Positions 1 to 64,000 of a DNA stretch of 64,000 bases are shown piece after piece; positions within the stretch are counted from its first letter, which is position 1; each line of letters begins with the position of its first letter. The notes beneath the pieces were generated by a model. It saw nothing but the letters and a program-made list of their open reading frames with translations, was not told the origin of the DNA and did not search any database. The stretch lies in NCBI RefSeq assembly GCF_032854445.1, contig NC_088300.1, forward strand, positions 53,418,984-53,482,983, in the 5' to 3' direction. Position numbers and translations under genes: made by a program. Source of the stretch: Liolophura sinensis (lineage: Eukaryota > Mollusca > Polyplacophora > Chitonida > Chitonidae).

Positions 1-629
1 TTTTTTTTTGTAAGCGTGCTTTTTTTCTGATGTCATACATGTACAAAATATGTAGGTTGTTTTGTATGGCAAAGGTGCTAAAATATATACTTTTACTCTT
101 TATTATATTCATATTTATAATTTCCATTATATATTAAAATAGCTATAGTGCAAGTAGCATGATATGGACTTAAGTTTTATGTGTTGTCTTTTCATTGGTT
201 AAATTCTGGCATGCTTTGTGTCAGTTTGAGATGTGAGATGCTTTGGCTATGACTTCGTTTGTGTCATGATTTTGTGAACATTTACATATTCATATTATAT
301 GTAACATTGAGCTAAACAAGGAGATAATGTGATGTGTTAAAGCCAAATTATTTATAACCAAAACACCAGTAGTTTACAGCTTTTGTTTACATTTATATAT
401 ACACTGTAATTGCTTCTGTTTGTATCATTTTCTTTTTAAGACTGATTTTTTTTTATGATTCTCATTGTCATTACATTGTTTGTTGAAAAAATCCTGTTGA
501 CATGAGAATGAATCATGTGCATGTACGCAGAATGCATTAACCTTAACTGCTTAATGACGTCTATCTGTGTTGTTGGTCAAAAATGCTAGCTCACTGTGAC
601 TATACGGCTTTTGACCTGTGAGGTGGAGT

Positions 630-818
630 GTTCAAATCCAGCTGTTGGAAATTTGGATGTGGTTTTAAGTCAGAGAGTTTGTGAGGTAGACAGGTACCCA
701 GCTAAGGGCAGTGGTTTACTTCGGACGCTCTTGTGTCTCCACCCACGATAGCATTATACAAGTAGAGAATTTTTGAGTATGGCATTTCAACACCAATCAA
801 ATAAATAAATAAATCAAT
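630..818 (+). mobile_element. Decayed SINE fragment (family 1)
   Basis: The segment has a B-box-like stretch (GTTCAAATCCAG) near 630 and ends with the family-1 tail: TTGAGTATGGC, CACCAATC and an AAATAAATAAAT run. The middle is strongly diverged from the fuller copies at 29.4, 44.7 and 56.5 kb, so this is an old copy. Confidence 0.6.
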
Positions 819-2488
819 CTAGGTTGTAATGAAAATGCCTTATATGTTGTTTTTTTTTATCAGTTACATACATGAATATATACTCTAGTGGAGTCGACAT
901 ATATGCCTGCCTTCTAAACAAACCTCAGAACCTGCAGATTGTGATGGGCTAAGGGCTGTGGGTGGGTGATGGCTGAACGGTGCTTACTTTTCTTTGGATA
1001 CAGGTGTTGGTTCACTCCCAGCCTCCTGACTGGGAATTTCCAAGGGTAGCCTGCCTCCTCTAGTTTTCAGGTCCTGTGAGGCATCTGGCCATAACAGACT
1101 TGTCTTGTAATGCTCTTATTAGGCATATTGCCTTAACTAGGCTTGTGTTACCAATTGCGTACAGCAATTTCCCTAGATTTCTGTCACCTAGCCTAACAAT
1201 CACGCTACAACAGCTCAGAAATGTTTCACATAACTGCAAATCTAGTTATAGACTAACTATTTGGTGTTTAAGCCAGATTATCTGTTAACAAGGCTGCAGA
1301 CAATCCATAAACAACAGTGTAGAATGTCCTGCACACACACATGCATATACCTGTCATAATAGTACAAGAAGCAACAAAACGTGTAACTTCAGGGCAAATT
1401 TTATTGCATGGAATCAGTTTTAAAAGCCCTTTATAAACAATTTTTGATAAAAATCTGATTTAATATACTTTCGAAATAAGTCATCATAAGGTTGTAGACA
1501 ATGCTGTTCAATAATCTGATATACAATCATAGGCCAACCATTGCGATGATGTGATGCTGCTTATAATGGTTGGACTGACTGACAGGAGGGTAGCATCTGA
1601 CTGTACAAGTTTATCTTGCTTAAGCAATGTATCCTCACAAATATGAAGTACAAAACCATATGTAACAAGTGCATGTATTCAAAATTTAGGAATATGCATG
1701 TACCTCAAGTATTAGAAGAGTGTCTTGAGGAAACATGCAGAAAACAAATGTGGCTTGAGGTACAGGATTTTGCGAGTAAGGTAACAGTTTGTGGGAATGC
1801 CGTTGTGTTGCTCTGGATTTCTTTGTTTGAAACCAGTGTACTCACCTGTTTCGAACCGATGCCAGGAATATAAATCAACCGCTTTCGTTTTGTATGTTTA
1901 TAAGATATTCCGTGCATGTTTAAACTTGCATGTGCTTAAACAATGTCCCTACCAGTTTGAGCCATCAGAATAATTTTACATACATGTCTATCTACATGTA
2001 CATGTAAGTCAACAAAGATCAAACATAACAAAGCATAAATGAAATCCATAGATGTAGAGCTAAAACCACATTAAAAGTATAAGCAGATGTACATCATTAC
2101 ATGTTTACATAGATCTTCATAGTTCTTCCTTGAAACCAATGATAAAAGCAGCAATAGCTAAAGTCAAGTGTCATTCACTGTGTATGTACATGTGCATTCT
2201 GCCTATGCCTGAAGGACTTACAAATCACACATCAGTTCAGGAAGCTATCCTCATAACTCACCTCCATGTAGTTGTTGCCATATTGAATGAGCAGTATTAT
2301 ATATGGGAAATAATGGTCAATGAAGTGGAATTAATATTACTTGAACTTGAACACAAAGGAGTAAAAATATACACATATATGTATGACATGTATGCACCTG
2401 AAAAAACACAGTGCCTACTTGTTCAGTATGTTTAAAGAGGCAATAATGGACATATATGGCAAACAATGCATATTTACTAATGAAATCA

Positions 2489-2563
2489 TATTTTCTATTT
2501 TCCCACAATTTTGTTTACGCCCTAATATTTTCTATTTTCCCACAATTTTGTTTACGCCCTAAT
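2489..2563. repeat. 37-bp direct tandem duplication
   Basis: A 37-bp unit (starting ATTTTCTATTTTCCCACAAT) occurs twice back to back with no visible difference, pointing to a recent duplication. No gene is disrupted. Confidence 0.85.
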
Positions 2564-4597
2564 AACAATATGCTTCTGTATGTACCTGTACTATTTACAG
2601 TGTTAAGTGATTCTAGAGTTTGAAAAAGGTGGTCGCTTTATAAATTTTCAGACAATCTATATTAAGCTCACTCCTTTTGTCATTAATTTCCAATAAAATT
2701 GAGCATGAACATATGCTTCAGAAGCAGTTTCATGGACAGAATCTGTACATGTGGAAAAGCCGCATTACACCATGTCCTGGATTGGCTATTAAACTTAAGC
2801 TTGCACAAGTTTAGATAACAGGCATGGTAAGTTTCTTCAAAATCCATGGTCAAGTGGTTTGGGAGGAGTTGCATGGGTGAAAGCGACAAAGAGATCGGTG
2901 GAGAGCCAGGGCAACTTTGTTGCCAGGGGTTGGTGCAAGTATTGTTATAAATACATATATTCTTAATGCGAAACAAAATGATTCTCTTTCTTACTTTAGA
3001 GTATGGTACTAAGACGCTGACCATGCTCTTAATAGTATACCATGTAGTGCATAAGGCAAACTGTGGAGGTATAAACAGCTTCATGAATGACCACACATGG
3101 ATTAAGATTTTGGCATTAATTTAAGCTGATTAAAGTTAACTGAGCACTCATATCAGGTAGGTGGAAGGATTACGTTGTCCTAAGTCAGATTTGTTCTAAG
3201 GTCCTTGTTCATTCTCTGAGATTACTTCAATTTTCTGCAAAAATGATCTATGAGCAACACAACACTGATCCACGTTACAATATGTTTACGTGTAGCTAAC
3301 GGGTATATTTGAGACACCATATCCTAATTAAATTAACAGGAGAGAATGTTAGCAAAGTGTTCACAAAATTTGGATTATACATTACATATGACAAGACTGA
3401 AGGTACTGCACTATACTTGCAACTCAAGGGTTTCTTTCTGGGGGGCATACTTCATTTGTAAAATCCAGCTCAAGGCCTGCAAAAGGCCAGGGAAGGGGGA
3501 CTGAATATGATTTCTCCCCCGCCCTGAGCACTTCTAAAAATGTACATGCCATTACAATGAATAAATAGGTGTCATGTACAAATGCATCAAGTAGATAATA
3601 AGCATATTGATAAAAATCTGAAATAAAAAATGTCATAATGATGAGAAAGCCACAAGCCGATTAAAAACCCTGCTCTGAACAAAAACTTCTTCTTACCAAA
3701 GACGAGAGCTGTTCTATTCCTTACCATCAGAATACAATAAACACCTGACTATTACAAGAAAGCAGCCAACCCATGTACGAGAGACTCGCGTGTGATCACA
3801 CCTTGCATATAGCCTGACTAAATTGACATGACGAAACGAAAAGTTAAAGGGATAAAAATATAGGTGAGATATTGCATGTCAGCCTGAATACTTTTGCAGA
3901 TAATATGTACGATGTCTTTCAAGCACGAATGATGATGTGTAGATGTTCATATGGTGGTCACGGCGTACTTGTAAATCATGGAAAAAAGTAGGTGAAGTTT
4001 TCGGCAATTTCGTACCACAGTAATCAAAATTTACGTGTAATTCTGTCCTAAAAGTTAGAAAAACAAGCAAAAATGACAAATATGCAGTTATGCAATAAAA
4101 TGAAGCCTTTGATCATCAAGAACATCATGTCCAACAACAACAACAACATCCCTCTCCTCACATAAAACTGCTTGCCACATGTAAAAATCCAAATGACATA
4201 CCGTAAAAGCTTTAAATTCTTAGTGGCTAATTAAATGAAATTGAATGATTTAAGGAAAGGAATCAGGGCTAGAACCATCTATAAGTATTATCTTCACAGC
4301 CTCAATGTAACATTTTTGCATCAAATACATGATGTAAATTATCCGTTCGAAGTCTCCTTAGTTGTTCAGCAGTTAGACACCCACAAATCACAGTTGATAA
4401 TGGGAGTATTATGGACAAAACATACATTGAACTGAGGTACTTATAACAGGCCTTCTGCATCAACAACATCTCCATTGCTATGCTTCTTGGTAACATGCCT
4501 GAAAAGAATATGGTATGGCCTTGGTAAGTACTTAGATGCCAACTAAACAACCTCCCCTGATTTTCACAAGGGCCATTTCTATCACATCTTTGGAAAT

Positions 4598-4714
4598 CTA
4601 TGTCTGGAGATCTACTCGGCAGAATTCGCCTGTGTCTAAATTCTTGGCCATCACTTGGGACGGGTCAGCATTGGGCACAATGTGGCGTACAAAGACGTAT
4701 CCAATGCAGCAGTC
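4598..4714 (-). CDS. LRR gene exon 10 (last coding exon)
   Basis: Acceptor TGTTTTTGTAG starts the exon in phase 0. It encodes 38 residues (DCCIGYVFVRHIVPNADPSQ, then VMAKNLDTGEFCRVDLQT) and the stop TAG at 4600-4598. This tail is not LRR-like and I recognise no domain in it. Confidence 0.85.
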   Translation of the reverse strand, partial: DCCIGYVFVRHIVPNADPSQVMAKNLDTGEFCRVDLQT

Positions 4715-7700
4715 CTACAAAAACAAAACACAGTCTGTCAGAACTCCACAAAGAATTTCTCTACATGCCACACTGTCTGATCTTCTTTCATTATGTTTCA
4801 CTTGAACAGAATGATTTAATGTATAAGCAATTTTCACCACAGTAGTTTTTGAAAATATAATTTACACAAAATCTCTACAAAAGTTAACACTAGTTACCAG
4901 ACAAAAATTTTAGGACTCAAAAAGTAATATGGTATAAAATGACCTAAAATGTCATCCATGACAAAACTGCTCAATTTGTATGATTCTGAGTGTTCTTATT
5001 GATATTAGAAAGATGTTTTGAAGTTTGAGGCAGAATGACATTGAATTGGAAAAATGTTTCACCACCAACAGTTTATTTACCACTAAAAATGCACTTTAAG
5101 GGGTGGAATATTAGGTAATTTGAAGTGGGTACATGCATAGAAGTAGGAGAGAAGAAAATCAGTCACTTTGTAACACATGGCTATTTACCAGTGTGTGACC
5201 CCTGAGTATATCTAACCTCCACTTAACAGACTGCCACAGGTGTGACTTTGTAACACTTGGCTATTTACCATGTCTGGCTGGAGTGTGTGCCCCCTGAGTA
5301 TGTCTCACCTCCACATAACGGACTGCCACTGGTGTGACTTTGTAACACTTGGCTATTTACCATGTCTGGCTGGAGTGTGTGCCCCCTGAGTATGTCTCAC
5401 CTCTGCATAACGGACTGCCACTGGTGTGACTTTGTAACACTTGGCTACTTACCATGTCTGGCTGGAGTGTGTGCCCCATGAGTATGTGTCACCTCCAGAT
5501 AACAGACTGCCACAGGTGTGACTTTGTAACACTTGGCTATTTACCACGTCTGGCTGGAGTGTGTGCCCCCTGAGTATATCTCACCTCCAGATAACGGACT
5601 GCCACAGGTGTGACTTTGTAACACTTGGCTATTTACCATGTCTGGCTGGAGTGTGTGCCCCATGAGTATGTGTCACCTCTGCATAACGGACTGCCACAGG
5701 TGTGACTTTGTAACACTTGGCTATTTACCATGTCTGGCTGGAGTGTGTGCCCCGTGAGTATGTGTCACCTCCAGATAACAGACTGCCACAGGTGTGACTT
5801 TGTAACACTTGGCTATTTACCATGTCTGGCTGGAGTGTGTGCCCCCTGAGTATGTCTCACCTCCAGATAACGGACTGCCACAGGTGTGACTTTGTAACAC
5901 TTGGCTATTTACCATGTCTGGCTGGAGTGTGTGCCCCGTGAGTATGTCTTACCTCTAGATACCGTACTGCGGCTGGTGTGACTTTGTAACAGCCATTCAG
6001 GTGAATCTCCTCCAAGTTGTAGCAACTGTTAGCCAGGGCAAAGATGCTCTTGTCTGTGACATTCCTCACACCAGATAGGATTATGCTCTCCAAGGAACAG
6101 CAGCGTGCAAGTTCACATATGCCAGCGTCACTCAGCTGAAATTGAGTACAGACAAGAGTTATACCCGTGTGAGACCACAGGTGTATACATTTATACCTCC
6201 ATGTTGAGTCAAAACATGCATACAAGTACTAAATCATGCAGCTGCAACTACAACTACCTGTGACCCTGCACAATGAATATATAATGTACATACATATAAA
6301 ACTGCTTTGTATGTGTGCATGGTGTACATTTTACAATTAATATGTTGAATATTAAAACATGATTTTCCAGTTTGAGCTATTTTTTACTTGAATGGTGTCT
6401 TATGCTGTACCCAAGAATATTTCACTTATACAACGTCGGTCAGCATTACTGTGGGAGGAAACCGCGCTCGAAAAAAAAAACCATGACCAGGTTACTGTAC
6501 ACCTTCCCAGGTATGGCCCTGAACTCAAAGACCACACTGGTGAGAGACTCTTTGGTCACTGTGTCTCGATGTCATGCCAACCACTCAGCCACGGAGACCC
6601 CTTTGTCAGTTTGAGATGGGTGACATAGAAATATACATTGCAACATCACTTTTTCAGAGTTTGCGAATTACAAATGCTGTTTTATTATATGCTATGAAAC
6701 ATAAGTTTAAATTTCACAGAATATTGATTTCTGCTGTGCTTTACACACCAGAACGTCCGTATACAGCAGACGATGATACATGCAACAGAATACAAGGGGG
6801 GACAACTCAGGTCTCAACCAAAATTGTATTAGTCACTAGGTGTAACCTGATAAACTGCTGATCTCCATGGTCTTATCCAATGAGAATAATAGAAATTTAA
6901 ATGAAGTATGGCAATTACATTTGTACAACCTTAATTCAACACATACTTATTTTGTTATTTGATACGTATTAACACTGTGCTCAAGGAGTTTTCACATGTG
7001 ACTGCTTGTCAGGATTATGGGTTGAGGAAACGGAAGTAAACCACCAAATAAACCAGCTGCCTGACAAACCTCCTAACTGGCCACAGCTAAACCAATGAAA
7101 GCTGAATATGAACATTGGTGAGGGGCCTGACAGCTGCAGTGCACCAGTGCTTTAACCATCTGAGCCGGTAAGAGTCCACATTGACTCAGAAGGTTGCGTA
7201 CCATCCATATATCATACTATGTTTTGATACACCCTAGATCAGAAAACAAAGATGGCCACTGAGCATGAGTATATTCCTGTAAAACTTTAGTCTGCATACA
7301 AATCTGCTTAATGTACATCCAACTTAAGTACATAGTCTCATTATATACTGGTATTCTTTATATCTGTCACAACTATATCTCGGAAGAGCATATCTATCTT
7401 TGCAGTAATGTCTCAAAATCTAAGGGGGCAAAATGAATACCTTTATTACATGCAATATAAAAGAAGCAGTAGTTACTACAACACAATCCATACCTCGCGA
7501 CATCCCTTCAGGCCAACATGGGTAAGACTTGTTGAATTTTCAGCTAACAGAAACAAGAGATCATCTTCCACACACAGCAGCCCTGACAGATCCAGGAGGG
7601 CGAGATTACAGCAGTTCAGGGCCACTTGCCTCAGGACATCAACATTCATCTGCACAGATAAACAACTCACACAATTCCACCGCACTAACTTACAGGCAAT

Positions 7701-10700
7701 TCAAGGCAAAGACATTTATAACCATTGGTTTGGTAAAACAGCCTTGAAAAGATATATAGATGCTTTGATTTAGAACAATTTATTATTTATGTTCTATAAA
7801 TGCATAGAACATGCATGTAAATATAAACCTGCCTAAATGGCCCAATTATCACCTTCTAAAAATCATAGAAAGAGACAGGAAGTTATGTTCTTTACCATCT
7901 TTACCGAATATTGAATATAATATAAGCTGGAAAGTATTCAACGTAAATGATCCAAATTTGACCTCAAAAGTTTTGGAGGCAGGTAAATATCATAAAATAT
8001 GACTTCTGGTGAAGAATCTTCCTTTTTTTCAGTGAGGTATCATCAAACCTTTCAAACTAACCTCCAGACACATTTAAAAGATTAACAGCACTCAAAATCA
8101 TACATGATTTTGAATGTTGAATCATACATGATTTTGAATGTTGAATCATACATGATTTTGAATGTTGAATCATACATGATTTTGCCGAATGTTAATCTAA
8201 CAACATCAAGCAAAATGTGCAGTTTCATTTCTAGTCATGGGATACACTTTAGGCCATTTATCGTAGTAGCTTTATTTAAATCTCTTCCCAGGAAAGATGT
8301 TGTGTTTTCCCCACTGTTCTATTCAACTTCAACTGTTGGCATATGAACAGTAGTTTATACCACAAAGACCTCCACCAACCTTTCTACAGCTGAGAAGCAG
8401 TTTGCGGAGCTGTGGTGTCCTGGAGGTGTCCTGAAACAAAGGCAGTAGACTCTCCCCAGTGATATTCTCCAGGAGACTCAGTGAGAGCACCTCCAGTTTA
8501 CCACAGCACTGACTCACAGCCTGCAGACCCTCGTCACTAATGTGCTGACGGACACTGCCACTGATGTCCAGCTCACGCAGCTGGCCACCCACCTTCTCCA
8601 GAATCTACAACACAATACAGGACTTATTACGTGACCATAGAGTAAGGCAAACACACATAAAGAAAACCAGGTACAAATTCTACAGACAGTTGCAGAGTTT
8701 AAACCAAAATTACAAAACTTAATTCTGCTATACAGTCTACCAGAGTGCAAAAAAACAACACACACACAAAATATCAATATACAAGATTTATAATGGAAAG
8801 ATGCCAGGCAGGTGCTCAGATTGAAGAACTGTTTTTTCTGCTACTTTCACTGTTTTGCATATTTAGAAGTATGTGAATCATCCGACCGGAAACACAATCC
8901 AGGTATAAACGTCATACAGGGTGTTATTAGGCACAAACTTTGTCCACCTTTTCAAGGGTGCTTTCTTGGTGAGCGCAACATATGAGGAGAGCCTGAAAAG
9001 TTCTCAGCCAGAGGTAGGTAAAGAAGATTCATTAGACTGTATGAGCTTAATCTTAACGACCTGCAACTTCCTTTATGTATGATAAAGAGGTGCTCAATTC
9101 GTAGCCTATATAACTTTTCTGCCTCGCCTTGTAGTACTTCATCTTAATCACAGCATCCATGTCTTGTCTAATCTAGTAAACCATCATTTTGTGACAGTTA
9201 AAATAACTCACTGATAAACATAACCTCGAAAGTATATGACTAGTGAGAAGTATGCCACTTTACTCTACAGCTTAACACAACGATGTAATCACTCCGGGCA
9301 GAATGCCTGATGTCTCTGTTTGTTCTAAAAGTTGACGCTAAAAATGTGCAAAATTGTGAAATTTGTATGGCCCATCTTGGTGCAAAATTAAGACTAGACT
9401 AGACTTCCAGAAACATTCTGTCAGTGCATTTGCTGGCAAACTCATCCACGCAACTGAACACACAATACAAGTCAGAAAAACAAGTAAAGACATCTGAGAA
9501 TTTCTCTCTATCAACACCAATTTATGAAATTTAAACTTCTACACAGAAACTTTCCAAAGTCATAACATTAACATTTTCTGTAAGTATATGCTTGAGTAAA
9601 TGGGTCAAAAATTTTAAACAGGCTAACAATGCTGCTGAAAGATGGCTTCAGAAATGACCCCCTTTTCTGTATTGCTACACTTTTGATAATGCCTAAATGC
9701 CATCTGAAACTCAAAAACGTGATTGACACGGTTCATTTATGACACTAACCTTGGTCAGTGTGTCATCGCTGAGCGCAGACACGCCGGACAAGCGGATGGA
9801 CATGAGGTGCTTCAGCCTGGTGACACACTCCACAAACAGGTCAGAATCTTCCAGCAGTATGCCACAGAGGGACAGCTCTGTCAGAGTAGTGGGCAGTGTC
9901 CAGAGGGCCTCAGAGTCAGGCCGGGCACTAAGCTTATTACAGTAGGACAGGTCCAGACTCTTCAGCTGAGTACAGCCTTGAGACAGCTGGAAACATAATA
10001 GACAGGGTTTATTTATTTCTCTGAGTGGTGTTTTACACAGTAGTACAGAATTCTTTGCTTATATGACAACAGTTTGGTTTATGGGTGGAATAAACAGAAA
10101 TGACAGGAGTAAACCATTCCCCGTTTGCTAGGTTCTGGACAAATCTCCTGACTCAAAGCCGCAGCCAAGCCAGTGAGGGCTAGATGTGAACACATCAACT
10201 GCCTAAAGCCAATGCTTAAACTGTCTGAACAAGCGGGGCCTTTCAAGCAGAAATGACTGTTTTAATATGTTGATTCAGACAGGCATTAGATAAATGTAGG
10301 TTTAAACAGGTACACTGCGTAAGTTATTTGCAGTTACTTATAAGACTTGTACAAGGCCATGTTCAAGAAAATTTAACTCATATGACATTAGTTAGGCCAC
10401 AGCTGAAGTAATCTCACTAAAGCGGTCACTTCAGATACTGCCTTTCAACTTTTCAATCCCAACTCATCCACTGCTCCTCCTATCAAATTCATACTTCTGT
10501 AGTTTGGGAATGAAGTCTGCTCATACGATGACTCGGCAGAGGTTCTAATGTCTCAATTCTCCAACACAAGATGACTGGGATTCTGGGAATAGGTTTTACT
10601 TCTGATAACGACAAATCAGTATAGAGAGTGGTTACTTAATCTGATTTTGGCGATATTGAGGCAGTCTAAAACACTCAGCCATTGAGCCACTCAGCAAGAT

Positions 10701-13700
10701 CTATTAGTGCCAAATGTGCAAAAGTAAAAAACTAACATAGGTTTATTTTGTTCAGTTACTTAAAGTCACTGAACAAAATTATAATCACATTTACAACACT
10801 TTGAAGTATTGATCTCTGAACTGTTTAGTGGAATGATGTGTGCCAACCACAGATGATTAGGTACACGTATACTTGTATACATTTGATACTGAGGGGGCTT
10901 CTCATACACCTCACATGTTTGACATTAATTTAGATGAAAAAGTAGGTTTCATCTGTTTTTCCCTCGTGCGGAAGAAGATAAGCACTGTACTGCAAATGGA
11001 TTTGGTGTCATTAGCATGGCACTCCAGTGAGGCAGCACTGTAAGTATGTTGGTACTGGGACCAACCATTGGGGAGATATTGTTGAATGTGAGGTTAAACC
11101 TGAAACAGATAGACAAGTAGGTTTCATCTGCTTTTCCCTTGTCTATCTGTTTCAGGTTTAACCTCACCCTCATCTTTGTCTCCCCATAGTAGTTCTAGTA
11201 CCAACATATTTATTGTCCTGCATCACTGCAATATCATGTTATTAGCACCAAACCTATTCAAAGTACAGTGCTTAACTTATACCAAGTATGTAGATTACCG
11301 CTTTCTAACCACTCAATCATTGGATTGTGGTTCATTATTTTCTTTGACCCACCGAAGAATAAGCTGGAACATACATACAAACATACATGTACATGTGAAA
11401 TACCAGACATATTGTAGACTGCACTTACGCTTATAAGTCCTTGACCAGATATTCTGTTGCAACCATGGGCATTTAACCTGCAGTACAAATAAAACAGATA
11501 TTTATGAGGCTATGAAGTGGGACATGTGGGATGTGAAATATTCTTGTAAGTCTGTAACAATGTTTCCAAAGACAAAAAATTGCCGTTTCTTTCTGCATCA
11601 ATCTGCATACTATCTTTGTTTCTGCCTTAAGTGATCATGAAAAAGTGCCTGATACACTTGTAGCTTTCTTAAGGAGTGTCCAGATGAATGGATATGAACG
11701 AATTATATCATTGCTTCAAACAGTTGCTGCCGTGCCTGAACATTTTTGAACTCTTTGCTTTGCAGCTTCTCAATTCAGATATCACATGTTTGTGATAAAT
11801 TGTTATCTGCTCTCTGCCAAAACCTTCATTTCTGATACTTTTCCCGGAAATTCAATATCACTCACTTTTTTAAGTTGGGACAGCGCCTCCCCAGCTCTTC
11901 CAAACTCACATCGCTCATTGTCAGAAGGCCTACATCCAGTTCTTCCTAGAGTAATATACAGAGTTCTCATTATAGGATATACAGCCTACTTGTAGTTCAT
12001 AATGATGAATACTGCATCCCAAATATCATCTGTCTGACGATAGGGCTGAAAGCCTCTAAGCAATGTCCTTCAAGATATAGCAGGCCTGCATTTCTCTCCA
12101 TAAATCAAGATTAGATTCTACATTACACAGCAAGAGACATTGCTGAAAACTTGAGAACTTACAGAAATGACAAAATAAGAAATACAAAGTATTATCATAA
12201 TGGTTTCCAGTGGCTAGAGAGAGTGTTTTGCTGTGATCAACATGTAACTGATCAATGTATTTTGCTATGAGAGATCAGCAATGATCTCATTTTAGAGGAA
12301 ATATTCAACAGCATTTCTGTTGCATCATCTAGATGAAAAATACAATGTTATCTATAACTTACTAAACTTTGTCCAAGATGCTGAGCTATGGATGGGAAGA
12401 TTGTGTCATCTAGCCGCGGAATGCCTTTAAGCTCAAGCACTCTGACCAAAGGGTTAGCACTGACGACTTTAACAATACCTACAAAAAAAAATCCATTATA
12501 ACTTCAAGACACCATGTCCAAATGTACACAAAGCATGTTGGGATTTTTATTTAACCAAACATAAGTAAATATAGGATATTCATACATATTTAATATACAT
12601 ATAATGATAATTTCAAGCACAGGATTTGACTGAGAAAGAACAATAGCTTGAGAAAAAAAAGGACTAGCCTGAGAGAGTTCCTTCACTGGGTAAAGAAGCA
12701 CCATTCATGCACCTTAATTCTGAAACGGATTGCTGCTTCTATCTCTCTTAATTGATCAGTTCATTGATAAAAAGTTGAATCCTTGGCAACATACTCAATG
12801 ACGTGGTACTTGAAATTACCTTCCCCAGAGACTGATGTACAGCCCTTTCAGACTGAGCTTCTCCAGACATAGGGAGCAAATATTTACAAGTCCTTTAGAA
12901 GTGATATGGGACAGATGTTTCAGCTCAAGCGTTTTCAGTTCCTTTTGTCCCTCTGTAACCGCAAGGATGCCCTCGTCTGCAAGAACAAACAGTAAAATCA
13001 AAACGTGTTACATACATTGAGCAGAAGCGATTAATGAACGCAAATAATTTTGATAACTGAAAGCAGAACTACTTCAATAAAACTATAATTATCTTTCCAT
13101 ACATTACAGAATGTAGACTATGAGAAAACTTTCTGTGTGCTTTCTGTTGGAACGAGGTGCTGAGAATAGCTGTGTCAATCCAGCCACTGTTACAGCAGCC
13201 TTACATCTTTGTGACTCATATGAACCCTGGGGGGCATCACCTTTGTTCTTTTTTATATTTATTCTTGCAAGAACAGCACTTGACTTCTGAGTAATTGTTG
13301 ACCAGCTGAACAGTCTCTGAGGACGTTTGTTTTCACTCAATGTCTGAACTCAAGTTTGCTCAACTGCAACACTTCTCACCAGTATCACTAACCAACATTG
13401 AAAAAAATTCAGGCTTAAGATCAGATATTGATCAAAATCTATATTGCAGATTTATATCATTGTTGACCTGTAACATTGCTCACTCATATCACTGCTCACC
13501 TGCAACTGGTATTATTATGACTTACCTGTAACATTATCACACCTTATTATCTGGAGTGTGTGAAGCTGGCAATTACAGGCTGCTAGCTGCTTCAGGACCA
13601 GGTCTGTATTCTGTTCACACCTATACAGCAACACATGGCGCAAACTAGACACAAACAAATTGTATGTAATGTGACACAAATAGTGCTCTGACAACTGTCT

Positions 13701-13826
13701 GTGCTTTATCAACCGTTCTATTAGTAATTCTTTGTATACTGTAGGTAGATATCGCTGTACTTGAGGGATTCTGTGGAGATTGTTCTGAATGCATCCCAAA
13801 CAGATGTCTCGCAGGAGTTTCACCAT
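4598..13826 (-). CDS. LRR_CC / AMN1-like leucine-rich repeat protein, ten-exon gene
   Basis: Ten coding exons on the minus strand (13826-13526, 12976-12820, 12478-12363, 11945-11866, 11477-11429, 9986-9750, 8604-8380, 7649-7494, 6135-5953, 4714-4598) join in phase except at one point. They give about 539 residues once one extra base in exon 2 is allowed for. The start is chosen because ATG lies in GCCATGG and opens a frame resembling the AMN1 N-terminus (CL.CI..N...I...LP). Residues from about 75 to 500 are RNI-type repeats of the form CxxLxxLxLxxCxxITDxGL, as in FBXL, AMN1 and EIN3-binding F-box proteins. No F-box is visible. The N-terminus also loosely fits a BC-box/cullin-box arrangement (L...C...I then LP...), which would suit an E3-ligase adaptor, but that is inference. 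A non-LRR tail of 38 residues ends the protein. I cannot name the orthologue. Confidence 0.88.
5162..5991. repeat. 92-bp minisatellite spanning exon end and 5' splice site
   Basis: The motif TGTGACTTTGTAACA recurs at 5241, 5333, 5425, 5517, 5609, 5701, 5793, 5885 and (in the exon) 5977: an exact 92-bp period, plus a partial unit at 5162. On the minus strand each unit holds about 39 bases matching the end of exon 9, coding YKVTPVAVRYLE against YKVTPAAVRYLE in the exon. A donor follows (mostly GGAG|GTGAGAC or GTGACAC), then about 53 bases of intron-like sequence. The array fills the start of the last intron. Confidence 0.95.
5953..6135 (-). CDS. LRR gene exon 9 (its end seeds the 92-bp minisatellite)
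   Basis: A 61-codon phase 0/0 exon from CAATTTCAG to CTAGAG|GTAAGA. It encodes LSDAGICELARCCSLESIIL, SGVRNVTDKSIFALA, NLEEIHLNGCYKVTPAA and VRYLE. Its last 39 bases (5991-5953) are the ninth register of the downstream 92-bp array. Confidence 0.9.
6391..6600 (-). mobile_element. SINE family 1, inverted diverged copy
   Basis: The segment reads the family in reverse: GGTGTCTTATGCTGTACCCA, AATATTTCACTTATACAACG and CAGCATTACTGTGGGAGG, ending in the tRNA-head complement CTCAGCCACGGAGACCCC. Part of the body is replaced by an A-rich stretch. Confidence 0.8.
6985..7170 (-). mobile_element. Decayed SINE-like repeat
   Basis: It shares its middle section with the segment at 10021-10240 and ends with CATCTGAGCCGG, like an inverted tRNA-type SINE head. 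It is too diverged to assign a boundary. Confidence 0.4.
7494..7649 (-). CDS. LRR gene exon 8
   Basis: A 52-codon phase 0/0 exon from TCTGTGCAG|ATG to GAG|GTATGG. It encodes MNVDVLRQVALNCCNLALLD, LSGLLCVEDDLLFLL and SLTHVGLKGCRE, two LRRs. Confidence 0.88.
8096..8185. repeat. 24-bp tandem repeat, about 3.7 copies
   Basis: The unit AATCATACATGATTTTGAAT plus four bases repeats with almost no divergence, about 200 bp into the intron after exon 7. Unlike the three arrays at exon ends, it does not touch a splice site. Confidence 0.85.
8380..8604 (-). CDS. LRR gene exon 7
   Basis: A 75-codon phase 0/0 exon: ILEKVGGQLRELDISGSV, HISDEGLQAVSQCCGKLEVL, LLENITGESLLPLF and QLRKLLLSCRK. The acceptor is GTGTTGTAG and the donor AAG|GTTGGT. 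About three LRRs. Confidence 0.9.
9750..9986 (-). CDS. LRR gene exon 6
   Basis: A 79-codon phase 0/0 exon between TTTCCAG and AAG|GTTAGT. It encodes LSQGCTQLKSLDLSYCNKLS, then TELSLCGILLEDSDLF and HLMSIRLSGVSALSDDTLTK, about three LRRs. It has no internal ATG near its start, so it is easy to miss in ORF scans. Confidence 0.88.
10021..10240 (-). mobile_element. Decayed SINE-like repeat
   Basis: The segment opens with TGGTGTTTTACACAGTA (the inverted family-1 tail) and ends with tRNA-head-like AGCGGGG. It shares a middle (ATGGGTGGA...GTAAACCA...CTCCTGACT) with a similar segment at about 6985-7170, suggesting one older subfamily. Confidence 0.5.
10977..11276. mobile_element. Foldback/MITE-like long inverted repeat in LRR-gene intron
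   Basis: Arms of about 140 bp face each other around about 11128. The core arms 11090-11117 and 11138-11165 are perfect over 28 bp (GAGGTTAAACCTGAAACAGA and on). Outer arms pair AGCACTGTAC (10981) with GTACAGTGCT (11272) and TATGTTGGTACT with AGTACCAACATA, with scattered mismatches. No transposase frame is present. This looks like a non-autonomous palindromic element. It lies between exons 5 and 6. Confidence 0.85.
11429..11477 (-). CDS. LRR gene exon 5 (49-nt microexon)
   Basis: A short exon between TACTGCAG and GTAAGT. Joined in phase 2 to exon 4 it reads CPNLKKLNAHGCNRISGQGL, the canonical LRR_CC pattern across the junction, which strongly supports both boundaries. Confidence 0.85.
11866..11945 (-). 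CDS. LRR gene exon 4
   Basis: The exon starts in phase 0 after ATTACTCTAG and encodes EELDVGLLTMSDVSLEELG, then RRCPNLKK. It ends in phase 2 at donor AA|GTGAGT and contains one leucine-rich repeat. Confidence 0.85.
12363..12478 (-). CDS. LRR gene exon 3
   Basis: The acceptor is a T-rich tract ending GTAG and the donor is TTTA|GTAAGT. It encodes IVKVVSANPLVRVLELKG followed by IPRLDDTIF, typical RNI-type LRRs, and ends in phase 0 at GQSL. Confidence 0.85.
12820..12976 (-). CDS. LRR gene exon 2 (contains apparent +1 frameshift)
   Basis: Acceptor TTTGTTCTTGCAG precedes the exon, and the phase-1 join with exon 1 gives the LRR motif NVTDEGI. The frame runs to LEKLSLKG, then becomes LYISLWGR-stop. 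If one G of the GGG at 12843-12845 (plus-strand CCC) is dropped, it reads LKGCTSVSGEG and joins exon 3 in phase as GIVKVV. That is an ordinary LRR_CC sequence. The donor is AAG|GTAATT. This may be a sequencing error or a real lesion. Confidence 0.8.
13526..13826 (-). CDS. LRR gene exon 1 (start codon, N-terminal cap)
   Basis: It begins MVKLLRDICLGCIQNNLHRI and ends at IRCDNVT, followed by donor G|GTAAGT (phase 1). The frame codes for a helical N-terminal cap (to about residue 60) and the first LRR. An upstream acceptor-like TTTGGTTTCAG at about 13870 suggests the exon extends into 5' UTR and that a non-coding first exon lies further upstream. An ATG at 13869 opens an overlapping 74-codon frame that would act as an upstream ORF if it is in the mRNA. 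Confidence 0.85.
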
Positions 13827-15189
13827 GGCAACTGATGTGAAAAATGTTACACACCAGATTGCTCAACATCTGAAACCAAAAAGTTAGACCAGTAACTTAC
13901 ATGTATCATAAGTCAGTAAAATCACAAAATGTATTTTTTTATCTGCTTGGGGTTTTATGCCATGGTAGAGGAAAGGTAATCAGATTTATCAGTGAAAAAA
14001 GAGATCGATGCGGGACATCACCGCACATTGGCATGGCCCCCTAGCCTGAATTTCCTGAATAGAACTTGCAAAAGATATATTTATATTTGTGATAAGCCCG
14101 ACAGCATGCTGCAGTTCTAGTCAGAAGTCACTCCTTTTAAAATGATTAAGAGTTTCAGTGTGTAACCTACACAATGGCAGGTACAACTGAAAGCGTGAAC
14201 AGAGAAGGGGTGCTGAAGTCAAAATATTGTTCAAAATGAATTACCAGGTAAATAAGTAACTATGGATGAGGAAAGAATGACTATTCGTGAAACAAGAAGA
14301 TAAGGTGGGTAACTTAGCGTTAGCAACGTTGTTTGGAAACTCTTAACTTCTTTAAATCGAGCTACTTCTGAATAGAACTGTAGCATGTCATCAAGCTTCT
14401 CGAGTTCTAGTCAGAAAATTCGGGTTGCATTCGACTCCTGAATTTTAAACCGCAGTGACGCCTGGATTCGAGTCTGCGACTTTAGTGGGCAGTAGCTGAT
14501 CGGCAGGGGCGAGAACAAAGCTTTAGCCGAATGTTTAGCTGATCATAAGTTGCAAGAGCAGACGAAGTTCAATTCCCACTTTCAGTTCACAACAACAACA
14601 ACGTAGCATTCTCAAAAGAAAATGAATCAGTAACAGCTGCCTTAAAGCATTAATGTCCGACAGTGGGAGTACCATGTTTAAATATAGATACACTGTAATT
14701 AACCATTTCAATACTCACTGAATAAGTCATGGGGTTTAGTCATGGCGTTCAGATTTCACAATTTTGTTTACTGTTACCTACCATCGACTACAACAACAAC
14801 GGAGACGAAGGGGAGTAATTCTGTGTTGTTATTTAATTAATGGGATTGTCTCCCTTCCTCTTCCCGTGCATGATACGATGTCAGGTGAACTATAGACACA
14901 AGTAGAGCTCTCCTTTAACTAAAACAACCACAGTGACGAGTAAGGTCATATTTACTTATATATTTATTTGATTGTTGTTTAACGCCGTGGTCAATAAATA
15001 CTCTTCACACGACTTTCACGACAAGACTTGTCAGTGCCATGACATACACTTTCACATTAGGGCCGGCTGGCGTGATCGTGTAACGTAGGGGTACAGAACA
15101 TACTGCACTACTTTCACGTCCACGAATAGTGGGTATTTCGAAAGCATAATTAAGGATTTTATAACAACATTTTCAACGCTAGAGCTTCC

Positions 15190-15331
15190 TTGACCTGGCG
15201 GTTAGCGTGATAGGTCGTGGATCTTTGCTGGGCTATGCCCGGTTTCCTCCCATCATAATGATGGCCCTATAAGTGAAATATTCTTGAGTACGTCGTAAAA
15301 CACCAATTGCTTAAATAAATAAATAAATAAA
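15190..15331 (+). mobile_element. SINE family 1, truncated copy
   Basis: The segment contains GGCGGTTAGCGTGATAGGTC, TGCCCGGTTTCCTCCCATCA, AAGTGAAATATTCTTGAGTA and an AAATAAATAAAT tail. The B-box and centre are lost. Confidence 0.8.
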
Positions 15332-15419
15332 GTTTTCCACCTCAGTGAGTTTTACAGAGGGCACATTTTGGGGGTAATTTCATGCATCGAAATGTTCAAT
15401 AGAGCTGATTAAAATGATA

Positions 15420-16780
15420 ACAAGTGACTAATATCAAGTATGGCATGAATTAGTGCGTCAAGACGTCGCGACATTCTATTCACAAGGCTGTTTATGGTGT
15501 CATTAGACAAAGTGTCCCACTCATCAGTCAGAATCCATGCGTCGAAACAGACATTCGTATACCATGCAGTCGTCAATAAAAATGGACGTTCCGGGTCAAT
15601 ATTCGCAAGGATAATTCCAAAAACTACGTTTTGACACCAACCACAAAAGAACTAAGAAAGTACATAAAGTACGAAATTAGGACGGAATCGTGCAAAGAGA
15701 AGCAGTCAAAAGATTTCAATGATGAAAGTTCTAGGCGAATGAATGCAATCTATGTTCAAATCGTGGAGCATGTTAGTATATAAGTTGTCGATAATGAAAA
15801 TATGAATCTCAATTGCGCTTCGACCGCAACTTTTCATATGTCCAACGTGGCGATTTAATTCAACACAGCGTGAATATACAGCACCCTGAGATAAAAACTC
15901 CTGTAGAGTTTAAAGATTGTTCCTGGTGATGACCTTTCAGAATATGGCATACCAGGCTTGCTCAAAAGGGTTCATATCTGGGAGCAAGAAGACCGTGGTA
16001 ACTGCTCCACATCCTCTGCCTCAAGAAATTCTCTCGCTGCAAGGGCCCAGTGTGGCCTAGCGCTTTTGTGTTGGGGCCAACATTACACTGTTTCCAGAAA
16101 CCCTACTTGCGTGTGGAACGACGTTGACGTTTTCATCCGGAACCACCGCTGAAGTTCTCCACCATAATGTATACCAGCCCATATCATCACTGAGTCGGCA
16201 CTACTTTGATTCCCTTCCTCAATACATTCATGGAGGATCTAGACAAATAACCGTGAAACCTTTGCACTTTATGAAACTTTGACGTCTTTCTACATGTCAA
16301 GGGTATAGCCACTCTCAGCCTTAAAGATAGCATGTCACCAGTGTCCAAGCTGTAGCCTTTTGTACTCTGAGCCTAGTAAAGACGAGCAAGTCTGTGTTGA
16401 ACGGTTAGGCCAGGACATTTGATCATTTATTTTGCTCGGTAACTATGTTGAAACAATCTCCGATTCACTGTTTGGCGGGAAACGCTGAGTCCGTACTATT
16501 GATTCCACAAATGATAAAGACCGTTCATTGATATTTTCATGTTCCTGTGGAACCAAATGAAGCCGTCGGAGATCGTCGGGTCCTCACATGACCCTCCTCT
16601 CGATGACCTTGGAGGAGCAACCGCACTCTGCGATCTTCCAACGGAACGAGCAACAGGGGGCTTGTCTGTACCCTTATCATCGGAGTACAAGCACACCTCG
16701 GTGTACACTGGAAAAAGCGTTGGACATGGGAAAGGGGCAAAACAGTAGAAAAAGGCCAACAGAAAGCCATATTACGTAAC
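15420..16780 (-). pseudogene. Decayed Tc1/mariner-like transposase remnant
   Basis: On the minus strand the frame at about 16090-15950 reads KSARPHWALAAREFLEAEDV, then after a shift LPDMNPFEQAWYAI. These correspond to the D-N-ARPH and SPDMNP.E boxes of Tc1-type DDE transposases. The second aspartate region reads KS instead of DN, and stops and shifts break the frame. N-terminal material may reach about 16780. No terminal repeats are clear. It is unrelated in detail to the intact copy at 29.9 kb. Confidence 0.65.
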
Positions 16781-17103
16781 TAAAAAATATGCAGGAAAAT
16801 CGTCATCCCTATAGTTTAGGTACTGGGCACCTAGACTTTGTAATCTTTCATCCGCTCTGATATGATTACTGGGTTACTCGAAGAGAAATATGTTTTATGA
16901 TTGGGTGTGAAGAAATTTTATTCCAATTTTATGCAACAGCGTACGTATACCACAAACATTACAGTGAGCTTCACATCTCAACTGATCAGTGTTGTGACAT
17001 ATTCTATGCCTATACATATACCGGAAACATTCAGAGGGGTTTCAACGACTCGATTAGACAGAGAGCATTTTCGCCCATATTAGATATACATATTCCTTTC
17101 CAG

Positions 17104-17188
17104 TTGTTAGGAAGGTCTACTAGCAACTTGCGGATGGTCGTGTATTACCCCCCGGCTCTACCCGGTCTCCTACCACCATAATGCTAAA
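17104..17188 (+). mobile_element. SINE family 1, internal fragment
   Basis: GGAAGGTCTACTAGCAACTT, GCGGATGGTCGTG and CACCATAATGCT match the middle of family 1. Head and tail are missing. Confidence 0.75.
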
Positions 17189-17556
17189 TGTTAGAATATT
17201 TCCCCCATATATACTGAGCTCTGATGGAAGCCTGGTGATAATAGGAAAAGACAGCTCAAACCTGGAGTAAGAATAGCCCGATAGATTGCTGAAAATTCTC
17301 AGGTGAGTTTTAAGGAATATACATCTTCTGGGTGGGGTATGCTTGACTTGTTTTAAAATATTTTTCAAGTAATGTTTGACTGGTGGCCATAAAAGTTTAT
17401 TCCATTTAAAGTCTCTAGCCTTCCCAAATCGCACACGGATTCGACCTCTTGTAGACGGGTAAAGTGCTGTCTCGCTAGCTCCAACTCCCTACCAGTAATT
17501 AACTATTAATTAAGGTCATGTGTTAATAATATATCTTTCGCTGGACTAGCTAGGGC

Positions 17557-17785
17557 TTATCACTGCATTTTTTTACCTAATTCCGCTTAAGCCATGGTGC
17601 TTGAGGGCGTGTAAATTGTTACTATTTATGCATTTACATGAACAGTTAGAATAAAACACTGACTCAGGTAAACTGACAAGAGGCCGTATGTCACCGTGTA
17701 TGTGTGATCATTTGCCAGCTATCATACTGTCGTCGCTGCTTTGGTTTTACTCTCTATGCTGTACGTCTTTAATTACATTGTATTC
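17557..17785 (+). repeat. Dispersed repeat family R1, copy 1
   Basis: The copy starts ATCACTGCATTTTTTTACC and contains GCTTAAGCCATGGTGCT, ACTATTTATGCATTTACAT, GACAAGAGGCCGTATG, TAGCTATCATACTGTCGTCG-like and TTTGGTTTTACTCTCTAT. Four further copies or fragments lie at 17.93, 22.9, 26.6 and 40.1 kb. There is no coding capacity; it may be a MITE or a SINE body. Confidence 0.75.
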
Positions 17786-17933
17786 CTGTAAAAACTAGGA
17801 TTCTGCTCGTGGACTAAGTATTCCCGAGGCCTGGCCCGTTTGCATTGTTTTAATGTGATTGTATCTTAAATGTGATGACAATAAGGCATTCTGAGTAATT
17901 CAAGACCAGTGACGTCTAATAAATTGAAATTAA

Positions 17934-18165
17934 TATCACTGCATTTTGTTTTTACCCAATATTGCTTAAGCCATGGTGCTGGGCGGCGTGTAAATTGCTA
18001 CTATTTATGCATTTACATTAACAGTTAGAATAATAGCCTGACTCAGGTAAAGTAACAAGAGGCCGTATTTCACCACTTACTTGTAACCATTTGCTAGCTA
18101 TCATACTGTCGTCGCAGCTTTGGTTTTACTCTCTATAGTGTGCGCCTTTAATTGTATTATATTTT
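17934..18165 (+). repeat. Dispersed repeat family R1, copy 2
   Basis: Same family and orientation as 17557-17785, offset by 377 bp and roughly 85% alike by eye. The pair could be a tandem duplication or two insertions. Confidence 0.75.
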
Positions 18166-18989
18166 GTTCAGACAACGAAGATTAAAAGTGCTTAACTCCG
18201 AGAGTAAAATGGTCCACGTCATCTAAGTGAAAAATTCGTTCGGGGGGAACACACAAATGAAATAGCTTTAGAGTTGCTGTGCTTGCTGAATTTTATGTGG
18301 TGAAGATATGTATGGACTCATTATCACTTTGGTCCGATATTCTTTTGGTGTTTAAACAATTTAAGCAAAGCTATATACACGAAAGTTGGTTTACCGACGA
18401 ATTGGTGAAGTCCTTTACGTAGAAGCTTTACCCCGATTGTCATATATCACCAACTGGGGCCGAGGTGGCCCAGGTGGTTAGCCAGGGTATAGTTAGAAAC
18501 AGTACACAATGTTGGTCTTCACAGATTTCGCGAAGGCATTTTGCGTTCAGAGAAGCCTAACTGTTCCAACGGTAAAAATGTATTGAGAAATGACGCCAAT
18601 GTAACTACGGTATTTCAACCAAAGTTTAGTCTCTCGAAATGCACTTTCAGAAAACTACAAAGGCCTTAATGAGGACAGATTTTCTTAGAAATTAATTAAA
18701 CTTAATAAAACGAACTAAGGTGACAATACAAGGTGGGTGAATCAGAATCAAGCAAAATGTGTTCTTTGAAGAAGAAAAAATTGAAGTGAAATACAGTAAT
18801 AACACTAACTGGTTATACATACACTTCCTTTTTTTGGTTATGGTGGTTATTTTGCAATTTCAGTTGTTCAAAGATACTTCACTGAAGTTAAATATAATGT
18901 GACTCTCTCGACATTATGATTAAATATGTTACTTTTTAAATTAATTTTTACTGCAAGATATCTTTAAAAAATGTCAGGAAGAATTAAGA

Positions 18990-19022
18990 AAGTGAAACAC
19001 CAATCAAATAAATAAATAAATA
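18990..19022 (+). mobile_element. SINE family 1 tail fragment
   Basis: Only GAAACACCAATCAAATAAAT and the AAATAAAT run remain. Confidence 0.5.
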
Positions 19023-19769
19023 CTCCACATGCTATAGTCATGTTATATATTGTAACTGTCGGTCTGTGGACTAGCTGTGATAATTGTTCGAACTGCTTCC
19101 AATATGTTTTCTTACGCCATAGGGAGCTGTCAGTTACAGGTTGGATCCATGGAACTCTCAAGCTGCTTTAATGTTTTCTTTTTCCAAAATTTTTTTCAAG
19201 CTTTCGAAAAAGCAATTTCGGATCCAGCTGTTGAATGTATAAAAAGTACTAAAACTTATAAACTGCAAAAAACTGAGTAAATAATGATTATAGATTAGAC
19301 ACTTGACAAAAAAGCTACGTCACGCCATATCACGTGAAAAGATTAAGCCGGAAGTTCGTTTTAACAAGCTGAAAACAAATCTGAGTTTCAAAGTCAAAGT
19401 CCTAAGATAGTTTTGCAATATTCAGATGTTTAGGTTTTCATTATAAGTTCAGTGGTGTTACAACTCCAGGATTGAAGCCATAAGATGATATATATCCGTG
19501 TCACTTGGAAAAATAATTTTACTCCTAACAATGTATACCACTAGAAACTCAGTACCTTTCAGCAGAAAACTGGTACGTGTGAGTACAGAGTGCGAGAGAT
19601 GTGTACTTATGATTATAATGTGAAAGGGACAGAATTTCGATTGCTTTCTCGGTCAGTGTTTGCCCACTGTGCTTTCTGGGGTAACTCTATTCCGCGGGTG
19701 TTGTTCGCGCAGCACGCTGGCAGTTGTACGCCTCTCACCGCACCAAGCGCACGGCCGACGGGGCCCAGT

Positions 19770-19778
19770 TATAAATAG
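19770..19778 (+). promoter_or_regulatory. TATA box of gene 2 (candidate)
   Basis: TATAAATAG follows a GC-rich stretch (GCACGGCCGACGGGGCCCAG) in otherwise AT-rich DNA, about 500 bp before the proposed ATG of gene 2. This fits a core promoter with initiation near 19800 and a leader of about 470 nt. Confidence 0.5.
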
Positions 19779-20272
19779 ACATCCCGGCCTTCTTTTGCCT
19801 CTTTAAGCCGTGACACTTCTTCAGTGGAGCCGTGCACTTAACACAACTTGAGACGATGTAGAAATGGACTGGACATGTGTGCCGTTTAAACTCGTTTACA
19901 TATGGTGCTGATGATTATAAAAATTATTACGGAGAAGGCGAGATGGAATGTAAGGGAAACTTTATATAACAAGTATGTCGATCATAGGCGCGGTGTAATT
20001 CGGATCAGTTTTTGAGGGCTTGGCTCTGGGAGGCTTGGCATGCCTGCTGATTTCATCTAACTGGACTAACTCCGTGGTACCAAACATGTCAAGAAAAAAA
20101 AGAATGTATTCAGTAATATGAGAAAGATGAAGAAATATGTGCTTTAGAGAGGAGCAGAAACTTACGAAGAACAAACTTGCAGGATCTGTAAGGATAGTGT
20201 GGGTAAGCCAGTGTTGAGCTGGGCCTGAACACATCGTGCATGGCTTTAGCCTAGCCTTCTCATCCCCGAACA

Positions 20273-20530
20273 ATGAACGCTAGTAAAGTCCGGAATTTCC
20301 CTTGTTTGTGCTTCCTCTTTGCCTTGATTAGCTCTGTCAACTGTACTACCAGGTGTTCCAGGAAGAACCATGCCCGGGAGACAGGCCCTGTGCCCGTAAC
20401 GGCTTCTGCCCTAACCCTGCCGGTCAGTTCTGTGAGGTGACAGGGGCAGAAGAGGCGGGTGATTGCGATGAGGAACTCGGGTTCGTCTGTGTGGAGACCT
20501 CTCCTGGCGAAGAAGGGGGGATCTGCAAGG
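20273..20530 (+). CDS. Gene 2 exon 1: signal peptide and Cys-rich unit (frame break)
   Basis: ATG with A at -3 opens MNASKVRNFPCLCFLFALIS, a good signal peptide with predicted cleavage near SSVNC. At about 20351 the frame must move by one base to continue as VFQEEPCPGDRPCARNGFC and LGFVCVETSPGEEGGICK, which fits one G lost from AGG(G)TG. The Cys-rich part ends LGFVCV....GGICKG, like the end of an IGFBP domain. Donor AAGG|GTAAGC, phase 1. Alternatively the T-rich TTTGCCTTGATTAG (ending near 20332) is an acceptor and the signal peptide lies elsewhere. Confidence 0.7.
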
Positions 20531-23500
20531 GTAAGCATTAATATGCCTTAATTAACTTTCTTCTGAATCGCTCTGTTAAAGAAACTTGGTGACTTTACGG
20601 AGATTAAATCTTTTTCAGCTGTCTCCCGATCTGAAAACAAGATCAACATTCAGAGCGAGACTTTAATATTAAGGCATATTTTTGAGATGGCAATCATGCA
20701 CTGACACCAACTCCCATAAAAAAACTAATATATACATGAAAATAGGGGTGATTTACCACAATAAAGAAGCTTGCAGCCATCAGACGAGTTTCAGTTATTA
20801 TAGCGCACCTAAGCGTCAAGTCAGATGTTCATTGCTCACCCGTTCACCATAAACGGATGTGTTCCAAATTGATAGTCCCAAGACCAATTCCAAAACAACA
20901 ATAGCACCTATAAGGCAATATGTAAGAAATAATATATAAATAGTAAATAAAGTTGGTAACGTGTTAGAGAGTATTCATCACTTTTCTGCGATATAGAAAG
21001 GCCGTCCACATATTCCAGGCATGACATTGCATGATTCTATTCACAATTCATGTTACTGTGGTATATAGTCCGTGAATAGTTTGGCTAGGTCGAATACGAA
21101 CATAGCTATCTCGGTTACTCTTTGATTGCATCTGCTCATAACAGCACCATGTTGATATAAACCCGGGCCCAGTCCACGAAGACGTTTCTGGCTTAACTCA
21201 AAAATTAAATCGTTGACAGAATGCTTGGTTTTGGGTTATGGAAGTGGAGATCTTGACACAAAATATTAACACTGATTAGCTGGTAATATTCACAGGGCTC
21301 AATGATCATATTTCAAATTTTGGCTTAAGTCAAAACTGGATTTGTGGATCGTTTAACGATGCTCGAAAATACTCTTCATGCAGAGAACAAAATAAACGAA
21401 TAAAGATAATTTGAGCTTGAATTACAACTGTTGGCATAAGTAGATTTTAGCATTGATGCTTTACTACTCCACCAAGCGTTGGGAGGAATTTGACCCAGCA
21501 ATGACTGTCCCGTATATTGTCGACTAAGAATCGGTAATTTGGAATCTCAGAATTGAAATCATTCGTTTTGGGACGTGAGAGAATAGCATGTTTTGATCAT
21601 TGAAGATTGAAATAAGATGTACCTTTTGAACCGTTTGCTGTTTCCTTTATTTCTTGTACCTGGTGCGCTGTGATTTCATGCGAACGTATCTTCATGCTAG
21701 GTTTTGTGTTGTGAATATGGAAAACATCAAATGTAAATATCCGTGGATTAATATTCTCCCGTTGCAGGTCTTGTGTGTAATCGTACTCAAGTTAAAATGT
21801 CGGCCGTAAGTAGAGTTGGTACCCATTCAGATTTGCCATTTATAATGGCACATTTTGTACACATTGGGATGTACCAAAATAGTATCAGCTTTTTACCCAA
21901 TGGGTATGATAAATGGGACACATATTTTGTCCCCAATTTTATCTGCCAAAATAGAGGCACATTTTGTACCCATGCAAAAAGAACTGACAAACGACGCGTT
22001 GCACCCAATGAGATCCGATAAAAGAGAGGCACATCTTGTACCCAACTGGTAGTGTTAAAAAGACGTATAGCTTGTACACATATACACTGAAACAATAGAT
22101 CGTGTACTTCTATTCAGTTCAACTGAAGAATGCGTTGCGACTTCTGATATCAAATGTACCTGGACATATAATGTAGTGAACAACAAAACAATTATTGAGA
22201 ATATCGCACAATTGTAAGACCCAGCGTGCGAGACCTATTGTTACATGCGCGTGAACCAAATGCAAATAAATCACCGAAATCACCCACGTTATAATCTTCA
22301 GGGCATATATACCAGTTCAACTGCTGCCAGTCATACAGAAACACGGAAATTCGGCATTATCATGTAAATGACAATACAGTGAAACATGTCACTGAAATAG
22401 ATCCGATGCATCCCCCACTTCTCGTGTGTTGAGGGAAACAATCACAGATCCGGATATAGCGGGACGGATGCGATTATTCGGCCAGGCTTGACTCTTTACC
22501 ACGCTGTATATCCTTACGCTTCGGCTGATTCACTTTCCTACTCTACTTTGTCGAGATGACTCAAGGTCAAACTACGCTTATATTTTTCAACAAACCATAG
22601 CCATAAACCACGGGTTTTTAAATCTGGTTTATGGTCTCATTTCCGATGTATTATCATGTGAATATATAGGAATGCCACCAGAAATACCCGGATAGATGCT
22701 GTCAGGCTGATATCACGCCAGACCACATCCAACAACCCAAAGCACTTTTTAAAAAACGCCATTGGTTGTTCAATGTTTTTTTTTTCAGTTCTTTAATTTT
22801 TGGCTTGCCTTGAATTTCACATTATTATTTTAGCCTGCTCTTACTGCAGGCTTGGCGAGATTGCTGACTTCTTTATAGTGCTGCCTCACGTGAACACAAA
22901 GATCCGTACACTCCACATATCCATGCCAAGCACTCACTGTAATAAAAGGCTTACAGCATAGAGAGTTGAAACAGACTGAGAGCAGCGTCGCCAGTGTGAA
23001 AACTGGCAAATGGTCACACGTATTACCGGTGAAATGCAGCCTCTTGTCAGTTTACCTCAGTTAGAGTCATAGCATGGTAACAATTGATCAACCAATAGTT
23101 TGTATATCTCCTGAAGCCGAAGGCCAAAGCCAGACTTTTACCTTATAACGGGTGAAACACGGCTTCTTGTCAGTTTACCTCAGTTAGGTGCCCTCTAGCA
23201 CCATGGCTTAAGCAAAATTAGGTAAACAAAAGTGCAGTGATGTTACCGGTGCTTGCACGAATGCTGTAACGTCTTATTTATTAAACGGATGCCATCATGT
23301 CTTATTTATAAGACGGATTCTATAACCTCCGTGTCTCGTTTACGGCGGATTGCGATTTTCCGACACACTTCGGCAAATTTGTATGCAGTAAACCCTGTCA
23401 GTAGTTCTTGCGAATCTTCGCTAAACTTGATGAGTCTGAAGATAGAGCCAACGATCTCGAGGCGGCCGGGGTACATAAATTCTGATCAATCTTAATCGGT

Positions 23501-26500
23501 TGGGCTTTGTCGTACGAGCTGCAAGTAGCGTCGCAGACTACCTTCATGTGCATTTTTGTCTCAGGGTGCCTTTGAAGTGTATACAAACCACGTGACTACG
23601 TGCTGATATTTTAACATCCTGCAAGAATCGTTGGATCAGTTTAGTCATACTGCAAAGCAGTTTTGAGGTTTCCATCGGGATGAATCGGTGGCAATTGAAA
23701 CCCAGTGTGATGTGCGTGGGGAGTAAGTCACGCACCAACTTCTGACTACAGTACTCGACCATCCAATGTAACAATGTAACAATATTCATGCATGGGTAGA
23801 GCTATATGGCAGCTTTCTTTGACGGTATCTCTTTTATGAGATGGTCGCTGTGAGTTCAAGTCCAGCTCATGCTGGCTTCCTCTCCGGCCGCAGGTGGGAA
23901 GGTCTCTCAGCAACCTGGTCGTGGGTTTCCACAGGACTCTACCTGGTTTCCTCCCACCATAGTGCTGGCCGTCGTCGTATAAGTAAAATATTCTTGAGTA
24001 CGGCGTCAAAACACCAGTCAAATACACAAATAAATAAATATTTTATAAGAGATACCTGGATGTGGAATCTAGGGACTGGGATCATTACGTAAATACGAGA
24101 AGATTTTTCCATACAACTCCGAACTTAACTGTCAGGTTGGGAAATCACTGGTTTGATACCTTTAAATTTTTACACTCAGGTTTCCTCCTTCTATAAAACT
24201 GACCCACGTCGTATAAGGGAAATTCTTTAGTATGTGATTAAACAAGTCATATAAATAATATAATATATGCCTTTTTGCAGTAGACCTTATTTCTTTATGA
24301 ACATTCAACTTAAGGACTATTTTATCAACCTTAAGTTTAAGCGACAAACTCTAGGCAGACAGATCACAGCTAACACTGAGGAAGGTGAAGCACCTTTGGT
24401 GATCTCCACATATAAAGCGTTCAACGTGATCACTTGATCAGGTTGTGGCAGACTTGGTTGTGCGCTTATGTATGCTCATATGACCCACATTCTGTTATTT
24501 CACTATAGGACAGTATTGTAAGAAAAACTAGTTTGGGGTTACGTGTGCTGTACAGCTGATCTATGTAACAATCGTTCATTTTATAATAATAATCACCATC
24601 AGTTACGCATGTGCGTTCTCTCATCTGCGTGCGCCTCCAAACTCTGACATTTCTAACATGGGACTGTGCTCCTGAGATACAGGCTCGTATTGACTAAGAA
24701 GCTAACTTCAAGCATCATTTGACCCAATAACGCCTTTAATATTGAGTCTGTAATAATAGATGATGAAGCTTACAATAATAGCTTTAGCGATGAAGCAAGC
24801 ATGCATACGGACACTCCTAGTCATGCTTTGCTTTAATGATTGATATAACTATTAATTACTCAAGAATTTTTCATTCCTGCGATCGTGATCAGTGTTGTGT
24901 GTGGAAGAAAATACCGGGATACCGGGATAGGCTACACCAGCGACCTTTGGCAATTTACTGGCACATTTTTCTCACTTGTAACGTAAAGACTTTTAGGATA
25001 TACGTGACACGTATACTGGTGGAAGACAAGAAATCTTCAACGAAGATGAGAAAATTGGACAAATTGACCCAACAAGCGCCGTCGACCGCTTTTGGCCAAG
25101 AAAAATCCACAGATAGATAGCGTGGATAAACTATAATTTCGTCTACCCATGGCCCGGATTGAACCAACACTACTGGTGTGTCGTGATTGGTGTTGAACAT
25201 CTTACCAATGAGCCAAGTCCTTTTCTTCTTGTTGTCATGAGACATATTGTTCATGACACTAAGCATAATGCCCTGAGGTCTATTCAGTTTAACCAAATAA
25301 ATTCATTCAATAAAACGAGAAAATTCATTAAGCCCTAGTTGGATGGGCAGGAAAGTGTGTTGTCTTCTGCAACACGCCCGTTTCACGTTTCGGCGTATAG
25401 AAAGTTCCAGCTGCATGCTGTATTGGCGCGTTTCGCGCTGGCTCGCAAATAGAGGCTGAAAGAGTGGTGTTGACACGATAAAGATGAGAAAGAGTAAGGG
25501 CAGCGCGTGTCATTCACCTCAACACCGCGGATAATCAATAGTAACTCTAGTAAGTGAAAGATAACATAGGACATCAACGCGCGGTGTGTAGCCGGTGGCG
25601 GTCTCGGCCTAACTCGAGATGGTTAGGTCATTCCGTGGCACGCTACTGAACGAGAGTTCTCTTACACAAGAACAGGATTATGGCCGGCTGGGATAATGAA
25701 GCCTTGTTCCCCAACAGTTGGTAAGATTCATGTTTAGCTTGTGGCGTCACATTGCCATTAAATCCGTACCTGTCACCGACAGTCAGCCAATACAGCACTG
25801 AAATCTGCACCCTATGAATAGGTGTCAGTGGGAGGCTTTGTCACCATGGGCGTGGACAAACGGACCAGGGCCCAGATAACGGTACATATGGGATAGGATT
25901 CAATCGGCTTAACACCAAGGGACGTCTTCCAACGCGCCATATCAAATTTCACCGAGGCACGTTTCTGTATTTAATTTTCTTGCAAAAAATTCTCAGCTGC
26001 ATATACAATCTGATGTCTGCGTGATTACTATGATGTGCAAATATAGTAAGTACAAATATAGCACGAGTATATTATAGCATGGAAATGAAGAACCTACAAA
26101 TCCATCGGCTGCTTTGTTATAGTTTCAAAATTTGATCATTTTTATTATTTCATTTAAATGGCTTATAAAATTTAGAAATTCTGAATGTCATATTTGGCTA
26201 TATAGCATAAAGCTATAGTTTGACAGATGTTCTCTATATAAAGTGCGTCTGATTTATTTTTTATAAAAAAAAATAGATAAAACAGATGTTCTATTCAATC
26301 GATCGTCACGAAAGCCTATAAACAATAATTAAGGCATGTATGCAGATGACAAGGGTGTCGTCCTAATACGCTTGAAGTTTAACAATGAAATGGCATTAAA
26401 CTATGACCATGGGTCAAACGTGTATATATTGAGATTAAAGCCCGGAATTCACTTTTATTAGTTTTGACCCAGTTCCTTTCATATATAAGACTTTGTATAA

Positions 26501-29500
26501 GATGGTAACATTAACGCTCGAGACTGATTAATCTTTCATTATAAGACTAGACTATAGCGACTAAAACTTAAGGGGCGACGACATTGTGAGAGGTTGCAAA
26601 TTGCTCAACGTAAGCGATAAAATTCTGCCCTATGTCAGTTTACCTCAGTTAGGTTTTTTTTATGATTGTTTAAGTGCTTAAATAGTAACAAATTCGTACA
26701 GTGGTCACCTCTCTGGAATTACTGTGTTGCCGCCACATTTATCAAACGCATACAACATGAGAAAAACGGTCCTCAAAGGATAAACATTGGAAAGATCGGC
26801 ATGTGATATGATAGTACCGGTTACCATCTACAGGCCGTTGACTATTTCTCTTTATTAATGATAATTAGATGATTCCATTTAGTGATAAGATGGAAAATTA
26901 CCGGAAAGCTTGCGTTCCCTGCAAACAATAAACACTGTACCACAATACATTGTTTCGAGCCCAGTTCAAGGAAGTGTTTGAAATTATTTTATCAGAAATA
27001 CATATGATTGGCTCAGAGAAGCTAAAAATACTAACGAATAATCATATACTTGCACATACCGAAACTGCCAATAAATGGAATCTGCTGATAAACGTTTGAA
27101 CTTTGAAACAGTTCCCGATGCACTCTGTGCTGGTATCTGTATAACTTGTTTGGGCACAATGAGGTACATTGATTTGTACAATGTATTTATTTGTTTGATT
27201 TGTGCTTTACGCCGTACTCAAGAATATTTCACTTATACGACGGCGGCCAGCATTATGGTGGGGGGAGACCAGGCAGAGCCCGGGGGAAACCCACGACCAT
27301 CCGCAGGTTGTTGGCAGACCTTCCCACATATGGTCGGAGAGGAAGCCAGCATGAGCTGGACTGGAACTCAGAGCGACCGCATTGGTGAGAGACTCCTGGG
27401 TCATTACTTTGCGCTAGCGCGCTAATCAACTGAGCCACGGAAGCCCATGACTTGTACAAGTACTGTGCACTAGTTCAGTGTATCTGACGCGAAGGCGTTG
27501 CTTAGAAAATGATCAGACCTTATTTCCCACGATGTTGGTCATTTGTGGAGTGTTATTTGTTCTCTTAAAATATAACTTCTATCGAGTTTGCTGCTAGCTT
27601 GACCGATCCTGAAGCAGCTACGTGTTTTTATCCTTATATTCGACCATCTGCACTGTTTCCAAAATTGATATAGGGTAATTTAAGTAACAAAGTTACTTAG
27701 ATTAGGCCTTACTGATTGGCTTGGCCTCAAACAGGGGACTAAATGATGGCAGCGTGTAAACACGCTTTTAGTTTTTTATTTTATAATATATCAGGTCTTA
27801 GAAATTTCCAGAGTTTCAGTGTCGCAGAGAGCATTTCGGCGGGGCGATGAATACACGAAAAACTGACCACATGAAAGAACGGTATAGGGAGTTTCCTTAG
27901 GGCAAGGATGTCCGATTGTGTCACAGACTGTATGGGGTTGTATCCTACTCGGTAAGGACAAAAGCGAAATGAACTTCTTGAAACCTAAACAATTGAATGG
28001 GGTAGAGATATTCTCCAAATATTGACTTGCCTCGCTTAAGAGACAGTGTGTCACGCAATTATAAAGATTAGCACCGAATTCAGGAGAGCCCTGGCAACCC
28101 GTTAAAAAAGATGCTAGGTTTGATACAGATAATACCTTTCTGTCACCTCCGGCGGAGAAAGGTCGGATCCGAACAAACTGAGAGCTTATGTTTGATTAAA
28201 GCCTGTGCGTCAGCAGACGAAAAAACGTGCTTCCTCGTCATTCGGCCAGTCTTGAGATTCAGGCAGGCACAACGCGCCATCGTTTTCTCGCGAGATTTTC
28301 TAGGTCACTACGTGAGCTGGACAGCCCTTGGGTTTCGATACAGGCTTGAGACATTTAGCAAACTGGGTTTCGCATAAAACGATGCCAAGATTAATCTGTC
28401 ACAATATTTGGTTTTCTTAATATGTAGGAATAAAGTGAGATAGATCATTCTTATGTATGTTCAAATGTTTTCATCATTTAAGGTTTTCATCATTTAGAGT
28501 GTCTTATATATGTTCAAATGTTCATCGTTTAGATGAACTTAATCAAATTGAGAATCCATTGGCATGTTTTCTGTGGAATGAAACTATTCTTTTGCTTGCT
28601 CTGTAAGAAAAAGATTCTAATCACTTGTTGTTTTAAGAAATTGCGAGTAATTGTTTTAAAGTACATCACCCAGCATACGAATATCAGAGAATGGAAATTT
28701 AAAACATTTAATCCCAGTGATTATACGAATGGTTGCAGCGAGCAAGTTGCTATATGTTTTCGTTCAGTGTTGAATCATGGTGTGTTGTCTGGCTTTTCAT
28801 TATTAGGTTAATGACTATCGTATCTGCTGTTTCCAAGTTGCCCTCTTAGTTCACATGTTATTGGCTTTTCAGTTTAGGTAGTCAATGTGCTAGTCCAGAA
28901 AAGTATTCACGGAACATTTCAGCCAAGTGTGGATGTTTTACCTGCATTCTAGATTTCTACATTGTGAGGATCGTTTTGAATGCACAAAAGCTAACTTATC
29001 TCAATGGACACATGTGTGCCAGGCCAAGTTCCAATCTAAACAACAGGGCGCCTACAAGGACCATACCAAATAAACTTTCCGATATAAACCATTGCCCACC
29101 TTAAATATGAAGGACTGGGCACCATCAAGTACCATATCCCAAAAAAACTTGACAACATAAACAACCGCTTCTCGCCATATTCCTGATTAATTTATCCTCG
29201 TGAAACAGCGTCCGATGAAGGCAGAGGCCCTGTAACAAACTTTGTATCAATGTTTGAAAAATCAGGAAAATGAGAAGGTCAAGATGGATTCGCCACATTT
29301 ACTTGAATGCACCATGCTTATATATATATATGTATATACCGGGCAAAAGAAACGTATAACCTTGTTCAGCACCACAAGAAAGATTTTTTTTTTTTTTTTT
29401 TTTTGATTGGTGTTTTACGCCGTACTCAAGAATATTTCACTTATACGACGGCGGCCAGCATTATGGTGGGTGGAAACCGGGCAGAACCCGGGGGAAACCC

Positions 29501-31167
29501 ACGACCATCCGCAGGTTTCTGGCAGACCTTCCCACTTACGGTCGGAGAGGTAGCCAGCATGAGCTGGACTTGAACTCAGAGCGACCGCATTGGTGAGAGG
29601 CTCCTGGGTCATTACGCTGCGCTAGCGCGCTAACCGACTGAGCCACGGAGGCCCCCCACAAGAAAGAGAAAGAAAGACAGACAGTATCAACATGATAAGC
29701 ATTATATTGCAATAAACCATTTTCCAAGTTCTGTTCAAAAATTCAAAGCCATATGGATATTACACTTGCTGTCAGGCCGAGTAAATAAGGCATGGGGTAA
29801 ATCTGAAAAATTACACAAGTGCAAGTAAAGGGACTCCCTTAAAAAGGTGTACCTAATGTCCTATCATGTCATAAGACAGATCGTTAGTAGCGTGTGTGAG
29901 CAACCATTGCATCAGTTAAAGCCAAAATACGTCTCCTCATGTAAGTCGTCAAACGCCGGATGACGTCATCAGGAATTCTGTCCCACTCCTCAAATAAAGC
30001 CTGTTCGAGCTGTTGCCTGTTTTGTGGGGGAGGGACGCGTTGTGTCAGACGTCGATCAAGATGATCCCACAGATGCTCTAAGGGATTCATGTCTGGCGAT
30101 CGTGCTGGCCAAGGCAGTACGTTGACATCAACGGTGTCCAGATAATTTAGTACAACTCTGGCGGTATGAGGTCGTGCATTGTCCTGCTGCAAAAGGATAC
30201 CCCTTTGCTGTTGATGCACGAATGGCACCACAACAGGTTCCAATATTTCATCTCGGTATCTTTGGCCAGTCAGATTTCCCTGGATGATGATCGTTCTCAC
30301 CTGTCCACAAATTCCGCACCATACAATCACCCCACCAGCACCAAAAGGGTGGACATTCTGAATGCAGTTTTGTGCCAATCGCTTTCCCCTGCGCCGATAC
30401 ACACGAATTCGACCATCATTTCTGAAGAGGTTATATCGGCTTTCATCAGTGAACAGCACCCTTTCCCAGTCTCGTCGCTGCCATCGACGTACAACTCTTG
30501 CCCAACGCAGCCGGTTTTGACGGTGTAGAGGAGTCAATGCCATTCCACGGAAGGGGCGATAGGCTCTGATACCACTCACGCGGAGTCGTCGTAAGACTGT
30601 GCGTCTGCTGATGGGGTGTCCCAGTGCCGTTTCCGCTGTTTCCGCCGTTGACGTCGCCGTCACAAACGGGTTACGCAGGTGGATTGTGCGGATGTACCGG
30701 TCTTCGCCAGGCGTTGTAACACTTGGCCTGCCCGATCTTGGACGATCTTGTGTCCTGCCTGTTAGGCGGTAACGACCCAACAGTCTGCTGATGGTGGCTT
30801 GACTGCAATTGAATGTTCTGGCAACGTGGTGTTGGCCGGCCCCCATGTCGGCCATACCAGTGGCTCTATCACGTTCTGCTTGTGTGAGTCTCGGCATCTC
30901 TTAGATGTTTTTTATGGTATTGCACCCTTACCATGTGCTACATCGGTATTTATATGGCGGTCATTATCGAGAATTTTCAACAGGGCCCGAAACTCTGTTT
31001 GTCCCATTTTTCATGATGTCTTACACCAATTTCAATGAATCTCGTTAAAAAGTGACGTGTACACAGAGTTGTTATGTGCAAACGTATTCACACAACGTTC
31101 AAACGTATTCAACTTATTTTTCCATAGAAAAAACTGCATTTAAAAGTGATACGTTTCTTTTGCCCGG

Positions 31168-31254
<87 letters not shown>

Positions 31255-34200
31255 CACTAAGTGGATTAAGTAGATTGTGGTAATAAAGAAGATGAAATGT
31301 AATGATGAAAATATCTTGGCTTCCTAAAACTTTTGCTGACAGTTGCCCCGCTTCATGGGGTGCACTGTACAAATAGTGACGGCATCCTGACTAGAAGGCA
31401 TGGGTTCAGTACTATACGAGCTGAACTACACGAGAAAAAACATACGAGAATTGAGTTTAACCAGAACAGTGACAATTGGTATCTGGTTTCTTATAACCGG
31501 AAAAATGACAACGTGCATGGCAGTCAGCTTCACTCAATACTTTATGCGTAACTGTTGTTGACGATGGTTAAATTAAGCAGCTCAGAGCAGAGCTCATAAC
31601 ATCATCATTTTGTAAGAGGATGCATTGGTTTTGTTACCCATGTGGCTAAGATGAGTGTGTTTTGGGTTGGGGGAGGAATGAGGCATGGGTTCATTCCCAG
31701 TTTCGGACATGGATTTTTAGATTACCCTCTCCCTGCTGTTTTCGGGGCTTGGCGTAAATAAGCTCTCGACACTGTCCTTAGTGCCGTCTGAGTGATCTTG
31801 TGTGAAGTTCGTGGGAGATCACGTGATTTTTCGTCAGTGTGAAGTACACACTGCGCTCGTTCGGTGGGTTGATAAAGGACCAGTCAAATAAATAACTCGT
31901 TCTGTGGTGAAAATCTACACGTTGCATGGGAATTAGTTACTTGCCCACGGCCATTGGTTTGTTCCCCATGTGCACTTCTGTTTCTTGCACTCGAAAACCC
32001 TCCACCATGCATTGTACCAATACACTGTTCTTCACTAAAACTTCAAATATCAAAACGTAAATAAATCAATCAGTCAAATTCCTAAACACTAAAACGAAAC
32101 GAGATAAAAAAAACATATTTCATTTCGGGCAAGTGTTTTAACAGTCACTTTTGCAGAAGTATATGAACCAGACACAAGCTAAATTCTTCCATCCTCCCAA
32201 TAATTATTATCAGCCGAAATCTGCCATCAGCCTAAAATATATCATCAACCTAATATACATCATCAGCCTAAAAATATATTATTGGCCTAAAACATATCAT
32301 CAGCTTGAAATGTATCACCAGCCTATGATATATCACCAGTGAAATCTATCAAAAAGAAGGTGTGCCAGCCGCGCTCTCCCACATTAATGCTGTCCGCTAT
32401 CGTATAAGTGAAATATTCTTGTGTACGGATTAAAATACCAATCAAATAAATAAATAATTTCTGTTTATCGTGTCAGGTTCCTTCGGGCTTACGGCAGGGG
32501 AAGTGACATACACCAGTATTCATATAACATGGACAGACTTCGCGCCCAGGAACTATGAGTACGAGTACATTGTCTTCTGGACAAAATACTTCCAGGGGAA
32601 CCTCACGGAATGGGAGGATGAACAGGTCTGTGTATAATGTATGTCATCTAAAACAATGGGGAAAACTACAACAGATGTGTGAATATTGTGTTATTTAAAA
32701 CAATGGGGAAAGCTATAACAGATCTGTGCATATTGTGTGTCATCTAAAACAATGGGGAAAGCCATAACAGATCTGTGCATATTGTGTGTCATCTAAAACA
32801 AAGGGGAAAGCTATAACAGATCTGTGAATATTGTGTGTCATCTAAAACAATGGGGAAAGCTATAACAGATCTGTGAATATTGTGTGTCATCTAAAACAAT
32901 GGGGAAAGCTATAACAGATATGTGAATATTGTGTGTCTTCTAAAACAATGGGGAAAGCCATAACAGATCTGTGAATATTGTGTGTCATCTAAAACAATGG
33001 GGAAAGCTATAACAGATCTGTGAATATTGTGTGTCATCTAAAACAATGGGGAAAGCTATAACAGATCTGTGAATATTGTGTGTCATCTAAAACAATGGGG
33101 AAAGCTATAACAGATCTGTGAATATTGTGTGTCATCTAAAACAATGGGGAAAGCGATAACAGATATGTGAATATTGTGTGTCATCTAAAACAATGGGGAA
33201 AGCTATAACAGATGTGTGAATATTGTGTGTCATCTAAAACAATGGGGAAAGCGATAACAGATATGTGAATATTGTGTGTCATCTAAAACAATGGGGAAAG
33301 CGATAACAGATCTGTGAATATTGTGTGTCATCTAAAACAATGGGGAAAGCTATAACAGATCTGTGAATATTGTGTGTCATCTAAAACAATGGGGAAAGCT
33401 ATAACAGATCTGTGATTATTGTGTGTCATCTAAAACAATGGGGAAAGCTATAACAGATGTGTGAATATTGTGTGTCATCTAAAACAATGGGGAAAGCGAT
33501 AACAGGTCTGTGAATATTGTGTGTCATCTAAAACAATGGGGAAAGCTATAACAGATGTGTGAATATTGTGTGTCATCTAAAACAATGGGGAAAGCGATAA
33601 CAGATATGTAAATATTGTGTGTCATCTAAAACAATGGGGAAAGCGATAACAGATCTGTGAATATTGTGTGTTATTTTAAACATTGAGGGAAACTAATAGA
33701 GGTTTCTAGATATTGCATGTCGCCTTAAACTTTGAGAAAATAACGATATAGATGTGTACATTAGATGCTATATTATCTTCCTAGGATACAGTGCCTTATT
33801 ATAAATCCGTTCATTTGTTATGGGAAACTAGGGCCATATTTCTGATTGTTAACTCGAATTTGTTTTGTGTCTTGAAAGTCGTGTTACAGGACACACATAT
33901 GGACTGTATGCCTTATATACAACGTTCTTGTTTTGTTTTCATTTCCTCTAATGAGATGATGAATTTTCACTCTGTAACAAGTTTTTGCCGCCATATCTCA
34001 AAATGAGCACCATTACAAGAACTCCAGACTCCGTTAGAAAAGAAAATGTGGTATTTCCATTGAATGACTTGTGATGTGTTTGTTGGAGGGTAGGTTGGCC
34101 AAGTGCCATCGGCCACGCTTGACAAGCTGGAGCAGAACACCCTGTACTTTATCAGAGTGGGCACATGGGACAACCAGAAGTAAAACCGCTTCAAAAACCT

Positions 34201-36240
34201 CTCCGAGGTTATCATGGTCACAACAATGGGTAAGCTATACAGCCGAATTACATTATTAAACGATCTTCTATGAACAGCGGTATGACTGTCGCCACATAGA
34301 ACACTTTGTGCTGCAGGAAAGGGTAAACATCACTGGACCACAGCTTAGAATCAGTTTTTTGTTTCCTGAGGAGGGTACCAATCACTCACAGACATTTTTA
34401 TTCTATGCCTTCCCGATGTCCTCGTCAATCTCTCTTAAAGTTATCTGCTTTCTATGCACCGTTTTATGTGACACTATACCACTATGTCTATATAAGCCGT
34501 TTTGTGTTGGGAGTTGTTGTTGACATTAGTGTCCATTAACGAACGATTACTGCACTGCGTGAATTTTATGTGGAGAGTCAAAATCAAAATTCAACCCGAT
34601 ACATTCATTTGTCTGCCTGTCACCAGCTATAGTTATGCAGGGATTCGGATGTGAATACGTTAGCCTTGGGCGAAGGGCCCGTCTGTCATATTTTGGTGGG
34701 ATCCGTATACAGGAATGTTGTAAACAATTCCATCACCAGTAACTATTTATTGGGCAGGAATACATCTTTTTCTTTACCTTGTAGAGTAGTAGGGGAACTC
34801 TGTGGCACGGTAGTTAGTGCAGTTCAATGACCCAGTAAAAACTCTCGTTAAATAAATGAATAAAGAAATTGCATTGCCCACTTCGTTCGAACTAATCATG
34901 TGGTTTGTACATATTTACTGTGACAGAAGTTTAAGGCTCTCTGAGTAAGTACCATAGCAGAGTTATTGTACCACAGTTATTTATCATGCTTATTGTACTG
35001 TAATTGTTATAATTAGTATCGATCAGTTTTGCTGTTTTTCTCATTTGGTGACCTGAATAATGATTTTGATACTTTGCTTCATGTCCACTTCTCTCTGAAT
35101 TAACAAAAAGAACGTAAGCATTTTGATAAGTTGTTCTGTATTGATATAAAACCTCACCATGCCTTATGCTCTGTTCGTATGTTCTGGCGGTTGTCACTTG
35201 GAAGGCAATACCTGATTGGAATATGGAGACCAGCGCATCACAGAGTGCGAAAGTATCTGTATCTGCTTACCAAACGGAACGCTGAACTGTGAAGAGCTGT
35301 GCCCGGGGAGAATCAGTGTGAACCCGGGGGGACCATCCTAACTGCTCCGGGGTCCCCGCTGGCGAGGAGTATCACGAATGCTGTACTAACCTTGTCTGTA
35401 CTGACGGTGAGTCCTTCCTAGCCAGGCTCCTCTTGACTGTTCATGTACATCTTCAAAAGCCTTTCGTGGCCACAACAGTGTATAAAATACGGCCAGTGTG
35501 GCGTTGACACCGTCACTCATTGATCAGAAATGTTACCACATTATGCACTCAAAAATGGATTGAGTGCTACGCACGTGTTAATCTAATTTTATACTGTATG
35601 TTATCATGCGATCTTCTTTCTGCAGGTTCTTGTGTTTCCGATAATGGCACACGTTACATCAACAACACAAGGTATATCACACGCTGTTCTACGTGCGAGT
35701 GTTTAAATGGACTAATTACCTGCAGTGATCTGTACGAGTGCGAGGATACTAACCAGCTAATTAGCTGTCAACGCCGAGTTGAGGGAGAGTCCGACAGTTG
35801 TTGCCCTGAACATGAATGCTGTAAGTCTCAACTACTGTACACCAGATATTTTGTTAACATTTGGGCAACAGCGTCCACTGTAAACGAACTAGCCCCAGGT
35901 CATTGCATATCTTCTGGTCCGGTACACATATCGCAGTCACCATTGATGTATTACATAAGCTGAAAACGGTATGTTATGCACAGCTTGGGATAGAATTGCC
36001 ACGGCATCGCATATTTTCCTTTCCCCATTTGTGTGATGCTTTGGCTGTGAATAATATAAACGAACTTTGTATTTGTGTGGGACGCGTGGAGGCTTTGACA
36101 CCGAAATATCAAAAACACTTGATTTAATTCGAGTGCTTATGCTCTCTGCCTAAGACAGTGTATTAAATACGGCCAATGTGGCGTTGACCAGTCATTCATT
36201 GATCAGAATGACTGGTCCAACATCATGCACTCAAGAATGA

Positions 36241-36287
<47 letters not shown>

Positions 36288-39200
36288 TGCCCTCTGTCGA
36301 CAAGACACCTGTGAAATTTACCACATATGAAATATAGATATGAAAACCAGATTGGGAAGACATGTGTTCATCGACACTTCACGCTGCGCAAGCGGACGCA
36401 CAGGCGTTGTCGATGTCCCTAACGTTCCACCAACTGCGAGAGCCCAAAATCTTATAAAGTCTAGACTAAAAAAACAATATGCAAAATGAAAATTGACATG
36501 ATGCTTAGATATGTGTTAATTATTCCAAATGCACAATTTATGGCAAAACTCGAATAAAGCATATCTTATACGTTCCTAGAACTAGGCTGCAACTTGCCTT
36601 TCCTGTCTTCGTGAGTTTAACACTTCACTCTGTGTTTTGATCCCAACAGTATCGGAGTGTGTGGAGGGCAACGTTACGTACGAACATGGTGACACAGTCA
36701 TGCGGGGTTGTAACGAACGGTGCTCCTGTCAGAATGGTTGGATCAGCTGTGAGAAGATCTGCCCCGAGGTCGACCTATCACCTCCGACCACTGCCTAAAC
36801 CCTATCATGGCCTTTCCTCCTGGGGAAAGATGTGCCGTCGTACACTGCGCCGGGTCAAATACTGGTTAGTACATGGTTATGCAAATTTGGCAGCGTATCG
36901 TTCTCTAATGACAATATTGGATTTGTTTATTTATTTATCTATTTATTCATTTGCTTGATGTTTTACTCGGCTATTTTTCGCTTTTACAACGGCGGCCGCC
37001 AGCACTATGGTTGGAGGAAACCAATATTGCATTGCTATTACTATGAATTGGTGTTCTCAGTATTTTGGAAATGAGTCTCTTGACTGTACCGGTAGCGATC
37101 AGTGGGCATCCTTTGGTGGTTTTCTATACTTAGCTCTCAGATTTCCCAACCTCATTTTAATGGGACACAGTTACATTCAGTGTTATTTTTCAGAGATAGA
37201 TTATTGCTTTGTATTCAACGCATAAGCACAGTTTGTCAGTTCCCATGTTTTTAGCAGAACACAAATTCAATACAGATGGCCAAAGCACGGAGTAAAGTAA
37301 ATTTGTTATGCACTCTGTTAGAGTGAAATGTATAGCAGAGAAGGTACACGTGTACTAACAGGCCAGGCATACAACCGAACAGTTTAATGGATGCTACGTA
37401 TATCATATCAGCCATCATGTAATGATTTCAACCAACGTCGTTGTTAACACAAACGCCTTCATAAACTCGTAAATTCTGCCCGGTTTCCGCTCACCATAAA
37501 GCTGGTTGCCATCAAATAAGTGAAATATTCTTGAGTATGGCATGAACCACCAAATGAAATAAATAAATAAATTAATTAAATGCCAAAAATTCTATCAATT
37601 AAGTCATTGTGAGGAGTAGTCGTATAGTCTAACAGAGAGGAGAGAAATCCTAAGTGTAGATGTCCCTATACGGTACACAAACTCTCTGAGCGTATGTAAA
37701 TGAACCTCCAATTTCTCTGTTTCTGTTGTTTACAGTGAGCTGCGTCATAGATGGTGTGTCTCAGGTCGTACAGGAGCCCCGGGTAACAGAGCGCTGCCAT
37801 CGCTGTACCTGCCTGGACCAGTACTCGTATCGGTGTGACCGTGGCTGTTACACAGACATAGCGGGAATCCAGCCCAGTAGTGCCTGTCCCAGTCCACAGC
37901 TAGTGCATATTGAAGGGGAATGCTGTCCACAAATCTGGTGCAACCCTGCCAGTAATTTTACAGGTATTCAATGCTACTCATTTTGCAAATCCCTTTAATG
38001 GTTGAAACATGGCATTTCTGCATGTTATTCATTTCCATTTTCGTCAACTATCTCACTGTCTTCATGCTCTGGTTTTACTTTGTGTACTGTTGTATTTTAT
38101 ATTGTTACGTTTCTACTTTTACAAAGTTTCCTTTCACTTTTTTGAATACATGCCATGCCTTAATTCCTTGGACCAAGTGACCTTTTAACTGAACAACCAT
38201 TGGAACTAGTTTTTTTTCATTATCGAATAAATATGAGAAACCCACTGTACAAAGTTCTCGCAAAGTTGCGTTAATTTTAAGCCTATATACTCTGGTAATT
38301 TAACTACGTCTTTATCATCATCTGTCATGAACGGTACCGCCGTCATAGATTGTGACTGTTAGGTAAAATGTGTCCCAGTTTCCTCGGTAAACACAATTTA
38401 CATGCATGATTATATTTATTTACTTATTTATTTGATTGGTGTTTTACGCCGTACTCAAGAATATTTCCCTTATACGACGGCGGCCATCATGACGCTGTTT
38501 TACTAAAACGTTATAATGAATTTATCTTTTTTCAAAATTAGAATCAACACCTAACACTGTCAAGCTGTTGAAAGTTTCCTGGGCGACAGCACAGAACCTT
38601 AACCTTGAGTTTAGCAGTCCAGTCACTGGCGACCTGAACGGTAGTCTTCTCGGATATCACATCTTCTACTGGGAGAGTGATGCCGTTCCACCCACCAGCA
38701 TAGATGAATGGGCTCACAGATTCCTGCCTCTAAACCAAACTCAGGAACAATCTTCTTCGAACTCTAGTAATGAAGCGTTTGAAGAGAGTTTTGCCTCAGG
38801 CAGCACTGTGCGGACAGCACTGAATGGTCTGAATCCAGGGCAAACTTATCTCGTCCGTATTCAGATTGGATTGCTCCAGGACAACAGTCACGGGCTATCT
38901 AGTCTTAACTCCCCAAAAGAATCAGATGCTCCATTGTCTGTGATAGCTGTAGCCCCTCCCATTAGTAAGTATTTTACATTTTACTGACGAAATCAATTTG
39001 CTGGAACCCAATCAGTCGTCACTATTGTTGGCTCTTTTGGTAAGGCCTGTCGTTTACTCCTAGCTAATTGAAACGTGCCACACAATGCATATCGCGATGG
39101 CGCTGGCTAATTAATGAAATGGCCCGAGCAAATGGCAGCAATTTTATAAAAGTTGTAATATAGATTTGATGCTTAGAGTTATTTCCCCTTGTTATGATTG

Positions 39201-42200
39201 GCGACAACACTGCCAATATCATGAGCCATAATTCGGCACATTTGTATGTTATACTCCGGAGCATAATACTATAATATTTTTATTAGTGGGAGATATTTCT
39301 TTTTACAAACTATTATGTTTCTAAAGAAGCTATGAACAACACGTAAAATATTGCGAGAATATTCCTTTTGTTTTTAGAAAGAAAAATACACAAGAGTCAA
39401 GCTTACGTTGAAAAAAAACTCCATTTATGTTATTTATTTTATAATTTTTCTTCAGAGTGACGTACGCAAACTTACATATACACGATGAAAATAACATATG
39501 TCCGAGAATAAGACATTATTTTGGACAAAATTAATGGATTTATTCTTGTGCTGTTAACAATGAATTCAGATCTGTAAGACTCCAATTATTTCCAGCGGGT
39601 TACAAATGCTGGGTAAAAGATCGGTATATAAGTCATGGGAAGCAGTACCAGGATGGATGTGACGTCGTTTGTACCTGTAGTTTTGGGGAGCTATCATGCG
39701 AACCTGTCTGCCCTGTAGACCCGCCCACCTGTCCACGCCCTGTCGAAAGATCGACAGCCGGAGAGTGCTGCGGACGAACGAAATGTTACGGGAAACGTGA
39801 GTAGTGAAGTTGATCTGGTAGCTTCAGAAATAAAATTGTCAAATAAATTTTCCGCTGTAACGTGAAAAAACTTATTGGGTTTAATTATACATATAAAGCA
39901 GAAATATCAAACAGAAATAAAACAAACAAACCCTTAAACCATACTTATAGTCCGGTCTAAGTCAGTTGACTGTTTTTCACCTGTGAACTAGACTCTACGT
40001 CCCCGCAAAAGCCTGTATGAACAATACACTACACAGCTTTGGCCCAAATCAGATTAGGTGGAATGGTTCCTCATAAAACTAACAGTTTAAAAAATCTTAG
40101 AGCTAGTTGTCATACATCGCATTGTTCATCACACTAGGACATACCACCAGTTATATGTGGCCATTTTCCAGCTATCACAATATCATCGATTCTCTAGTTT
40201 TACTCTCTATGCTCTACGTGTTTAATTATACTGTTCAGTGCGCCTATGTATCCTTTTTCTCCAGCGGGATGTTGCCCTTACGGGAACACCACCCTTGAGG
40301 ATGGCGACACAGTCCGGGAGAGTTGTGAACGCTACTGTCGTTGTGATAACGGTACCGTCAGCTGCTGGCAAGCTTGCTCTCATCTCAAACCTCCAAGGCC
40401 GGAATGTACCAAAGTCTACCATAAGGACCGCTGCTGCCCCACCTGGCGATGTCCTTCAGGTATAAATTGAAGACGGAATGTTCACTCTGGTTAACGATGA
40501 ATACCATTAAGATGTAACTGGGAGAGATAAACTCTTGTTTATTGACTGTGACTATGGTTATTTTGCACCCCCCCCCCCATTATTGGGTATATAGCGATTA
40601 CTTTTTCCTTGGGTCCGTTATCTTGGAAAATGTCTAGAGGAGAACTAGAAAACTCGCAGGTTACGTTTAAAATGTGAGTCTCCATACCAAGTACAAAACT
40701 AGACTGATCCATGTATAAGTTATGCATAATTAATGAATGTAATCCGTGGTTCTCATTGGTTCTCGGATTTTCTGTGCAATAATTGCTTATACAAACAAAA
40801 ACACCGACAATCCCCTCTCCTGAAGGTCACACATTGTTTGATGATGAACATTATGAAAATGTCTATTATGAGTAACATTTTAATTCGAGAGAAGAACAAA
40901 TATTCCCAATTCTCTGCGAGAATTGAGCTTAAATTTTGGTTCCATAAACCTGTTTCTGAGATCTTCTTACTGTATTCTTACAGAAAAGCATCCCCCGTTT
41001 GGTATCGAAGCCAGGGTTACGCTGAAGGTGACAGGTGTTTGTGATGGTCAAAATAAACAGTTTCTGCAAGAGATGTCGCGCAGTATTACGGATTTGTTCC
41101 GGAGTGAAGATTTATGTGCAGCGAAATCAGAAAATAACAGTTTGGTCACTTGTTCGGATTCACAGTTTACGACTATTTGCCCTGAGGATCAACATGGAGG
41201 TGCTTCGTCTGGCACCATTTTGATTATTGTCACTGTAAAAGTTTTTAACGAGTAAGTTAAGCGTCTTTTTGGCGGCTAGTTACAGCAAATTTACGTTTCA
41301 ACAGTTGATTAGATTAAGAGTACAGCAAACTTCTTACTCATTATGATAACTGGGCTGTTTCGAATTCTTTTTATCCTTAGAGGTAAAAATACAAAGACAG
41401 TTCCACTGTATTACGTGACATGTCAGAAAAGGAAAGCAATTATATTTGATTACGTTTACTACAAAATGGGTGTCTGATAAGAGTCACAAAGAATTCTTTA
41501 GAGTAGACGAACATTGGTGAAAAGTTAGGACCTGAAAAGTTTTGAACTAAAAAAGTTCCTGAAAGAAGGGATATCATTAGAGCACCCGGAACAGGAGACA
41601 GGTGATCGTTAGATCAATGTCAACAAAACTTGTCTAACATTCTTGACAAGTCACATTATATAGTAGGACTTTTTAACTTTCAGTGACAAAAAGGGCTGCA
41701 CCTCAACATTCCCCTCTTACACAAATTACTACTGTTTTAACAAAAGATGATAAAGAATTAATCTATAACATGAACTTGCTACTAAAACTGGTCATCTGCA
41801 AAACTGTGGGACTTTTCTTTCAGCAGAACTGCGTAATTTTTTTGGAGACGCAACATTTCCACGTTGTCTTTGGAAACGTGACACTGTATCGTTACCTACC
41901 AAAAGCATTTCTGAGGTAAAAACCGTCTCTAACTGTTTAAGTAGGAAGAAGAATAGTGTGGGACGTTACTGCCACGTGGCTTTATTTTACACGTTATTTC
42001 TGACTATTTTGTGGCTGACAAAAGTTATTTTACTGGAGGCTTCTTCTGTGTCAAACGTAAATCAGAATCATTTCTGTTTTGACATGTGTCGGTCTGATTC
42101 GAACCTTGCTTTTGCAATGTTTCAGAGCTCTGGATCCAGATTTTACAGGTGGCCCTCAGTTACGAGAAACTGTAGACCGTATTCGTAATCTGACGTCGTC

Positions 42201-45200
42201 TGGAATTGAGGTTACAATTGGAGACGTCACTTACCCCGTCATGACGATGATTTACGTCAGCGACAGCACTGTCATATGTAGACCAGGGTACCTCAAACAT
42301 GATCACGGTTGCAGTAAGTATTGTAACTGAAGTTTCTCACTTTTACGACAGTGGTCAGCTTTATGGACAGAGAATATGTCGGTAGTTGTATTCCACCCTT
42401 CGACATCATTATGGCTGACCATTGGTATACGAATATACCAATAAATATACCAAATATTAAGACGTCTTAAACCAGTGGTCAGCCAGTATCCTGAGGGTCA
42501 TTTTGTCATTTCAGTCATACGGTCTGACAGATATGGGCCACGTGACACTGTCTTTTTGAATAAATAACGACGAAAATTAACCTCTTTCGAGAAAAATGAC
42601 ATCTTTTCTCTTGAAATAACTTAAGTTATCAGCCAGTCAGATTTACTCGCTGGTACAAATTGGAATGATAACTAAGCACGATGTCGCTGTCGCTGTCGCT
42701 GTCGCTGTGACGATACAGCGAATAAACATGTGGGCTGGAGAGCTTGTGTCCTAAATGTGGTCGGATATTTCAGGCCGTAATTCTACCTTAAGAATTAGTC
42801 TGAAGAAACGGTTTGATACTTCGGCTGCTCAGATAGGGGCTATCTGCGGCGAAAGTAAGGCTACAGACGCATGAATGAAAGAGCTTTTCATGCCGTGTTA
42901 CCTCCATGAGATTAAACATGTAAGTACAATTACTGTCAATGTTAATGAATACCTTCTCATCGTGATTTTCGCTTATCTTTCCCAGTGGCAGGGCATGTCA
43001 TCAGCTCAAATCGGTCCGTGTCCTACCACGTAGCGATGAACGTCTTGAATGTAACGGAGTCCACGGCTAGTCTTCGCTGGACAGGTCTGCCTCATGATCA
43101 CCTCCAGTACCTGGATGCCTTGAGGTTGGAGTATCGGGACATTGTCGCCAATGGTACTTGGTTGACCACGGAGAAACTGCACGTCTCTAGAACGGGATAC
43201 GTCCTACGGGCTCTCGCTCCTACTAGGTTTTATCTAGTCAGATTACTCTTACTGACTTCAAGTCCAGGGCTGGGGCGCTATACAGCCGCATCATCCGTCT
43301 TCAAAACGCTCTACATAAAAGGTATCTAATGAGAAACATTATTTAATACAAAACAGACATACCGACAGCAAACCGTAGATTACACCTTTCGCTAATTGCA
43401 ATTTGTGACACGATATTGCTTCTTAAATTCCTAATATAAGAAAGCAGCAATCAGTGTTCAACCGTATTGGGATAAAAGGATGAAACCTACATCTGCTTAG
43501 GCGGTAATTTTTATATGACTGCTGGGAAAAAGACAATCCACCTCAAAATGCGATGCCTTATCCTTTTATAAAACTGGTTCCATTGAGTTCTAGTATTTCC
43601 TTTCCAATGACAAACGAACTGATCATAAATGCAGTTGACATGCATGCCAAGCGAAAGTACTGGCTTGGGTTAGCTACATATTTAGAATAAGCGAAAATCC
43701 TTAACCATGTTCTTTGATTTTTTTTGATTTTTTTTTTCTTTGATTTTTTTTATTGAAAATATATTTTGCCCTCAGCCATTTCCCGGCCAGAGATAACCGG
43801 AATGGATGTGTCGTCTTCCGCCGTAACTGTCCGTTGGAGTGAATTACCAGATGAGCACAGGCGCTACGCAGAAGAATATTTCATAGCTTTCAGCAATATT
43901 TCCAAAGGAGGGCAAGCTTTTCCATATAATAGAACCCCTTCACTGGCTCCCACCGTCACAGAGTACACGCTCCAGGCGTTAGCACCAGACACTATATACA
44001 AAGTCAAAGTAGCATTAGTTTTATCCAATGGGACAACAGTATTCTCTCTGTCAGCGGATGTAAGAACGAAAGAAGCTGAAGGTAAGGAATTTATGGGTAC
44101 ACAATTAAGGAATTTTCCAGTATATTTCTCCAGTTAGCCTGAATCCTGTTCAGCGTACAAAGTATATCAGCTGTAAATTCATAACTTAATTCAGCATGTA
44201 AGCCTAACAACTGTGCTTGTCAACAAGGGAATTTACAACTGAGCATGTTTTGTTAGAAGTTTTCCAATAAGTGTGAATGACATAATTAAATGTTAATTTG
44301 GCGATTGTGTTGCTCACTCATTCTTTACATCGGCATTGCCCAATTTAATATATTACGACACGTTTGCATTTTAGTTTCAGGATTTATTTCCCATCGCGCA
44401 GTGATAATTGGCGTGAGTTCCGTGGCCTTCTTGGCAGTGGCAGCTCTCATCACCCTCTTAGTCTGTATCTTTAAAATGCGTCGATCATCTTCAAGATTGA
44501 GTGTCTCCAGCAGTGAAAATAATTTTGAAAACAAAATGTTCGATGTAAGTAGGAAATAAGAATGATGTTTTTGAAAATGAAGCGAAATTGTAGCAAAGTA
44601 TACATATATTTGATTTTAAATCCAGATGCATTGTTTGTATCATAATGCTGTACATGTATGTTAAAGATAAGATCATTGTCAAAACATTCAGTTCGGGGTC
44701 TGAATTTATACACGCTATTTTCAAGAAATGACGGGGGCCTCCGTGGCTCAGTTGGTTAGCGCGCGCAGCGTAATGACCCAGGAGCCTCTCACCAATGCGG
44801 TCGCTGTGTGTTCAAGTCCAGCTCATGCTGGCTTCCCTCCAGGCTCTGCCCAGTTTCCTCCCACCATAATGCTGGCCGCCGTCGTATAAGTGAAATATTC
44901 TTGAGTACAGCGTAAAACACCAATCAAATAAATCAAGAAATGATAATACATGACTAGTGGCGAACATCAAACTAGCACTGCAGTCACACTTTGGGGCTTG
45001 ACAGATTGGCAGGAGTGCAGATTTCAACAAAAGCAACGAAACATTAGTGGTTTTATCCATTCACTGCAAGCTCTAAACTTTGGTAAAAGTCGGTTAACCC
45101 TGATATGTAACTTACGTTTATGATGTTCAGTACCGATATTATCACATCACACAATTCATTTAACAGCAGAAGTCTACCTACCTCATCAGGTGCGCATCAA

Positions 45201-45937
45201 ATCAACTACATTCAACGCACCGGAGATTTTTGGAAAGAAATCTATATTTTCTATTCACATCAAATTTCCTCTATTTATCAAGAATGGCTCTAATTATTGC
45301 CTTTCAGTTAAATGTCGTATACGTGAGCTACTAGTTTTTATAGTGTTTAAAGTCATTCTGACGTTCGAAAAATTTATAAAGCGACCCGTTTTATAGATTA
45401 CGAGAACCTTATGACCGATTTGAAAGATTACACCTGCACAGACGAGACTGATACTTTGCTAAATGTACTTATTTGAGCTATTCTAAAATTATGGCAAAAA
45501 TTCTATTATATATATTATATGAGCTGATCGATTTTTTGTTTTTTGTCAAAAATCTCTCTTGACCAGTGGTTAAACCTAAATAATAGCGCTGGGGGTAAAG
45601 TACAAGAATAGTATTACTATTTTTCTTTTCTAAACATTTTAACCATCACATGCATCATCCCCTAACTGAACTGACAGTTTTCTGAAAGACAGTATCAGCA
45701 AAGCTTAATAACTTTAACTGCGTTTTCTTCGATTTTAAAATTATCACTATCCTGATACTCTGCACTCAGTCTACCTCTTCTACCCAAAATCAAAACGTGG
45801 TGTAATATATAAGCTTTTCAACTCAGTGATCACTCTACATTTCCTTTAGTATTAATTGTGATTAAAGAAATATATGTTTTTCCTTTCAGATGGAAACAAC
45901 TCCAGAAAAGGCTTCATGGGACAAGACCACTAATTAA
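20273..45937 (+). CDS. CRIM1-like VWC/FN3 type I membrane protein, sixteen-exon gene
   Basis: Exons: 20273-20530, 32477-32625, 34094-34229, 35190-35406, 35626-35820, 36650-36864, 37736-37963, 38542-38964, 39596-39796, 40265-40459, 40984-41251, 42126-42313, 42986-43321, 43776-44081, 44375-44544, 45890-45937. Order of domains: signal peptide; Cys-rich unit like the second half of an IGFBP domain; FN3 (exons 2-3); VWC x4 (exons 4-7); FN3 (8); VWC x2 (9, 10); an unnamed module (11-12); FN3 x2 (13, 14); a membrane helix (15); a tail of about 45 residues. CRIM1 and kielin/chordin-type VWC proteins bind BMPs, so an extracellular BMP-modulating role is plausible but inferred. Nearly all introns are phase 1. 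Exons 1, 3, 4 and 6 carry stops or frameshifts (see findings); the rest, about 2.7 kb, is open. It could be a pseudogene in its 5' part, or the lesions could be assembly errors. Confidence 0.8.
21845..22060. repeat. Degenerate repeat of a GCACATTTTGTACCCA motif
   Basis: The motif recurs near 21846, 21916, 21957 and 22027 with alternating spacings of about 70 and 41 bp, partly interleaved with CCAATGGG-like words. A repeat of this kind leaves long frames open on both strands, so those frames are not taken as genes. Confidence 0.45.
22945..23245 (-). repeat. Dispersed repeat family R1, inverted copy with internal duplication
   Basis: Contains ACAGCATAGAGAGT, CTTGTCAGTTTACCTCAGTT (twice, at about 23043 and 23168) and GCACCATGGCTTAAGCAAAA, the complement of the 17.5-kb copies. 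The doubled CTTGTCAGTTTACC segment suggests one copy inserted into or recombined with another. Confidence 0.7.
23838..24040 (+). mobile_element. SINE family 1, nearly complete body
   Basis: Starts at the B-box region (GAGTTCAAGTCCAGCTCATG) and runs through TCCCACCATAGTGCTGGCCG and TTGAGTACGGCG to a CAAATAAATAAATA tail. The A-box half of the tRNA head is missing. Confidence 0.85.
24160..24245 (+). mobile_element. SINE family 1, decayed 3' part
   Basis: CAGGTTTCCTCCTTCTATAA and GTCGTATAAGGGAAATTCTT resemble the family tail, but many positions differ. Confidence 0.45.
26573..26700 (-). repeat. Dispersed repeat family R1, partial inverted copy
   Basis: ATGTCAGTTTACCTCAGTTA and TAAATAGTAACAAATTCGTA match the complement of family R1. 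The ends are lost. Confidence 0.5.
27187..27446 (-). mobile_element. SINE family 1, near full-length inverted copy
   Basis: From the tail complement (TTTACGCCGTACTCAAGAAT) to the tRNA-head complement (CTGAGCCACGGAAGCCC), about 260 bp. It includes AACTCAGAGCGACCGCATTG (B-box side) and GCGCTAGCGCGCTAA. TTGTACAA on both flanks (near 27174 and 27453) may be a target-site duplication. Confidence 0.88.
29384..29655 (-). mobile_element. SINE family 1 inserted inside the Tc1 element
   Basis: A full copy in reverse with a long T-run at 29384-29404 (poly-A tail). It is flanked by the 12-bp duplication CCACAAGAAAGA at 29372-29383 and 29656-29667. It sits between the left TIR and the transposase stop, so it post-dates the transposon and leaves the ORF intact. 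Confidence 0.93.
29884..30897 (-). CDS. Tc1-family DD34E transposase (intact)
   Basis: A single 337-codon exon. Residues about 1-110 contain two helix-turn-helix units (GAGQHHVARTFNCSQATISR; then a GRPSVTTP linker, an AT-hook-like GRPR relative, and HPISRRTVLRRLR). The catalytic core shows FTDESRYNLF (first Asp), LLQQDNARPHTARV (second Asp) and SPDMNPLEHLWD (Glu), with exactly 34 residues between the second Asp and Glu, so DD34E. It cuts and pastes its element at TA sites in the nucleus. Length matches the family (about 340) and no stop or shift is visible, so it may be recently active. Confidence 0.95.
   Translation of the reverse strand: MPRLTQAERDRATGMADMGAGQHHVARTFNCSQATISRLLGRYRLTGRTQDRPRSGRPSVTTPGEDRYIRTIHLRNPFVTATSTAETAETALGHPISRRTVLRRLRVSGIRAYRPFRGMALTPLHRQNRLRWARVVRRWQRRDWERVLFTDESRYNLFRNDGRIRVYRRRGKRLAQNCIQNVHPFGAGGVIVWCGICGQVRTIIIQGNLTGQRYRDEILEPVVVPFVHQQQRGILLQQDNARPHTARVVLNYLDTVDVNVLPWPARSPDMNPLEHLWDHLDRRLTQRVPPPQNRQQLEQALFEEWDRIPDDVIRRLTTYMRRRILALTDAMVAHTRY
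31169..31252. repeat. (TA)n microsatellite
   Basis: About 80 bp of nearly pure TA directly abuts the right end of the Tc1 element, and TATATATATATG flanks the left end. The transposon therefore entered a TA tract. Confidence 0.95.
31625..31895 (+). mobile_element. Decayed SINE-like segment
   Basis: CATGGGTTCATTCCCAGTTT (B-box-like) and a GACCAGTCAAATAAATAA end suggest an old tRNA-headed SINE; the centre is not alignable by eye. Confidence 0.35.
32203..32345. repeat. Imperfect tandem repeat of about 20 bp
   Basis: About seven variants of ATCATCAGCCTAAAATAT lie near the end of intron 1 of gene 2. Confidence 0.75.
32371..32457 (+). mobile_element. SINE family 1 tail, 20 bp upstream of a 3' splice site
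   Basis: TCGTATAAGTGAAATATTCT, then CCAATCAAATAAATAAAT, ends just before the polypyrimidine tract of gene 2 exon 2. Confidence 0.8.
32477..32625 (+). CDS. Gene 2 exon 2: first half of FN3 domain
   Basis: After TTATCGTGTCAG the exon joins exon 1 in phase 1 and encodes GLTAGEVTYTSIHITWTDFA, then YEYEYIVFWTKYFQGNLTEW: FN3 strands A to C with the conserved Trp. It ends in phase 0 at GAACAG|GTCTGT, a weak donor, which is the starting point of the 49-bp minisatellite. Confidence 0.85.
32621..33760. repeat. 49-bp minisatellite starting at a 5' splice site
   Basis: About 21 clear 49-bp units (CTGTGAATATTGTGTGTCAT, then CTAAAACAATGGGGAAAGC and (TA)TAACAG) run from the exon 2/intron junction to about 33675, with decayed units to about 33760. 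The true junction AACAG|GTCTGTG is the first register. Most later copies read AACAG-ATCTGTG, ATGTGTG or ATATGTG; one at 33501 regains AACAGGTCTGTG exactly. Confidence 0.95.
34094..34229 (+). CDS. Gene 2 exon 3: second half of FN3 domain (in-frame stop)
   Basis: The phase-0 join with exon 2 gives VGQVPSATLDKLEQNTLYFI and RVGTWDNQK, then TAA at 34181-34183, then NRFKNLSEVIMVTTM to donor ATGG|GTAAGC (phase 1). The reading on both sides of the stop is normal FN3 (L..N..Y.I.V, SEVI.V.T). The acceptor GTTGGAGGGTAG is poor in pyrimidines. Confidence 0.7.
35190..35406 (+). CDS. Gene 2 exon 4: VWC domain 1 (multiply damaged)
   Basis: Aligning with the sister VWC exons, the frame reads GCHLEGNT-stop-LEYGDQRITECESICICLP, then NGTLNCEELCPG. 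TGA lies at 35213-35215. A run of six G (35326-35331) shifts the frame; five G would give NPGDHPNCSGVPAGEEYHEC and CTNLVCTD. The dinucleotide before the expected start is CG, not AG. Donor GACG|GTGAGT (phase 1) is intact. A shorter exon using GGAG|AC at 35233 would avoid the TGA but lose the first cysteine. Confidence 0.6.
35626..35820 (+). CDS. Gene 2 exon 5: VWC domain 2
   Basis: Phase 1/1 exon between CTTTCTGCAG and TGCT|GTAAGT. It encodes GSCVSDNGTRYINNTRYITR, CSTCECLNGLITCSDLYEC and DSCCPEHEC, with the VWC cysteine pattern CxCxxG..xC and a final CC..xC. The frame is intact. Confidence 0.9.
36243..36288. repeat. (TA)n microsatellite
   Basis: About 45 bp of TA repeats in the intron after exon 5. 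Confidence 0.9.
36650..36864 (+). CDS. Gene 2 exon 6: VWC domain 3 (frameshift)
   Basis: After TTGATCCCAACAG it encodes LSECVEGNVTYEHGDTVMRG and CNERCSCQNGWISCEKIC, then VDLSPP. It then hits a stop at 36796 unless one base is added at about 36785 (CCG against CCGG). With it the exon continues DHCLNPIMAFPPGERCAVVH, then CAGSNT, to donor ACTG|GTTAGT in phase 1. Confidence 0.75.
36926..37022 (-). mobile_element. SINE family 1 tail fragment, inverted
   Basis: TTTATTTATC, TGATGTTTTACTCGGCTATT and ACAACGGCGGCCGCCAGCAC match the reverse of the family tail. Confidence 0.75.
37476..37574 (+). mobile_element. SINE family 1 tail fragment
   Basis: TGCCCGGTTTCCGCTCACCA, AAGTGAAATATTCTTGAGTA and an AAATAAATAAAT end. 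Confidence 0.8.
37736..37963 (+). CDS. Gene 2 exon 7: VWC domain 4
   Basis: Phase 1/1 exon between GTTGTTTACAG and ACAG|GTATTC. It encodes VSCVIDGVSQVVQEPRVTER, CHRCTCLDQYSYRCDRGCY and GECCPQIWC, a complete VWC cysteine set. Confidence 0.9.
38413..38490 (-). mobile_element. SINE family 1 tail fragment, inverted
   Basis: TTTATTTGATTGGTGTTTTA, CGCCGTACTCAAGAATATTT and ACGACGGCGGCC, about 50 bp before exon 8 of gene 2. Confidence 0.85.
38542..38964 (+). CDS. Gene 2 exon 8: FN3 domain in a single exon
   Basis: Phase 1/1, 141 codons, between TTCAAAATTAG and ATTA|GTAAGT. FN3 landmarks: VKLLKVSWATAQNLNLEF, LGYHIFYWESD, then LNGLNPGQTYLVRIQIGL. A Ser/Glu-rich loop (QEQSSSNSSNEAFEESF) enlarges the domain. 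Several N-glycosylation sequons are visible (NGS, NQT, NSS). Confidence 0.9.
39596..39796 (+). CDS. Gene 2 exon 9: VWC domain 5
   Basis: Phase 1/1 exon between ATTATTTCCAG and AAAC|GTGAGT. It encodes TGYKCWVKDRYISHGKQYQD, GCDVVCTCSFGELSCEPVC and AGECCGRTKC, with all VWC cysteines. Confidence 0.9.
40145..40238 (+). repeat. Dispersed repeat family R1, partial copy next to exon 10
   Basis: CCATTTTCCAGCTATCACAA and TAGTTTTACTCTCTATGCTC match the 3' third of family R1. It ends about 25 bp before the acceptor of exon 10. Confidence 0.65.
40265..40459 (+). CDS. Gene 2 exon 10: VWC domain 6
   Basis: Phase 1/1 exon between CTTTTTCTCCAG and TCAG|GTATAA. It encodes PGCCPYGNTTLEDGDTVRES, CERYCRCDNGTVSCWQAC and DRCCPTWRCPS, a complete VWC. 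Confidence 0.9.
40984..41251 (+). CDS. Gene 2 exon 11: unnamed extracellular module, part 1
   Basis: Starts in phase 1 after GTATTCTTACAG and encodes IEARVTLKVTGVCDGQNKQF, LQEMSRSITDLFRSEDLC and TILIIVTVKVFNE. It ends in phase 2 at GA|GTAAGT. The alternating strand-helix-strand pattern with four cysteines is not a VWC or FN3. I do not recognise it, though it loosely resembles the module that precedes ephrin-receptor-like cysteine repeats in some invertebrate proteins. Confidence 0.75.
42126..42313 (+). CDS. Gene 2 exon 12: unnamed extracellular module, part 2
   Basis: Phase 2 join after GCAATGTTTCAG gives EALDPDFTGGPQLRETVDRI, then IEVTIGDVTYPVMTMIYVSD and CRPGYLKHDHGC. It ends in phase 1 at TGCA|GTAAGT. 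The C.PG.....GC end looks like the start of an EGF- or ephrin-receptor-like cysteine unit that is cut short. Confidence 0.75.
42986..43321 (+). CDS. Gene 2 exon 13: FN3 domain
   Basis: Phase 1/1 exon between TTATCTTTCCCAG and AAAG|GTATCT. FN3 landmarks: VSYHVAMNVLNVTESTASLR, WTGLP, LRLEYRD, then LRALAPTRFYLVRLLLLT. Confidence 0.9.
43776..44081 (+). CDS. Gene 2 exon 14: membrane-proximal FN3 domain
   Basis: Phase 1/1 exon between TTTTGCCCTCAG and GAAG|GTAAGG. It encodes ITGMDVSSSAVTVRWSELPD, YAEEYFIAFSNISKGG and LQALAPDTIYKVKVALVLSN. It shares the LQALAP.T.Y motif with exon 13, so the pair probably arose by duplication. Confidence 0.9.
44375..44544 (+). CDS. Gene 2 exon 15: transmembrane helix
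   Basis: After TTTGCATTTTAG the exon encodes VSGFISHR, the hydrophobic span AVIIGVSSVAFLAVAALITL-LVCIF, then basic KMRRSSSRLS as stop-transfer and a Ser-rich tail. Donor GAT|GTAAGT, phase 0. The orientation is type I. Confidence 0.9.
44732..44932 (+). mobile_element. SINE family 1 with target-site duplication
   Basis: The tRNA-like head GGGGCCTCCGTGGCTCAGTT carries an A-box-like stretch, and GTGTTCAAGTCC serves as B-box. The centre has a deletion after GGCTTCCCTCC. The copy is flanked by TCAAGAAATGA at 44721-44731 and 44933-44943, so it inserted recently, in the last intron of gene 2. Confidence 0.93.
45890..45937 (+). CDS. Gene 2 exon 16: C-terminus
   Basis: After TTTTTCCTTTCAG it encodes METTPEKASWDKTTN and TAA at 45935-45937. 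The phase matches exon 15. Confidence 0.85.
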   Translation: METTPEKASWDKTTN

Positions 45938-47061
45938 TTAATATTTTGATAGTAATTGTCATCACCCGCCTGTACAGATTTGAAGCTATATGTTAAAGTC
46001 ATAACTGTGTGTTATGGGGTATACACTAGGCTGTATGGGAATACGACCCTGACATTAAATTACTTTGTATTTTAGAAGTAATGACATGTGTCAAAGGCAT
46101 AATTTTAACTTGTGTTATTGAATCTTAATTCATAATGAACATAAAGACGTATCATGTTGACTGAGGATGAAATCAGGAAACGTTATATATCCAGATAGCT
46201 GCTCATATGATTTGCTCTGAATGAATTCTGCGAAAATGTATTGTTTGTATGCGGTTTCTAATGTTATATTTTACATGATGTGAGTGGTATGGTGTAGCAT
46301 ATACCTGTATATTTTTGTCTTTCATTGTATGTCCATTTTATGAAGCGCTTGTTTAAGCCTTGTCTGTAGGAAAATCAACTTTGTAAGGTTTGCCGCATGT
46401 GAATACTGCACCATTATAGCCAGTTCATTCATAAAACATAACAGATATTTTTCTTATCATTTGTAGATAACTGATGGCAACTGATGCCAGTTGTCTAAAA
46501 AGTTACTTTAAACATAGTGGCGATAGAAAAAGATTCCAAAAGTCATGAATATCTACACAGCTCCGTTATTTACGGAGAATAATAAGTTTACATTCTACAG
46601 GAAATATTCGGTTAAAATTAACCGTTTTCACATGATTATATTTAAACCAAACATTTTTATTTCTTATCCAGTGCATGACAGAATCTCAGAATCGACACAA
46701 GAAGATGAATAGTGTATTACATTGCCATACCGGTGTTTTAGAGAACAACACTAATTCAAATGATACTCTCGTTACAGTAATCGTGGTCTCCTATAAAAAT
46801 GAATTGCACATATCTAAAGTCATCATTCACATCATTATACATTTTTCACCTGTGTTATTAGCTGGTATGTTTAAATTGGTCACAAGTTTGTGATTCAGTG
46901 TTATTAATTCACAAGTATGTTTGATGAATTTTGGTGGTAATAGTACTGGTAACTTTGTGTATAGGCCTGTACATGTAGAAAAACACAGATGCACTCCATG
47001 CATGATTATGCATCAAAACTTTGGACATTGCCAAATTCATTTCAGCTATGCGCCAATATTA

Positions 47062-47226
47062 ATCAACGAAGTCACTTTTTATCACTATTAATTGGAGTTG
47101 TCAAAAATAATAAAAATCTCTCTTTTGTACTAAAACAGTATAGGTTAACGAAGTCGCTTTTTTATCATTATTTAACTGGAACGATCGCAAAGAATAGGAA
47201 TCCCTCTTTTATACTAAAAGATGTAG
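47062..47226. repeat. Diverged 82-bp tandem duplication
   Basis: AACGAAGTCACTTTTTATCA (47065) and AACGAAGTCGCTTTTTTATC (47147) begin two similar segments 82 bp apart, in probable 3' UTR of gene 2. Confidence 0.7.
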
Positions 47227-48215
47227 TCCAAATAAATATGCATTGCTTTTCAGTATTAGATGTGTTGGCAAAGCCTTTAGAATGTTGTAAGGAGCTGTAT
47301 GTATAGAGATTGAGGTAACCAAGCTCTACCTACCCCGCGTGAAGTGCTCCTTACAATTGCTTAATTCGTTTATTTGTTACTCAACACCATCCCATACAGT
47401 TGATGTTTTATGATTCAAGCTCATAATGTCACCTCAATGTGTAATTAATTAAAGCTTATATAATTTTAAGAGAATAAATGTTATATTTTGATAGAACGTA
47501 AACGTGTCTGTATGTTTTATGGAGGGGCACCATGAACCAACTAATAATTCTCAGGTATGATATCGGGATACCAGTGGTTTATGTTTTCTGTCTGTTAACA
47601 CCTCGAAAGATTAGGATTAGATGATTAATGCGAATAAGAAGTATCGTACCGTATATATCCATAATGTTTTATGCTTACTGTAATTGTTAGCATTAATTTG
47701 ATTGGAATTCAATCGGAAAACTTCATTTCTCTGTAATGTAATACCAGTAGAACCTGCTCTAGTGAGAATTATACGTGACACAACCAAATCATCATAAGCT
47801 GACAGTGAGTCTTAATTGTCTCAGAATAAAACAAATAGAAAATTGTTTTGTAAGTAATAAAGAAAGGTATATTGTTAGTTTTATAAATGATATGACAATA
47901 GATGAGAAGAAGAGATCACAATAGTTCCCTACTGATACCCCGTTCGTCAATCCGTCAGTCCGTCACACTAGTTTTCCGGACTGAAATGTTCATCATATGG
48001 AACTGAAATTTTTTACATGGCTTCGGCATAACTTACAGATCAAGTTCGAGTTTCGGACCCGTACGTTTGGACAAAGTTTTTAAGATGGTTTATTGTGTTG
48101 ACTTGAAACATGATACATAGTCAAAATGATGTCCATTTTTGGTCTGTTGTGGACTCTGACATTATTCCGATTGCCCCAACCGGACATATGAAGGGGACAC
48201 ATGAATTCTTAATAA

Positions 48216-48682
48216 AACCCACGTACTGTTTGGTCGTTGGCGAACCTTGTTAGAAACAAAACCGAAGATAAACATCAAAACTCCGGCTCGGCGTTCTCCT
48301 CCGCCATTTCTGACTTCTACTCTAGGAAAACGTCGACCGAATTCTATGTCTACGCCTGGAACAAAAGTTTCAAATAATCAGCACAACTTCTCTGCTCATC
48401 ATGATCTTCCATATAATTCCGATCGCGACAGGGCATAGCAGAGTTTGGAAGAGTAGCAGTTAATAGTGGAAAAGTGCCATGTGTGTCATCGGGGCCGGAG
48501 GGTACGTACGGGAGAGGTACGATTAGAGGTTTTCCTTTTAGTAGATGTCTACGCTAGTATTAGTCTACCTACGTCAAAAGTAAGCCAAATATGGTGGTGG
48601 AGGAGAACGTCGAGCCGCAGTTTTAATGTTTATTCTGCTTTTTTTTAACAAGGTAGGCCAACGACCAAACAATATGTGGGTT
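48216..48682. mobile_element. Foldback/MITE-like DNA element with TIRs of about 38 bp
   Basis: AACCCACGTACTGTTTGGTC, then GTTGGCGAACCTTGTTAGA at 48216, pairs with TTAACAAGGTAGGCCAACGA, then CCAAACAATATGTGGGTT ending at 48682. The arms extend inward: AAACATCAAAACTCCGGCTC pairs with GAGCCGCAGTTTTAATGTTT. No transposase. The target duplication is not clear. Confidence 0.85.
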
Positions 48683-50065
48683 ATACTAAGAATACAAGTA
48701 GGTACAATCAGAGCCTAAGTTTGATGGAGCGCTCCATGCCCTTCAGCGCGATCTCGTCTACCGCTAGGTTAAAGCATAGCGATGTGGTAGGCCTAAACTG
48801 TAAAGGCTTCCCCTAGAATTGTACTACGAATCACCCTGAACACTTAGCCATAAGGCTTGTTACAAATCTGTCCTGTTTACCCGAACAGTTCGTAGTCACT
48901 CTCCCAAAGCTTACCTGGTGTTTACACCTGTAGACAATACATCCATTCATATTGTCCTCGGACTCGGCAGGATGTTGCTAGTGCCGTTCAATAACAACTA
49001 AGGACCGCAGAGTGAAGGAGACAAGAGAATTAATGACTGTCACCGGTAGAATCAAAATGGCTTACCGCATTTCACCTAAACCCCGCCACTTTCTTAGACC
49101 CCACAGGCGGGGTCAAAGCAGTTCGTTCATACTTTCTGAGATAGCACATATCCAGGTTAATACAAGTGTTTATGTGTGTCTCAATATCCTTTTGACAAAC
49201 CGTGCACTTTCAAAGATATGGCTGTGTTCACACTGATATACCAACGAGCTGTTTTCGTTGATATGAAACACCAGGCAACCAGTGCTAAATAATGAACAAT
49301 TTTCCTTTATTAGTTGCTGGCAGTGTTAATGTAAGCCTCAATTCCTACATTTGTATATACCATACCACACAAACCACGATCTTACGGTTTCGATTATTGA
49401 GCAAATAAATGTACAAAACACAGCAGGTAACTGTAAATCTTTAACCTTTTCAACCACTGGAATTTATTTAAACATTTATGAAAAAAATGATAAAAAGGAT
49501 TTGTGTCATTAAAGATGCAAGCTCCACAAAACTGCAAATTATTTCTCTACACCCCATAATTCTCTCAGAATGTTTCAAAATATTGTTTATAATGTTTCAA
49601 CAACAACTTAAGCATCGTCATCAACCGTCAGTCACACTGATATTGCGTCTTAATAGCTTGGCAAGCTACAATTTTGAGACAATTTTTGCACGCAGTTTAC
49701 TCTGTCATCGGATGTGAACATGAAGTTAATGTAACTCTGCTGGTTCTAAATACACTCTGAATGAATCGTTGTGTGTATTTCTTTTCTACTTAGAGTAATG
49801 GCATACATGTATCTGTATTTATTAGGCTAGACGCAGGTTGTTTATATGTAGGTCACTGGGATTGTTATGAGGTATTAAATTTAGAGGGTCAAGAGACAGC
49901 CGTGAACACGAAATAAACAGCTGTCAAATATCAAAGTCGGACTCAATGACACTGCAGACAACACAAGTCACTGTAACTAATTGTTTTTCTTTGCACTTAC
50001 ACACACTGTTGTTTTTCTTTGCACTTAAAAACACTGTTAATTTTCTTCGCAACTAAGGAGCTGTT

Positions 50066-50335
50066 GAGTGAGTGAGTGCTTTAGGTTTAACGTCGGACAT
50101 AACAATTTTTCAGTTATAGGAAGACGAAAGAGTCCTTAGAGTGCATGTAATGTGCCTCCTTGTTGCAGAACTGATTTCCAGCGCTCGTTTATCTAGTGCA
50201 GCTTTACTGAGACGACTTACCGAAGGCAAGTGAGCCGCCCCGCCCGAGTCATTATACTGTTACGAATCAACCAGTCATTGCACTCTCCCCTTAACGCTGG
50301 ACGTCAAGCGAAGACACTGTCGAACCCCCACTAGA
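50066..50335 (-). mobile_element. SINE family 2, copy lacking the tRNA head
   Basis: GAGTGAGTGAGTGCTTTAGG, CAATTTTTCAGTTATAGGAA, TTATCTAGTGCAGCTTTACT and CAAGTGAGCCGCCCCGCCCG match the body of the fuller copy at 57844-58195. Confidence 0.88.
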
Positions 50336-50689
50336 CAACAACGTGTAACATAGGTTAATATAAGCAACAAAACACGCTTATTCAGCTTGATGACATTGGC
50401 CCAATACACCATATAAACAAGCGCATTAGCTTCATTTAAGACGCGTGACTACGGTTCTTAACATTGTTTTGGAATCTTGTGCAAGCCTTACTGAGATAAA
50501 TTGAGCACCACAGCGTTGAATAATCGGGGTATATTCCACTGTCACCACACCAAGGGTTCACTGTCACTCATGGATCACTTCCAGCGGACAATATACACTC
50601 ACCCACTGAAAGACTAAGTGCACGGACAGAAGTCAGCAGCATGGACAAGGAAACTCTTTGACAGGCATGATCTCTATTCATGAATGGGA

Positions 50690-51060
50690 TAATATTATAA
50701 CACTGGAAGTGAGGATCTTCACAAATGGAACTGATGGTATCCACATTTGGGAGTGAGGATCTTCACAAATGGAACTGATGGTATCCACATTTAGGAGTGA
50801 GGATCTTCACAAATGGAAGTGATGGTATCCGCATTCGGAAGAGAGGATCTTCTCAAATGAAAGTGAGGATCTTCACACATCAAAATGAGGATCTCCACAT
50901 ACGGAAGTGATAATCTCCCTTAATGGAAATGAATAGCTCCACACGTGCGACTGAGGATCTCCACATACGGAAGTGATAATCTCCCTGTTTGGAAGTGAAT
51001 AGCTCCACACGTGCAACTGAGGATCTCCACCTGGAAAACTGATGATCTCTGCTCAAACAT
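50690..51060. repeat. Tandem repeat of a 22-23 bp unit
   Basis: Variants of GGAAGTGAGGATCTTCACAA alternate with GGAACTGATGGTATCCACAT and later AATAGCTCCACACGTGC forms, about 16 units arranged in higher-order pairs. Intergenic. Confidence 0.85.
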
Positions 51061-52935
51061 ATGTCTCCTATAGACATAATCACTGATTTATACACGTAGA
51101 AATTACGTATATCAATGTTTTATTTGTCACCCTATAATACACTAAATATGGTAGTTAATTTTGTCAAAATACCATTTCATAGCCTCCTCTTGATTTGTTG
51201 CAATATCTTTTGAAACTACATGAAAGATAAAGGCTCAAATCTAAAGCGACATCATCTGTAACCGCGAAGTCACAACATCAGTGGTCAGTAGCATGGTATA
51301 TAACACAGGAAAACTACTTGACGTTATCAAATATGGTGGACGCGTGAGTATTAATGGGCTACCTTATCTTACCATCTTTTGAGCTAATGGGAAGCTTAGC
51401 GTACATTATTCCACCAACATTCCCAAATGTCCTCTGGAACTCCTATACCCATCCTGTCCGAATTTCACCCAAATGCTTGACTCTACTCCTTCAAGTCAAC
51501 CCAATCATCCTGTTGTAATTTAGACAGAGGTATTACTTTGTGATTTGTAAGGTTTCTACTGTAACTAAAATTCACTTAGGGAGTTAGCTAAATTGAAGTA
51601 GCCATAATGAATGACGGGGTATAGTAACAAGCTGAAGGTCGTCCAGCGTCCTTGATGTTACGTACATGTTTTGCCAGTGAGCACGGAAAACTTTGCTGTG
51701 AATAACAAGTCGCTTCTAATTATCCTTAAGCCATTAAACACGGCGTTACCTAAAGTTTAGATATCTCAATTACGGGTTGGAATTTCATGGTGTTTAGAAA
51801 ATTGCTGTTTTGTTTGGATGTATTGTGCTGATTAGCATGGTCAGTCTCGTCAAAGGATTTTTGTTCTAAGCAGTCACTTGAAGACTGTAATAACTGACAA
51901 GTAATAGCTTCAGATTTACAAAGAATATCCAGGTAAAATCTCAGAGAGTGATTAGTTTAACAAAAGATCTAGATTTTTCTGCCTTGTACGCTTATCGCTA
52001 TGCACTATTTAGCACAACGGAGGTGAGTATTTTAATAATGCTGAAATGGATTAAAACTGTTCCAAATTTGGAAATACCACAGTCCCTGAAAACTCAGGAA
52101 AACAAATTACAAAAAAGATGATTGTATTACAGGAAAAGTCCAGCAATCCAATCTCATCACACAAGTTTTATCAATAAGATTCAAACACTAACATGAGTAT
52201 TATTTACTCGAGGTCCTCTACAGGAGCACGTTCTAGAAGATGACATGGTATGAAAACAGTATAGGAAATGGGCCACTTAAGTGTCTGTGACCAGGGGTTT
52301 GTTTTCATTGTAGCAGCTTCGCGTCAATTTCAGTATTACTTCACTTCTATCAGAACAGCGTGTCCTTCTGATTGTGGAAATTCTCACTGAGATCAATAAA
52401 TCTGTACTAAGAAAAGTCCTCATGGCACTCTAGCCCAAGTTCTATGCTCTTAAGTATATTAGTCCTCAAAATGCTTCTTTTTAACCTTCAAAGAGAATTA
52501 GCCCAAACTACGATTTTGTCTCTTATTTTTTTCCGACTCAATAATGGGTCTAAACTCAGGCACATGGTACAAAAGCGACTATCTGGTTTATAAGATTAGG
52601 AATAACATATAACCTACAACCCAATTTGGTGAGGGCACATTCCATAGATGAGTTTTCACTTTTCCCCTTTTACTTGCGCGAGTTTCCTGTATGCCTTCTT
52701 GTGTATGCCGGAAGTCATCAATATGTGCCTGTAATGTTTGATTAGCCCCCGCTGGACTGGGTTGTTTTGCCGGAGACAGAGAGCTGTGGTCCGTTTCTGC
52801 CGATCTGACCAATAACCAATCAACACGCCTTGACAAATCCGGCTACATGAGATTCTTTCTTGTCGATTCTTCAGTAGTGCTCTCTCAGACTGATATGTGT
52901 TCACTCTCAACACCTTGAAGGTCAATCGGGCTGAG

Positions 52936-52942
52936 ATATAAG
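52936..52942 (+). promoter_or_regulatory. TATA-like element of the metalloprotease gene (candidate)
   Basis: ATATAAG lies about 150 bp upstream of the metalloprotease ATG, with no other clear core element. It would place initiation near 52965. Confidence 0.3.
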
Positions 52943-53087
52943 CTGAACAAAAGACTTATTGGAGGTGACACAGTACAGGAGAGAATTTGTAAGAGTCTTC
53001 TGCACCTGATTTTGGAATATTAAGCGTTTTTTGGTATTTACCAAAACGCGTCTTGTACGGATACAAGTTTCGGAGTGGACATCCAAT

Positions 53088-53145
53088 ATGCTACGTCAGC
53101 TACCCACATTCATCATCCTCGCCTGTCTTCTACCTGGAGTTAACG
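53088..53145 (+). CDS. Metalloprotease exon 1: signal peptide
   Basis: ATG opens MLRQLPTFIILACLLPGVN, ending with G (phase 1) before donor AACG|GTAAGC. This is the only clear signal peptide in frame with the downstream exons. The donor is the first register of a 42-bp minisatellite. Confidence 0.88.
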
Positions 53146-56100
53146 GTAAGCTGGACATCACTTCTAAACTATCATGATCATAAAACGGTAAGCTGGACAT
53201 CAGTTCTAAACTATCATGATTATAAAACGGTAAGCTGGACATCACTTCTAAACTACCATGATCAGAAAAAAGGTAAGCTGGACATTACTTCCAACCTACC
53301 ATTATCATAAAACGGTAATCTGGACATCACTTCTAACCTACCATTATCATAAAACGGTAAGCTGGACATCAGCTCTAACCTACCATGATCAGAAAACGGT
53401 AAACTGGACATCAGTTCTAACCTACCATTATCAGAAAACGGTAAGCTGGACATCACTTCTAACCTACCATGATCATATAACGGTAAGCTGGACATTTCTT
53501 TTTATTTACCATGATCAGAAAACGACAATCTGAACATCACGTTTCACCTATCATGATCTGAAAGTTTCAAGCTTTATTATCTGCTAATACTGTTTTTCTT
53601 AAAGTATATGAAGTTTTCTTTAAAATACTACCGTAAATAGTTTGGCTGTTCCTTTAATTTCTGTTAGAATATCTTTAAGCGACCACAACAGAAACAGAAT
53701 ATATCTCTTGACCTTGACCTATTATGCTTGATCATTGCTTATACTTACTCTGTGATACGATACATCAAAACCTCCGAACATATATCTCTAATATAAACCA
53801 ATGTAACTAATTGCTCGAGTTGCAGATGTGATTTAATCTCTTCTGATGTATAGTCATGGTTATACTGACATGTTTTGGTCAGGGAGGAATTCAGATGCTG
53901 AGTATTTGGAAGAGGGTGGATTTGACGCCGGCCGTGATGACATTGTGGAGGCGGGCGACTTTATTCTCGAAGATCCTGACGATATGAATGATATTGACGC
54001 AGAGCTGGAGATTTTGCCTGCCGATATCAGCCATCCTGACATTATCAGCACAGTTATCTCTGAGATTGAGAGTTTTCGCGATCAAACAAATAGCCAGTCC
54101 GATGTCGATAGGGAGAACGCACTGGCCGAAGTTGATCTGGCGGCAAAGCTGCTGGAAATGGAAGAAGCAGACCGCGACTCGCGTGCCCACGTGTTCAGCT
54201 TGGAAAATGGCATCATAAGAGAAGAGGTAACAGTTAATGTCTTATTGAAAGGAAGCTTCTAAACCATGTGGGAGCCAGAATCAAAAAGGGGTTTTCTGTA
54301 TTTAGGCTGTATGATTAAGGGTGTAGCCATAGAAGTGAATTACCCTTTTTCGTGATAAGGTAAATTTTCCGATGTATTGTTTTAATAATACAATACAACC
54401 AGCCAGACACTCATGTGGCTTCCCTGAAGCATGGTTCTAAACATTTGAATTTTTGCAATTCACATCCAATGGCTGCTAGACAAAAATCGACCTCTATAAC
54501 AGGTTTGCTTTATTACCAGTACTCGTAGAAATGACTCAGATAAACATCAGGAGATTGTATTACATATGATATTTTACATATGATATTTTAGCAGAAGGGT
54601 CCATGTAAACTTAAAGGGGCATAGGCATTTTTTTCATTACGTGGTTGGTAACTCTATGAATCACCTTTTAATCTGGAACTCTTATAAAGCCATGGGATAC
54701 GTCCTTTTACAGAAACCGGAAAGACAATGTCGCGTCATTCGTAATCTACGTTCTTCAGTATTAGAGACGAGACACCATTGTTGTGCGTATTGATACAGAT
54801 TATAAGTACTGTCCCCCTTATTATTACACCCGAAGGCAACGCGGTATGGCTAGCTAATTTAGACCTTGGGGAATAACCTTAGGCGTATTCCACTACCACT
54901 TTCTCGCGGAAAATGTCTATAAAGTATATCGGAATTGTCTTGCAATCAGACGGAAAACCGCTGAAATAACACTACTTCTACAGGGCAAAATGGTAAACTA
55001 GAAACGATGACGTCACAGAGAAACAGGCGCCCTCTCGGGTGGTAGAAACATCTCGCCCTAGATTGGTTAAAACTGAGAGCATGGCGGTCCTTTCGATTTT
55101 CCCTACGTTAGCGTGTTTGCTTACTTGAACTGCGATATCTCGGTTATCCTACATCACAAAAATGAAAAGTGACCTTTTATTGAATTTTAAATGTGACTCT
55201 TTACACATTTGGTCTAGTGTTGTCCTTTCTTTTAAACAGAATAGGTATCACTTGATACAAAATCAGTTTTTAGTTGATGTCACTCCATTTTAGTTACAGA
55301 GGCGGTATAAGCAACCTGACTGGCCCACGTGGTAAATATACAGCTCCATATACATGTATTCTGCGAAAAGGTTCTCAAAGTGTTACACTTTTAGTACAAA
55401 GGGAGTTAATCGATATACTAATCACCACAGTCGCGGACAAGAATCGATATGCTTCATAGCTATGGCCAAATAAATTGGTTTGATTTCGAGAAGCTTCTAA
55501 CAGGCCTGCAAAGCCATCATTTTTAATGTTAGTTGATGGTGTTTGTTCTTCACTCCATTTCTGAACTTCGTTTCAAAACCGATCACTTCCTCCTGGGAAA
55601 TAAAAAAGAGTGGACTAACATCCGACATGTTTCTGTGACATAACACCGCCATTTGTCTAGAAAGTGCGACGCGGCTGTCAACATAACAGTGTAAAGTGCA
55701 ACAGAAACCCAATTATTTTCCGTTTGAAGTATGATTTCTTGTACTCCTAGTAAGAGGATTGGGCATAATTTCACCCGATTGCCCGAATTTCTCGTGTTTA
55801 ATACACATCTTTATAAATCAATTTAGGAGGACATTTTTCCATGATAATATCCTTGGGAGAATTTGAATGTGGACGGCAGTAAAAAAAACCACCGAATAAT
55901 GTACGATGTATTTTATTGCACTTATAATTACATACCAGTGTTTCATTAATTTGAGCATCTGGCATGAGAGCGATTTTAACCCCATCATCATCCTCTATAA
56001 AATGATATCGTGTACCCACAACATTCCTTGTGATTGCATTTTGGACAACTATAAACCAAAGGCGACAACGACGTTGATAGTAATATTATTAAACCTGATT

Positions 56101-59100
56101 TAAAAATTAATAACAAAAACAGATTTGTTTACCTAATTAAACAAAGAGATATATTTTCCTTGTTCCTTGCCTCTGACATATCCCATGCTTGTCTGTGTAC
56201 CCAGTGTATTTAAGTGCCGCGTCGGCCTAGTAATCTTTATAGTGAGAAAAATATTAACCATTTACAAGTAATGTTCAAGGTGATGAGGAACAAAAAACAA
56301 ACAAAAAACAAGAAAGAAGCTGTCAACAGTTTCCATTAATTAAACGTGTTTCATGTTGATATCACCATTTGCTGTTATAGCAGACCACAATTTCTCTGTG
56401 TGACAATTCCATCACCATAATCTGTTGTAACATAATTTACAATGTTTCTTAGGAATCGGGGCCTCCGTGACTCAGTCGGTTAGCGCGCTAGCGCAGCGTA
56501 ATGACCCAGGAGCCTCTGCTGCGGTCGCTCTGAGTTCAAGTCCAGCTCATGCTGGCTTCCTCTCTGGCCCTAAGTTGGAAGGTCTGACAGCAAACTGCGG
56601 ATGGTCGTGAGTTTCCCCCGGGCTGTGCCCGGTTTCCACCCACCATAATGCTGGCCGCCGTCGTATAAGTGAAATATTCTTGAGTACGGCGTAAAACAAC
56701 AATCAAAAAAAAAAAAAAAAAAATCTTAGGAATCGCTCGTTTCAATAATTAATCGGAGTCCATTGTCTTTTAAACGTCTATATTGCATACACCTGTCTGA
56801 TTCTATATTTTCATATTTACACGAGAATAAACTTCAGTGAACTGTAATACAAACACAAAATCTACTTTCGTCATTGTTATATGAAAAGAAGTGGACTATT
56901 ATAATGTGAACAAAACAAATGACCACTAATTCACATCATTGAAAGATGCTGCCCGAGTTATCAGAAGAAGACGACGACGGTGAGCTGAGTGGGGAATTTA
57001 ACAATATCAATGATGACCTTGAACTGGAAGACGATAACGATGATTACGACCTTGCTGATGAAGACCTAAACAGTGGAGAGAATTCCGGCATAGAGGCTTT
57101 ACTGACGTCTCCTTCACATTTTATCGAACCTGGTAATTTCAACGATACGGTATTAGCTTGGATGTTTTAATTCTTTTAAGACATTGACTTACTGAAAAGC
57201 CTTGTCAGTGCCATATTATTGGTAGATTTTATTTCAAAATAACCTTTGTTGCAGAAAAGGAAAACAGGCATTAAAAATGGTTTCTAAATGTTTCGAATGC
57301 CCAAATTCTAATTTTTAGAAATAGTTTGCTGCCAGAAATAAACATAGTCCAGAAGTAATGTGAGCAAGGCTAAACTTGCATCAAACTCAAGGAAGAGTCA
57401 CCTAATAAATGAGATATATATATTTCTGCTGACCTGGTTTTACAAGATTATGACATCGTCGTAAACAAACGGTACGGCCGCGGTTTACCGGCCATTGTGG
57501 ACATCCTGGCGGTTCTCGACTACTCCCTCTACCGGAAGTTCCTGGAACGACATGGCAATAACAAGATGAAGACGATGAGGGGGATTCGGAAGTACTACAC
57601 CATCATGGTTGCCATGGTGAGATGTATTATATTAAATTAGAATAGTTAAATGATGACAGTCGTATGATAGATAATTATTTTATTAATTTCGATTCCTTTC
57701 TTGACGACAAAATTTCGATTACATCGACCATCAAAGTTGGAATAAATTAAATATTAATTTTTTATTTATTTATTTATTTATTTATTTTGTTTATCTGTGT
57801 CTTACGCCGTACCCAAGAGCATTGACGGCCAGCATTATGATGGAGTGAGTGAGTGCTTGGGCTTTAATGTTGTACTTAACAATTTTTCAGTCATATGACG
57901 ACTAAAGAGCCCTTAGAGGGCATGTAATGTGCTTCCATATTGCAGAATGGAAATCCACCGCTCTTTTATCTAGTGCTGCTTCACTGAGACGACTTACTGA
58001 CGGCAAGTAAGCAGCCCAGCCCGAGCCATTATACTGATACAAATCAACCAGTCGTTGCACTATGCCCTTAATGCTGAACGCCAAGCGAGGAAGCTACAGC
58101 TTCCTCCTTTAAGGTCTTAGGTGTAATCCGACCCAGGATTGACCCTGGATCTATCGCCTCCAGCGCTATATTATCTGAGCCATCGGGGCCGGTTACATTT
58201 TGATGGTAGGAAATATCGAGTAAAAAAGTCGGAAGTGGAAAACTGCTGACCGGTGTTCTTTCTTGTGTAAGTACTAGCTCAAATTTTTGTAAAGATGTTT
58301 CTAAACCACAAAGGACTCAAAAACTGGATTCTCCAATATCTTTTACCGTTCTTATCTTCAGGCAAATGAGAGATATTCAACCATACGTGTGCCTGGCATG
58401 GCGATTCAGCTGGTGTTGACTAACATTGTTGTATCTAACGTAGGTACATTTCCTGTTTATTTCAATAGCTCGAATTACTTATGTTCAAATCAATGGGAGC
58501 ATTCGAAGATAAGGTGGTTCATTCATTTACTTATTTGATTGGTGTTATACGCCGCAATCAAGACTATTTCACTTATACGCATTACAGTGAGAGGAAACCA
58601 GGCAGAGCATTCCTGAGCACGGCGTAAAACAACACCAATCATATAAATAAATAAATAAATATATGAATCATCTCATTCGCGAATGCTCCTATGGATTTGA
58701 TTTAATTGCGATGTTTTAATGTTAAACATTATGCCATTGCTGAAGGAAAAAAGCATTCTTGTCTTGCGTAACAAAAAAAATCGGTTAAGCCGCGCTCACA
58801 AAGAGGAGTCGATGCGGCAAATCGCATCGTGTGAACGCGGCTTTATGGTGATTGGGGCGATGCTTAAGAGAAATACATCGTAGATAATAAAATCTGGGCT
58901 GTTTACAGGATCCCTCCGACTCTTCGTGGGTTGAGAGTATTGTTCAGTTTAAGAACAAGAAACCAGTCGTCAGTGGTGTCACTGCACTCAAGAAATTTCA
59001 GAAGTGGTTGGTGAAGAACAAGGATTTACCGTCGTACGATCATGCTATTGCCTTCACCGGGTAATGGAATTCAATCTTTAAACTCCGTGTAGAGTTATTC

Positions 59101-62100
59101 CAAAGAAATATGTCAGTATTCTAGTGGCTTACAAATCGATATTTTTAACTGTAGCTTTCTTGAAAAACTCGCCCACTGTAAATGAGTACCTCTGACGACA
59201 GCAAACTGGATAGCAAGACGACTCAACATCAGTCTTATCTGCAGAACGTAAAGATTAGCTTCCAGAAAGCAAAAACAGCTTAAGTTTTCAAAAATGACGT
59301 CTGAATTTATCAAAATAGTTTATAGCGATAGACCGTACCTTAAGTGTTTGCTTCGATTTCCCCACCTTTTTCTTTGTCATCTTTTTAAGCAAAGAAATCA
59401 CCCCATTAGTGAATACAGTCAAAGTAATGTGTCTTGTTCTACTTTTCAGCTACGATATGCTTGTCCACAGGGCTTCACCGGCTTCAGGTACTGATGTCAT
59501 GTTAAACATTTGAATGTAAAAAGAAGATGTTTATAACTATGTGAAACTTTGGGTTGTTTTAAACAAAACCTTAGTATTGTACAGAGGTCGGGTTCGTATT
59601 TATAATTATGTATCAATTTAAAAGCTTGTTGTGACTTCACGCTATACAGAAACCATAATGTCTTCCTCCGGAAAGTACTGCAGCCGTACGTTCCTAAATT
59701 CGCCTGTATACATGTCGCCATACATAAATAATCAGAACTAAAACATTGCACCTCGTGACATCTGGGCATTCCATATCCCCACACCCTCCCACCGCTAAAC
59801 ACAGATATCGTTTATTATGTAACACTAATCCAACCGTTTAAGGGGGGGGGGGAGTTAAAGGGACTTTATTCTCTGATTTTATTTAACCAACTCAGAGTAT
59901 GAAATACACTTGAAGGAAAGGTGTATTCATCAACAAGTCTATTTTCTGGTGTGGAGAAAGACCTCATAAATGTACATTCCTGGATGCTTCACACCTCGTA
60001 CTTTCTTATCTTGTTCAGTTACTCGGCCTTTCTCCAGAAAATTGACTTATTTTGGAATGCACTATGAAAATTGTAAGTCGTGTGGAATACCATATTATCA
60101 TCTCAGTGGGAATGCAAAATGTCTCTTAACATATTTGACATCATGTACATGTTCACTTTTAAATATTTAGACCACTTTTCCATCCACTTCCGTTAAACAG
60201 TGTTCCCAGGCAGAGAAAAAAATCTTATTAGAGTTACCTCCCTTACACCGGCTCCTACAGCGTCGAGTTTTGGATTTGAATTTCAACCTGGCAACATGAT
60301 GAATACACCTTTCCTTCAAGTGTATTTTATATTACCTAAAATCAGAGAACAAAGTTCTTTTCACTGTTAAATTTCTCATAATTAGAGAAATTACATACTC
60401 GCCTTGTGGTCTGTTCTCCGCGTCTGACGGGCGTTGCCCGTACCATCTTATGTATGTACGCTTGAGCATGATAGACAAGAACTGCAAATTTAGATTGGGC
60501 ATAGCATCGAAACATTTGAATTATCACAGAACTTACCTGTCGCAGAGCTAATGAAATATTTGTTGTGTTTATGTTACAGGTCTTGCTCACCTGGCGGGAA
60601 TGTGTAATACAGCTTTAGGGCTGTCCTCATCTATCATCGTGGATCACGCCGATTACCGCTCTGCTTACGTCATCGCGCATGAGCTGGGTCACAGGTAAAC
60701 CCTCACTCGTGCTATTAAACATTGTGTTTCTTACCAAATTCCATTCCAGTGACAAGTGTTTTTATGCTTGCATGATTATTCGTGATCTGCGTCTTTTCTT
60801 GTAATGCTGTAATGCAATATATCATCCAATCATATTGTTTGCGACTTTCAACTAATGCCTCGCTATAAGAGTTGTCGTTACATCACTGGTTATGTGTAAT
60901 CCGATGCCAATACTGGAACTGCAGTCGCTGCTTTTGTCTGTACACTGTAAATAAGATCATGGCTTTATTTAACATCTTATATCGATTTACAGTCTTGTAA
61001 AGTTGTGCTGCTATTTGTGCTACATGCTAGAGCAAATGGAATAATATCTGCCAATAAGTAATTTTTAATCAGTTAAGACATTTTGATTACTGTAAGAAAT
61101 TTCAGCTTTAGGTTCAAAAGACAGTCAAATTGTTTTGCATACATTTTTAGCCTCTTCCATTCGTCAACATTTTGAAGTTAGTATTTCTGCAATACAAAAT
61201 AACGTGCACTTACCAGAGTCGGTCAGAGAGATGTTTTGAGGCAGGTTTCAGAAATGTTTTCTGGCAATATGTTATGTTCAGAAAAAGTGCTGATTAGGTG
61301 GGAAATCGTCAGGCGTCTTACACATAGCGGGGATAATTACATGGATTCACTGGCGTTGACCTGTTACGATGAATAACTTTCGTCATATGGCTGAAATAAT
61401 GTTTGAAAGCAACCTGACACCACAGGCAAAGTTTGCACGCCTGTTTACTGAGACAGTACGGACATTCAAAGAGCGTTGGTACAGGACATTTTCCGTCTTC
61501 ATAGTTCCATATTATATGTGTACACGGCCTTGGTCCGTCCAGTGTGTTGCGAACTCATTGTCATTATAATGATGGGAATTTTTTAACTATACCATCTTTA
61601 ACATTCAGGGCTCTAATTCCTTTATAGCCTTGGCGCTTCTCATGATGGGCAAGGGAAGAACCATAGATGTCCGGTCTCTCACAACTACGTCATGTCTCCA
61701 AAAGCTGTATATGCTAAAAGTACCTTCAAAAACATCTACACCTTCTCCACGTGCTCTCTCACCCAAATGAGGACATTCCTGAGGTAATGTGACATCATTT
61801 AATGCGATCAGTACTTTAAGGAGACGAAAACACTTTGTGATCTGCACATTTACAAAAGGTAGCCATGGAGATTGGGTTGCTTTTGGGTTCAGTTATCGGT
61901 TCACTCAACTCATATTTGATATTGACAAGTCATTGCCAAAGAGAATGTGAGTGACATACATGTAGTGAAATCTGATAGATAATGAAAATCATTGCCAGGA
62001 AGTATATATCAGTAAAGTGAAAACTGTGTAATATTATCGTGCTATATTTCATCTCAGGTCACCAGCCGCCACATGCCTGTACAACAAGGCCACGCCCCTT

Positions 62101-63304
62101 AGTAACTACGACATAAGTAAAACTCCACCCGGCCAGCTATTCAGTGGTGACGCTCAGTGTAAGATGGTCTTTGGAAAACGGTCTGGCCTATGCGGAGTAA
62201 GTCAGATATTATGATAAATATTATGCCAGTTTGCCATTCATGATCTAAGCGAGTTTTGTTCGTGTAGGATTGTTAGTTCATAAGATCTATCGTGTAAAGT
62301 TCATGCTGAATGCGTGAATAACCTAAATGAACATTGTTGGTTGCTTGGTGTTTGAGATTAAAATCTTCCGGAGAACACAACAAATTCTGAAACTGCCTGG
62401 AGAATTCTGGTCCTTGTCTGGAAGAAGCAAAAAGTTCACTTTAAGGTGCTACATGTACATGTAGTTATTCATTGATATTTGTCACCTTGATTAGTATGGA
62501 TATTATTTGTCGTTATAATGTATTAAATCTCCTTCATAAGTATAACATCTGAAGACGTACTAGACAGCACCTATGACGGAAGCTTACTCAAGGCGGCATT
62601 GGGACCAAAACCTCTTACTGACATATGGATCTCTTAAGAAGAAAGTATCTCAATAAGATATATGACCTGTTTTCTCCAGGAGCCAAGTCTGCAGAAGACT
62701 ATGTGTGAGAGGTTATGGTGTGCAGTCCCGGAGGACCGGACGCGCTGCCGCACAAACGACCTGCTTTATGCCCTACCCGGAACCGCTTGTGGCCTTAATA
62801 AGGTCAGAATACTTTTTGTTTGCCTTCAAAGGCTACATCGTTGGCATAACCATAACCCGTCTGAAAATAGGCGGTTGTGGTTAAAGTTGTCATAACTGTT
62901 TTACCCGGGCCAGATTCTTCCAAAGTGTATAAAAATGGCCTATAAGCTTGATATAAACTCAACCCTGGACTGAAGTTCCATTTGCATGATGGAGAGAAAT
63001 GAGACTTGTTTAAATCTTTTGATACTTTCATAGCAGTTTTATAAAACCTTATCTTTTTCTACATTTTTGAACAACCGGCCCATAAACATTTCTGTAATGG
63101 TAACCAATTCCGAGTTCCATTGTACAAAACCAGACTCACTTCATCTTACAAATGGCCTGTCTTCACCCAAGATCTTATTTCTCTATTTTAAGACTGATGC
63201 GTTATATGTGAATATCTCAGATTCTCACATTAACTGTAATCATGATTTGGATGTACATGAAAGAGAAAATTTTGGCCACAGGTTTGGTAATTATCAAGTG
63301 TGCA

Positions 63305-63360
<56 letters not shown>

Positions 63361-63943
63361 GTGTGCTTACAGTACACATGGAACGCCAAAAGAACAAAAG
63401 ACGGTATGGTAACTTTGTGGTGATATATAAGCGGTAAAGTTTTATTTTTTACTGTCCATAGCATGAATCTGGACACCAAACATGGGCATGATGCAATGAG
63501 CCAAATATCAACTGTGATATAGAATTTAATATAAACGTTTACATTTGGAGATACGATCGAGAATCGACGATCCAGGTGTAGACTTGTCTAAATCAAAAAA
63601 GCAATTGAACAAATATTGTTATCATAGTGGTCACGAAACAATAATTCAACGGAAAGCAAGTCTTCTGAAAACAATGGGTGTTTGGTTGGAGGGAAAGATT
63701 GAGTTTTTGCAACATTTTGAAAATTGCTAAACGAGTGTTGTAGGTATGTTGATGAGCATGAATTGTACCCACAGCACTGTGATCGCCTGGCATGCGTGAC
63801 ATCACAGTCGGTGATACTTCGGCCGGTCGCGTCCTCGAAGTGGTCATCAAGTAAACCATCTTCGCCTTCTGGAGTAAAAAACTCCAGTCCGTTTAAAGGA
63901 CGACAGCAAGCCAGACACCGGCCTCGTTATAGGAGCCTGAAGG
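53088..63943 (+). CDS. ADAMTS-like secreted zinc metalloprotease (M12B), partial gene
   Basis: Twelve exons join in phase with no lesion: 53088-53145, 53883-54226, 56946-57132, 57447-57616, 58362-58439, 58909-59060, 59450-59487, 60580-60694, 61628-61783, 62058-62196, 62680-62802 and about 63736-63943. The product has a signal peptide (about 1-19), an acidic propeptide (about 20-195), a reprolysin catalytic domain (about 200-430) with zinc ligands in HELGHSLGASHD (His376, 380, 386 by my count) and the Met-turn HNYVMSP, then a disintegrin-like/cysteine-rich part. Thrombospondin repeats would lie beyond the window. Zinc endopeptidases of this type cleave extracellular matrix and are made as zymogens. 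Whether it is ADAMTS proper or an invertebrate-specific ADAM-like branch cannot be settled here. Confidence 0.92.
53144..53563. repeat. 42-bp minisatellite repeating the exon 1 splice donor
   Basis: CGGTAAGCTGG recurs at 53144, 53186, 53228, 53271, 53313, 53355, 53397, 53439 and 53481, then decays (CGACAATC at 53523). The period is 42 bp (one unit is 43). Each unit is AACG|GTAAGCTGGACATC followed by (A/G)CTTCTAACCTACC and ATGATCAGAA. Because 42 is divisible by three, long meaningless frames run through it on both strands. Confidence 0.95.
53883..54226 (+). CDS. Metalloprotease exon 2: acidic propeptide
   Basis: The phase-1 join gives GRNSDAEYLEEGGFDAG, then DDIVEAGDFILEDPDDMNDI and LEEMEEADRDSRAHVFSLEN-like acidic helices. 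Ends in phase 0 at GAG|GTAACA. I recognise no cysteine switch in this exon. Acidic propeptides are seen in other invertebrate shell- or matrix-associated proteases, but the role here is inference. Confidence 0.85.
56459..56723 (+). mobile_element. SINE family 1, full length with poly-A tail and target-site duplication
   Basis: Head GGGGCCTCCGTGACTCAGTC, GCGCTAGCGCAGCGTAATGA, B-box GAGTTCAAGTCC, body, then TTGAGTACGGCGTAAAACAA and a run of about 18 A. TCTTAGGAATCG flanks both sides (56447-56458, 56724-56735). It sits in the metalloprotease intron before exon 3. Confidence 0.96.
56946..57132 (+). CDS. Metalloprotease exon 3: Asp/Glu-rich propeptide segment
   Basis: Phase 0 start after CATTGAAAG; encodes MLPELSEEDDDGELSGEFNN, then INDDLELEDDNDDYDLADED and LLTSPSHFIEP. 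Ends in phase 1 at CCTG|GTAATT. Roughly 40% Asp/Glu. The acceptor has a weak pyrimidine tract. Confidence 0.8.
57447..57616 (+). CDS. Metalloprotease exon 4: start of catalytic domain
   Basis: After GGTTTTACAAG it encodes DYDIVVNKRYGRGLPAIVDI, LAVLDYSLYRKFLERHGNNK and IRKYYTIMVAM. This is the first strand and helix of reprolysin domains (ILAV.D..L...). Ends in phase 0 at ATG|GTGAGA. Confidence 0.9.
57755..57843 (-). mobile_element. SINE family 1 fragment, inverted, split by SINE family 2
   Basis: TTTATTTATTTATTT, CTTACGCCGTACCCAAGAGC and GGCCAGCATTATGATGG form the tail complement. The remainder is cut off by the family-2 insertion that follows. Confidence 0.85.
57844..58195 (-). mobile_element. 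SINE family 2, full length, nested in family 1
   Basis: Read on the minus strand it starts with a tRNA-like head (GGCCCCGATGGCTCAGATAA, B-box-like GGGTCAATCCTG) and ends GCACTCACTCACTC. It is flanked by CATTATGATGG (57833-57843) and CATTTTGATGG (58196-58206), an aging target-site duplication. The nesting shows family 2 moved after that family-1 copy. Confidence 0.9.
58362..58439 (+). CDS. Metalloprotease exon 5: catalytic domain
   Basis: 26 codons, phase 0/0, from TTATCTTCAG to AAC|GTAGGT: ANERYSTIRVPGMAIQLVLT, then NIVVSN. This matches the reprolysin helix-strand ...VN..Y...........LV.I...... Confidence 0.88.
58535..58662. mobile_element. Two SINE family 1 tails in inverted orientation
   Basis: TATTTGATTGGTGTTATACG near 58540 (minus copy) faces GCACGGCGTAAAACAACACC, then AATCATATAAATAAATAAAT near 58617 (plus copy). 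The transcript of this intron could form a hairpin of about 30 bp per arm. Confidence 0.8.
58785..58845. repeat. 61-bp palindrome
   Basis: TTAAGCCGCGCTCACA pairs with TGTGAACGCGGCTTTA, and the inner arms CGATGCG and CGCATCG surround a few bases. It is GC-rich in AT-rich intron DNA, about 65 bp before exon 6 of the metalloprotease gene. Confidence 0.85.
58909..59060 (+). CDS. Metalloprotease exon 6: catalytic domain
   Basis: Phase 0 start after GCTGTTTACAG; encodes DPSDSSWVESIVQFKNKKPV, ALKKFQKWLVKNK and YDHAIAFTG. The last part is the DHA...T strand that precedes the zinc helix. Ends phase 2 at GG|GTAATG. Confidence 0.9.
59450..59487 (+). CDS. Metalloprotease exon 7 (38-nt microexon)
   Basis: Between GTTCTACTTTTCAG and TCAG|GTACTG. 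Joined phases give GYDMLVHRASPAS-G, linking DHAIAFT to GLAHLAGMC. Its size is consistent with the need to restore phase from 2 to 1. Confidence 0.8.
60580..60694 (+). CDS. Metalloprotease exon 8: zinc-binding helix
   Basis: After TATGTTACAG it encodes GLAHLAGMCNTALGLSSSII, VDHADYRSAYVIAHELGH. It ends in phase 2 inside the zinc motif at ACAG|GTAAAC. G.A..G.MC is the standard strand before the catalytic helix; the catalytic base is Glu in HELGH. Confidence 0.95.
61628..61783 (+). CDS. Metalloprotease exon 9: third zinc ligand and Met-turn
   Basis: After AATTCCTTTATAG the join gives SLGASHDGQGKNHRC, then PVSHNYVMSPKAVYAKS and TFSTCSLTQMRTFLR. The SLGASHD supplies the third His and Asp, and VMSP is the Met-turn. 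Phase 2 at GAG|GTAATG. Confidence 0.95.
62058..62196 (+). CDS. Metalloprotease exon 10: disintegrin-like region
   Basis: After TTTCATCTCAG it encodes RSPAATCLYNKATPLSNYDI, SKTPPGQLFSGDAQCKMVFG and KRSGLCG. The PGQ.F..D.QC...FG pattern is typical of the segment after the ADAMTS catalytic domain. Phase 0 at GGA|GTAAGT. Confidence 0.93.
62680..62802 (+). CDS. Metalloprotease exon 11: cysteine-rich region
   Basis: 41 codons, phase 0/0, between TTTTCTCCAG and AAG|GTCAGA: EPSLQKTMCERLWCAVPEDR, RCRTNDLLYALPGTACGLNK. C..LWC......A..GT.CG is the ADAMTS disintegrin-like signature. Confidence 0.92.
63308..63359. repeat. (AAT)n microsatellite
   Basis: About 17 AAT units in a metalloprotease intron. Confidence 0.95.
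63736..63943 (+). CDS. Metalloprotease exon 12 (probable)
   Basis: If the exon starts after TAAACGAG the phase-0 join reads CCRYVDEHELYPQHCDRLAC, then a Ser/Pro/Lys/Arg-rich stretch (SSKWSSSKPSSPSG, RQQARHRPRYRSLK) to donor AAGG|GTAATT. The alternative acceptor GTTGTAG four bases later would break phase. The basic Ser-rich stretch is not typical ADAMTS and may be a linker. Confidence 0.65.
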
Positions 63944-64000
63944 GTAATTTTATCTTTATTTCATCAAAACCCTAAACAGCGGCAACTGTCATTAAATGTT

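Follow-up and report, generated by a model that had tools for sequence, protein, structure and literature searches.

The window, a 64-kb stretch of DNA from the assembly of the chiton Liolophura (Mollusca), harbours three genes, each of which carries one minisatellite straddling a 5′ splice site (Table 1). The units of the three arrays have no sequence in common. Each array touches a single end of its own intron, of which it fills 57-76%. Tandem Repeats Finder placed arrays 1, 2 and 3 at 5190-5991 (92 bp x8.7), 32621-33692 (49 bp x21.9) and 53142-53558 (42 bp x9.9), respectively.

Table 1: Arrays in the window and the exons flanking the introns that bear them.
Feature	Position	Strand	Remarks
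Array 1	5162..5991	-	92-bp unit, nine copies traced
Exon 9, F-box/LRR-repeat gene	5953..6135	-	exact match to public protein P0001
Exon 10 (last coding), F-box/LRR gene	4601..4714	-	3′ of array-bearing intron
Array 2	32621..33747	+	49-bp unit, 23 copies traced, 5 nt exon
Putative exon, first half of FN3-like domain	32477..32625	+	domain match and splice-site scores; donor CAG|gtctgt
Putative second half of FN3-like domain	34094..34229	+	domain match with halves joined
Array 3	53142..53563	+	42-bp unit, 10 copies, 4 nt exon
Signal-peptide exon (coding part), ADAMTS-like metalloprotease	53088..53145	+	public protein P0122
Exon 2, ADAMTS-like gene	53883..54226	+	3′ of array-bearing intron

In the F-box/LRR gene, exon 9 ends at base 5953 (donor GAG|gtaaga); its final 39 nt and 53 nt of the intron (4715-5952) make up the first unit of array 1, and all later copies are intronic. 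As this gene lies on the minus strand, the exon end of the array is its high-coordinate end (5991). The junction agrees with the public protein P0001 mapped to the window (YLE|DCC). At the first donor of this gene, what may be a decayed copy failed the spanning test. In the ADAMTS-like gene, the signal-peptide exon ends at the donor ACG|gtaagc, the array-bearing intron spans 53146-53882 and the junction agrees with the public protein P0122 mapped to the window (GVNG|RNSD). The donor is retained in 8/9 later copies of array 3.

Array 2 is likely located at an exon-intron border as well, representing the weakest of the three junctions. The exon in question lies upstream of an annotated VWC/FN3/TM gene, is absent from the public protein of that gene (P0121) and was in no public protein found. 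Joining the two FN3-like halves yielded weak domain matches of 28.2 and 22.3 bits, both just below Pfam's cut-offs, and the first half alone gave no domain match. An in-frame TAA is present in the second half (34181-34183), and upstream exons of this gene show a stop and apparent frameshifts. The final two copies of array 2 are degenerate, and the donor GT is gone from 20 of the 22 later copies, mostly by GT to AT, and kept in two. According to the first-pass annotation, all three arrays begin exactly at exon-intron junctions. These borders are firm for arrays 1 and 3 and likely for array 2, but array 1 starts 39 nt inside the exon. The window observation of junction minisatellites was otherwise confirmed.

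Seven arrays with a period of at least 20 and a length of at least 80 are present in the window; three are at junctions, and the remaining four coincide with no junction among the 67 mapped. Arrays were detected at 3/34 donors versus 0.22 expected, a count unadjusted for the fact that the window itself had been picked in the first-pass annotation, and at 0/33 acceptors versus 0.27 expected.

Outside the window, a junction was counted when an array end lay within 60 nt on its exon side or 5 nt on its intron side, cut-offs that were fixed after the first examples were already known; the expectation was drawn from positions in the surveyed loci lying 120 bp or more away from exon edges. Array ends were found at 6/134 junctions of the HMM-found exon set (1.50 expected, p 0.004) and at 6/64 junctions of the random-block set (1.10 expected, p 0.001), and pooling of both sets yielded 12/198 versus 2.60 expected (p 1.8e-5). 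Four other cut-offs gave p values of 1.8e-5 to 6.6e-4 for the pooled excess. Removal of a hand-added kinase exon (B4:39570-39656, score 21.5 and below the cut of 22), which had been entered after its array was known, left 11/196 (p 8e-5, with the expectation taken as 2.58). These counts support an excess of array ends at junctions above chance in this sample, exceeding nearby intronic points several-fold. In 10 of the 12 pooled matches the array includes 5-52 nt of exon, and the registers are such that exon end, splice site and intron start fall within one unit. This anatomy occurs at both intron ends and recurs in unrelated genes.

The survey included 54 kinase loci, of which L041, without a usable exon call, was dropped. 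From the random blocks, 31/34 predicted exons were kept and three, with array over more than 35% of their length, were excluded; block B1 contained no exon and hence had no part in the survey. The block exons are predictions that repeated splice signals could favour, made by a predictor trained on the window, in which, on its own training sequence, 22/25 predicted donors were true and 22/34 were found. A first chaining gene finder, which merged everything into one gene, was replaced. The set includes the doubtful exon B3:10598-10795, which has 62 nt in an array, misses the 60-nt cut-off and becomes an extra match under the 100/10 cut-off. The main cut-off leaves out the array at L061, which lies 16 bp within the intron, and that at L058, which stops 58 bp before the acceptor. 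Arrays resembling junction arrays were also noticed at B3:14821-15083 and B3:46396-46839, where the exons are outside the counted set.

Four further tests gave no clear excess, and the strength of the junction bias is therefore uncertain. Self-similarity at junctions (score of at least 18), compared with intronic positions 120-420 bp away, was observed at 10/135 donors versus 10.3 expected and at 7/132 acceptors versus 10.9 expected, in a set that still contained three predicted exons lying in arrays. Arrays thus contain junctions no more frequently than they contain intronic positions nearby, so that the excess hinges on counting array ends. Across 57 arrays, donor motifs were not enriched overall in the units (mean p 0.45; p below 0.05 in 3). 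Ends of 50 arrays compared with crude exon scores, which included many false exons, gave 5 donors versus 3.2 and 4 acceptors versus 3.1. Genome-wide, 661 AGGTAAGT triplets were counted versus 547 for the backward control, a weak difference with clustered counts.

These results might be explained without any special process, if dense minisatellites fall anywhere in introns and exons act as walls, so that an array reaching the end of an intron can go no further and survivorship alone mimics the rule. Arrays with a period of at least 18 and a length of at least 100 indeed make up 3 to 22% of the sequence in four random blocks, and the self-similarity result as well as the flat motif, crude-boundary and triplet tests are in line with this explanation. 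However, for exon and splice site to be copied together, the duplication has to span one unique point, and by this measure junctions are hit about 4.6-fold more than intronic points. Most of the matches also contain exon sequence, and we regard this explanation as rather unlikely. The first-pass annotation had suggested, in place of chance, a process that seeds tandem duplication at splice donors, for example via nascent-transcript R-loops or reverse splicing. In the window, junction arrays occur at donors only, which would fit such seeding. Nevertheless, the check proposed there, a scan of array ends against splice sites, showed donors and acceptors equally affected (6/99 each) in the sample outside the window, contrary to what donor-linked R-loops or reverse splicing would predict. 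A donor-specific process is thus unsupported and, with copied units that represent exon and intron DNA in genomic order and not an intron insertion, improbable.

Intronic minisatellites at exon-intron borders, which the first-pass annotation had mentioned for amphioxus, do exist and are termed 'mirages'. In two reports (PMC3087553, PMC3902484), they are described for Adh3, the globins BflGb6 and BflGb9, troponin C and PGBD5, with retinol dehydrogenase and presenilin cited. Their repeats, with units of 10 to about 160 bp, span or abut the exon-intron border, 5′ and 3′ borders are both affected, AG/GT is kept in many copies, and normal mRNA was inferred by the authors. The chiton arrays are likewise of minisatellite size, their units measuring 92, 49 and 42 bp (window) or 27-80 bp (HMM-found exons); they span or abut junctions at both intron ends and keep splice signals in many, though not all, copies. 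In contrast to the amphioxus mirages, their host is a mollusc and not a cephalochordate, which makes this a second lineage, as had been surmised. Among the matches listed from the open-licence literature, as far as the accessible texts go, there were no mirage-like arrays outside cephalochordates. Length polymorphism and RT-PCR belong to the amphioxus work, whereas the chiton arrays are known from the sequence of one assembly alone; the chiton survey adds a rate from a sample, set against that at intronic points.

We therefore consider it probable, with good though not full confidence, that the arrays of the window are minisatellites of the mirage type. Short DNA straddling or abutting a splice junction would be duplicated in tandem, presumably through the slippage in replication or repair from which minisatellites generally arise, and its copies would multiply inside the intron. 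The spliceosome would take the outermost copy, that is, the first donor or the last acceptor; at arrays 1 and 3, the two junctions that could be checked, the outermost donor is the one used in the public protein models. Splicing of the outermost copy would leave the coding sequence unchanged and the remaining array as intron, and this is most likely why the arrays are tolerated; they may survive because they are intronic. Exon borders may have a raised rate of array birth or survival, with junction sequence, chromatin and polymerase pausing at exon ends as candidate causes, and the setting would be both intron ends in many genes of the minisatellite-rich Liolophura genome.

Among later copies of 13 arrays, including those of the window, 89/124 traced keep their GT or AG. 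At L049 all 5 decoy donors outscore the real one, and in one case the exon is followed by about a dozen donors near the real one's strength (12/15 copies). Such extra sites might be useful as spares or splicing regulators and be kept by selection, which the retained signals and the strong decoys would suggest. This appears quite improbable, however, since array 2 has lost most of its later donors, with any of the seven later donors examined in genes 1 and 3 the reading frame would hit a stop before the end of the first repeat unit, and retention of signals can stem from recent amplification. A link of intronic minisatellites to alternative splicing has been described for CeRep25B of C. elegans, located in introns flanking alternative exons (PMC4039745). 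Although the chiton arrays share the intronic location, CeRep25B is one repeat family at many places, whereas they are local copies of exon borders.

Tandem duplication also multiplies splice signals in intron gain from AGGT-containing sequence (Rogers; Zhuo et al.; Gao and Lynch, cited in PMC3087553), and the same source proposes for the amphioxus globins that introns themselves were born from tandem duplications. The large share of the window introns occupied by arrays might point to such a birth. However, each window array touches one intron end only, and the array-bearing intron of L027 shares position and phase with introns of three other kinase loci (L037, L058 and L070), which have no array at that junction (that of L058 ends 58 bp short), so that the intron preceded the array there. 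In this single case tested no new intron was found at the position, and we judge intron birth very improbable. An assembly or annotation artefact, conceivable from the absence of the array 2 exon from the public protein and a HiFi depth of only 14x, is the least probable explanation, as copies differ from one another in graded fashion, arrays 1 and 3 agree with public proteins, junctions beyond the window show the structure too and HiFi reads average 8.3 kb, exceeding the array lengths seen (PMC11068029).

Mirage-type minisatellites of the chiton extend an amphioxus curiosity to a second phylum, and the survey provides the first rate for junction arrays, 6/134 for HMM-found exons and 12/198 including the random blocks. 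The arrays represent a natural experiment on splice-site choice, in one case among about equally strong donors. Tentatively, and with less than even confidence, we suggest that exon borders, 5′ as well as 3′, might be hot spots of tandem duplication in some animal genomes, with at least two origins (amphioxus and chiton) and several per cent of junctions carrying near-identical, functional-looking splice sites; this might reflect DNA events at exon ends, for example nucleosome edges or pausing of transcription. A simple genome-wide count could now address the question of mutational hot spots at exon borders.

Minisatellites whose units run across an exon border recur in unrelated genes of Liolophura sinensis, affect both ends of introns and retain decoys, that is, splice sites in the later copies. 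The three arrays of the window had been annotated as unrelated repeats, each starting exactly at a junction; comparing their units revealed no evident common sequence, and the arrays take in 39, 5 and 4 nt of exon, each straddling its junction, with array 1 starting well inside the exon. The GT donor is present in all eight later copies traced of array 1 and in 8 of 9 of array 3, and is gone from 20 of the 22 later copies of array 2. In seven of the eight later copies of array 1, the exon piece preserves the peptide apart from one or two changes; the eighth contains a stop. The three introns measure 1238, 1468 and 737 nt, of which the arrays occupy 791, 1115 and 418 nt, respectively. In genes 1 (F-box/LRR) and 3 (ADAMTS-like), the first donor is the one used by the public proteins, and each of the next seven donors, if used, would lead to an in-frame stop within the first unit. 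At the sampled locus L049, the real donor at 810 (AAG/gtatgc) scores lower than every one of the five decoys downstream of it (AAG or ACG/gtaagc), and this locus is a good candidate for a splicing test.

Arrays at splice junctions, and genes and repeats of the window (L, sampled loci; B, random blocks)
Feature	Position (strand)	Junction	Unit (bp)	Description
Array 1	5162..5991 (-)	donor	92	unit: 39 nt exon 9 end, donor, 53 nt intron
Array 2	32621..33747 (+)	donor	49	opens with last 5 nt of FN3-like exon
Array 3	53142..53563 (+)	donor	42	opens with last 4 nt of signal-peptide exon
L040		donor	67	receptor-tyrosine-kinase exon (PDB matches)
L049		donor	65	HMM-found exon
L064		donor	76	HMM-found exon; only 2.2 copies
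L027		acceptor	37	HMM-found exon
L029		acceptor	80	HMM-found exon
L079		acceptor	27	HMM-found exon
Block exon	B3:37099	donor		
Block exon	B4:46495	donor		
Block exon	B4:39570	donor		
Block exon	B4:9603	acceptor		
Block exon	B4:22028	acceptor		
Block exon	B4:36745	acceptor		array ends 3 nt short
P0001				F-box/LRR-repeat protein, 547 aa; exact translation, mapped exon by exon
P0121				VWC/FN3/transmembrane protein, 806 aa; exact translation, mapped exon by exon
P0122				ADAMTS-18-like metalloprotease, 618 aa; piecewise mapping, reaching near window end
Transposase	29887-30900 (-)			Tc1/mariner-type; unbroken 338-aa frame
Interspersed repeat	~27320-27420, 29460-29590, 44815-45060, 56460-56700, others (both strands)			probably SINE or similar

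The proteins P0001, P0121 and P0122 are public entries labelled Liolophura sinensis, and the host of the window arrays is a mollusc, not amphioxus. The closely matching chiton assembly was first published under the name L. japonica (PMC11068029), and the species name is the subject of a later correction (PMC12441733). Array 2 is the weakest case among the three. Its exon is absent from P0121, which starts at 36807. The joined exon halves matched the purple-acid-phosphatase N-terminal and FN3 profiles with 28.2 and 22.3 bits, each a little short of its curated threshold; taken by itself, the first half gave no domain match in the same profile search. An in-frame TAA lies at 34181-34183 within the second FN3 half, and the VWC exons downstream contain frameshifts, judged by eye, at ~35320-35340 and ~36780. 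This upstream FN3/VWC part may represent decaying exons, a bad allele or an assembly error. About 1.6 kb before the FN3 exon of array 2 lies the transposase frame of Tc1/mariner type (HTH_Tnp_Tc3_2 54 bits, DDE_3 40 bits); the frames of the interspersed repeat read like YSRIFHLYDGGQHYGG.

Other genes were sampled from the same genome. From 138 HMM matches, 54 protein-kinase exons were selected by match length and score, blind to repeats, and taken with 600 bp flanks on each side; 14 kinesin exons from three genes were joined to them, and usable splice sites were available for 67 of the 68. Four random 50-kb blocks contained 48 arrays with a period of at least 20 and a length of at least 80. 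Exon scoring with a model trained on the window, followed by chaining, yielded 34 block exons at a score of at least 22, none of which came from B1; the analysis kept 31 of them and included one further exon by hand.

Arrays ending within 60 nt on the exon side or 5 nt on the intron side of a splice junction were found at 12 of 198 junctions versus 2.60 expected from positions in these loci lying 120 bp or more away from exon edges (p = 1.8e-5), the main cut-offs having been fixed after first examples were known (five tried, p 1.8e-5 to 6.6e-4). The genome sample thus supports an excess of array ends at splice junctions, which the first-pass annotation had suggested for donors. Without the hand-added exon, 11 of 196 junctions remained (p = 8e-5, expectation set at 2.58). 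In the blocks, exons were predicted, and repeated splice signals might lead the predictor to call a false exon next to an array; the HMM-found exons, which are less exposed to this error, gave 6 of 134 junctions on their own versus 1.50 expected (p = 0.004). Ten of the 12 arrays include 5-52 nt of exon, and two merely abut it (1 nt inside; 3 nt short). Three of them, at two donors (B4:46495 and B4:39570) and one acceptor (B4:36745), apparently belong to one tyrosine-kinase gene (B4, 34-47 kb, L019-L023), which we take to be lemur-kinase-like; its joined exons matched PK_Tyr_Ser-Thr with 82 bits.

A plain density of arrays without preference for junctions has support, as junctions fall inside arrays at no higher a rate than do intronic positions at a distance of 120-420 bp. 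Many intronic positions fall inside an array because arrays are long and dense; array ends would be the fair measure if duplication is local, since the junction is one point, present only in the edge copy. Minisatellite coverage of the four blocks varied strongly, at 12%, 3%, 14% and 22%. For the two densest blocks the distance to a chromosome end is ~0.7 and 3.4 Mb, and on C1, among the matches listed, 14 of 23 AGGTAAGT-triplet arrays lie in the outer 5 Mb. Donor words were not enriched in array units, a crude boundary test of array ends against raw exon scores was flat, and the genome-wide totals, which come from clustered counts, were 661 AGGTAAGT triplets and 547 of the backward word. These motif and boundary tests are weak if few arrays lie at junctions, half of them at acceptors, but they still bound the effect.

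The first-pass annotation proposed that duplication is seeded at donors, for example by R-loops or reverse splicing. Junction arrays occur at 3 of 34 donors and none of 33 acceptors in the window; outside it, donors and acceptors are equally affected (6 of 99 each), which disfavours donor-linked seeding. Intron birth from tandem duplication is disfavoured in the one testable case, since the array-bearing intron of L027, which precedes the D of the HRD motif, matches introns of L037, L058 and L070 in position and phase, and these three are free of arrays at the junction concerned (in L058 an array lies 58 bp off).

Amphioxus is highly heterozygous. High heterozygosity, ~1 to 4%, is also reported for chitons (PMC12005716), a parallel that may merit attention. 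The closest known system to the chiton arrays is that of the amphioxus mirages, minisatellites spanning or abutting exon-intron borders. Their existence, mentioned in the first-pass annotation, is borne out by PMC3087553 and PMC3902484, which describe them in Adh3, globin genes and others cited there, at 5' and 3' borders, with splice signals in many copies and apparently normal mRNA. Among the open-licence matches listed, no report of mirage-like arrays outside cephalochordates was found. Judged by structure, the chiton arrays would be classed as mirages. They most likely arise by local tandem duplication through slippage or repair, and such an array would be neutral, as all except the outermost splice site becomes intron; exon borders would be sites at which duplications occur, or survive, at a higher rate.
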